The notes beneath the pieces were generated by a model, which searched no databases, was not told the origin of the DNA, and was given only the letters and a program-made list of their open reading frames with translations. DNA of 64,000 bases, taken from positions 124,001-188,000 of the forward strand of contig NW_024881589.1 in the NCBI RefSeq assembly GCF_019059575.1. Direction: 5' to 3'. The position numbers were made by a program, and so were the translations under genes. Numbering within the stretch: position 1 is the stretch's first letter; every line of letters starts with the position of its first letter. Shown here piece after piece: positions 1-64,000 of the stretch. The stretch comes from Amphibalanus amphitrite. Taxonomy: Eukaryota > Arthropoda > Thecostraca > Balanomorpha > Balanidae.

Positions 1-1968
1 CCATGCCTCCCACTCTCTGAGTCGGCAGGAACGGCCTCTGGTAAGCGACACGGGAGTCTCGACCAACCCCTCTCTGCGGCACCGGGGCCGGCCTCCAGAC
101 AGGGAGACGGAGGGAGCAACCAGCCCCTCTCTGCAACATCGAGACCGACCTCTGGCCAGCGAGACGGGAGGCTCGACCAGCACCTCTCTGCGGCACCGGG
201 GCCGGCCTCTGGTAAGCGAGACGGGAGTCTCGACCAACCCCTCTCTGCGGCACCGGGGCCGGCCTCCAGACAGGGAGACGGAGGGAGCAACCAGCCCCTC
301 TCTGCAACATCGAGACCGACCTCTGGCCAGCGAGACGGGAGGCTCGACCAGCACCTCTCTGCGGCACCGGGGCCGGCCTCTGGTAAGCGAGACGGGAGTC
401 TCGACCAGCCCCTCTCTGCGGCACCGGGGCCGGCCTCCAGACAGGGAGACGGAGGGAGCAACCAGCCCCTCTCTGCAACATCGAGACCGACCTCTGGCCA
501 GCGAGACGGGAGGCTCGACCAGCACCTCTCTGCGGCACCGGGGCCGGCCTCTGGTAAGCGAGACGGGAGTCTCGACCAGCCCCTCTCTGCGGCACCGGGG
601 CCGGCCTCCAGACAGGGAGACGGAGGGAGCAACCAGCCCCTCTCTGCAACATCGAGACCGACCTCTGGCCAGCGAGACGGGAGGCTCGACCAGCACCTCT
701 CTGCGGCACCGGGGCCGGCCTCTGGTAAGCGAGACGGGAGTCTCGACCAGCCCCTCTCTGCGGCACCGGGGCCGGCCTCCAGACAGGGAGACGGAGGGAG
801 CAACCAGCCCCTCTCTGCAACACCGGAACTGGGCATTGGTCAGCGAGACAGGAGGCTCGGCCAGCCCTCCCCTATGGCACCGGGACCGGCCTCTGGTAAG
901 CGAGACGGGAGGACGAGTCATGACTCAACTGCGTTATTGAGGTCAAAAGCTGGACAGCGAGAGGGAGGAACAAAACTTCTCTTGCGTGACACGGTAGGGC
1001 AAACCCAAAATGGGCACGTGACATATGATGAGGCTAGCGGCCGCACTGGTCAAAGCTTTCCCGAAAGCTGTGACGACCCTCACTATGAGCCAATGGCTGG
1101 CCCATCATTTTTGGGTGTTACGATAATGGATGTTATGGAGGCAATCAGATTGATGCAGTTTAGTGTAGATCAGTTACGGCTGGAGGTGAATGATATCAAG
1201 AAGGGACAGGAGATACTTTCTCGGAACATTTTGAAGGAAACCCGCTCTGGAACTCGAAGGGAGGAGAGGTCATGCAGATCAGGTGAATTGAGCGGGGAGG
1301 GAAGGGTAGTGGGAGGAACGCAGGTCAATGTTACTGTTGACGAGACTCGAGCTGATAGGGATAATCCACCAAGTGATGACCAGTCACCTGTCGATGATCG
1401 GTCAGTACCCAAACCAATGCTTGGTAGACGTAATAGCATCTCAGGCTCGCTACAGGAAACAGAGATTATGATTTATGGTGACTCCCGAACAAGATTCTTG
1501 GACAGGGCATTTTGTGAGAAAAACAGGGAGAAACGTATGCGAGTGTGCTTACCAGGCGCCAAACTAAAAGATCTATCTGACAGGCTTGATGACGTGATCC
1601 GTGGTAGCAGGCCGGACAGTGTAGTCATTGTACATGGAGGTGTCAATGATGTTGGTAACACGCTCTCTGAAGAACTTTTTGGGACGTACAAAACGATGGT
1701 AGCGAAATTAGTAAAATCAAGAAGGAAATGCATTATCACTGGTATTTTACCAAAATATCATGCAGGCATGGAATGGTCTTCGAGAGCCCTTGGCATGAAT
1801 GAAAGGGTAAGAAAACTATGTAAAGAAAATAACATCCAGTTTCTAGACTACTGGGGACGCTTTTGGGATAAAAAAGAACTCTACTCGATGGACGGGTACC
1901 ATTTCAGCAGGAGTGGGGTTCTGATGCTGAGTGAGCTCTACGAGAAGGAGTTGACGCAGGGAAACTAA
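1..1968 (+). CDS. CR1 LINE ORF1: 19-aa repeats, coiled coil, SGNH esterase (5' partial)
   Basis: The frame is open from base 1 to the TAA at 1966-1968, giving at least 655 codons, so the true start is upstream. An internal ATG at 874 exists, but it lies at the end of the in-frame repeat array and is probably not the start. Order of parts: about sixteen 19-residue repeats (roughly residues 4-303, consensus LSAAPGPASGKRDGSLDQP), a putative coiled coil around 1117-1240, an acidic linker, then an SGNH/GDSL hydrolase fold. Catalytic blocks are visible: GDSR at about 1477 (nucleophile Ser), GGVND at 1636 (Asn) and DGYH at 1891 (Asp/His). The full catalytic set is intact. Esterase ORF1 proteins bind the LINE RNA complex; their substrate is unsettled. 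A retrotransposon ORF1 is near certain; the role of the repeat array is unknown. Confidence 0.82.
   Translation, partial: PCLPLSESAGTASGKRHGSLDQPLSAAPGPASRQGDGGSNQPLSATSRPTSGQRDGRLDQHLSAAPGPASGKRDGSLDQPLSAAPGPASRQGDGGSNQPLSATSRPTSGQRDGRLDQHLSAAPGPASGKRDGSLDQPLSAAPGPASRQGDGGSNQPLSATSRPTSGQRDGRLDQHLSAAPGPASGKRDGSLDQPLSAAPGPASRQGDGGSNQPLSATSRPTSGQRDGRLDQHLSAAPGPASGKRDGSLDQPLSAAPGPASRQGDGGSNQPLSATPELGIGQRDRRLGQPSPMAPGPASGKRDGRTSHDSTALLRSKAGQREGGTKLLLRDTVGQTQNGHVTYDEASGRTGQSFPESCDDPHYEPMAGPSFLGVTIMDVMEAIRLMQFSVDQLRLEVNDIKKGQEILSRNILKETRSGTRREERSCRSGELSGEGRVVGGTQVNVTVDETRADRDNPPSDDQSPVDDRSVPKPMLGRRNSISGSLQETEIMIYGDSRTRFLDRAFCEKNREKRMRVCLPGAKLKDLSDRLDDVIRGSRPDSVVIVHGGVNDVGNTLSEELFGTYKTMVAKLVKSRRKCIITGILPKYHAGMEWSSRALGMNERVRKLCKENNIQFLDYWGRFWDKKELYSMDGYHFSRSGVLMLSELYEKELTQGN
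10..910 (+). repeat. 57-bp coding minisatellite in 171-bp higher-order units
   Basis: The motif GGTAAGCG recurs at 40, 211, 382, 553, 724 and (as GGTAAGCG again) 895, exactly 171 bp apart. Each 171-bp unit holds three related 57-bp subunits (A, B, C), readable by their middles: CTCTGGTAAGC, CTCCAGACAGG and CTCTGGCCAGC. Because 57 is divisible by three, all copies stay in the ORF1 frame. The first and last subunits are the most diverged, as expected for unequal exchange or slippage in the middle of an array. Confidence 0.95.
1959..1965 (+). promoter_or_regulatory. Candidate -1 ribosomal frameshift heptamer GGGAAAC
   Basis: The heptamer GGGAAAC directly precedes the ORF1 stop TAA. It is phased as G GGA AAC in the ORF1 frame, the X XXY YYZ register required for simultaneous slippage. 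A -1 slip enters the ORF2 frame, which is open from 1935 through the overlap and on into ORF2. GGGAAAC is a known retroviral-type slippery sequence. I see no strong stem-loop or obvious pseudoknot just downstream, so activity is inferred, not shown. Confidence 0.55.
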
Positions 1969-2018
1969 AGAGAGTTACATGCAAGGAAGACTCACTTAAA
2001 AAAGAGACCAAAATTTCA

Positions 2019-4820
2019 TTGAAATGTTTTTATACAAATGCCAGAAGCATAAGAAACAAATTTGGAGAATTACAAGTTTATATAACTTCGGAAAAACTAG
2101 ATGTAGTTGTCATAACAGAATCATGGATCAATGAAAACTTATTAGCGGATCGTATAATAGATTATGGTATTGACAATTATGATATCTTTGTGTATCAAAG
2201 AAAAACAAAGCTGGGTGGAGGCATCTTGGTTTACATTAAAAAGCATCTCAAACCAGTTGCGGTAATAAGTTGCAAATTGTGTGCAGATGTTGAATCAGTG
2301 TGGGTAGATTTATTTCCAGATGATCGTAGAAACAATAAAATAAGAATAGGGTCCTTCTATAGGCCACCAAACCAAAATAAGGAAATCGATCTTGCCATGA
2401 TCGATGAGTTGGAGAGAGGAATAAGTAATAGTACTATTATTATAGGGGATTTCAACTTGCCGAATCTATATAAAGACGTACCAAAAAATAATACATGGGA
2501 GACATCCTTGTTTAGAGATAATTTCGATGAATTACTTTTGACTCAACATGTCCTTCTGCCTACCAGGCAAAGTGAAATATTAGATCTTATTTTAACCAAC
2601 GATGAAAAGCTTATTGAAGATGTAGAACTAGGTGAGGCGATTGGAAACAGTGATCATGCAATTATTCGATTTAAAATTAAATGTAAGTTTAAGAGAACGA
2701 ATGGCAGGATGTTTTGCACTCCAAATTTTGGCAAAGGCAACTATGACGCCATTAGGATGTTTCTATCACGTTTCGAATGGATGGAAATGTTTAAGGGTAA
2801 AACAGTTGATGAAATGTGGATCATTTTCAAATCGACGTTAGCTGAAGCTCAGGATCGGTTCATTCCGATGAGAAGGATGGGTGCAATAAAATCTCCAAAA
2901 CCTTTATGGTTTAACCATGAAGTGCAACAAAATTTTGCTGAAAAGAAAAATGCATTTTATATCTTTAAAACAACTCCCTCGGCTAACAATAAGAGTAGCT
3001 ACTTTGCAGCTCGAAAGAGATTTAAGAGAGTTATTAGGAAAGCTAAGCGAGCGGCGGAGATAAGATTGGCAGAAGAATGTAAAGGAGACCTAAAAAAGTT
3101 CTTCAGTTTTTATAAATTTAACAGAAATGATCCGCGAATCGGGACAATTGAAAATAATGGAGAAGTGTACCGTGATGATGTTCTGAAAGCCAAGGCTTTC
3201 AATGAGAAATTTTCATCGGTATTCACGGACGAACATCTCATAAACATTCCAAAGATAAAAAGTAATGGAAATGCACACGGAAAATTGGACACCATTACTC
3301 TAAACGTCGATGACGTGTTAAAACAATTGCTTACTGTCAAAGAAAATAAGGCATGTGGACCTGATAATATTCATGCCAGAATTATTAAAGAAGCAGCAAA
3401 AGAACTAGCACTGCCACTACAAATTATATTTGAACACTCTTTAAAGGTTGGGGTCATCCCTAACGACTGGAAGTGTGCAAATGTAGTACCAATATTTAAA
3501 GGAGGGGATAAAACAAGAATAGGTAACTATAGGCCAGTAAGTTTAACTTCTATAGTGTGTAAAGTATTGGAGAAAATAATTAAACACCACATTGTAATTT
3601 ACTTAGAGCAAGAAGACTTATTGTTGCCTTCTCAGCATGGATTTAGGACTGGACGCTCATGCTTAACAAATTTAATAGAGTTCCTTGAGTTTGCTACAGA
3701 TCATTTAGATAAAGGCAATAATATATCTGTCATATATTTAGATTTTTGTAAAGCCTTTGATAAAGTTCCGCATAGAAGACTGTTAGTTTCGCTCGAAAAT
3801 CATGGGTTGGGTGGTTCTATCCTTCGATGGATAGAGACTTGGTTGCTGGGTCGAAGACAAAGAGTGGTGCTAAATGGTCAACAAGCTGCTTGGGTTGAAG
3901 TTAAAAGTGGCGTTCCACAAGGCACAGTTCTTGCTCCTTTATTGTTTATTATTTTTATAAACCAGATAGATTGTAATCTTACAAGCAAACTGTGGAAATT
4001 TGCTGATGACATTAAACTTGCAAAAGTAATCAAATCAGCTGATGACAAGGCACTGCTCCAAGCAGATTTAAATGCCCTTTCCAAGTGGACGGAAGAATGG
4101 CAGATGGAGTTTAACATTAATAAGTGCAAAGTTCTCAACTTAGGGGCGAAAGAATGCTACACGTATAATCTAAATGGAAATATCTTACAAGTCGTCCATG
4201 AGGAAAAAGATTTGGGTGTTTTGATAACGGACGATTTAAAATTTAGTCACCATTGCATGGAAGCACGAAAGAAAGCTCTGAAAATGTTGGGGGCAATACA
4301 AAGAAATGTTAGTTACAAAAGCAAAGATGTAATGAAAAGGCTTTACTGTGCATTCATACGACCACATTTGGAATATTGCAGGCAAGCGTGTTACTCTTCA
4401 TTCAAAAAAGATGAAAGATCGTTAGAAAGAATCCAAAGAAGAGCAACTAAGATGATAGTTGGCTTAGAGAAAAAGAGTTATAAAGAAAGACTGATTTCGT
4501 TAAATATGTTTTCTCTGCATTATCGCAGAATTAGAGGCGATTTAATTGAACTTTTTAAGATATACGCTGGACTAGATAAATTAAACTTCACAAATATGTT
4601 TACAATTAATTCGAATCAAACTAGAGGTCATAATTGTAAATTAGTTAAAAAGTCAGCGAGAACAGCACTACGGCAATCATTTTTTACACACAGAGTTATT
4701 GACTTGTGGAATAATTTGCCATCCTGGGTCATTGCAAGTAATTCACTTAACGAGTTTAAACATTCTATTGACCTGTACTTCATAGAGCGTGGTACCATTT
4801 TTGACACAATTGACGATTAG
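2019..4820 (+). CDS. CR1 LINE ORF2: APE endonuclease and reverse transcriptase
   Basis: This encodes the replication enzyme of the LINE: an endonuclease nicks the target and the reverse transcriptase copies the LINE RNA from the nick. Numbering from the TTG at 2019, the endonuclease shows TNAR (6-9), the catalytic Glu in TESW (33-36), GDFN (143-146) and SDH (211-213). The reverse transcriptase shows YLDF (573-576), GVPQG (631-635) and FADD (661-664), with both catalytic Asp residues present. A CR1-type C-terminal region follows. There is no ATG in this frame before the endonuclease domain; the frame is open upstream to 1935. The 5' end is therefore set by a -1 frameshift, a non-AUG start or reinitiation. 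No stop or frameshift breaks the 933 codons. Confidence 0.92.
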   Translation: MKCFYTNARSIRNKFGELQVYITSEKLDVVVITESWINENLLADRIIDYGIDNYDIFVYQRKTKLGGGILVYIKKHLKPVAVISCKLCADVESVWVDLFPDDRRNNKIRIGSFYRPPNQNKEIDLAMIDELERGISNSTIIIGDFNLPNLYKDVPKNNTWETSLFRDNFDELLLTQHVLLPTRQSEILDLILTNDEKLIEDVELGEAIGNSDHAIIRFKIKCKFKRTNGRMFCTPNFGKGNYDAIRMFLSRFEWMEMFKGKTVDEMWIIFKSTLAEAQDRFIPMRRMGAIKSPKPLWFNHEVQQNFAEKKNAFYIFKTTPSANNKSSYFAARKRFKRVIRKAKRAAEIRLAEECKGDLKKFFSFYKFNRNDPRIGTIENNGEVYRDDVLKAKAFNEKFSSVFTDEHLINIPKIKSNGNAHGKLDTITLNVDDVLKQLLTVKENKACGPDNIHARIIKEAAKELALPLQIIFEHSLKVGVIPNDWKCANVVPIFKGGDKTRIGNYRPVSLTSIVCKVLEKIIKHHIVIYLEQEDLLLPSQHGFRTGRSCLTNLIEFLEFATDHLDKGNNISVIYLDFCKAFDKVPHRRLLVSLENHGLGGSILRWIETWLLGRRQRVVLNGQQAAWVEVKSGVPQGTVLAPLLFIIFINQIDCNLTSKLWKFADDIKLAKVIKSADDKALLQADLNALSKWTEEWQMEFNINKCKVLNLGAKECYTYNLNGNILQVVHEEKDLGVLITDDLKFSHHCMEARKKALKMLGAIQRNVSYKSKDVMKRLYCAFIRPHLEYCRQACYSSFKKDERSLERIQRRATKMIVGLEKKSYKERLISLNMFSLHYRRIRGDLIELFKIYAGLDKLNFTNMFTINSNQTRGHNCKLVKKSARTALRQSFFTHRVIDLWNNLPSWVIASNSLNEFKHSIDLYFIERGTIFDTIDD

Positions 4821-5158
4821 ATAAAATTGAAATGATAAGGTGTCCGTTGTGCATATGATCTGAAATGTGTACCTGTGAATGATACTGATGTGAAAGGAGA
4901 TGAAGTCATGTCATGACGTTCTTACCATGACGCTAGTGTTCTTGTTTTGATGTATCGTATGTTGCAGCCATGTTGGGCACCAGTGGCCTGTTGTTGCAAT
5001 CAATATATGTTATGTTATGTAAATGCATCCGCAAACCATATATCTTCTCAAATAAATTAAGGACAGCTGCTTCGTTTAGAGCAAAATGCCGACCAAGGAA
5101 CAATGGACACTGGACAGTGTCCTACAACAGTCGGGTGACACGAATATAATCATTGACT

Positions 5159-7775
5159 GGGGCATTCCACGATAGATCGACCAAAGCTGTGCACCCTCAT
5201 ATTTTATTTTTCGCTCAAAATTCGTCTAGGGGGTTGTTTTGGGCCGGAAAGCCAGCTGTGGCGATGATTCTTTTTTCGACGAACGGTTAACGAGATATAG
5301 CCTCGGGCAATTTCTGGAGGTCACGCTTCAACCCTATGTTTGGCGGCTCATAACTCAAAAACTATTGACTTTTGTATAAGATAACTTTATGTCTTCCAAC
5401 TCAAAATCAACCAAGGAAACTTTTGGCTATCTCGGATTTTCGATTTTCGAAAATTTTGGTCACGTGACCTCTTGACCTATTTTTTGAAGAGTGACCTTGA
5501 CACTTTCCCACCTGAAAGTTAAAATTTGGTCTGATGACGATTCAAGCCTTATCAATGGTCGTTCATATGCGACAATAAAAAACATGGCTATCGGCCTGCA
5601 TTGACCTCAGGTCAGGTCATCTTTGTGACCTGCCCATTATAAGTCAATGGCAAAAGTACCGGCTAGGCCACTAAAACGCATCGGACTGGTACAGTTACTT
5701 CATAATCATACCATATTAGGTTATTATTGATCACTCTGGTGCAATTTTGCATCAGTGACCCGCGGAAAGGTCATCCGAGGTCACATTATGACTCACGACA
5801 TTCATATGCCTTTTATGTCTATATCTTTTGATAGAATAGGTATAGGGATTTGGGAAACACATCAATTAGTTCACTTTGGCCAGGCGCATCATGCCATACG
5901 CAGCCTTATATGTTAAGGTCATTTCGTGACCTTGACCTAGGGTCAAATTTTGGTCAAATTTCATATTTGACCTTTCGAAATAAAAACTTATACAATTCGA
6001 TCCGACTGGAAAAAGCAAACACGATGGCGCTATTTTATACATCTGACTTCATAAACATAATAAGATATTGGCGAAAAACGTTTTTATTCCGTGAAAAATG
6101 TTTATTTTCAGCCAGATTAAATAACAATATTTTGGCGTGGTAAAGGCATTCGAGGTGCATAGACACGTTGGCGTAAGTACTTGTACCTAAGCAATTCACG
6201 CTCATATGACTCGGTGTTGCGGTCATTTCTACAGGTACCAATCTAAAAAAAAATAGCATAGGGAGATATGTGATGATCAGCAGTTTCGTACATTTGGCAT
6301 GAATAATAATCACTCACATAAAACATTTTCCTATGTACACCCTAATCGGCACGCACGGCACACAGCAAACCGACAACATATTCACAACAACACAACACAA
6401 CATTGGTCCGATCCAACAGTGCAACTTTCCAAGCTCGTCTACTTTGTATGTGCTTATCTAAGACACTTTGACTTCCTTGCCCTCCCGATCTTCTGAAAGC
6501 TCGTGGACGCGGACTGTGGTCAGGTCAACTGGACAGAATCTGTGGTACTGTCTCGTCCCCTTCACAGTTTTGGCCCTGGCGAAGCGAGCTTGTGAGTGAT
6601 TTATGTGAGTGATTATTATTCATGCCAAATGTACGAAACTGCTGATCATCACATATCTACCTATGCTATTTTTTTTAGATTGGTACCTGTAGAAATGACC
6701 GCAACACCGAGTCATATGAGCGTGAATTGCTTAGGTACAAGTACTTACGCCAACGTGTCTATGCACCTCGAATGCCTTTACCACGCCAAAATATTGTTAT
6801 TCAATCTGGCTGAAAATAAACATTTTTCACGGAATAAAAACGTTTTTCGCCAATATCTTATTATGTTTATGAAGTCAGATGTATAAAATAGCGCCATCGT
6901 GTTTGCTTTTTCCAGTCGGATCGAATTGTATAAGTTTTTATTTCGAAAGGTCAAATATGAAATTTGACCAAAATTTGACCCTAGGTCAAGGTCACGAAAT
7001 GACCTTAACATATAAGGCTGCGTATGGCATGATGCGCCTGGCCAAAGTGAACTAATTGATGTGTTTCCCAAATCCCTATACCTATTCTATCAAAAGATAT
7101 AGACATAAAAGGCATATGAATGTCGTGAGTCATAATGTGACCTCGGATGACCTTTCCGCGGGTCACTGATGCAAAATTGCACCAGAGTGATCAATAATAA
7201 CCTAATATGGTATGATTATGAAGGAACTGTACCAGTCCGATGCGTTTTAGTGGCCTAGCCGGTACTTTTGCCATTGACTTATAATGGGCAGGTCACAAAG
7301 ATGACCTGACCTGAGGTCAATGCAGGCCGATAGCCATGTTTTTTATTGTCGCATATGAACGACCATTGATAAGGCTTGAATCGTCATCAGACCAAATTTT
7401 AACTTTCAGGTGGGAAAGTGTCAAGGTCACTCTTCAAAAAATAGGTCAAGAGGTCACGTGACCAAAATTTTCGAAAATCGAAAATCCGAGATAGCCAAAA
7501 GTTTCCTTGGTTAATTTTGAGTTGGAAGACATAAAGTTATCCTTATACAAAAATCAATAGTTTCTGAGTTATGAGCCGCCAAACATAGGGTTGCTGCGTG
7601 ACCTCCAGGAATTGCCCGAGGCTATATCTCGAAAACTGTAGGTCAAAAAAAATTATCCTTGCCACAGCTGGCTTTCCCGCCCATTTCTACCCTATACACC
7701 AATTTTGAGCGAAAAATAAAATATGAGGGTGTCAATTTAATTTTTTTTTTTGGTCGATCTATCGTGGAATGCCCC
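5159..7775. mobile_element. Large fold-back (inverted-repeat) DNA transposon, non-autonomous
   Basis: The left tip GGGGCATTCCACGATAGATC (from 5159) recurs as its reverse complement ending at 7775. Arms of about 1.16 kb (5159-6320 and 6600-7775) face each other across a 279-bp unique loop (6321-6599). The element is flanked by a 4-bp duplication GACT at 5155-5158 and 7776-7779. The inner arms are almost identical, since a 97-codon frame reads the same from 5850 (+) and 7071 (-); the outer arms have drifted more. The arms are dense in AGGTCA/TGACCT words. No transposase is visible and the open frames in the arms look fortuitous. The superfamily is not recognised. Confidence 0.88.
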
Positions 7776-8161
7776 GACTATTAAATTATCACCATATCCG
7801 AGTCCTATCCGAGTCCTCTGTGATAAGTCAAGTATTTGACCGTGTTTGTATTCGTACTTGACACAAGGAGCACACAGAAATGGATGGTTATATGCTGATG
7901 GAATTGCGGCTCCTATTCAGCACATGTGTATAAATGTCCCCCCACCCATAACCCCGGTTTCCCACATTTTCCCCAAGTGTGAGGGGAAGGAAGAGGATGG
8001 AAAATTGTATGGTTTTCGTCTTACATTATAAGTTCTTTGTTTTTTCATTTACTAACAATGTTATTCTTCCTTTTGTACCGATCCGCTGCACCTACACAAC
8101 TATTTTTCAAAGATAGTAAGACTTGATTGACGTATCGGCGGGAAAAATCATTTAAATATCT

Positions 8162-8323
8162 TTTATGCGACCTTTCCTCGTTGAAATGTATGTTATGTCA
8201 CGCTCGACTTGTTTAAGTACTCGTTTATAAATGAACTCGTTTCACTCGTTCATTTATAAACTCGTGCTTAAACAAGTCGAGCGAGACATAAAATACATTT
8301 AAACGAGGTGAAGGTCGCATAAA
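8162..8323. repeat. Short fold-back element, about 160 bp
   Basis: The left arm, beginning TTTATGCGACCTTTCCTCG at 8162, is matched by its reverse complement ending at 8323. The arms are about 70 bp with scattered mismatches and small indels around a loop of roughly 13-20 bp. The inner arms carry ACTTGTTTAAG and TTTATAAATGAA. No clear target duplication is seen. Confidence 0.75.
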
Positions 8324-10244
8324 GTACTATTTATGTGAGGCTAGCCGTCAGAGAGTCAATAAATGGGGTGGGTTCGTGAGCTGCAAGAGCTTTGTGAAAA
8401 GGTGTGTTGCTTACAAGCTGGTGAAATGGTGAGTTCGTTACAGCTGGTATTTGGTAAGCCACTCAGTTGGCTGAGTTTTTCAGTCAGTGTGTGGCTTGGT
8501 TAGGGTGTTGCCTTTCCAGTGAATTGATTGGGATTTGATTTGGTGGCTAAGTGAGCTTTTTAAAAAGCATGGGTCAGCGACTTGGTCAGGGATTTTACGA
8601 GTTCGTGATGTAACTATATAGTCAGATACAAATAACTTTTACATTATTCCATATCACATTGGCAGCCCGTGTCCGGTACCTTTTATTCATTCGGCTTAGA
8701 AAGGATGTTTTGACCTATATAATAGAAATATTAGTACAAACGGCTCAATGGCAGGCTAAGGCTCAGACTCATTGCCCTCAACGTGCCAGGAAGGAAGTGC
8801 ACTGTCTCCTCACTTCCTGGAGAGCTGCTACAGACCGAACATCCCCAGGAAGCCGCACAAAGACCGGTGCGAGAAACATGAAAACGACGACCCGAGACGG
8901 CGAGGTCGCTGAAAAATGGCGGAAACGTGAGCCGACACTCATAACGGTCCCAGTGGCCCCAATTCATCGCAACTTTGCCTCGGAACGACTCGGACGGCAC
9001 GAGAACAAGAGTTATGCTCGCCAATAACATTTGCCTGATACCGGCTCATTTGAATAATAGGGATATCTATATGCTTCAAATAGTGACAGGAACGGGAATG
9101 ACATATGCTGCGAATGGCCGCGGTCGCGAGTGGCGGCTCCATAGCGCGTCTCTGTGGCGGGCCTGACACGGGCTCCATACGGTGGCATGCATCATGTTTA
9201 ATAGTGGATTTTTCTGCTCCAGAACGGCCGGGGACATTGGCGCGGTGTCGGGCAGATCGTGTCCCGCGCCGCCAACTGAATCCGGCGACAAAGTTTGGCA
9301 ATTAGAATTGGAAAACACTGCAATTCATTCTAAAAATTTTAATAAAAGCCATCAAATCATCATGGACCAGGCTCATTCATCTACGAAATTATTAAAAAGA
9401 CAAGTTTTGAACGATGTGCCGCGCGGAGCAAATTACAGGCGACTAATCCTACAGCTCAACACGACGACGATATATCTGACTGAATGGGCCAAATTTCCAT
9501 ACTAGACATAAAATATGGTGGCGTTTATGAAAAATAAGTGCGCCAAAGTGGCCCAAGTGTGGGCAAGTGGCCTTCTTCGCCAGCAGATGTCGATGCATTT
9601 GCGACGCGAAATTCGCTAAGGGGACGTTGCGACGTGTTAGGATGCAACTCCGAGTAATTGTTCCACACTTGAATGGCACGACATGGAAAATGACGTGTAA
9701 AATATCCATGGATGGTCCGCAGTAGACCACGGCGAGAAACTATAGCAGCCACATTGAAGTAGTTTCCTACGGATAACTCGAAAAATTATAAACGAGCATT
9801 GCTTGCAACAAGCGAATGTTCGTAGTGTAAAATGTGCTGTTGTAAAATGTAGATTCAAGATTATTTAGAAGAATTTCTTGCAAGGTTTATCTGGGACAAG
9901 TCATGAGTAGAGTGACCATTTGAGACAAAGCCTTTTTCACAAATTATACAGGTCATGGGACCCTTATGACCCGTAAAGTATGGGTACAGGTGACCCGTAT
10001 GGCCCGTAAAGCAAAAGCGTAAGCAGGCTATCGTCAGTTATGTATATGACATGAAAGAGTTAATGCGTCAAAAAGCGTTCAAACATTTAGGAATCCCTAA
10101 TTTTAACACCAAAACATCTTCCATACTAAACAAGAACTGCCCTATTAAAGCAGCCTTGGTGCTGCACCGGACATATGAACAAAAATTCGTAGACTTCACA
10201 CTATCTGGATATCCTTTGGGGAACTTTTGAGTGACGGTGCGTGT

Positions 10245-10410
10245 CATCTCTCCCTCATAGGACCATTTCTCCAATCATATCATCTTTCTATCACGCGATC
10301 TCTCTCATCAAACACTTCTCCCATCACCGTCTCTCCCAGCACCTTCTCTCTCATCATACCACTTCTCCCCTCATACTATCTCTCCAATCAAATCATCTCT
10401 CATAAGTCAT
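10245..10410 (+). repeat. Degenerate CT-rich short tandem repeat
   Basis: Loose copies of words such as CTCTCATCA, ACTTCTCCCATC and ATCTCTCCAATC recur roughly every 16-20 bp. The strand is strongly pyrimidine-rich. No coding signal is apparent. Confidence 0.6.
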
Positions 10411-10504
10411 AACATAACTAGTAACTACCTCATACACATCGTACAATCGTGATCGTCGCTCCCGTAGTAACTACAATCGTGATCGTCGCATGATCGTCGT
10501 TCCT

Positions 10505-10590
10505 TAGTACGATCGGGGGCGTCGTACCATCGTCGTTTCCGTCGTACATTCGTCGTTTCCGTCGTACCATCGTCGTTTCCGTCGCAGCAG
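10505..10590 (+). repeat. About 21-bp minisatellite, GTCGTACCATCGTCGTTTCC type
   Basis: Three to four near-identical units containing CCATCGTCGTTTCCGTCGTA are in tandem. A looser GATCGTCG-rich region precedes them from about 10448. Confidence 0.8.
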
Positions 10591-11436
10591 CCTGGTGGTC
10601 AGCGCCTGCGGCATATTACCGATCGCCAGCCGACCGACGCCCATCAACAAGCCATTTCAATTCAGACCTGCGCAGATGAAATGGCTGCCAGCCGCCAATA
10701 TGATGGATATAACGTTATTGGTCGGCGACATCTGCGACCAATGGTCAGCCAAAGAGTTTCGGCCGCCGGACGATGGGTTTCGGAGACGGTAAAAAACAAA
10801 GGGATGCTGCTCTCGGGACGGTGACCGCAGAGAACGGCGAACGCTGTTCATAAGATAGCCGGGCAGCAAGTGTGGGGAATGGGCCGACAGACCGGCAGCC
10901 CCCCCTCTCCGATGGGGAGGGGCGTGCATGCGGTGGGTGGGCGGTATTGTAATATGTCATGATTGGTCGAAATCTGGACTGGGCGGAGCAGTAAAGGGGT
11001 CAAGGATCTGTGAGTGTGTGTGTGTGGGGGGGTGTGGGGGTGTGGGAGTGGGGGGAGGAGGAGGAGGAGGAGGAAGATATTGACTGACGGGATCTGAGAA
11101 TTGCACCATCATTGCCATGAAAGGCACATTGATTGGATTGGATAGCGATGAGATTAATGGAGGAATAGATGTCTCCGAGGGTGATATCATGGACTAATGG
11201 TATATGAAGATTAATATGCTGGTGAAAAGCAATACCAAACATCAATGTGCAGGTAACCTTCCTATCACCCCACTACAGGTTCAATATCGAGTCGGCCGTC
11301 ATAATAACTAATATATCATATTGTGCCAACAGATTCGTCGGGATTTGGGAGCACCATGATGTTACGCAAAGGTAACGTTGTAAGTTGTTATGGTCAAAGT
11401 AGTTGTGATCTAATATTACGAGCATATGCCATTTAA

Positions 11437-12612
11437 CCCGCGCCGTGCTGGTGGCCTGAACTTTCCGCCGAGTGCTGGGGGGGGGGCGTTTTCACGCCCC
11501 CCCGTCTAACTCGGCTCCTGGGCCACGTAGCGACACGCGGTAAGCGGCAATCGAAAGAGCGTCAAAAATAAGGACGAAAACACTTCGGTCATTTTTTGGG
11601 TCAGGTCAAAGGTCAGGTCACCAGAGGTCACCAAAGGTAAAATGTTGACTATTTCAACATTTTGGAAACTGCCAACGGCTATCTCGGGAACCGATAGAGC
11701 TACAGCGCCGCGGAAAAGCGCATTCGATAGCCCTTTTACAGACCTTTCTGAGTAATGTTCTCAGATTTGACCTCAGGTCAACGGTTTAGCCTCCAGAGGG
11801 CAAAAACTCCAAAAATAGCCGTTTTTACGAAAAACGTTTTTTCGTCAATAACTTTTGACTCATAAGCGCCATGACATTACTTTTGCCAGCATCGTGTTCC
11901 TCTCGTCGAGACGCGTCGAATGAACTATTCGTTGACCTTGAAAGGTCATTTTGAAAATTTGACCTCAGGTCAAGGTCATGACCTGACCGAAAAGGGTCAT
12001 GTTGCATATCAGTCGATCCGTATCGTCGAGCTGAACACATCTGACGTGTTTTCACCGCTCTAGCACGTCTCTATCAAAAGTTATAGCCAAAAAACTGCTG
12101 GCGACCATTCATGACCTGAGATGACCTCAGGGGCACACAGAGGGGTCACAGGTGCATTTTTCCTATTCAGTGTGTCATGTTTACCTATGAACCGATGTTT
12201 GAGAGCGTTTTGAACGATATTCGTCCAAAAGAGGCGCATTTCAATTTTCTCCCATTGACTTATAATGGAGAGGTCGCAAAATTGACCTGACCTTAGGTCA
12301 CAGATATCAAAAATCCGAGATATACATTTTATACATACTGTTACTCATATCAATCGCTGAAAGTTTCAAAGTGATCGTTCAGTCGGTGTAGCTATAGCGA
12401 GCCTTTGAACTTTTTCTGAGGTAAGGTCACTTGACGTGACCTGGTGACCTGACCTTGAACGGCCTAGGTCTGAAATTTTCACAACATGTGCGGAAATGAT
12501 GTAGGAACACGTGTACCAAAAACGGCGGCGCTGCGCGCCGCCGTTTTTGAGATATTCGCGAAAAACCTGAGGGGGGGGGGCGTAAAAACGCCCCCCCCCA
12601 GCACGGCGCGGG
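11437..12612 (-). mobile_element. piggyBac-type MITE with subterminal G/C hairpins (copy B1)
   Basis: The element begins CCCGCGCCGTGCTGG and ends with its reverse complement. It is flanked by TTAA at 11433-11436 and 12613-12616, the hallmark target of piggyBac transposons. A G-run/loop/C-run hairpin lies near each tip: 11477-11503, 40 bp from the left tip, and 12571-12599, 13 bp from the right tip. The extra 27 bp at the left end are bounded by a repeat of GTGCTGG. The interior has many GGTCA words and no transposase. It is related to the element at 40995-42187, in opposite orientation. Confidence 0.85.
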
Positions 12613-12769
12613 TTAATACGCACTATTCAGTTCCTACTTATCCAGTATTTACACATTATCGTGGCGAATTACGCCGCTTTCGCAACTTCGCATGCGACTT
12701 CAGGTTCGCGACTTCGAACCTGAATAGCCATGGCGTTTGGCTACTCCAGACCCCTCTACCGTTACATCG

Positions 12770-12838
12770 GTTCGTCCATCATTCGGAATGATGGACGAAC
12801 ACAACAAACTGGTGGAATGATTCATTCCACCAGTTTGT
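12770..12838. repeat. Two adjacent perfect short palindromes
   Basis: The first hairpin, 12770-12800, has 15-bp arms around one base (arm GTTCGTCCATCATTC). The second, 12804-12838, has 17-bp arms around one base (arm ACAAACTGGTGGAATGA). Only three bases separate them. A loose CCACCGGTCTGTCCACCG repeat follows at about 12890-12945. Confidence 0.85.
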
Positions 12839-13000
12839 CTGCACCGTCCCACTGGTCTGCTATCTGCCGGCTCTGCCCTGTCCAGTGTCCACCGCTCCAC
12901 CGGTCTGTCCACCGTTCCACCGGTCTGTCCACCGTCCACCGGCTCTGTTTACCGGCGCCGATCGCTGGTGGCCGCATCGTGATCACTACCGCTGCAATCA

Positions 13001-13121
13001 ATCACGTGACCAGCCGCCTCCCGGCTAATGGCATTACCCGGCGCGGCGCCTTTCACCGGCTGCGCTGTCACGTGACCGGCCGGCCGGCGGCGTTCCGGAA
13101 CACTGGCGCCGGTCACGTGAC
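13001..13121. promoter_or_regulatory. Cluster of three CACGTG palindromes (TCACGTGAC type)
   Basis: ATCACGTGAC at 13001-13010, GTCACGTGAC at 13067-13076 and GTCACGTGAC at 13112-13121 lie within 121 bp of GC-rich DNA. The ten-base form matches the consensus bound by MITF/TFE and USF class bHLH-zip factors in other animals. Binding is inferred. Confidence 0.4.
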
Positions 13122-13490
13122 GGGCGTCGGCGGCGCATCTGGCGCCCGTGCGGCGATGTCGATAGGGGATTTACGCTGAGTCGGGACGCCGGTGCGATCG
13201 GCAGCCCGCTGCACTGATGGCCTGTGTTAGAGGAGTGGACTGGGTGATGGAGGGACGGGTGAACAGCGCTCGGGGAGCGCGGACGTTCTTCCTACACAAA
13301 AATGTAGTTAAAGTACTGTATTGAAAGGTAAAAAAGCGCTTTATTAGTGGATAAATATTTGCCTTAAGTAAAGGTTAGATAGAATTAGATTAAGATAAGG
13401 CTCGAGTTATCAGAAATATCAATATAACACCTGATAGTTTAAGAAATTTGATTGCCACAGTTAACAGAAAACGGTTAGAAGCTCCGATAA

Positions 13491-13830
13491 TACACACAGA
13501 AAAATATTAACACCGTTAGCGGTGTAATTGCACAGTACATATCTGAGCACTTGAGGAAAGTTAATTTAGTCCCTTCCCCGCTTAAATTACTCGCGCTTCC
13601 AAATGAACACCAGGAAGAAGGTAATAGAAAACTGTTAGGAGGGTTGGGTGTTTTGCTACATGTAGTCAAACACCCAACCCTCCTAACAGTGTTCTATTAG
13701 CTTCTTCCTGGTGTTCATTTAGAAGCGCGAGTAATTTAAGCGGGGAAGGGACTAAATTAACTTTCCTCAAGTGCTCAGATATGTACTGTGCAATTACACC
13801 GCTAACGGTGTTAATATTTTTCTGTGTGTA
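13491..13830. mobile_element. 340-bp near-perfect palindrome, possible Tc1/mariner-type MITE
   Basis: The sequence is symmetric about 13660/13661 with no indels and only about five mismatched pairs, the innermost two close to the centre. The tips read TACACACAGAAAAAT and its reverse complement. A TA dinucleotide at each tip would fit a TA target duplication. There is essentially no loop (the centre is CTACATGTAG). No protein is encoded. A transcript would fold into one long hairpin. Confidence 0.75.
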
Positions 13831-16800
13831 TAATCAAGGACACACTTAAAACCAACTTACTTGGCACAATATCGAAGCATTTGCTGTCACAAAAGTAATC
13901 CGAGCTTAGTCACGTAAGAAATAATGCGTCCAAAATGCGTGCATCATGCGAGTGCAGTGAACCTGCGATCTATGCTCACCCGATCTAAGCAATGAGCTCT
14001 GATGGAGGCGATGAATGCACTTGTCTCACGTAAATACGCCACCCGTTATGAATGTGACCAAAGGTGACCCTGGAGTAAGCACCAAGTCACGCCACCCGCT
14101 CCTCCCCCTCAATGAACATTACACACCATTCTTACGAGTCAGAGCCATTCTCATAGTGCCTCCAAGGAAAGCTCCATCTCCTATCACATTTATATCGCAC
14201 CGTTCTACCGTCAAGCGCAGACTCCAGCGGTGGCCGGCGGCCTCTGCCCGGCCTGGCCCGACCTCTCGACCGAGCGTCACTTTATGGATGTCCCGTGTCA
14301 CTGTGTGAAATCCCACCTGCCTAATGCTTCCGATCTCTCTTTCATAGACAGCGGGAGTCATCATTTCTGGGTGCGGCTGTCGCTCGGCCGACGTTTGACA
14401 CCGTTTGTACGGCTATTTAGCGGCGCGCATTGATACCCGTGACGGCTCCATGCCCGGCCAGTGTCTCTGCGCCGCTCTCGATAAGACCACTTCCTGCGCG
14501 CCATTGACTAGGTGCGGCCCGATCGCCGCCGCCGCCGCCGCTGCGTCAAAGACGGCCAGGCGGCATTCAGGTGACGCCGGCGGCGCGCCGGAACTGTCTA
14601 CAAAGGCCCCCCGCGGCCGGCGGTGACAATGGCGGCGCGCAGAGTGCGGAACGCGCCGCGCAGAGAGCAGCACAGGTGGGAGGGGCGTCCGGCCCCCGGC
14701 GCACACTGCCGCCTCTTCACCGGCGCAGCATTAAACGTCCGTTAGGCCTTTTCGCTAATGTGCGAGTCAATTGCTAACACTTTCTAAGGCACGGCCCTTT
14801 TCGACCTTGTCCTAGAGAAACCATAGCAACGTCGCCCCAGTTTTTGGGGGGGGGGAGGGGGGAGCCGCGTTTGGTGACTCCATAGAAACAATAAATTCAT
14901 TAATTTTCTTCGACGGCAGGAATGAGTGCCTTGGGCGTATGGAGTAGGCCAGTACCTGTTCAAGTGAGAAGTCGCTGGCATGCAAGCCACTGTACGCGGT
15001 AGAGCCGTAACACAATATCAGAAATGTCTGGAGTATCACTTACCTTCCAAACAACGGTCAGTTGGCTTGCAACGTCCTATTTCATTTTCAACCAGCGCGT
15101 TTAGGTCTACCGGTCATACATTTTTTGTCATGGAATTGAATAGACCATCATTTCCTTCTCCCCACAATAAGTCTCCACAAGTGAATACTCCTTTCAAACA
15201 AAATAATATTAAGTCATTTGTTTAGCTCTATGTTATACAGGTAGGTACTCGTCTCTCACTGTAGACGATAGAGAACAGCTATTTTCTTCCCTGTTCCAAA
15301 CACTCCCCAGTTCAACTTCTCTCAGCGCGTGGGGTCACTGCGGGGCAATAATCTCTGACACACCCATCGTGACCGTTCCTCATCGGACGCACACCCCAGG
15401 TGCCGTAAATTCACACCAGCACCCCTGCACGGAGGGGCAGCCGCCGCCCGGGGCGAGATCGCCGCCGGAAGATGTCCACTTCCGGCGGAAATGCTCCCTT
15501 TCCGGCCGGTCAGCGCGCCGCTTCTCTTGCCGAATGACCGGTGGTGGGGAGGGCGGCACGACGCCTCCCTCCTGCCGGCCGCCGGTCAGACTTTAATGGC
15601 CAGGGGAGCTGAAAAAGCGCCTTATTGAAGTGACGGTATGAATACGTAAGACACTTTTGAGAGGACCAGAGGCGATTGTAAAGTATAAAAAGCGGCACCC
15701 TGAAGTGACTTAGATCCTGTATTTCATTGTTCAGCTGACGCTATAAAGTGAAACTGAGGACAAACATCCTAGATATTTTAGTGTCAGAGTCGTCAAAAAT
15801 TATGCTCGATATAACCAAGTGGGATATTTCAGGAGCATCCATTTCTTAGAATTTGTGAAGAAAAAATAGGGAGGGGTTGCATCTATCCCGTACCTGGCCG
15901 AATGAGGTAAAACTGAGCATCAGAAATAAAGTCAAATGAGGTAATGAACGAGGTAAAACTGAAGATCATGAATTATAAATCGTGAACGGATCATGCAATT
16001 GCCGGCCCTACGGACTATGACTTATAGACTGAGTGATGAATAGATACAGTAATCAAATAGGTACCACGGCAGTGAAACGTAGATAGGTATTGATTAGAAT
16101 GTGTGCAAATATCCACTGGGATAATAATCCAACAAATTGCACACCCAAGCTCAGCTGCAAAAATGTTGGCCGCTAAAAGTTTGAATTATTAATCACTCGG
16201 CAGTTGAAAGCAATGCACAATAGGTACCTCTTACACAATATCTATCAATGCTGCACATTGCACAACATCCAACCTATTCTGGTCATTAATTTGACGACTT
16301 GCAAAGGACAGCAGATAACTATTTTCTGTTGATAAAGCTACCAATTAAATTACCATGCACAATCCAAACAATGCATGATAACATAAACAGCCTATTAGGG
16401 TGAGCTGTCAGCTGATAGGTTGCTGTTACTCTAGCATAGTAAAAAATGGCGGTGCCCCCTGCACATTGCACACCCAAGGATTCGGCTGATACGCAGACTA
16501 TATTCATTGGAGGCCAGAAAAATGACTTCAAATGTTAGGTGATCACAACGAAAACATTACGAAGGGTGATGAGGTGAGGTGAATGGTGATCGTAACTGGC
16601 AATGCATTGCTCAATTGCTCTCGAATCCATGTGAATTATTGTGTGCATGCCTGGTCCCATTCGTGCAAAAGCATTGTTGTTATTTGAAAAATCCTAGTAC
16701 AAGTATGAGTATTTAAAGCACAAAAATAATTTGTGACTTGTAATGTCATATAATTGCATGCGATGACAAGTAAAGTAAAAGCTCAGGAACTATAGGTCAA

Positions 16801-17319
16801 CATTTTTATTCTACCGGTATCGCTGGTTCTTAGCGCGTAGAACTAGTCATGTAGGTACATACTCTTTTTCTGTAATTGTTGATCAATCACTAGCCGGTTA
16901 CATTATTGTAATGACTTTAACCAGCCAGTGCATAGTGCTATCCATCAATGCTATCTGATAGCACGTGAAAACGCCATTAGCGTCTCGTTAGTCGCTTTTC
17001 ATAACAGTGAATGGCCCGGCGACGGAGGTCGGTTAGCCGGGCACATGTTCGCCGTTCGACACGCTGTCTATAGTTTGTCGTTCACAGGCGGGCCTCATCT
17101 ATCAGTGGGTGTTGGTGCGGTGCGGGCCCCGCCCGGTTCATCCTAAAGCGACCAGCGCTCTGTTGTGTCTCCATTCTCCAAACAATTACCGGGCCGCGAT
17201 GTGCTGCCGAGGCGGTCGACCAGATTCCCGCGCCAAACAACCATGTCATTACTTTCTATTGCAAAACCATCGGGCCGCATTAGCGTTGTCCGCCGGCTAC
17301 TTCTCACGCCGCTGTCCCA

Positions 17320-17375
17320 GCCGACCAATCAGCGCGCTCCAGCCGCCGGCGACCGCCGCCGACGGCCAATCAGCG
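17320..17375 (+). promoter_or_regulatory. Two CCAAT boxes upstream of Nkx6
   Basis: CCAATCAGCG occurs at 17325 and again at 17366 (CCAAT), 41 bp apart, about four helical turns. Both are in the same orientation, in GC-rich DNA 340-390 bp before the chosen start codon. CCAATCA is the NF-Y site core. No convincing TATA box is seen. Promoter placement is inferred from position. Confidence 0.45.
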
Positions 17376-17710
17376 GGCGCGCTCGGCAACAGGTACCGCC
17401 CCATAAACCCATCAAACTCTCCTCTATTCATGTAGGGGGCGGCGCGGCCAGCCGACCGAGAGCCTCCATAATCGGCCGGACTGGAGCGGCGCGAGGCCCG
17501 CATACCTGGTCCAGTGAGGCGCGAGCGCGGCCGTGCCCGGAGAGCGGAGCGGCGCCGACACACGCTCGACCCCAGAGACCGCCCCGCGCCCCGTGCCGTG
17601 CTCGTGCTCGGCGCGCCGTGCCCGTGTCTGACGGCACGCTGTCGTCGGTCGAGGACCAGCCGGCGGCGCCCGAGTGGAGCGCGCCCTCGGAGCGCGGCCC
17701 GCTGCACGCC

Positions 17711-18191
17711 ATGCTCGAGTTCAGCGCGGCGCCGGCCGTCTCCAGTTCCGGCTCAATGCTCTCCTTCTTCAACATGGACCCGACGCAGCAGGGCGCCTTC
17801 ATGCTGGGCAGCCCGCCGCTGGCCGCGCTGCACTCCATGACGGAGATGAAGCAGGCCATGCTGCAATACAGCAAGGCCAGCGGCATCGGCAGTACCAGCA
17901 TCAGCAGCTCGGCGGGCACCCACACGGGCGGCGGCAGCGTGACCCCGACCAGCAGTGGCACCACCTCACCAGTCGCCAGCTCCATCCCACACGGCATCGA
18001 CAGCATCCTGAACCGACCCTCGCCGGGCCAGCTGGCGTTCGGGCCGCGGCTGGCTGCCGGCGGCGTCTACCTCAACAGCTCACCGCTCGGAAAACCACAG
18101 CTGGGAGAGTTCGGCCGGCCGTCGCCGCTGGCCTGGCCCGGCCTGCAGGGCATGATCCAGAACCCGGTCTTCTGGCGGGAGAGGTTCTCAG
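17711..18191 (+). CDS. Nkx6: NK6-class homeobox protein, exon 1
   Basis: Exon 1 encodes the N-terminal part of a nuclear NK6 transcription factor (HGTX/Nkx6). It includes the family signature QGAFMLGSPPLAALHSMTEM at about residues 25-44, a Ser/Thr/Gly-rich linker, and the eh1/TN-like stretch HGIDSILNRP (about 95-104), which in this family recruits Groucho-type corepressors. The exon ends with NPVFWRERFS. I chose the ATG at 17711 because the conserved NK6 sequence begins soon after; ATGs at 17756 and 17774 are alternatives. The frame stays open upstream to 17165, but that part is Arg/Pro-rich without recognisable homology. The donor CAG|GTCAGT follows base 18191 (phase 1). A second in-phase donor at 18204 would add four residues. 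The assembled protein is 275 residues. Confidence 0.9.
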
Positions 18192-18310
18192 GTCAGTCGG
18201 CAGGTGTGTATCACTCCATATAGGCAGACGGGACGGGTGGTACGGTGTTAGAAGGGATGGGGTGGGGTGGAGAGGTTCTCAGGTCAGTCGGCAGGTGTGT
18301 ATCACTCCAT
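18178..18310 (+). repeat. Tandem copy of the exon 1 donor site
   Basis: A 42-bp segment spanning the last codons of exon 1 and its splice donor (18178-18219) is repeated without change at 18269-18310, 91 bp downstream inside intron 1. Use of the second donor would retain an in-frame TAG at 18221 and truncate the protein before the homeodomain. The G-rich DNA between the copies is a likely slippage or repair substrate. Confidence 0.95.
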
Positions 18311-27806
<9,496 letters not shown>

Positions 27807-28094
27807 CATTCTCTGTGCTCAGTTCTAACAGCCTCCGGTTCTTCATCGTTGTGCAATGTGCAAGTGTGATTCCAGAGCCGGAGGACCAGGTCGACTCCGT
27901 TTTCTGCGCCCATTTCTAACCGTGTCCATTCTCTGTGCCCCGCTCTAACAGTCTCCCGTTCTCCGTCATCCCAGAGGTGTGGGTTCCAAAACAGGAGGAC
28001 CAAGTCGACCCAGTTATCTGCACCCAGTAGTTCTAACAGTGTGCCATTCTCTGTGCTCAGTGCTAACCGCCTCCCGTTCTCTGTCGTTCCGCAG
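27807..28094 (+). repeat. About 118-bp tandem repeat carrying decayed copies of the exon 3 start
   Basis: Units begin with CATTCTCTGTG at 27807, 27927 and 28045. The third unit runs into the real acceptor (CCGCAG ending at 28094) and exon 3. The first two carry degraded versions of the first 36 bases of exon 3, at about 27864-27899 and 27977-28012, including GTGTGATTCCAGAGCCGGAG and GTGTGGGTTCCAAAACAGGA. AG dinucleotides remain in front of both, but substitutions and an extra base destroy the homeodomain frame. Confidence 0.9.
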
Positions 28095-28271
28095 GTGTGG
28101 TTCCAGAACCGGCGGACCAAGTGGCGGAAGCGACACGCCGCTGAGATGGCCACCGCCAAGAGGAAGCAGGAGGAGGCCGTGGATGGAGCAGAAGCCGCCG
28201 ACACCGCCGGATGTTCCGACTCGGAGGAGGACCACGCCGCCAAGAAGATCAAGTACGAGACGGACGAATAG
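28095..28271 (+). CDS. Nkx6: NK6-class homeobox protein, exon 3 (recognition helix and C-terminus)
   Basis: The terminal exon encodes 58 residues. It opens with recognition helix [20 protein letters not shown], including the invariant Trp, Phe, Asn51 and Arg53 that contact DNA. An acidic tail follows (SDSEED at about residues 41-46 of the exon) with a short basic patch, ending in TDE and TAG. The acceptor is CCGCAG at 28089-28094. Joined to exon 2 it completes a standard homeodomain without gaps. The tail is shorter than in vertebrate NKX6-1, in keeping with an invertebrate NK6. NK6 factors pattern the ventral nerve cord and motor neurons, and endodermal tissue in vertebrates; that role is family knowledge, not shown here. 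Confidence 0.96.
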
Positions 28272-29160
28272 GTGACCACGCCGCCCTGACGCCGGGCCGG
28301 AGATGCTGTTTATTACTAGTCATTGTTATGTGTACATAAGCATGTTCATATGTTACCTTCGAGCGCGGTCGAGCGCGTGTTAGATGCCGCGATACTAGGG
28401 GGAGAGGGGAGGGGGGCGTTGGACCGCGGAGGGAGTCACTCGAAGCTGCAATGTGTTCTTTGACAGAGTATTGGTGCTCGCGCAGTTTCGGTGCTAGCGC
28501 GATATCCGGTGCTCGCGGTCGCGACGCTCGCGGGGGTCGGTGCTCGTGAGACGTGACCGTGTTTGGTGATTGTGTCGGGAGATTTGGACCCTCTCGGTTG
28601 ACAGACCGCGCAGCGCTGGATGATACTTATTGTCTTTGTCCTCCAGTGCCCAAGAGCCGCCGTTGTTGTACATAGTATACAGACAATGTCATCAAAACTT
28701 TTATATTAAGCCGTAGCGCCTGTCCAACCCTATAGCGGCCAGTCATGCAGCGCTACTCTCCCTCAATGTGATATCCAGAAATACGATGTAAATACGCCAA
28801 TAGATTGATGTTCGAGTCATCCGTTTGACAGTCGATGAATGTTGGACGAAATGTGACCGACATCGCGCCGATGAAGTCGACAGCCAGTCGGCGGCGCGCC
28901 GGCATGAAAACGTCGTCGGCCCCGACGGTTCATCGACGCTGAGGCTCTTGTTCGCGGAAAGTTGTCGGCCGGCTGAGTGACGAGCCATTCGGAGCGGCTC
29001 GAGCGCTGTTCCGCCGCGATAAACCACCTCGACTAACAAAATTCCCTTATCTCGCCGGCTGAGTTGATGGGATGCCCCCGTTCCGCCTCTTCTATCACGT
29101 CGCATTATGCAGAAACCATTGGGAAATATGATGTTTTATATGCCATATCCGAGATTAAAC
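28272..29160 (+). other. Probable Nkx6 3' untranslated region and downstream DNA
   Basis: No coding signal follows the stop. No AATAAA is present in the next kilobase on this strand; an ATTAAA at 29154-29159 is the nearest common variant polyadenylation signal. The true transcript end is not determined. Confidence 0.35.
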
Positions 29161-30749
29161 CGGGGCCTTGAGGAGTCGGCCACGCTCGACCAATGGTAGC
29201 GCTCGTATTTTCTGCTCAGCCAATCAGCTTCCAGCGACATCCGACACGATGATGTAAGATTATGGGAGAAAGAGCTTTTATGATATTGAGGTTGAAAATA
29301 ATATTATTGTACAACGATGAAGGATGATAAAGATAAATCGCCCGGATGAAAGATTATTTGTCATTCGGCGAATGAAACGTCGGCGCCGTCTAGTCATTCT
29401 GGTATACAGCGGCTGGCGACCGGATTCGTCCACCCGAAGATGGATCGGCAGGGCTGCGCTGAACCGCGCCGACCCGAACCGGGCCGGGAACGCCGGCCCG
29501 GGCCGACCCGAGCACATTTAGGGATGGCACTTCGTGGTTGTTTGAACAGTTAGATGAGGAAAACTCACTGCATTTTGTGATTTTTTCTTCTTGAGGGATA
29601 AAAACTGTTTTTAATTTTTATTCTGGATCAACGCCGTCTTCACAACTGGCTTCAAAACCAGCATACCCTTTGATCTTTTTAGATTTGGGATTATATAACG
29701 TAAAAATTAAACTAAACGCGCATTTCTGAGTTCTGACGTATCTCGGCATTAATTTACTAAATTAGTTCCTGAAATGTCAGCAATAGTAATACCACTTTAT
29801 TGACTCCAAAAGGAAATATGAGAAGAATAGTTTATCCATATTAACGATGACATTGTATACCATTCAAAATCGTCACACAACACACAATAAATGAACAAAA
29901 CGTAAAAAGATTTAAAATACCAGTCACCAATTAACGATACAGACTGATGCGGTAGTAGCTTTAGTCCAAGCAAAGCGATCATCAAACTAAATGCAAAAAT
30001 TAGTGTGAGAGTTAAACAATGCCTCCATCGATGACTCCTGTCAGTTCATATTTATGGGCTGATCTGGCTACTTCGGACGCTCTCATCAGACGCTCGCGAT
30101 TCATCTCTTATGTGTGCATAATAAGCACATTCTTTATACCAGGAACGACAGTGCACCACCAATATCATTACTACGTATATTTCTACTTCATCTCTCAACT
30201 CACATTGCCTTCCACCGTTTTCCCCCGCTCTGAGTGACAGGTCCACCCCTGTGTCACCCCGGTACGTGGCGCCACGTCACCTCGGCATCACGCGGCACGT
30301 GGCGGCGTGTCAGCGCAGAGAGCCGGCACGTGGCGCGTGTTAGCGGCGAGCCGGCCCGTGGCGGCCGCTAACAGCCCGATTAGCGCCTGGGGAGCCACCG
30401 GGGGTCGGACAGGCAGGGGCACGCCTTATTGGCCAACAGCCGGCGACGCGCCGAACGATATGGCAAATCGGATAACGACCGTGGCGCCGAGCCGCCGCCG
30501 GCTCGCGCGGACGGACCGGCCGCCGAGCCGGCGACTGCTCAGATTTGGTGGGGATCGAGAGACGAGCTGGGTGGTGGCAAAGACACATTTCATGGAGAGT
30601 GTTTAGCAGCAGATCACAACAAATGTGCACTCATTTTGCAGATTGATTAATCTTCTTTATTTTTATTAAAAGTAAATGGGCTTAGGTACATCATACCGTG
30701 TGCGACGTGCCTGTCAGTGAGAGTCGCACAGAAGAGTGTGCGTAGGGAA

Positions 30750-30791
30750 GTGAGAGAGAGAGGGGAGAAAGAGAAAGAGAAAAGAAGGAGG

Positions 30792-30865
<74 letters not shown>
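30750..30865 (+). repeat. (GA)n microsatellite
   Basis: An uninterrupted AG run of about 60 bp at 30798-30858 is flanked by impure GA/GGA sequence. Polypurine mirror symmetry allows triplex (H-DNA) formation. Confidence 0.97.
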
Positions 30866-30866
<1 letters not shown>

Positions 30867-32780
30867 GGAGGGGGAGGGTACAGGAGGCCAAAAGCGGTCA
30901 ACGGCTTGATATTTACACCCACAATAGTGCGGATTCTAATTTTGTCTACGTTTATACTATCGCAAAGTCTATGGATGAGTGAGTCATGAGTCAATGGTTG
31001 AGTAAAGGTGCCTAAGTTAGCACTGAACTCGAAGCGTTTGCGTCGCGCCGCGCACGGCGCTCGTATTGTGTGTGAGGCCGCATTGTCTTACCGGGCCGGC
31101 CGAACTGCCTGCACTGGTAGACTGTGCCGCTGGACACGGAGACTCCAACGCTCGACCGCACCACAAGCCGCTAGCACAAATCGAGCCGCAAGGGGCGCGA
31201 AAAAAAGTTGTAGAACAGTACAAAATCACATTGCACATCGTAATTTGCATTAAAACAGTCACGTTTATTTTTTTAATATGCACTTGCACATAACTACATA
31301 TAACTACCATAACACATAACTGCACATAACTACCTTTAGTTTTGATAGCATTTCTCACAACAGGATCTTGCGAATGCTCGACCAATGAAATCGGATAGCC
31401 GATGTGTTCAGCAATGGTTGGTCAGTCGAGGACCGAGATTGCACTGAGACACACGGCGCTCAGAAGAACACCGAAGGGAAATCATCGAAAGCCATTGGAA
31501 ATTGTCTGAGAGCATTGGACGCGGAAGAGTTGCTTGGTCTCGCGGGTGTTGGATCTCACATTCGACGAGCTGGCTACGATCCCGGACGTACCAGGAAAAT
31601 GCCAGTCTAGGTTCACCATCAGCATTGTAAAAGATGATGCGCTATTTTTTCTTTTCTCAGAACAACACTAAAACGGGTATATAATATATTCCTTGCAATA
31701 CAGAATACTCATCACCCAAAGGAAGAGAACAGCAGTAGTACACGCTCTTAGTTATGACGACACCGCAATCATGCTAGAAGTAGGCTCTGAATAGATATAT
31801 TGATCGGTGATTCATCCAGCATTATATCCTTCTCACTTCAGGAGCCTGACGGACTGACGGAGAGCTGTCAATGGCAACATGTAACTCACATATATGAGTA
31901 ACTAGCTTGTTCCGGACATCACCTCGGACCGCGTATGAAAGCCGCGACCCACCGAGATATCCGCCCTCACACTGTGATGAAGCCCCGTTCGATCCCCAGC
32001 CCCGCCGTCCAAAAGTGAGCTCAGCCGTCGAACGGTCAGCTAATCTCCAGCCGAATTGTGGCTATGGAATTGTCTTTGGTGGAGATCAAGGCAGGCCGGT
32101 CTCGACAGGCTAATTTCCGATCGACGATATGCCCACGCGAGGCCTCGACGGATCACATGTCTTATGACAATAGCTATGTCAGAGATGTCATATCCAAGAA
32201 TATGATTTGCTGGGATTCCTTGTGTCGTGTTGGCTATAAAGAGGATACCAGGATCTTGTGAGGATGCCAGAGCCAAAAAGGAAATGAACGTCGAAATGCG
32301 CAACTTCTATAATAGAAATAGTGTGACAGTGCAATTGTATGCTAAACCTGCTGACCGTCGAAGCGTGCAACTCGCTATGATAGCAACACAAGCATAGTAC
32401 ATTTGTATGCCAAATTAATCCAAAATATTAGGAGCGCACAACTGAAGGAAAACTCTCCAGAAAATACACCTAATCATAAGAAACAATTTTCTACGAGATA
32501 TGTGAAGCACCGTCATCCTCTAGAATTGGACGAAAATATTTGACTTAACACAAATTTAGACACATTTTCTCGTACACAATGGAAAAGATCTGCACGAGGC
32601 ACGAAACAAACACTATGTAAGGTTTTCTTGATTTGATGAATACCGGAAGGCAAGCTATTCGGTGCTAGCATACCAAAAAATGCGGTATCCGATTGACCGC
32701 TCTACTCAAATAGAAAGTCTATCGATTCCTTATCTGGCATCATACCGTGTTCTCTCCTAGTCACCTTACACTCTCTCCTG

Positions 32781-32925
32781 CATGGGACCGTCTCCCCTAC
32801 ACAGGACCGTCTCCCCCGCCCGGGATCGTCTCCCCCGTACGGGACCGTCTCCCCATCACGGGGATAGTCTCCCCCGTACGGGACCGTCTCCCCCGCCCGG
32901 GGAGCGTCTCCCCGCCGGGCTCATC
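32781..32925 (+). repeat. About 19-bp minisatellite, GGGACCGTCTCCCCCGCCC type
   Basis: Around seven imperfect units repeat GGGACCGTCTCCCC with variable linkers (GTAC, GCCC, ATCAC). The unit is itself weakly palindromic (GGGA...TCCC). Confidence 0.85.
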
Positions 32926-34499
32926 TACCGGCAGGCGGCCGGCCGGCCGGCCGGCAAGGGCGTCACCATGAGCGATAAGCGTCGATCAGTGATCGCGTCG
33001 CCGTCGGCGGCCGTCGGCGCCGACGACTCGGCCGATGACCAGTAATGAAGAGGGCGCGGCGTGCGGGCGGCGCGCGCGCGTTCAGACGGCCCGGCCGGGC
33101 CACCGCTCACCCTCGGCGGGCCGGGCGCCGCCGCCTCCCCGCGCGCGCCGCTAAAAGCCCAGAGCTCCCGCCAGCCGATACGACACAATATAATCTAATA
33201 GTGACCCCCGCCGATGCCTAATGGCGATCCGATTGGTTGTCTGATTTATCGTAGCCACGGCCGGCGTGGCGCCAGTTGGCCGGACCGCATTGATTATTCG
33301 TTATTAAAAAGTTCGGACAAAGGGATGCGCGCTGGCGCCAGCGGGCTCGCGCGATGTGCGGCAGGGGCGCCGCCGGGCGCGGCTCCGTCCCCCCGGGCGG
33401 TACGGCGGCTGTGCAGGGTGGGGTGTCAATGTTGGGGAGACCGCGGCAAGCGGGGTCGATAGACCTACACAGATCGCGGGCACAGGTGCGTCGCGCGACC
33501 AGCAGACAGAGCATATGACACGCCGAGGGCGGGCGGTGGGGCAAGAACAGTTAGGGAATAGATATGATAAATGGTTCTGCGACACCTCAGTGAACGGCAT
33601 TTGAACGAACGACCTTTGCGCGACATATTTTCACCAATTGTCAATGTAAGCGATTTTCTTTTTGAGTGATTGCTATTTCGGCAAATTCGATTACAGCCAT
33701 TAATGACTACAGCGAGTACCAGAATCAGTGAAGCCAGATTTAGCGAATATATTGTGTCTTGTGATCAATGACAAACCATTGAGGGAATACAGCTATAGGG
33801 AGACCAGACTCAACAAATATAATCTTCTATGACTTTCTAGGAATCATTTCCCTCGAAAAATGCGCCGAATACCTACTTACCTAATAAAGGCATCCTCAGA
33901 CATGAAGGGCATTCTTGTGCATTCCCTCGTCTCAACGGTTGAAGGTTTAGCAACTTGATTGACTTTGATAACTAAGTAATTTGGGAATGCTTGCAAGATT
34001 CATGCATCATTTGAAGATATGTGCGTCGGATGAACAATATGGAATAGGAGGGGAAGGAGGAGGGCTAAATTTGATCCTAAAATCCAAAACGTCAGATAGA
34101 AAACACGGAGGGAATGTCATACCTGTCGCTGAAAGCAAAGCTTTCGCTCACATTGATATTCTCTATTTTCGATATTCACTGAAATTGATGATGACGTTTG
34201 CTCAAATGACACTCACGTAAGTTTTTCGCACCGGTGAGAAACGATGTATACCTTAAAGAAATGAGTTAACTGTTAAAAGTTGAGCTTTATATGTATAATG
34301 TACATGATGGACAATTTTAATGGCATGCATGCAATAATCCCATTTGATGTCGAAATAGCTATCAAACCCAACAACAATTCTTGTCACATGCATATAGATA
34401 CACATAGCCCTAAAGCCAGCCTCTGAACGCTCGGTGGTGAGCTGCAGCGCTGCGGGCCTACCCCAAACCATCTGAGGGAGCTGCCCTCCGCCATGTTAA

Positions 34500-34720
34500 C
34501 CAAGACTCTCGTCTCGACCTCTCGTGGCTCGCCGCCTAATCTAATTAGCTCGCTCCAGCGACTTTAATATGTTTTCATTAAGCCATTGGGGCGCGAAGAT
34601 TTGCACAGATAAGCCAATTAGCAAGTGTGATTAGATGTCAGTAAACTGAGCGGGCGGGCTGGCCCGCTGGCCGGCCGGCCGGATATTAATAAGCACTAAT
34701 CGCCGTCGCTAATTATTCTG
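34500..34720. promoter_or_regulatory. Candidate homeodomain-site enhancer island
   Basis: Several homeodomain-type cores lie within 220 bp: CTAATCTAATTAG near 34535, TTCATTAAGCC near 34576, GATTAG near 34631, GATATTAATAAGCACTAATCG near 34681 (split words) and GCTAATTATT near 34708. The pattern resembles a developmental enhancer, but this rests on motif density alone. Confidence 0.3.
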
Positions 34721-35774
34721 GCCAGAGTAGACAATGGCGATAAAGCTGGCCGATACGGGCCGTCGCCCGGCTTTAATTAGCGCACCAGATAACGGCCAAA
34801 CAACGGCGGCCTCGTTGTCTGCCGTTTTGATGCAATAGAAAGTTATAATTTTGGAGGCAGACAGGTGACGCGTGGCGCGCCGGCTGCGGCGGCTATAATT
34901 CTCTCGTAAAGCAGGCGGAGGGAGGGGCGGGGCCCGCTGATGAAGACACGCGCGCTCTGAAATAATGCCCGCGCGCCTCACACCGCACTGCCGCAGCTAC
35001 GTGCAGCTAACCGTGGGCCACCGCCGGTAGAGCGAGGTTCCAGCGAAACGCTCCCTGATGAGAAGATGATGGCGCGTTATGAGCAGCAACCATTTCGGCG
35101 GGCGTTATTTTAAAGATGAAGGAGCGAAACAGCCGTATGTGAAGCTAGTGAACAATATTGGCTTTTAACTGCGGAAAAATAATCTGCATATTATTTAATG
35201 CCTTAGGATACATTAAAATGTAAAATAATAGCATATGATCATTATAATACTAAGCACGATATAAGAAGCTAGTATTCCTGCTCCAACTTATAGCAATCAC
35301 TTGTATTTAGGATGTGTTTTATTGCCTGAGTCTCATGATCGTGAAACCCTTGATGTAGTTTTCAACTTAATTGCTACGCAGGATGCGCGTTAGTAAGACC
35401 GCCTATCCTTACAAAGAAATTTAATCATCCAGATTTCGGAAACCCTTACGAATTAATGAATTTATTTCACTAGCTGCTCTTGACTGATGCCGAACCCATT
35501 TCGCCGTGACTGATCCACCGGACTGAACTATTCTCTGATGAACTCCAAGACATTCGGATGGTCATTTTACGGAACTGGAAGGACCGGTTAGCTAGGGATA
35601 GTAGGCATACACCGGTTACTGACTGGTGAATCGTCATACGAGTCAGCCATTCTGTCTGCTATTTACCACCGGAGGAGAGGAGACGGAATAAATGGGCCAC
35701 TGCTTTACCTGCATGTGCATAAGTGGATATTGTATAAACAACTGTCTGCGTGCATACCAGACCACCACCACCGA

Positions 35775-35840
35775 CAGTCCCCGCCGCGGCGGCGGCGGCG
35801 GCGGCACCCAGGCGATACGGCGGCGGCGGCGGCGGCGCGC
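35775..35840 (+). repeat. GGC trinucleotide microsatellite
   Basis: Two GGC runs flank CACCCAGGCGATA. Translated frames would be poly-Ala or poly-Arg/Gly; no gene is supported. Confidence 0.85.
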
Positions 35841-36604
35841 GTGCCGGCCGAGCAGCCGGGCAGATTAGCGGCGTCCCGCTGGTCGGACCAATGGTCCTAA
35901 TGGTCGGCTCCGTCGGTCAGCGGCGCCCCGCCCCGCCACCAAACGCCGCCGAGACGCGCCCGAGCACCCGGGCCGCTGACGTCACTGGATAATGAGCCGG
36001 GCCGGCGCGCGCTGCCAGCCAATAGCAGATGATTTATGAATACAAATCTTCGGTGCTTAAGTTTCATTAAACGGCGTTTAGTTAAATTAATATTCTGCGA
36101 GGCGACAGTCCGAGTTTAATGTGGATCTATCACGGCAATTTAGATGATGGATGACACACTCCAAGAGACGGTCATCGCAAAATGATTTTCACACAAAGTT
36201 GTGATTCGTGCATACATCAATGTGTCAATTGGAGCTGGCCCTCTTACGCTAGGAAGTGAATGATTAATGAACACCGCTCAGACTTCCATTTGGTGAAAAT
36301 GGCCGCCAAGCGGTAGCCAAAACCGGGAACAAAGCGGCCGTCAAAATGCCTGCGACCACCACTATCGCAAGGGTAAATGGTTTTCGTTTTTTCCTTTTAT
36401 TTAGCTGACTTATGTGGGTAAAGCGTTTAGCAGTGGGATTTCCAGGATGGCTCATTGGAAAGGCATATTTTACATGCTATTAATTGTGGGCGGTAATGAT
36501 TTTATTTTGTTTGCTCTATTTTTGAAATGATGAAAGTGAAAAGTGAGATGAGGTGGTAGAGGGTAAACCGGAGATAGAGATAGCGAGAAATGGGAATGAC
36601 AGGG

Positions 36605-36690
<86 letters not shown>

Positions 36691-36719
36691 CCAGCTCCAG
36701 CTCCAGCTCCAGCTCCAGC
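36605..36719 (+). repeat. Compound microsatellite (GA)n-(AGCTCC)n
   Basis: About 84 bp of AG dinucleotide passes directly into five AGCTCC hexamers. The junction AGAGCTCC suggests the hexamer arose at the edge of the dinucleotide tract. Confidence 0.95.
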
Positions 36720-38105
36720 CTCCAGTCCCCACCGCCGGTCGCCAATGCGGCGCCGCTGCAGTCACACCGCCGCTGATTGTGCATATTATGCCCAAATGTC
36801 GTGTAATGGTGTCGGCCGCTCCGGCTCGCCCGTCCAGCTATCGCCCGTCATGAAAGGCCATTGAGTCGTGCACCGTCCGCCTGTTGACGAAATGGCTTTT
36901 GAATGGCTGCGGGCTCCTCACGGTCCATTCAGTGCGCCTTTTGACGGCCGGTCGACTGAGTCGGCCGGAGATTGTACGGTCGGCATAATTAATAACAATA
37001 AATCGGCCCGCTCTATTGGCGCTCCCGGCCGTCGGAAGCGGCCGCTGAATGGCGGCGCCTCCAAGTGCGATTGCCCGTGGCAGGCTCGGTATAAATTGGG
37101 TTTGGATAGTGACTGAATCGACTTGGATGGCTGCTCAGAGCGACGAGAAACGTCACTGCTCCGTTACAGTCAAACAGAGCTCGTGACTGATTGCCCGACT
37201 AACTGCTGCGTGAGCTGACACAGGAGCATGAGCAGCATGAGGCTCCTTACGGAGCTAATGCCGTTTAGTGAGTGATGTTTGGATATTGAGGGTCGATTAA
37301 TGTTTTCCGCTCTGCGGTTTTACGGTGCTACGCATTTTACAAAAGAAAAATACTACCTGCCTATACCTACACCAGTCGCTGTCCGATTCGTGCAAAATAT
37401 CAACAAATGAATCATACAAAACAAAGGATTCTAGAGTATTCTTTATGAAATACGTAACTTCCACTCAATTTTCTATGTATACGTGACTGTTTCGACTCCG
37501 ATGACTGAATTTCTATATTAAAATCGCAACCCCATTCAACCCGAAATGCAAATGCCAGCCAACAAACGGCGTCACAAAATGTATTCCTTTTCGGGCTGGA
37601 GTGGTGTAACCCATCTCCGTATTCAACGCAACGCCATAAATCATGTTCAACTGGCAAAACGGCCCCACTATGAACTGTATCGCCAGATCGGTGCCGTAAA
37701 ACGCGCCGTTTGCGGCGCGGCGCGGCGTGCGGCGGCGCGCCAGAATCGGCGTGAAATGCGTCACATTATGTCGCGTTTAGCGCGCAGCAGCCGTCTCATC
37801 ACCACCAATCACCGTTCTGGGACCATTTGAATTTGTATGCCGTGCAATTTGTCATGGCTGCCGTCAGCGACCCGGTACCTCAGCGGTGGGAACGGGGAGG
37901 TGTGCGACCGATGGGAGAGTGCCGCTCTCACGGGAGGGAGAGGAGAGAGCGCGAGGAGAGGGTAGCTGACGGACAGAGCAGGAGGGAGAGGTGAGCTGGC
38001 GAGTGACGAGACGCTCCTCGGCACCCACGGACCGCCCTGTTTTACGGCGGGCACTTCACGCTCACAACGGAGCCGATTTTATCGCCCCTGCACCGGATAT
38101 GGTGG

Positions 38106-38148
38106 GTCACGTGACCCCACCTGGTGCGGCCGGGCCGCGTCACGTGAC
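38106..38148. promoter_or_regulatory. Pair of GTCACGTGAC palindromes
   Basis: Two exact copies of the ten-base palindrome lie at 38106-38115 and 38139-38148, 33 bp apart, in GC-rich DNA. They match the sites near 13067 and 13112 on the other side of the homeobox gene. bHLH-zip binding is inferred. Confidence 0.35.
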
Positions 38149-40994
38149 CGGTGCGGTGGCGGCCGGTCCAGACGGCGCGGCGTCTCGGCGGGTTGTGGCC
38201 GGCGCGGCCCCTCTGAATGGGCCCAGTTCATTGAGGGCGCGCCATTGACTCGGCGCTGAAAGGGTTTCCGGCCGGCCCGAGCGGCGGCAAACAGGCCTGG
38301 CGGTGATTTTTTCACCGCGCCGACAAATGGTGGCCGGGACAGGTTCAGCGGCGTAAAATATGCGGCCGGCCGGCCGGGCCCGGTGAGCGGCCGGGAATTT
38401 AGTACCGCCGTGTTGTCCGGGCTCGGACACAGGTGTCTGACCGGCCGCCGTGACCGGGTATCGGAGACGCCGCGTATTGTCCCCCGGTGGAGGAGAGGTG
38501 CCACGTCACCGGCCGACCCGACCCCGTCCGCTGAATGTGCGGGTGTTTGGCCTCCGCGGCGGGCCGCTTAGAAAGCCAGTCACATGAACCGAGAACGAAC
38601 TCTCCATTAACTGGGCACACACGGACCAAAACGACTCGATTGTGAATGCCTCTTTCCCAGGCGCTGTTCCGGAAAACAGAAATGAATGAATCCCGTTATT
38701 TGACAACACCAAAAGCCATGAAGTCAAGCGCTCATATTAGTGGCGTGAGTCAACGCCAAGCATGACCTGAGAAAGCCGAAGAGCCAAATTCTTCACCATG
38801 CACTTCCGCTGCGGTCTGCGGATGCGCTTTCACACAACAACCAGCCTAAGCAAACTTATCTCAATTCCATGCAAACCCCTCTCCACTTTCCCTCACAAAG
38901 GCAACTAACCATCAGAAGTGCAACACTAGCGTTATTGCGTCTTACAGGACAAAATGCACACATTGGACTTGAACGACACCTAAATCCTAATGAATGCGAT
39001 TGTGCCACTGCTCCTTTTTAATATCACGAGGACAGCTTCTGAATGGGAGGCAGATGAGCTGGCGTAAGCCACCCTCTTCCAGTCGTGACGACATAGTGCA
39101 CCATCACCGATCGTTAGCGCATCTAAAGAGCGTTCGAATCTCGCCTCTTTGACCTCAGCCACTAGCTAGTGCTACCTGAGAGTGAGGTAACATTTTGATA
39201 TCGTTAGTGAGCGATTAAGTGAGCGGTGAGTTTTTGCATTTCGTGTGTACAATCAGGCCATGTATTGAATGGCAAGAAAGACAGGAACATAATAGTTGGT
39301 ACGATAAGTTGCATTTTATTAGTTTTCATTTATCTAAGAAAACAGCACAAATACAAACGTCTCTCCAGACAGGCCAAGGAAAAGTGATGCTCTATCATGC
39401 TCAAATGTGGGTACCAAATCTTGCATCTGACAAGTGCTAGAGCATATTTCAAAGTTAAAGCGATTACTGCAATACACGACCGCCTTGGATTCGATATGAT
39501 TCTCGTGGTGGCTCTGAAAATGAAGCTTAATTATAGTTGGCAGCATAATAGTAGGCGCTCCTCGCACGAACTCCCAGCAGCGTCGGCCCATTAGCCACGC
39601 GGCGCCACTCCATCTCTCGCGGGGAGTATTTCTGCCCATCATGTGCCATCGCGTCCCGCTGTCCCGCCGGGCAGCCGACCGGGACACGACGAATATTGAG
39701 CCGGCTGACAGGTGTTTTCGGGATGAGTGTCAATAGGGGGATGACGTATCTGCGATAGGGGGCAAACAGCGTCCCCGGCCGACACAATGCCTGCTCCGCC
39801 AGCCAGTGTACACGGCCATACCTGTGTATGGCTGTGCTAATACCTGGCCAACCGGGAAGTGTCAACCACCCCGGCCGGCCGCGCCGAAATGATTTATGAC
39901 GTGAAAATGCAGTGCACACAGAGCAACTGGAAGGAGAATAGTGGCGTGTACCGCCCGACCGAGGTTTGATGGGCCACCATCAACGCTAATCCGCGATGCC
40001 TGACTTCAACTAGCCGACATTAACCGGGGGCTGGGAGTCATTAGCTCAGACGTCCGTCGAGGAACACGGCGCTGAATACGGCCCGGTCCTAATCCTGTTT
40101 GCCGGGCATGCCGCACGAGCGGCAGCGGCAGGGGTGGCCGTGGGCGGCCGCGGCAGAGCTCGCGAGACTCGGCCTCTCCAGACTGCCAGGCGTCCATCAC
40201 CTGGGCCCCAGCGCCGCAGAGCAAGCGACCCAGCGACCCGACCCTCCCTCTACCCGTCAAAGCGCTTATCTTTCACGGCCTAACTCGCGGCGAATCGGCC
40301 GCGTAGGTGGTCCCCGCCGCCGGACAGCCAGTAGCCGACCACAATGGCGCACGCAGACGGTCGGAAGCCACGTCAATAGATTATTATCCGCGGCCGTAGA
40401 GCGTGGGTGTGCGGTCGCCGGCGGCTTTGATGCGGCGCGGGGGTGGCGCGGACGGGTGGCCCTCCGGCGCGGTGGTCCCGCAGAAGCAGCTCCCGGCACA
40501 GAGGTGAATACAGCGACCTGACCTGACCTTTTGTCGCCCCGTTTACTGGGGGATAGGGCTCGTCGGCGTAAGATCGTCTCCAGAGGACGCCCCGCTGGGA
40601 TGATGTCGCGTTTAAGGGGCGAAACGTCGTCTAAACGCATTCCAATCGGTTTGTAAATAGCTTGACTTCAATGTGATGGGATTATCGACGGTGAATAAAG
40701 TCAGGAAAACAGGATTTACTGAGGAAGTGAATCGGGATTGTGATGTGAAAGATGAAAGTGAAAAATAATCATGGAGCGCCTGAATTCGTGCTTTGACGTA
40801 GAAAGTACCGTGCCAGGTTAGAGCGTTACCACAGTTTCTAGCGAACTTTATGAAATTTTGAAAAGCGTTAGCTTATTCCATTATCTAGTTGTGCAGAATC
40901 TTATTGTGCAGTGAATTCAACACGCAGTCGCCAGCTGAGATTACCAGTTGATTACGATTCAAACCAAAGCTTCGAAATCGAAGCAAGAAGTGAA

Positions 40995-42187
40995 CCGCGC
41001 CCTGCTGGGGGGGGGGGGGTGTTTGAACACCCCCCCTTGTGGTTTTTCGCGAATATCTCAAAAACGGCGGCGCGGAGCGCCGCCGTTTTTGGTACACCTT
41101 ATCATGCATCAATTCTACACATGTTGTGAAAATTTCAGACCAAGGTCATTCAAGGTCAGGTCACCAGGTCACTTGAAGTGACCTCACCTCATAAAAACTT
41201 TCAATGTCTGTCATAGCTACACCGAGTGACCGATCGCTTTGAAACTTTCAGCGATTGCTAAGAGCAATAGCATGTACAAAATGTATATCTCAGAATTTTG
41301 ATATCGATGACCTAAGGTCAGGTCAATTTTGCGACCTCCCCATTATAAGTCAATGGGAGAAAATTGAAATGCGCCTCTTTTGGATGAAAGACATTATAAA
41401 CACTCCCAAACACCGAATTACAAGTGGTTTAGACACACTGAACTTAAAAATGGTGTCCTTGACCCTTGTTTATGCCCTGAGGTCATCTTAGGTCACGAAT
41501 GGTATCTAACAGTTTTTCGCAAATAACTTTTGATAGAGGCATGCTAGAGCGATGAAAACGCCTTAGATGTGTTCAGCTCGACGATACGGATCGACTGATA
41601 TGCAACATGACCCTTTCCGGTCAGGTCATGACCTTGACCTGAGGTCAAATTTTCAGGTTGACCTTTCAAGGTCAAGTTATAGTTCATTCGATGCGTCTTG
41701 ACGAGAGGAACACGATGCCGGTAAAAGTAAGCTCGTACAAGGCTTGGGTCAAAAGTTATTGCAGAAAAACTGTTTCCGAAAAAATCGGCTATTTTTGCAG
41801 TTTTTGCCCCCTGCAGGCAAAACCGTTGACGTTAGGTCAAATCTGAGAGAATTACTCAGAAAGGGCGTTAATAGGGCTATCGAATGCGCTTTTCCGCGGC
41901 GCTGTAGCTCTATTGGTTCCCGAGTTATGCGTTGGCTTCTTGGAAATTTTCGACATTCGACCTGGAAATCGGCGAAATTTTGCCTTCAATGACCTCTGGT
42001 GACCTGACCTTTGACCTGACCAAAAAATTGACCGAAGTGAATTCGTCATTATTTTTTACGCTCTTTCGAACGCCGCCTTCCGCGTATCGCTACGTGGCCC
42101 AGGAGCCGAGTTACAAGGGGGGGTGTTCAAACACCCCCCCCCCCCCCAGCAGGGCGTGGAAATCCAGGACCCCCAGCAGGGCGCGGG
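40995..42187 (+). mobile_element. piggyBac-type MITE with subterminal G/C hairpins (copy B2)
   Basis: The right tip is CCAGCAGGGCGCGGG followed by TTAA at 42188-42191. The left tip reads CCGCGCCCTGCTGG after TGAA, a decayed TTAA with one C lost. Hairpins lie at 41007-41036 (12 bp from the left tip) and 42117-42147 (40 bp from the right tip). The 27-bp spacer at the right end is bounded by a repeat of CCAGCAGGGCG. The inner sequence matches copy B1 read in the opposite direction, for example the palindrome AACGGCGGCGC...GCGCCGCCGTT next to the short end. No transposase is present. Confidence 0.85.
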
Positions 42188-42312
42188 TTAATCAACATTT
42201 CGTTTGGCCTAAAATGTGTTTTTGACAACCGTTAGCTCATTGCTGCATTTACGTTACAAGTAGTTAATGGAATGTTCTAAAGGTAAATGGGTATGTGTGA
42301 CATCTTCCCTTT

Positions 42313-42314
<2 letters not shown>

Positions 42315-42392
<78 letters not shown>
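42315..42392. repeat. (TA)n microsatellite
   Basis: About 78 bp of pure AT dinucleotide, able to extrude as a cruciform. Confidence 0.97.
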
Positions 42393-42393
<1 letters not shown>

Positions 42394-45066
42394 AAAACTA
42401 GAGCTACCCAACTGGTAGGTATACTCTAGCATAGATAACATGAATCTATGACTATGTTATCTATGACTCTAGTTATATGTAACGACACTGCCATTTCATT
42501 TCTACACAACTATTCGACGGAGATCAACACGCTCTTCAGCAAGGAAACAGCCGGTTACAACTGTAACATGGCTTCCTATCCCCCAAAGTGTCATTTTCAC
42601 ATTGACTCCTTTTTTAGACAGATTGAGCAACTAGCCATATTTCATATGATGTCAATACCATTGTTGACGAGGTTCGTTCCATCAAACACTTCCAGCGGAT
42701 TGGGTTGCTCGTTTTGGATAAACACCGATTCTGCTGTAAATTGTCCGCGCATGACCGCCGCCACTGAAAGGCGCGATTGTTTACAGCCGGCAGCCTCCAA
42801 AAGCCGGTCCATTACGGTAACACCATCTGTAGCACCTCTCCATGTGCTGTATCACGCTCTCACCGAGCCGGCGCCTCTCTCCACGCCCGGGTCGCCATTG
42901 GCGCCAATTAACCAGCTGCTCCGCGCGGCGCCCTTTCGCGCCATTTCGCCCGGCGTCCGCCCTTGTTTTGCGCGCCTAACCGCCGGCGTGGCGTCCATGG
43001 CTGCTAACGATACATTGATAGGCCATAACTAATTAATTTCCCGATAGTATCGGCGCAGCTGGGCGGCCATTCAGGTCGCTCGGCGCTGCGCTGACGTTTG
43101 ACGCGCAAAAAGGCGGCGATTCGGCGCGCCATGATTGACAGCCGGCGCGCGGAATGTGAGCGTCACTGCGCGCCGATCCGCCCACGATAAATAAGATATT
43201 TGGCACCTTGTTGTGGGCGCCGCGGCGGGTCGGCCGGCGGCGGCGATGGCGGCGAGGCGATACGCTTGTTGCGGCGACGCGGCCCGGTCGGCCACTTAGG
43301 CCGCGGTCCGGTGGGCGGCCGGTGCGGGCGGTAACGCCTAATTGAGCCCGCTCGCCGCCCGAGCGGCTGGGTGAGAGCGATATAGGCACCCCATCGGACC
43401 CGAGCACGGCTCCAACGGCGGGATTACAGCTCTACCGGCGCGGCGGCTGTATGACCGGAGCACAACTCAAACAACTCCTGCAGCCTGCACGGCGGATCAC
43501 AGAATCACTGGTCAAATCGTGCAGGGGATCCAGCACCACAAAATCAGTGAGGCTGCCACAGTGAGGCCCATTACCTGGCCGGATCTGGTGCAATCCGGAG
43601 CACACAGATCTACAGGAGGGGCCTCGGTACACCAACCCAGCGGAAATGGAGGCAGTGAAAGTGAACTGGCGAAAACAGGCGTTCTGCCCTTTCATCAACC
43701 GCTCGATCTGGGTTAAAAAAGCTTGCGCTCCGCCATCAAATTCAAATTTTAGTGTCCGGCCGAGTCCGGCGCATTGAGCATTGCTGGTGGATACGAACCG
43801 TGCTAATTTATGAAATATTTCCAGTAAAGAAGAATGCCTAGTATGTCTTCCTGACGGAAAGCTTTAGGTAATTCATATTAAGGCAAATGGATTTCCATTT
43901 ATCAATATTGATTTTCTACTCAAAACGTGTTCGAAACTAGCTCGCGGGCTGGAAGGTGGTAGGTCACGACTTTGTCATAATTCGGAAACTACCCCGATTA
44001 CAGTACCCGTACTGGATTTTGGTCAACCCAGCACACAATTGAGTAGATCTCGGGCACTATTGGATCACGTTGGGCAGCATTTGATCAAGTTTCGGGTGTC
44101 GTTTGACCACGCCGCGATGAACGCCATTTGTTCAGGTCGCCATTTGATACGGCTTCGTACGCCGCCTGATCAGGTCTGGTGCTTACAAACGACTCTTGGC
44201 GACCCAAGGCGCCGGACCACCGGCCAGCATTAACTCCGCGGCCATACGTCATTGTTAGCCATCAATTTGTGCGATCGAAGCGTTTTTATTGAATCGCCGC
44301 CGTGGCGGTCATTAATCACTTTGCCGGTCGGCCACTCGGCCTCTAGTGACGAGATGAAGCGATCTCGGCTGCTAAATAAATCGCCGGCCAGCAGCGGCCA
44401 TTTTCTCACCATCGCCGGAGGCGTTTTTCGGCATCGCCGCGCCACTGCCGCAGCCGCGCCGGTCATCGTCACGGATTATTTCCTGCGCGTTGCCAATTTC
44501 ATTAATCTTTCTCTGTTAATGTATTTTCTGATGAGGCGGGCGCCGAAGGGTGGGTGAGAAATCTCTGCGTCGATGCCGACGATGGCGGTTGTCGGCCGAC
44601 GGGGACGGGGGACGCTGATGACCACTGCCGGGAGGAAGCCCGAGGGCGCCGACAGGCGAGCGATGTCGGCGCAGTACCCGCCTGACGAAGCGCTTACGGC
44701 GGCGGGAAAAACGGCTCGCCTGTCGCCGGCGTCGAGTGGCTCCGTTTAGCGACCGCCTGGTATCGCCATCGGCGCGTCGGCTCGCCGGGTCCGCGGCGGG
44801 GGCTGATCCGTCACCCGGAGGAGAGGCGCAGAGATCGGCGGGGAAGGGCGGTGTCGGTGACTGGATCGCACCCCAAGCGGTGGCGTGGAGTGTGCATCGC
44901 TATGCAAGTCGTGTAATGCTCAGGTTACCAATCCGACTTTCAGAAGGTGGCAAATACACAGCGTACATACATTATACAATAATGGATGAAGCGTACAACA
45001 TTGTACAACATTATACAACAATTGAAATAATCATTGGATGATTATTTCAGGGCCAAACAAATTTAA
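42393..45066. other. Intergenic, no gene recognised
   Basis: A 194-codon frame at 42448-43032 has no family motif, crosses a composition boundary and sits opposite other frames, so I do not call it. An AT/GC-mixed island at 44220-44540 (TCATTAATCACTTTG, TTCATTAATCTTTC) looks regulatory. Confidence 0.5.
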
Positions 45067-45928
45067 ACCAGTAAAACGCCTTTTGGGCGAAGAACGAGCG
45101 AGCGAGATAGTGAGCCCTGCACGTGCGGAAGGGCGAGAGGGTGCTTCCAACGGGCTTGTGCAAAGCACCCTTCTAACTGGTCGCTAGCGGTGTGCCAAAT
45201 TTGAACGCAATCGGCCCAGCCGTTCCTGAGATCTGGAAGCGGCATTCTGCACGTGCGCACGTGCAAAAGGGGTCCAAAATGACTTTTGCACGGCACCCTA
45301 CTAATTGGTCCCCAACCGTGTACCAAATCTGAGCGCAATCGGCCCAGCCGTTCTCGAGATCTGGAAACGCCCCCTGCACGTGCGCACGTGCAGTAGCACA
45401 CTAACCGCAACACATGGAAATGCATTGCCTGGTGGGTGCCTACCTGTATGCCAAGTTTCAGCGAAATCTCCCCAGTAATTACCGAGTTACTGAAATGGGA
45501 ACAAATTTGGCACCTCTTATTGTTGTATTTTGCACGTGCACTGGGGGTGACCCACATGCATCGAGAGTATTCTATTTTGGGTAGAAGGGATGCTGCTACC
45601 CTACAAAATTACCGCAAGTCAATCGCCCAAGCGGCTGCTGAGATATGAGCCTCTCAAAATCACTACTTTTGCAAAACAGCTTGAACACCCTTGACTTTTC
45701 ACGTGGCACGTGCCACGACGGTCACTTAGATGTATCAAAAGTAGTCAATTACGGGGTAGAAGGGATGGGGCTACCCAACAAAAAAGACCGCAGGCCAATC
45801 GGTGCAGCGGTTGCTGAGATATAAGCCTCTCAAAAGCGTTACAGGCCGGGCCGGGCCGGGCCGCTCATACTGAGATTTTTCCGTTATATTGAAAAGACTC
45901 ACTTCGCTCGCTGCGCTCGCTCGCTCGT
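45067..45928 (+). mobile_element. E-box-rich MITE-like element, copy G1
   Basis: It starts ACCAGTAAAACGCCTTTTGG and has CGAGCGAGCGAGATAGTGAG just inside; the right end carries the near-reverse complement CTCACTTCGCTCG...CTCGCTCGT. Inside are two imperfect tandem blocks of about 150 bp, each with AATCGGCCCAGCCGTTC and a GCACGTGCGCACGTGC double palindrome. Other copies lie at 45981 (62-bp end fragment), 46160 (plus strand) and 47357 (minus strand). No transposase is found and the open frames inside are repetitive. Confidence 0.7.
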
Positions 45929-45980
45929 AATAATTTCCAACTGAACTATGCTTAAATCGTCACTTAGAAATGCATATATT

Positions 45981-46042
45981 ACCAGTAAAACGCCTTTTGG
46001 GCGAAGAACGAGCGAGCGAGATAGTGAGCCCTGCACAGTGCA
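45981..46042 (+). mobile_element. End fragment of the G-family element
   Basis: Sixty-two bases match the left tip of copy G1 up to GAGCCCTGCAC, then the sequence diverges at CAGTGCACA. It directly abuts the left arm of the large inverted duplication. Confidence 0.75.
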
Positions 46043-46044
46043 CA

Positions 46045-47470
46045 GATCTCACAATCTATCCATGCATAATGCATATCTTATGTAATGATAGGCAATGATT
46101 AATTCCTACAAATTTGAATTTATAAAACTCGATGCTAACTTATTCATTATTGATTAACTACCAGTAAAACGCCTTTTGGGCGAAGAACGAGCGAGCGAGA
46201 TAGTGAGCCCTGCACGTGCGGAAGGGCGAGAGGGTGCTGCCAACGGGCTTGCGCAAAGCACCCTTCTAACCGGTCGCTAGCGGTGTGCCAAATTTGAACG
46301 CAATCGGCCCAGCCGTTCCTGAGATCTGGAAGCGGCATTCTGCTCGTGCGCACGTGCAAACGGGGTCCAAAATGACTTTTGCACGGCACCCTACTAACTG
46401 GTCCCCAACCGTGTACCAAATCTGAGCGCAATCGGCCCAGCCGTTCTCGAGATCTGGAAACGCCCCCTGCACGTGCGCACGTGCAGTAGCACCCTAACCG
46501 CAACACATGGGAATGCATTGCCTGGTGGGTGCCTACCTGTATGCCAAGTTTCAGCGAAATCGCCCCAGTAATTACCGAGTTACTGAAATGGGAACAAATT
46601 TGGCACCTCTTATTGTTGTATTTTGCACGTGCACTGGAGGTGACCCACATGCATCGAGAGTATCCTATTTTGGGTAGAAGGGATGCTGCTACCCTACAAA
46701 AATTACCGCAAGTCAATCGCCCACGCGGCTGCTGAGATATGAGCCTCTCAAAATCACTACTTTTGCAAAACAGCTTGAACACCATTGACTTTTCACGTGG
46801 CAACTGGCACGTGCCACGACGGTCACTGAGATGTGTCAAAAGTAGTCAATTACGGGGTAGAAGGAATGGGGCTACCCGCAGTGCACGTGCAAAATAGAAC
46901 AATAAGAGGTATCAAATTTGTTCCCATTTTCATAACTCGGTAATTACTGGGGCGATTTCGCTGAAACTTGGCATACAGGTAGGCACCCACCAGGCAATGC
47001 ATTCCCATGTGTTGCGGTTAAGGTGCTACTGCACGTGCGCACGTGCAGGGGGCGCTTCCAGATCTCGAGAACGGCTGGGCCGATTGCGCTCAAATTTGGT
47101 ACACGGTTGGGGACCAGTTAGTAGGGTGCCGTGCAAAAGTCAGTTTGGAGCCCGTTTGCACGTGCGCACGTGCAGAGTGCCGCTTCCAGATCTCAGGAAC
47201 GGCTGGGCCGATTGCGTTCAAATTTGGGACACCGCTAGCGACCGGTTAGAGGGGTGCTTTGCGCAAGCCCGTTGGAAGTACCCTCTCGCCCTTCCGCACG
47301 TGCAGGGCTCACTATCTCGCTCGCTCGTTCTTCGCCCAAAAGGCGTTTTACTGGTAGTTAATCAATAATGAATAAGTTAGCATCGAGTTTTATAAATTCA
47401 AATTTGTAGGAATTAATCATTGCCTATCATTACATAAGATATGCATTATGCATGGATAGATTGTGAGATC
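46045..47470. repeat. 1.43-kb inverted duplication built around the G-family element
   Basis: Arms 46045-46635 and 46879-47470 are reverse complements across a 243-bp loop. Symmetry extends about 115 bp beyond each ACCAGTAAAACG tip into flanking DNA (GATCTCACAATCTATCCATG on the left, its complement on the right). The host flank was therefore duplicated with the element. This points to a fold-back duplication of an element plus its flank, rather than two insertions. Confidence 0.88.
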
Positions 47471-50400
47471 GCTTTGCGCAAAAACACCATTGAACATATC
47501 TAAGAACTTATGTTGATTGATTTAGCTTTTCTTTTTATAAAACAGAAATCATAATTTGTCATAACCATCTGCCTATTATACAGCCTTCATGTTCATTTTA
47601 TTTGAAGGAACAGGATGTGTGGTTTAGTTAGAGTCATAATAGTTAGTGTGAGGTTGAAATCCACAAGAACACACATTAAGCCAACAACCTATTGACCCAG
47701 TATATTTGACTCCTCCCAAATCCGTCTAGTTGCCAGCCTTTTGCGCAGTCCCAACCCCTCCTTCCCCCTCCCATGCAGCTGTCGTTGGCCAATATCATAA
47801 TTGTCCCATCGCAGCCCACGGCCCAGACTTATATTGGCATGGCCCAGCTCCCGAGCAACAATATTTCTCGCTATCGGTCCAGCTCGTCCGTATTTATAGA
47901 TTATTCGCTTATCCGGGCCGTATGAGACAGCGAAGACCGGCCGTTTTATCGGCCGCCCATCTTATGACATTATGAGACCACTTTGTTATTTGGCCGATAT
48001 GGTGCCGTTTAGTAGGTATGGCAATGGGATAAGACACGATATTGAGCCATTTTGGCCGGCCGACCAGGCCCTAAATCTAATGTCTGGCTGGCGATGGCCG
48101 TCTGAAGGGAATGGTTGGATGGGTGACGGGGTCCGAGTTCACTCATAGCCGGCCGGCCGGACGGAGGCGTCAGTTGGTGGTCAGCGGCTGCGACTGAGGG
48201 TCGAGGGGGGGGGGGGGGGGTCAGAGGGGTCAGCGGGAGGAGGGTATTGTTCATCCTCACCCTTAGATGACAATGAACATCAAGAGAGGCTGTAAGCTGG
48301 AAAGGACGTAAACTGTTTAGGAATTTGAGCTTAGCTGTAAAAACCTGTTAATAGCCCCATGAAAGGGTGTCTTTTGGCTCTGGAAGTCCCGTAGTTCCAC
48401 GCCATCATATGCGTAATTGTGTTGCCATACAAATGCATTGAGCATTCTCAGTTAAAAATTCCCAATAATTATCACACGGAGCGCTAGGGTAACCGGTTAA
48501 GTATGACAAAATCACATAAAATACTAATTTGGCTTTCAGTTTTACTGAATGATTCAATAACGGAAGTTCATTTAGCCTGCATTAAAGTATTAAAGTTTAC
48601 TGATAACAAAGCGGAAACGGTTGGAATACGTGACAATCAATCACAAATTCCTGTTACATTGTTATGCAATGTTCCAAGAGCCACGCCATCATATGCATAA
48701 TTGTGTTGCCATACAAATGCTTTCTCAGTTAAATATTCCCATTAATCATCTCACGCACCGCTGGGGCAGGTCGGAGCGACGACAAAAGGCTGACAGACTC
48801 CACAAATCTTTCCATTCTGGGAGCCCTCTAATGTGCCAGGTATTTCACGGCTGCATTGGGAACCGACGGAAGCACTCCGACATGGTCTCAGTTGCACCTG
48901 GCCAACGAAAAGTGCACACACAGCTCCCCGTGGCCCCTTCACCTCTCCGAGACTACCGCGGGGCGCACAAGAATCGAGACATTACTTCCAAGTCGCAGCC
49001 CGCGCCGGCGCTCGACAAAGTCGTCAAAAAACCAACATATCATTTATTCGCACGACCACGATCGAATGGATTTGAATGCGCCGTCATCGGCCGGCTACCG
49101 GGCAGGATACACAGCTCATTTACGATCCCGCGCCCAGCCTCAAAGCACCTCTGGCCGACGCTGGCGGCTCAATGAGCTGGCATCAAATAATTTTACACCC
49201 ATTTTCCGTGGAATAATCCGCCTGAATTGACCGTCGGCCGGCCTATCAGGCAGCTGGCCGCCGCCGAGTCCGCATTATCATCCTTCATCGGCGCTTTGTC
49301 GGCATTTTCCGGCTGAGTGTGCACGGCGCGGCAAATGGCGGCGCGGCGGCGGCGGAAGACGGCGCAGCTGGTCGGGTCACACCTCTCGGCGCCGGTCACT
49401 CGCCGCCGCCCGGGCCGACAGCTGCTGGACGCCATTGAAAGCACGCGCGCCCGGCGGCGGTCGCTCGTTCACGGGTCAGAGGATGCAGGGAGCTGTCTGA
49501 CCTCGACAGGAGGGAGGGCTTTGTGACCAGGACTGACCGGTACCGGGTGAGATGGGGGCACCAACGGACAGTGACTGCTGCCCTCTCACAGTCGGCTTAA
49601 ACGTGACGCCCATATGATACTGGGAGAAATGTTTGGTGGTGGGAGGGTTTGGTTTTCTGTTTTCATCGGACCCCTACAGGCATCAATTTCATACCTTGTG
49701 ACTAAAATTTTTTATTACGAGGCTCTGATAGGTTAGCCACAAATGACGTCAAAACTACGTCATGTTCTGCAATGTTCGACCTAAAAAAGGTTTGCGGGAA
49801 GAGCTGTCGCGCCTTTTGTTTTTAAAGGTACAGAAAAATGTTCACAGAAAAGGTAAAATCACGTGTATGCCTAGTAGGTACCTACCTACCTAACAGGGCT
49901 ACAAAACTGCTATCTCGGATTATTGAAAAATTTGGATTTTGATCACCAAAAATCAAACAACTCTAATGTTTTCTAGTTAATGCCCTGCAAATACCAAAAA
50001 CTTTTCTAAATTTGAAGAAAAAAATCAGGAATAAGTATGTGCTAAATGTAATTGTAGAACCCAATGTCGCCCATTAACAAACCAACTTTGAGATTGATAG
50101 CTTCATTCTTTGCAAACTTATGCCGAAAGAAATACTCAAAGCTTATGACGTCAATTTTCTAAACTCAATTGTTTTGCCGTTCTACATAGACCGCGTAGCG
50201 CAAACCTAAGACTATCATTGGGTTCGGTGCGACGAGCTGCATCGAATCAACACTTCCATGCAAAAGAAACTAGCAATTTTGAAATTTGACCTTTTTGACC
50301 AGACCTTGACCTGGCCTTCACCAAAACGTAACCAAAACTGGTCCCAATGGTTGCCTAACCCAACATTATTGAATTTGAAAAGAAAAATGACCATAAAAAA

Positions 50401-50602
50401 TGCATCACAGTCACACGATCCTAGTATAGTTGCGGTGGATATTGTGGGTGGATATTTATAGTCACCGTGATTGTGACCTTTGGTGACCTGACCTCTGTGA
50501 CATGAACTGGTAGGTATCAGTGACCTCAGTCAGTAAGCAAAATATGTTTTAGATAAACAGTGCTGCCTCTATCGATGAATTTGGATAATATGCTTTTTAC
50601 TC
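47471..50602. other. Intergenic, no gene recognised
   Basis: It includes a G16 run at 48205-48220, AT/GC-mixed islands at about 47800-48030 and 49180-49330 that look regulatory, and from 49750 AT-rich DNA with GGTCA-type words that may be an old element. Two 60-70-bp passages around 48390-48470 and 48680-48760 share ACGCCATCATATGC and CATACAAATGC, so they are a diverged duplication. No coding region is supported. Confidence 0.5.
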
Positions 50603-50755
50603 AGTAGCGGCGGAACACCTTCAATTAAGGGAGGGGGCACTGCCGACTTTTGGTCCCATTCTTTCCATGCAACGCCCATAGGGCTAATGTTAAAATGCCA
50701 AAATCGAAGGGGGGCGCGGTGCTCCGGTGCCCTCCCCGTTCCGCCGCCTATGGTT
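50603..50755. mobile_element. Short MITE with GGCGGAAC ends
   Basis: The left end TCAGTAGCGGCGGAACACC and the right end GGTGCCCTCCCCGTTCCGCC (then GCCTATGG) are imperfect inverted repeats about 150 bp apart. No clear target duplication is seen. Confidence 0.5.
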
Positions 50756-51906
50756 TGAACTTTGAACGCTTAAAACCATGAAAAGACTGCAAATGCGCGG
50801 CTAATGTGAGCCGACATACGCCGAATGGCGATTCCGGCCAAACATGGTCTCAAAAAGTAGATCACAGGTCAAAGGTTATTTGGGTCAGGGTCATTATCAG
50901 GGATGCGGAGCCGGAGCCGGAGTCGGAGCCGGAGCCGCCGGAGCCGGCATATTTTGCCCGGAGCCGGAGCCGGAGCCGGAGCCGTGAAACAATATAGCCC
51001 GGAGCCGGAGCCGGAGCCGGAGCCGCCAAAAAAGGGGCGACTCCGGCTCCTTTTTTATTTTTTGAAGAGGAAAAAAATAATTGACCTAGTACGGTTTGAC
51101 AGTACAAGGCAGTAAAGCATATGATAAGTACGTCATGAGCCATCAAGTGAATGAAAAAAAGCCGAATATCCCCAGTATCCCACAGTACGCAATCAACTTT
51201 CTGTCTGCTCCTCCTCGCCCCCCCCCCCCCCCCCACGTCTACTGCATCCCCAGAACATGAGGACCGGTCATCAGGTGACGGCCATTGTTTTGAAGCCAGT
51301 GCAGTGGACTGCGACTCCCAGCACCGTCTCTTCCCCACCCCCCACCCCCCACCCTCCCCCCATGCAGCCGAGAGGAATGTCAGCTTCAGTGAACTCCGAT
51401 TCGCGGCGACTGCGTTTCCAATGCCATCGCTTCCTAGTCCTTTGTTCTGCCAGTTCTCTCCGAGGTGCGTTTGCGCGGGGACGCGGTGAGCCGGTCATGG
51501 CAAAGAGTAACGCGTATAACCAATCCAATTTTTCTTCCACCCGTATTTAATTGATTGCATAGGGGATGTACTGAGTCGGAGCCGGAGCCGCCGGAGCCGG
51601 AGCCGCCGGAGCCGGACCATTTTACTCGGAGCCGGAGCCGGAGCCGGAGCCGCCATGACATTTCACCCGGAGCCGGAGTCGGAGCCGGAGCCGATTTTTT
51701 TCTCCGGAGCCGGAGCCGGAGCCGGAGCCGTCTGAAATTTCCACGGCTCCGCATCCCTGGTCATTATATTTTCAGGGTACGTTTAAAATTGATAAACGCG
51801 AGGGTAGGTACTGGAAGTTTCGTCGCGACCGGCCGCTTTTTACGCGAGTTATCTGCGAAAAACCGAGGGGTGGGGGTCTGTTCGACCCTCCCCATACGGG
51901 CGAGGG
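50756..51906 (+). mobile_element. Degenerate piggyBac-type MITE (copy E), split by a hAT MITE
   Basis: Both sides of the hAT insertion match element D at 60390-60660: GAGCCGACATACG, GATTCCGGCCAAACATGGTC and GGTCATTTGGG-like sequence on the left, TTTCAGGGTA and CGGCCGCTTTTTACGCGAGT on the right. The right tip CGAGGG ends at 51906 with TTTC in place of TTAA. A G/C hairpin (51867-51893) ends 13 bp from that tip, as at the short end of intact copies. The left end is not recognised. Confidence 0.65.
50898..51759 (+). mobile_element. hAT-type MITE with GGAGCC arrays, copy 1
   Basis: The tips CAGGGATGCGGAGCC and GGCTCCGCATCCCTG are inverted repeats flanked by an exact 8-bp duplication, GTCATTAT (50890-50897 and 51760-51767). 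An 8-bp duplication with CAGGG-type tips is the hAT signature. Inside, directly repeated GGAGCC hexamers form several short arrays near both ends, separated by AT-rich spacers, with a C17 run at about 51218-51234. It is 862 bp, nearly identical to copy 2, and inserted into element E. No transposase. Confidence 0.93.
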
Positions 51907-51935
51907 TTTCCTCGCCCGCCAGTGTCCTGACTTAA

Positions 51936-52010
51936 CCCGCATCCCGCCGGGCTATTCAGCCATACGCACCCTGCTAAGGGGGATACATACCTATTCTCTC
52001 TCCCCTCCCA
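51936..52010 (+). mobile_element. Possible long end of a further piggyBac-type element (F)
   Basis: TTAA at 51932-51935 is followed by CCCGCATCCCGCCGGGC. A G5 run begins at 51978, 42 bp from the tip, with a C-rich run about 20 bp later. This matches the long-end spacing of intact copies, but the hairpin is decayed and no matching right end is seen. Confidence 0.3.
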
Positions 52011-52682
52011 GTTCCGAACCGATGGTCGTAAAAAGACAGGGAGAGCGGCAATAGAAAGCTCTCAACAAGACAGACCTTTAAAACAATTTATTTCTTCGCT
52101 TGAGCAGGTCAGAGGTCATGTCAAGGACAGGTCAAGGTCAACTTTCTACATTACCGGTTTTGGAGCGCAGTTGGCGAAGAATGGACGAGATCGAGTATCC
52201 AAAACGTGTTCTTAGGCTACCAAGACCGGATTCGTTCATGCAATGCCATGCAAAGGTCAAGGTCAAGGTCAATGTCAGGTCAGGTCACCAAAAGTGAAAT
52301 ATAGAATAGGACATATTCGACACATGTTTTATGGGTGACAGTCACAGAAGAATCACGCACACGCTTTTCGTTACGTCCTAATTTCATTAAAAAATGAGAA
52401 TGTTAGAGGCGTTTGAAATTTTGCGGTTTTTGAAGCGAAAATGGCGTGAGACGACTGTCTCCGACGTCACTAAATGCAATTTCGGAAACATTTCCCCACG
52501 GATTTCGCTTAAATTTTCAGGCAACATCTCAAATTCATCAATTGATGTATAAGGTACCTATTGAAAGTTTGACATCGCTGGCTTACCACGTTTAAAAGTT
52601 ACTGGCGAAAAACGGGAGAGGCAGTCTTTATCATCTCAGAGGGACCAGGGTGCTTTTCTGAATTTGGGGTTCCAAATCAGTT

Positions 52683-52838
52683 CCAAATAATGTTGAACTC
52701 AATGGGCAGTTCCAATTGCAGTTCCAAATCAGCCCCTTATGGTTCCAAATGCATTGCCGCCCACGTTAACATTTGGAACAATTTGGGACGCATTTGGAAC
52801 TGCAATTGGAACTGCCCATTGAGTTCAGCATTATTTGG
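52683..52838. repeat. Fold-back with 47-bp arms
   Basis: Arms 52683-52729 and 52792-52838 pair with one mismatch across a 62-bp loop. The word TTCCAAAT and its complement ATTTGGAA recur about seven times in and around it. Sequence from 52080 to 52300 before it is rich in GGTCA words and may be an old element. Confidence 0.85.
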
Positions 52839-53440
52839 TTTCCCAGTGTCGCCGGCCGGCCGCCAGGTGCGTTAGCGCCGACTGCGGGCGACGACTCCGG
52901 GCGGACGGGGCGCTGATAACGTAGCTACGTAGTTATTATAATGACGGAACATAAAATATTTATCCTATATCTCCACACACAGTTATCGTATAGATCTGTT
53001 CATGGGTTCAATCGATGACGCTTTCCACACGCTACGTTGCTATGCAACGTTTATGCTGGGATATAATCGTAAAATGAAGTTTATACTGGTGTTCGAAGCC
53101 GTTTGTTTATCATATTATTTCGTAGTTTACTACGTTAACTGTTGTTTTTTCTTAATCAGCCCTATCTATCGGTTTCCTACGGCTTGTATCATCGTGACCC
53201 TCGCACCTGGTTCCCGGTATGATGTCGACCTCATGACGGCGAGGTCACGGGTCCGATATGACCTCACGTTACCCTTAGGAGAAATCCGACAATCATAAAA
53301 CAAGCCTGTGTGTTGCTAAGCTACTAACCTCAAACGACACATACCACGCCAGGGCGCGCTTCAGTCGGGTGAAAGGCAATCTACCGAAGCATTATAGAAG
53401 CACTCGTTCTTGATTAAAAACACAGCCGCGTAACATTCTT

Positions 53441-53572
53441 CCCTGATCAAAATACAGTCACCATGGGACGCCCATTGGTCCAGCGAAACAGTTGCACTAA
53501 AAAAAAAAAAAAAAACTCCCTGATTAACATACTGCCACGGTGGGCGCTGGTTGATCCAGCGAAACAGTTCAG
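53441..53572 (+). repeat. Diverged 77-bp tandem duplication separated by a poly-A run
   Basis: CCCTGATCAAAATAC at 53441 and CCCTGATTAACATAC at 53518 begin two copies. Both end in GATCCAGCGAAACAGTT or GGTCCAGCGAAACAGTT, separated by an A-run at 53499-53515. Confidence 0.75.
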
Positions 53573-54257
53573 GCTTCAGCTACAGCCGAATGGAACCATT
53601 TTTATTCATTAAAACATGATCAAGACAAAAACAGGTTTGATAAAAATTGATAAAAACAGGCAGCGATAACTGTCCAACCGACCGAACAACAAACGACCGC
53701 TCATTCGCGCTTTGCGAATCCCGCTCTCTTCGCCTCCACGAAGTTCGTCCATTGCCCAATCACTGTTGGCGCTGTTGCCGTTACTGCCTTAACAGTTTGT
53801 TGCAGCGCTGCTCAACTGGGGCAGAACACGCGCCCCCCGTACCGCGCGTGGGCGCCATCAGAAGGTTCGCCGCACTGGCGGCACTTGTACGAGCATGCCG
53901 GGCACGCCGTCGCCGCCGGGCACGGACCGAGCGCGTCGTCGCCGCGGCAATGGATTGTTTGAGCACAGTAGCTGCTTGCGGCGGCGTCAGGCCCTGGGCC
54001 TCCGCCTCCGCCCGGGCCTCCTTCAGGCGCCGGAAGTAGGTGGTGCGCGACACTCGACAGGCGCTTGCCACCCTCCCCCTGCGTCTGTAAGGTCGCAGAC
54101 GATCCCTACTACTGCGGAGGCGGGAGGCGGCGGGGACTGCAGCAGTGGCCACCACACCGGCTGCTGGTAGGGCTGCGGCGGCCGCCAGCCCGGCTGCTGC
54201 TGCTCCTACGGCGGGGCCCCGGATGCAACCATCTCGGGTGCTGAGGTGGCGGCGGCT

Positions 54258-54366
54258 TTTCGTGTCAGAAGCCATGACAGGGACTGTCCTTGTTGGGCTT
54301 GAGAGCCCTCGATTATTATATACTTGTGTCATATTTGTATTATTTGTCAATAAATGTTGAGAAAAG
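54258..54366. mobile_element. 109-bp insertion flanked by 14-bp direct repeats in the last exon
   Basis: AGGTGGCGGCGGCT occurs at 54244-54257 and 54367-54380, bracketing AT-rich DNA unlike its GC-rich host. The insert ends TGTCAATAAATGTTGAGAAAA on the plus strand, with AATAAA near the end, and its tips are CTTTTC/GAAAAG complements. Insert plus one repeat is 123 bp, so the host frame is kept. A retroposed fragment with a target duplication is the simplest reading; an indel next to a simple repeat is the alternative. Confidence 0.5.
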
Positions 54367-55116
54367 AGGTGGCGGCGGCTGCTGAGGCGGCCAGCCTCGC
54401 AGCTGCGGAGGAGACCAGGCAGCAATGGCCGGCGGCTGCTACGGGACTGCGACTGTCGGCGGGACCGGCGGCGGGTTCGCCGCGGCAGGCCTTCGAACTT
54501 TAGCGGTTTGCGATCCGCCGGCTCCAGCCACCCCCACCGCTCCCGGATCCGGTCTGCCTGCGTGTTGGCCAACGCTAGGCGGCTCGAAGCCAGAACTTAA
54601 CAAACGAAACTAAACAAACTTAACTAGTCAGTAAGCGCGACGCCTCTCACCCGTGTGCGCCGCCGGAGGCCGGTAGGCGGGGAAGAGCGGCTGCAAGCCG
54701 ACCAGGCCGGCCAGCTCGGTAAGCCGGCGCTGCAGTCCGGTGCCGTGCAGGCGAAGACCGGGCAACTGCTGCTGGGGCTGAAGAGCCGCCACTGCCCTGT
54801 CCGCATGCCACCTCGGACGGCCCTCGACCAGGTAGGCCTGGAAGTGGACGGCGCTAGCCGAGGAGCCTACAACGAGCAGAAAAGAACCACACCGTCAATT
54901 CATAATCCGCGCGCCTCTACCTGCCAGTCATACCATACCAACGCTGATAAGTTCGCACTCAGCTTACACGATTATAACTATCATCTATTTATATTTTTTA
55001 TAACTAGCATCAGTTATTTCTAGCAAAGTAAACCGCAAGTTAGCGATTAATAAGATGTCAACCGACATAGGGGCCAGTCGCTGCAAAATAAACATTAGAA
55101 ATCATATAGGTACGAC

Positions 55117-55975
55117 CAGGGATGCGGAGCCGGAGCCGGAGTCGGAGCCGGAGCCGCCGGAGCCGGCATATTTTGCCCGGAGCCGGAGCCGGAGCCGGAG
55201 CCGTGAAACAATATAGCCCGGAGCCGGAGCCGGAGCCGGAGCCGCCAAAAAAGGGGCGACTCCGGCTCCTTTTTTATTTTTTGAAGAGGAAAAAAATAAT
55301 TGACCTAGTACGGTTTGACAGTACAAGGCAGTAAAGCATATGATAAGTACGTCATGAGCCATCAAGTGAATGAAAAAAAGCCGAATATCCCCAGTATCCC
55401 ACAGTACGCAATCAACTTTCTGTCTGCTCCTCCTCGCCCCCCCCCCCCCCACGTCTACTGCATCCCCAGAACATGAGGACCGGTCATCAGGTGACGGCCA
55501 TTGTTTTGAAGCCAGTGCAGTGGACTGCGACTCCCAGCACCGTCTCTTCCCCACCCCCCACCCCCCACCCTCCCCCCATGCAGCCGAGAGGAATGTCAGC
55601 TTCAGTGAACTCCGATTCGCGGCGACTGCGTTTCCAATGCCATCGCTTCCTAGTCCTTTGTTCTGCCAGTTCTCTCCGAGGTGCGTTTGCGCGGGGACGC
55701 GGTGAGCCGGTCATGGCAAAGAGTAACGCGTATAACCAATCCAATTTTTCTTCCACCCGTATTTAATTGATTGCATAGGGGATGTACTGAGTCGGAGCCG
55801 GAGCCGCCGGAGCCGGAGCCGCCGGAGCCGGACCATTTTACTCGGAGCCGGAGCCGGAGCCGGAGCCGCCATGACATTTCACCCGGAGCCGGAGTCGGAG
55901 CCGGAGCCGATTTTTTTCTCCGGAGCCGGAGCCGGAGCCGGAGCCGTCTGAAATTTCCACGGCTCCGCATCCCTG
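55117..55975 (+). mobile_element. hAT-type MITE with GGAGCC arrays, copy 2
   Basis: Same tips and interior as copy 1, flanked by the exact 8-bp duplication GGTACGAC (55109-55116 and 55976-55983). It is 859 bp; the 3-bp difference from copy 1 is the shorter C-run (14 instead of 17). It sits in an intron of the minus-strand DUF6729-like pseudogene, just after the exon ending at 56020. The near identity of the two copies implies recent movement. Confidence 0.95.
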
Positions 55976-58639
55976 GGTACGACCATTGCGGTTTCGAGCT
56001 AACTATTTCTATGTCTGACCTGGGATGAAGCGGCAGAGATGGAGATGAAAACTCTCCAGCGACGTGGTGCCGCGAGCGCAGCGGTAGATGTTCTACGCCG
56101 CCCAACTGGGAGCTGCCGATGCGACGGTACAGTGTGACGCCCTCGGGGTCCTGCAGACAAGGGAGGCGGCGCCGCTGCTCATCCCAGATGTCTCGCATCT
56201 CCTCCCACATTAGAGGTGCCCCCAGACTATCCGTCGCATCAGCGAGCTCCAGTAGGAGCGTTTCCAGTAGGTCGGCTGTGCACAGGACGCCGGCGGTGCG
56301 CCGGCGCGGTAGTGGCGGGCCAGCTCCTTGGTTCCGATGGCCAGGCGGACGGCCTTGGCCGTCGGCTCCGTCACTCAGTCGGCCTGGATCTGTGCCCGCT
56401 TGGCCTGCTCTAGCAGCGCCAAGTCAGCAGTGTCTCACTAGAGGAGGCACGCTGAGAGGCGGCTCAGCAACGTGCCGTATGTACAGAGGGTGAGAGCCGC
56501 TCGTTACGCCAAAGGCGAAGCGCCGCATGTAATGCTAGGCGTCCAGGCGCACGACGAGCTGCGGCCAGGCTCAAACAGCTCCCATAGCCGCGAAGTGCCG
56601 CCCCCGCCGCAGCAGCAATTGATGTCGGTGTAGAGAGCTGCCGGGGGCGGCTGGCCGGCCGAGCGGAAATGCTCACCAGGTCGGTGGCCAGCGGCTCCAG
56701 GTCAACAAGTCCTTCGGAGATGGTGAGGACGGTGCCTTCAGCATCCCACCGCGTTCGCTGCCGACCGAGGTGGCCCATGTGGCGGAGCTAGCCGCCAATC
56801 CCGCCAGCTTCTTGGTGATCTACGGGAACAAACATACCATTTAGTAAATGGTACTCATATTACATAGTAAATGGTAGGTGCATACCACATTCATTGTGGT
56901 GATGCGGTCACTGTTATACCGGGCCGATATCTGACCTCACTTAGCTACACGCTCAGAGTATGACTAACAACGTAACATGAACGGGAATCTTTACATCACA
57001 ACTAACAACATTATCAGCAATTTAATCATGAAGACAAGAATAAGAAGCTAGAGGTGCAGGTGCTCACCTTCTTGGTAGAGTCAATCTTTACGGCCAGACA
57101 GTCCACTGTCTGGCCGTAAGTGCTCGTGCAGGCCGCCTTCATCAGGGGCAGCCGCTGCCAGTTGTCCCGCAGGTGCATTGCCAAGTATCACGCGGGTCCG
57201 GGCGGGGCGGCAAAGTCTGGCGGCGGCTGGTACTGCACCGCCAGCTGCAGAAGACCTACAGAGCCGAGTCCAGAGTGAAAAAGAGCACCTGCTGTTAGAC
57301 TACCACTGCCTGAGGCCTGTGGCCACCTCCGATGATTCGTACAGCGGATGAACTTTTGATTTATGAACACCGTAACTGTCCATGGGCAGCCGAAATCCAT
57401 AAATCAACGCTCTTATAGGCGTATAGATCCCAAAAAAATAGCGAGACGAAATATGTTCTTAGTGTACTGGAGGTGCAACTTACTACTATACTTACTACTA
57501 TGGTACTATAGTGTCGCCGGCAGTCGGCCAGGTACGCCTGCACCCGAAGGCAGTACTCAGAGTGCAGCCCGGCGATCGTTCGGCGGGGCGCGGTGCGGCT
57601 GTTGCCCAGGGTCCAGCCGAGCAGGAGCCCCGGCAGGACGGCTCGGTCGCAGGCGGACCGCTGGCTCGACACCACCGGATACCGGAGCCCCAGGACGGCT
57701 CGGTCGCAGGCAGACAGCTAGCTCGACACCACCGGGTACCGGCCGCGCCAGCTGCTCGACCAGCTGAGGGTCCGTACTGATGTAGGTCCCGCTGAACGCC
57801 GGGCAGTAGTGGTACTCTGCTGCTAGGAAGTAGAGGTCTCGGACGTTCGGGCACAGTCCGCAGAACGCTAGTGCACCACGGTCTTCAAGGCATTACCGCA
57901 CCATAGGTGGCCGTCCACTGGTAAGGCGCGCATTTTGAGCGTAATCGTCCAGTGCCTAGTGCGCGCTGAAAAGAAAGAAGTATTTCAAGTCGTCAGGAGT
58001 GATGCAGCTCGTGACGAGACTCGCTCCGGATCACCCAAAATCAGCGTTAACTTTAAATGGACTTTAAAGTGGACAAAAAATGATCCAAAACAAAATACGG
58101 CCTAAAACAGTATGCTCACATTGTTCAAAATTAAATTTGGCTCACAAATAGGGCACATAAAAACAGGCGGAGAGCTCGGACCCTGCCGAGGCCAGTGTGC
58201 TACAGGTCAGCTGATACGCTGGCCCTACTGGCCGAGAAAGTCTTTTTACAAAAGGCGGCTGTGTGAGCCGACCTTTCCCCAAAAGGCCAGAGTGCAGAAA
58301 GGCAGCCGTGTACGCCGACCCTTCCCGGCCCAGACGACTCCCTTTTGCAGCTCTCCGTGTTACGGCCCTACACTCTATACAACACTCAAAAATCGAGCCA
58401 CCCGGCCGGCTCCACTGCACCGAGACGACTGACTCTCTCCCGCCGTGACCCCGACACAGGTCAATTCGCCGGCGGGGAGATAATTCGCCGGCGAGTATCA
58501 CGTGATACTCGCGCGACCACATCACCCCCCCCCCCCCCGGCCCGCACCGCGCGCGGCTCGGCCTGCCGGTACAAGTGTATCCCGCCCACACAGTGGGCTC
58601 GGAGAGGACACGCCGAACACAACAGTGCTTCATTGCTGT

Positions 58640-58812
58640 TGTGAATTCACTTCTCCCAACAAGGAGAAGTGAAGTAATGTTGAGCTGTCATCGCGAGATT
58701 CGGCGCCCAACAGCCGCCGAATATTCAGCTGATTGCCCTTCATCGCACATTCGGCGCTGAACCGCAATCGGCGCGCAGCCCATATACTCCACAGCATATA
58801 TGGGCTGCGCGT
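58640..58812. repeat. Short hairpins beside element C
   Basis: TTCACTTCTCC/GGAGAAGTGAA at about 58646-58673 and GCGCAGCCCATATA/TATATGGGCTGCGC at 58773-58810 (10-nt loop) are perfect inverted repeats. No transcription unit is evident here, so I do not call them terminators. Confidence 0.7.
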
Positions 58813-58835
58813 ATTTACATACAGCGCATATTTAA

Positions 58836-59770
58836 CCCTAGAACGCCTAGGGGGGGGTTGTATCAACCCCCCCTGAGGTTTTTTTCGAAGTGCACGCTAA
58901 ACGGCTTGTCGTAGCGGGCTGAAATTTTCAATACCCTCTGGGGCAACCTTTGCGCATCTTTTGCCGAAAACAATTGATCGGGTCATGTCAGGTCACGGAG
59001 TTATGACGTCATAAGAGGTACAGCCTCCGGCCGGATTTTCACAAACTGAGTGCCAACGCCCGAGGTTTCCTGCCGGTGGTACGGACATCGGTTGATGGAT
59101 CGTGTTGAAACTTCCCATGCATGTTGGGGCAAGTATTGGCTATCATATGGTATAAGAAATTTGACCGGGTCAGGTCAGGTCACGGAGCTATGACGTCACA
59201 AGAGGAACAGCGTCCGGTACTATTTTTGAAAAGCGCCCGAACCACTATTTTGCTAATTCTTGTCACCTCAATGGGAATATGCAGCAATATTAGCTTCTAT
59301 AGGGAGCAAATGGACCTCCCAAATCCAAAAATACAATCAGATTTCAAAAATTTAAATTTCGATTTTTCGAATTCCTGCCGCCGACTGTGACCTTGCCGAC
59401 TTCCGGCGCTCCCAACGCGCCATTTTTAGAGCTAGGGAAACGAAATACATACCAAACGATAGAGAATTGATCAAGGAATACGATAGTGAAGGTTTCAAGT
59501 CGATATCTCCCACCGTTTTGCCGCAATCGCCGCCGAAAGTTGAAAAAAGTATATTTTTCCGAAAATTTTACCTTTGACCGGTCAAAAGTAGGTCAAATGT
59601 TGACCTAGGACCAAAAAATATACCACCAATCGCGAGATCTCGTTGAGAGCAATCCGTTGGTTTTTTCCGCTAAGCTCTACGACCTTCCGTTTCGAAACGC
59701 CAGGGGGGGGTCGTAACAACCCCCCCCCCTGGTCGTTCGTGTTATGAGAAATGGCCTGGTCGTGCGAGGG
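58836..59770 (+). mobile_element. piggyBac-type MITE with subterminal G/C hairpins (element C)
   Basis: The left tip CCCTAGAACG follows TTAA at 58832-58835 and resembles the CCCTAGAAAG tip of piggyBac itself. The right tip CGTGCGAGGG precedes TTAA at 59771-59774. Hairpins lie at 58850-58873 (14 bp from the left tip) and 59703-59729 (41 bp from the right tip). The long-end spacer is bounded by a repeat of CCTGGTCG. The 935-bp interior is AT-rich with GGTCA words and encodes no transposase. It lies in the first intron of the DUF6729-like pseudogene. Confidence 0.85.
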
Positions 59771-59774
59771 TTAA

Positions 59775-60660
59775 CCCTCGCATGTGTGCGGCGTTTGCCA
59801 GCTTCTAATGTGTAGGGGGGGGGGGTCGGTTGGACCCCCCCTTGCCGTTTGGCCCCTGATCGAGCTAGAGCTTCGCGGAAAAAACGAGCGTGTTGCCCGT
59901 GACGAGAGGAAGCCGATGATACCCAATTTTAAGGTCCTAGGTCATTGGTTGACCTTCCAGGTCAGGTCAATGACCCAAAGTCGGGAAAATCGGGACCTGT
60001 TAGAAAGTCGTAAAGTGTGGCTGCTAAGGGTTTTTTTGGGGTGCTGATCACGAATATCGTGTTAGTTTTGATCACAGATGATGTCTTGAAGCATTTAGAC
60101 CAGGTCGGGTCAGGTCAGGTCAGGTCAACCAGTAGGCGTCGTGACGGGTATTCGTAGTACGTGTCAACCGCCTCTGACAGCTTCGTAACATGTTACGAAG
60201 TCACCAAAACTACTTCGTAAATGTTCAAATGGTTGCTAAATTCGAATTCAGCTCCAAAAACTAGCCTAGAAACATGTAAAACTCGAAAAAGTGACCCGAG
60301 GTCACCCGAGGTCACCAAAGGTCAATGACCTGACCTCAGACCTGACCTTCAGGTGACCTTGACACACACGATAGTAACATCAAATCACATGTTTGAACGT
60401 TTGAAACCACGAAAAGCTTGCAAACACGCGGCTAGTGCGAGCCGACATACGCGAAATCGCGATTCCGGCCAAACATGGTCTCGGAAAAGAGGTCGCAGGT
60501 CAAAGGTCATTTGGGTCAGGGTCATGAAATTTTCAGGGTAGGTGTAAAATTGATCAATGCGAGGGTACTGAAAGTTTCGTCGCGATCGGCCGCTTTTTAC
60601 GCGAGTTATTCGCGAAAAACCATGGGGGGTCCATCCGACCCCCCCCTACACATGCGAGGG
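59775..60660 (-). mobile_element. piggyBac-type MITE with subterminal G/C hairpins (element D)
   Basis: The tips CCCTCGCATGTG and CACATGCGAGGG are exact inverted repeats, flanked by TTAA at 59771-59774 (shared with element C) and 60661-60664. Hairpins lie at 59815-59841 (40 bp from the left tip) and 60624-60646 (14 bp from the right tip). ATGTG is repeated on both sides of the long-end spacer. The right 270 bp match copy E near 50756-51906. No transposase. Confidence 0.87.
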
Positions 60661-61059
60661 TTAACCAGTGAACGGTAGCCTTTAGTGCTTTCCATGGGCT
60701 AGTCGGTTCCGGTCCAGCATTGTAATTAAAACACAGCAAAGCCGTAGTTACTCAAGGAACGTACCTGGCAGGAGTGCAGCGGAGACACTTCAGGTCGACC
60801 CTCCATATTCTGCCGGGCATCCAGAGTAGGGGGCGCCGGCAGAACTGAGCGCCAGGCATGGAGTAGGAGCCGGGCGGCGGCACGCCGGCAGTCGGCGGGT
60901 ACTGCCACAGGTCCAGGCCGTCTCTCAGCCGCCCGTGGTCGTCGAACAGCCGGTGTGTCACCCACTGCTGATCAGCCGGCTCCAGCGTCTCCAGCCAGCC
61001 GTCAGGCAGGACACTGGCCGGTCCGGTGGGCCGGGAGTACGGCCCGACCCACAACCGAC

Positions 61060-63915
61060 CTACTGCTCTAAAAGTTAAAACCGGTTGGTTCGGTCGGTTT
61101 CAGCTTTTCTCGAGTAGTGTAGGACATACCCCAGGATCTCAGATGCCATTTACTGCTACTGTTGCTGCCACGTCTCGGCACACAAGGCGGCGTTCGGGTT
61201 CGAAAATGCGTGTATTGTTAGGCTTTAGGCGTGCACCACACCTGTGACATTTTTGACCTAGTAAAAACAAAAAACAACCAGCAATCTGACTAGCCAAAAC
61301 CACTCAGGTCAGTTACTTCGGCATTCGAGAGAAATAAACTATGATCTCACTGGTGTCACGAAACGCCGACAACACAACCACTGAGGAAGTAATATGCATA
61401 CATTACATAAGTGGCAGAAGAATGTCAATCAACACGAACAAGACAATGATGACAGCATTCGCGAGACGAGAAACCAGAAATGAGTACCTACCTATAGCAT
61501 TGCTAGGACAACCATGTGAATACTGGATTATTTGTAACAGCAATGAAACAAAATGAAACGTATTGTGAGTACGAAATAAGATGATGTCGGATAGATAAAT
61601 GCACAACGCAAACCAGCTCCATGCTTCCAGCTATTATAAGCGTACTAGTCACTAGGGATGCAACAGTAGAGTTAAAACCAAGCAGACACCAAAAGGCAGT
61701 CCACAGACCCGATCAAGGTAAAGCATTCGTCTCCGGTTACAAAGAACCTCGCTGAAGTAGAATCCAACTCCTGCTTAAGCGCTCTGTGTTATGTGTCCTG
61801 CAATCGTCCTCACAACCCGGCACTGTCTCAGCTGACAGTTTAAATCTCACACTGGCAGACAGCGATATGACCGAAATGCCAGGACGAAGGACCCGCTCGA
61901 TCTGCCAGTACCGTTCGACTCTCATACCAGTCGCTCTGATAGCAGCAGGACAGATAGATCGCACACAAAATCTCACAAGGTCACACACAGCGGACACTGG
62001 GGTGGCATCCACAGTCCAGTTCCTTAGTCCACGGTGGTTACAGAGTGGAAGGTGTCACTCTGTTGGTAGGGTTCTATGATGCGTCGACAGCCGGCCGGGG
62101 TTATTATGTGAAGGTGTCACTATATCACTAGTACACACCCTGTCGCCCATCACCGGTCCCCGGACCCACCATCAACCTTCCATGGGAGGTCCACCCTCGC
62201 ACCTGTCCGGCAGGAGTCTCACAGAGCCTCCCAGACACACGTCAGGGCGGCGGGGTGACCTCTGAGGCATAGCCGTATTACCACTCCCACACAGTTATAA
62301 GCCACGGTCACAACGGCCACTTGACTGAATTCCCAGCCGGAGCTTGGATGAATCGAGTACCGCCACGGTGCCTTTCTCGGGTTTTATAATCAGGGTCCGA
62401 AGTCTCCTGTAGATCAGGACACCTCGTGTATCCCGAACATTGCGTGGGTGTCAGCTCGGCGATACCAAACTCCCGTAAACGACGGAAGGCTAGGCACTCG
62501 TCACCTGATTATATGCCGCTGAGCGGGACACCTTTTGCGCTCCTCACACCATATGCGCTCCTGTGGGCACACAGGACGACTGGACCCCGTACTACACTTA
62601 TCCTCCGTTGTGGGTCACACTCAAAGCTCGTTCCCACCTACATGCAACTGTTCGCACGCAGGGCCTCTTGTCGCTCTTCCACAGGCTACATGCCGCTGTT
62701 AGCACGCAGGGCCTCTTCGCCGCCTTCTCACAGTCTACATGCCACTGTGGGCATCAGCCTCTGTGTCGGCTTGGCCGTAGAACTTCTTCTCGCCCATGAG
62801 AGCCTGGTAGTGTCGCCGCCCGTCCAGATACATCATCATCTCTGCGGAAGATAGACAGGGTCCGTAATAGAAGTAGGTACCCAACCAGGAACAATGTACA
62901 ACTGAGCTACGGGGAGGTGTGCTGACTTGTAAAAATAACAGTATTGCAGTCATAGCTAATGGGTATTCTTAGTCGGCCGCTTTTTCGCCTCCTAATCTGC
63001 CTAGGCTTGTTTGAGCCATCGCTCGCTGGAAGAGAATAATTACGCCTTGGAAAAGGTGGGAAATTAAACGATTTCTAAGATGCGTGTAGAGCACAGGAGG
63101 CCCAACCCATTAGAAATACATAACAAGCACCGAGCACGACATCCTCTAACTGCTTATCTTATATGAGTTATAAGACACTAAACCAGAGCCGGCGCTAGAA
63201 TACACACTACACAGCATCCAATAAAGTAACGTACACTGGATTTTAGCTCCAATACGCTACTGCAGTAACCATGGTGGAGCGGTACTCACAGCCGATTGTG
63301 GCGCCACCTCCACTGTACTAACAATCAACCTCGGTGCGGTGCCTCACCAACAGGCAGCAAATACATTTCCAATCAAAGGAATTTGACAGTTTCTGATTGA
63401 ACACAAATGAAATAAACCCTGGTGGAATCCGACCAATGCCCACAAACGCCAGCGACCAACACCACACTGGCTTCAGGCGGCCCAACCACAGTGGCCAATG
63501 AGTGGTACTATGAGTACCGCGACTCTCCGCCAGGTGGTCAGAAGTAGAATAGCATAAAACGTTCTCACCGTTTTGTGAGTCGGTGACCTTCACCATCTAT
63601 TTCTAACATGCGCCAGCTGCTGCCCGTGCCTGTTTGGTTCCAGAGCTCACCTACAGAGGGCGACAACCGTGAGCGTCGCCTACGATATTCAACCGTGTGA
63701 TTTTAGCAATTTTTAAGAAATAGGGAATGATTTGTGAGTATGTTACAAGCTAGTCTGCTGGGTAAATGAACTACGGTATTAGTAAAACATTTTACAAACT
63801 ATTTGCTGAACGGATAGTCAGCAAATTCCCAGGAAAAGCACTACACCGTACAATACTCGACAGTGCAGTGAATTATCAGTTCCGCACAAAACTAACATAA
63901 CAAAATCCGTTGATC
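61060..63915. other. Region between pseudogene and U6, little recognised
   Basis: No gene is confidently supported. One possible minus-strand terminal exon lies at 62735-62841: a pyrimidine-rich CTTCCGCAG acceptor leads into a frame containing YLDGRRHYQALMGEKKFYG and ends at TAG. I do not recognise the protein. It may belong to an upstream gene or be a remnant. Confidence 0.35.
62637..62755 (+). repeat. About 48-bp tandem repeat
   Basis: CTACATGC followed by a conserved CTGTT...GCACGCAGGGCCTCTT block starts at about 62638, 62686 and (partial) 62735. The third copy overlaps the stop codon of the possible minus-strand exon at 62735-62841. Confidence 0.75.
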
Positions 63916-63932
63916 GTACCAGCTTCGGCTGT

Positions 63933-63972
<40 letters not shown>

Positions 63973-64000
63973 GGCCCTCGCGCAGAGATGACACGCAAAA
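63916..64000 (+). ncRNA. U6: U6 spliceosomal snRNA (3' end outside window)
   Basis: Bases 63916-64000 match the first 85 nt of U6, the catalytic RNA of the major spliceosome, which is made by RNA polymerase III. The 5' stem-loop (GUAC/GUAC and AGC/GCU around UUCG, 63916-63934) is followed by the conserved ATATACTAAAATTGGAACGA, the ACAGAGA box (63956-63962), AGC (63968-63970) and the internal stem-loop. Two base pairs of that stem differ from the usual CCU/AGG: here CUC (63977-63979) pairs with GAG (63985-63987), so pairing is kept. The last 20-25 nt lie outside. I recognise neither a TATA box near -30 nor a proximal sequence element upstream, so a pseudogene is not excluded. Confidence 0.88.

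Follow-up and report, generated by a model that had tools for sequence, protein, structure and literature searches.

Unequal, palindrome-bearing ends of piggyBac-like elements in the barnacle Amphibalanus amphitrite

The window analysed here, a 64-kb stretch of the Amphibalanus amphitrite genome, contains four TTAA-flanked CCC...GGG elements (E1-E4, one TTAA decayed), and each of their ends carries a palindrome of a G run and a C run, at a distance from the tip that differs between the two ends. We asked to which superfamily such elements belong, and whether a transposase would read the letters of their ends, the spacing or a hairpin.

Elements and palindromes in the window

The elements, together with two pieces of a further copy (E5), were located as follows.

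11433..12616, + strand: E1 with TTAA flanks; long end left; TTAA on each side, CCC...GGG; very young family
40995..42187, - strand: E2; E1 family (83%), reversed; left TTAA and tip decayed
50761..50894, + strand: E5 internal piece, 86% to E4
51829..51906, - strand: E5 decayed short end, E4-like; profile match (E 6.9e-9) and alignment; TTAA lost, palindrome worn
58832..59774, - strand: E3 with TTAA flanks; long end right; 98% copy at sampled locus L138:6100-7040
59771..60664, + strand: E4 with TTAA flanks; long end left; 97% copy at sampled locus L142:8876-9760

CCC/GGG tips were present at E1, E3 and E4 and at the right end of E2, while the short tip of E2 has lost one base and its TTAA. A single TTAA is common to E3 and E4. 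E1-E4 are not independent: E1 and E2 form one family (83%), E3 resembles E4 at its long end, and the families are related to each other. E5 is a fifth copy, decayed but with a worn short end kept, and adds to the four elements first noted; an inserted element (50898-51759) splits its internal piece from its short end, and its long end was not found.

A scan of the 64 kb for G5+, 3-20 nt and C5+ revealed eight palindromes, with run lengths of 6 to 14, all at the eight ends of E1-E4. The original prediction of a G/C palindrome beside each end was confirmed, with one per element end. When G6+/C6+ was required the window still had 8, whereas 60 first-order Markov shuffles yielded 0.03 on average and never more than 1. 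The scan placed them as follows (no strand assigned).

11477..11503: E1 long-end palindrome, G10-CGTTTTCACG-C7
12571..12599: E1 short-end palindrome
41007..41036: E2 short-end palindrome
42117..42147: E2 long-end palindrome
58850..58873: E3 short-end palindrome
59703..59729: E3 long-end palindrome
59815..59841: E4 long-end palindrome
60624..60646: E4 short-end palindrome

The tip-to-run distances of the long and short ends were 40 and 13 in E1, 41 and 14 in E3, and 40 and 14 in E4, respectively, and 40 and 12 in E2 as it stands (by eye from 40995, with a worn short tip). The lopsided spacing predicted for all four elements, 12-14 bp versus 40-41 bp, was thus borne out by measurement. The long end had also been said to contain a spacer at whose border the TIR edge recurs, and this repeat is real: exact box repeats of 7, 11, 9 and 6 nt were found in E1-E4 at offsets 27, 27, 27 and 26, respectively. 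In composition shuffles of each end, a repeat of at least 6 nt at offset 25-29 occurred in 1.0-2.5%.

11445..11478, + strand: E1 long end; box GTGCTGG at 11445-11451, spacer, and again at 11472-11478, offset 27
42146..42183, - strand: E2 long end; 11-nt box CGCCCTGCTGG twice, offset 27
59728..59763, - strand: E3 long end; 9-nt box ACGACCAGG twice, offset 27
59782..59813, + strand: E4 long end; 6-nt box ATGTGT twice, offset 26

End anatomy across the genome

Elsewhere in the genome, 39 further full-length E1 copies with 99-100% identity were obtained; with the window copy they are the best 40 of 5530 first-look candidates scored, a set that favours young copies. The distances from tip to run start were 40 and 13 in 40/40 copies, and all 40 had CCC...GGG tips by the pattern used. 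The G run of the long end ranged from 7 to 16 nt (mostly 10-13), with a C run of 7 in 34/40 copies; at the short end the G run was mostly 9 and the C run 10. This variation in G-run length is slippage (or assembly error) and shifts the middle of the palindrome by several bp from one young copy to another, a point against the reading of the ends proposed below; the centre is therefore not at a strictly fixed distance. The predicted fixed distance held for the start of the run and not for the palindrome centre. TTAA was present on both sides of 31 of the 39 fetched copies, exact TTAT or ATAA duplications at 7 and a mismatched one at 1, so that this young family inserted at TTAT sites too.

We further examined 200 kb elsewhere in the genome, on twenty contigs reached via E1 matches, a sample that favours long and E1-bearing contigs. 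Ends were accepted with a perfect TTAACCC, or with CCC and one TTAA mismatch, within 6-69 bp of a G5+ run; CCC was part of this rule. Among 51 palindromes found, those with worn or absent tips were omitted from the distance count. The run started at 13-17 bp in 16 of the 35 tip-anchored ends and at 39-49 bp in 19, and none lay between 17 and 39 bp; the outlying distances of 15, 17, 45, 47 and 49 were seen at one end each. The prediction that TTAA-CCC elements elsewhere would carry G/C palindromes at about +13 and -40 agreed with 35/35 of these ends, and copies lacking fixed spacing were not encountered in the material examined. All 14 paired elements (11 sampled, 3 in the window) had one short and one long end, and 13 of them had TTAA on both sides. 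E2 was skipped by the automatic pairing because its tip is worn, and one element whose two ends seem to come from different families (L142:7903-8871) was retained among the 14. The best match of the 9 bases before the run was at offset 26-28 in 19/23 long ends, two of them tied with another offset. On the opposing side, 4/23 long ends lacked a box at 26-28 under the matching rule applied, and among the 19 a single end agreed at 5 of 9 only.

Ten families were compared, in the same orientation only and with the first match per pair; L144:5172-6342 was left out and represented by L142:7903-8871, with which it shares its short tip. Eight of the ten could be aligned to one or more of the others for >600 bp, in most cases with 55-76% identity, and E3 and E4 aligned with other families over about 130-380 bp only. 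The end anatomy was constant across the sampled families, and box and palindrome agreed between the two ends of an element: palindrome cores were 77% alike between the two ends of one element versus 43% between families, and boxes 8.0 of 9 alike versus 4.3 of 9. The inner box of the long end tracks the short-end box of the same element. Core length was variable (6-13 nt by the search rule), and core symmetry is maintained through paired changes, with 61/87 symmetric pair cells in 29 distinct cores versus a shuffled mean of 32 (maximum 51 in 20,000). This symmetry was counted by position, as MAFFT alignment put 9- and 10-nt cores out of register.

Superfamily and comparison with known systems

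In RE63 of T. ni piggyBac, 12 nt recur at offset 27 and the palindromes are centred on bp 25 and 53, versus about bp 27 and 56 in E1, E3 and E4. Like T. ni piggyBac (IFP2, LE35/RE63), the barnacle elements have TTAA, a CCC tip, and a box followed by a palindrome, and their long end carries a duplicated box and an insertion at offset 27-28. In the published account, bp 34-63 of the T. ni RE are a near-repeat of LE bp 7-35 (PMC7351741). The same LE/RE architecture was found here, with palindromes at unequal distances and a duplicated box about 27 bp inward at one end only. Unlike the TGCGT...ACGCA palindrome of T. ni, those of the barnacle are G/C runs around a variable core, and many families with different boxes and cores occur. 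The TGCGT/ACGCA half-sites of the 19-bp internal repeat were absent by eye from the listed runs and cores; E1 shares with them only GCGT...ACGC, at a different spacing. This difference in half-sites counts against the T. ni-type reading.

These results support the predicted piggyBac-like MITE identity, since the end alignment fits the published T. ni design with its duplicated box at about 27 bp. We consider E1-E4 to be non-autonomous piggyBac-type transposons (large MITEs) whose ends may be read by two dimers as in T. ni, and give this reading a probability of about 0.8. Kolobok, the other TTAA superfamily, has TTAA duplications in common with them, yet its termini are 5'-RR...YY-3' (PMC9587614), versus CCC...GGG here, and the layout with its duplicated box matches T. 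ni piggyBac. Kolobok was rejected on its termini, and membership of another TTAA-targeting superfamily such as this one is extremely improbable.

No coding region was seen within these elements. The window holds 206 stop-to-stop frames of 85 aa or more, and DDE_Tnp_1_7 (PF13843) had no match at E up to 0.01 in the 106 scanned; tblastn of 120 listed piggyBac proteins of 1186 gave no match in 348 kb of this genome. These negative results weigh against the piggyBac reading. Five piggyBac types, three of them intact, are reported for A. amphitrite (PMC10813416). The pattern TTAACCC, 8-14, G6, 7-14, C6 matched 22 viral and 62 prokaryote stretches, many of them short. By the rule used, 0/84 had a partner end within 5 kb, and all were discarded as chance matches, terminators or runs. 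With a profile of 15 piggyBac transposases against viral contigs, none of 66 pattern matches was confirmed as a relative.

Other animal elements share parts of this design. The Acropora coral CMITEs are likewise piggyBac-type, with TTAA, family-divergent CCC tips and a conserved inner region, whereas they are about 100 bp long and keep the inner sequence and not only the spacing; a long/short end pair is not known from them (PMC2872659). Daphnia mPok MITEs and Pokey resemble the barnacle elements as large (about 750 bp) crustacean piggyBac MITEs with TTAA, but have imperfect ends of 12 or 16 bp, and the words palindrom- and hairpin are absent from the main text of that paper (PMC3849761). Myotis lucifugus piggyBat also has box and palindrome modules and unequal ends, and its tetramer with an inner non-catalytic dimer may be likened to the scheme proposed below (PMC11707139, PMC13405395). 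Its left end repeats modules 44 bp apart, and its right end has no such palindrome (PMC11707139). That layout was not observed here, where both ends have a palindrome; as piggyBat is a true piggyBac relative without the barnacle layout, it counts against the T. ni-type reading. No report of these elements or of a 27-bp rule across families was found in the literature listings and passages searched.

Possible reading of the ends

Each end presents a CCC tip next to TTAA, a short box, and then the G-run/C-run palindrome. The short end has the order tip-box-palindrome and the long end tip-box-spacer-box-palindrome, with the second box 26-28 bp inward. We infer, by analogy with T. ni piggyBac, that a piggyBac transposase acting in trans is the reader: its core may contact the box, and its C-terminal cysteine-rich domains may bind the palindrome as a dimer on duplex DNA. 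At the long end, a further dimer with no catalytic role would sit on the inner box and palindrome, in a phase of about 2.6 helical turns inward, an arrangement that could make one long end pair with one short end. For T. ni piggyBac, transposition in cells fell by about half when the RE was lengthened by 5 bp or the second box was scrambled, and with the native transposase both excision and integration went to completion only when the two ends were of different kinds (PMC7351741). The hyperactive transposase tolerates like ends (PMC7351741), and the end asymmetry is therefore not absolute in T. ni.

The barnacle ends keep the same unequal measures as piggyBac despite changed sequences, which suggests that spacing matters more than letters. 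Even spacing could also be inheritance from one ancestor alone, with distances under no selection. The families are related by descent, eight of ten aligning over >600 bp, so constancy could partly be inheritance. However, spacers have a mean ungapped identity of 34% over 19 long ends with distinct cores, yet 16/19 are 39-42 bp long; the inner box matches the short-end box of the same element; and whole elements range from 885 to 1213 bp, so that indels do occur elsewhere. Inheritance alone is consequently an unlikely explanation.

The original prediction held that transposase reads the hairpin or the spacing. The part on spacing gains support, whereas 'hairpin' is probably the wrong word for the palindrome. 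If the palindrome were extruded as a hairpin or cruciform, its shape could be read by the transposase, and 8/8 window ends do fold stably as single-stranded DNA (z -2.9 to -6.1), a stability equalled by 0-3 of 200 dinucleotide shuffles. The paired changes preserve palindrome symmetry, but a two-fold protein site needs the same symmetry. The arms are often unequal and a would-be stem therefore ragged, and the structures solved for T. ni show the palindrome as a bent duplex to which a dimer of C-terminal cysteine-rich domains is bound (PMC7351741). We regard an extruded structure as more doubtful still than inheritance alone, and prefer the two-dimer reading of duplex ends.

The unequal ends of piggyBac have been called 'a puzzling arrangement' and 'an enigmatic feature' (PMC7351741). 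A MITE clan in which the 27-bp phasing persists while the letters change is natural evidence that this phasing has a function and is not a quirk of one moth element. We put forward tentatively, as a possibility we think somewhat less than even, that within this clan the end specificities of piggyBac have diverged naturally while the scaffold stayed fixed, with at least 10 box and palindrome pairs, each common to both ends of an element and each probably with its own transposase variant, and with a 27-bp phasing of the second dimer that cannot be changed. If true, piggyBac would have its own equivalent of a 12/23-type rule, and one genome would contain many versions of it that are blind to each other. 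The matched sets of box and palindrome would offer a way to test which site is read by which transposase residues, and could be a source of piggyBac systems that operate independently of one another in genome work.

Palindromic ends in the window and in the genome

Sequence reading and a palindrome scan bore out the original prediction that four TTAA elements of the window carry a palindrome (G run, core, C run) near each tip, at unequal but fixed distances. A pattern scan of the 64-kb window (C92:124001-188000; assembly 807.5 Mb, 2644 contigs) revealed eight G5+/C5+ palindromes, one lying at each end of E1-E4, and G6+/C6+ palindromes numbered eight versus 0.03 expected from first-order shuffles. 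The elements, with tip-to-run distances in bp (long end/short end), were as follows.

E1, 11437-12612: TTAA element, 40/13
E2, 40995-42187: TTAA element, 40/12 (decayed tip)
E3, 58836-59770: TTAA element, 41/14
E4, 59775-60660: TTAA element, 40/14
E5, 50761-50894 and 51829-51906: decayed E4-like copy

The window also encodes an Nkx-6 homologue (89% identity to that of Amphibalanus amphitrite, the highest-scoring named match, and 93% to a metagenome protein). A U6 snRNA match at 63916-64000 runs off the window end, and DUF6729 matches were present in two of 106 scanned ORFs (best E 1.6e-14).

The same end geometry was found in a sample of twenty 10-kb stretches taken at the same coordinate in twenty contigs previously met through E1 matches. 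These contained 51 palindromes of a broad type (G5+, 6-13 nt, C5+). A TTAA-CCC tip lay near 35 palindrome ends, as a perfect TTAACCC in 32, and the distances were bimodal, with 16 ends at 13-17 bp, 19 at 39-49 bp and none between. The outlying values 15, 17, 45, 47 and 49 occurred at one end each; by eye, the end at 47 bp was E1-like with a broken G run. All 14 elements with both ends found (11 from the sample, three from the window) combined a short and a long end. One sampled element, L142:7903-8871, has ends from different families (cores CAATTTG and CCGAAACGG) and is perhaps a recombinant. A single TTAA is common to two head-to-tail elements at window 59771-59774 and at L142:8872-8875, with an E4 copy in both; a TTAA adjoining an insertion seems to have been re-used as target.

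Near-identical E1 copies and neighbouring repeats

The best 40 of 5530 first-look candidates scored were full-length E1 copies, the window's included, at 99-100% identity. Twenty of these showed a mean difference of 0.28%, and every one of the 26 gap columns fell at the G/C runs; the 40/13 distances were kept in 40/40 copies, while run lengths varied. The flanks of the 39 fetched copies were TTAA/TTAA in 31, TTAT/TTAT in four, ATAA/ATAA in three and mismatched in one. The exact TTAT or ATAA duplications (L109, L113, L116, L120, L121, L130, L131) represent at least six loci, since two TTAT copies with identical flanks are probably one locus. TTAT/ATAA is a secondary target site of a piggyBac-type element. 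These near-identical copies and their flanks indicate that the E1 family moved recently, sometimes into TTAT.

AGGTCA/TGACCT, the nuclear-receptor half-site, was strongly enriched, occurring 21 times in E1, 21 in E2, six in E3, 16 in E4 and 30 in a fold-back element (5160-7775), versus shuffle means of 0.3-1.1, and 4-21 times per family in ten compared families. Arrangements included direct repeats (spacings 0, 1 and 4), everted repeats with a spacing of 1 and, at 60319, a single perfect inverted repeat, likewise with a spacing of 1. Such sites could spread receptor sites or serve as transposase sites. The fold-back element (5159-7775) has 873-nt arms that are 100% complementary; its ends read GGGGCATTCCACGATAGATCGACC, and its 4-bp duplication, judged by eye, is GACT. 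Its arm matched the E1 interior over about 515 colinear bp (61%), with different ends and target, an interior common to different transposon types. Two near-identical CAGGGATGCGG...CCGCATCCCTG elements (50898-51759 and about 55117-55975), hAT-like, contain many CGGAGC repeats and, by eye, 8-bp duplications GTCATTAT and GGTACGAC; the former interrupts E5. An AGGTCA-rich stretch at 51932-52650, beginning TTAACCCGC, weakly resembled E4 (66% over 108 bp, E 0.002) and is perhaps a further worn element.

The second box, descent and constraint

Of 23 long ends examined, 19 had the best earlier match of the nine bases before the run (the box) at offset 26-28; offset 17 tied in two of these, and one matched only 5/9. 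Two of the four exceptions were one family (L142:235, L143:2421) whose box CGCCGG is, by eye, repeated at offset 28, and the other two appear worn. The box scored 6.7/9 at its own offset of 26-28, versus 4.3/9 for boxes from other families (19 distinct cores, exceptions included).

By their alignments, the compared barnacle families make up a single clan. In a ten-family comparison covering one orientation, eight families could each be aligned to one or more of the others for >600 bp, mostly at 55-76% identity, and their long ends lay on the same side; alignments of E3 and E4 to other families spanned only about 130-380 bp. Long-end spacers had a mean ungapped identity of 34%, yet among the 19 long ends whose cores were distinct, 16 measured 39-42 bp. 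Across ten families, cores were 77% alike when the ends of one element were compared, versus 43% between families, and boxes agreed at 8.0/9 versus 4.3/9. Over 29 distinct cores, paired changes preserved core symmetry in 61 of 87 cells versus 32 when shuffled. Largely constant spacer length, within-element agreement and paired changes favour a trans-acting, two-fold reader that would meet both ends.

Likeness to piggyBac ends

The right end of Trichoplusia ni piggyBac has a 12-nt repeat at offset 27, and most barnacle long ends likewise carry their second box 26-28 bp inward. A T. ni study describes a 17-bp insertion and, in addition, a duplication in that end, whose bp 34-63 nearly repeat bp 7-35 of the left end (PMC7351741). 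It also describes solved complexes in which the transposase core grips the box; one palindrome is bent there, as duplex DNA, by a dimer of C-terminal cysteine-rich domains, and a second dimer is modelled at the inner long-end site (PMC7351741). In cells, a 5-bp insertion or a scrambled inner box in the long end roughly halved activity, and the native transposase completed excision and integration only on a pair of unlike ends, the hyperactive form being laxer (PMC7351741). By analogy, the barnacle box would be held by the transposase core, the palindrome bent as duplex by a dimer of cysteine-rich domains, and the inner long-end site occupied by a second dimer. The transposase might instead read the palindrome as a hairpin, which is possible because all eight window ends fold well as single strands; however, such reading is superfluous, and the palindrome arms are frequently of unequal length.

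For the acorn barnacle A. amphitrite, a published mining study gives five piggyBac types, three intact (PMC10813416). No transposase was found among 106 scanned of the 206 window ORFs, or by tblastn of 120 piggyBac proteins against 348 kb of the genome. Membership in piggyBac therefore rests on TTAA target, tips and end architecture, by which the predicted piggyBac type is well supported. The elements constitute a barnacle MITE clan that retains piggyBac end phasing despite wholesale change of the recognised letters.
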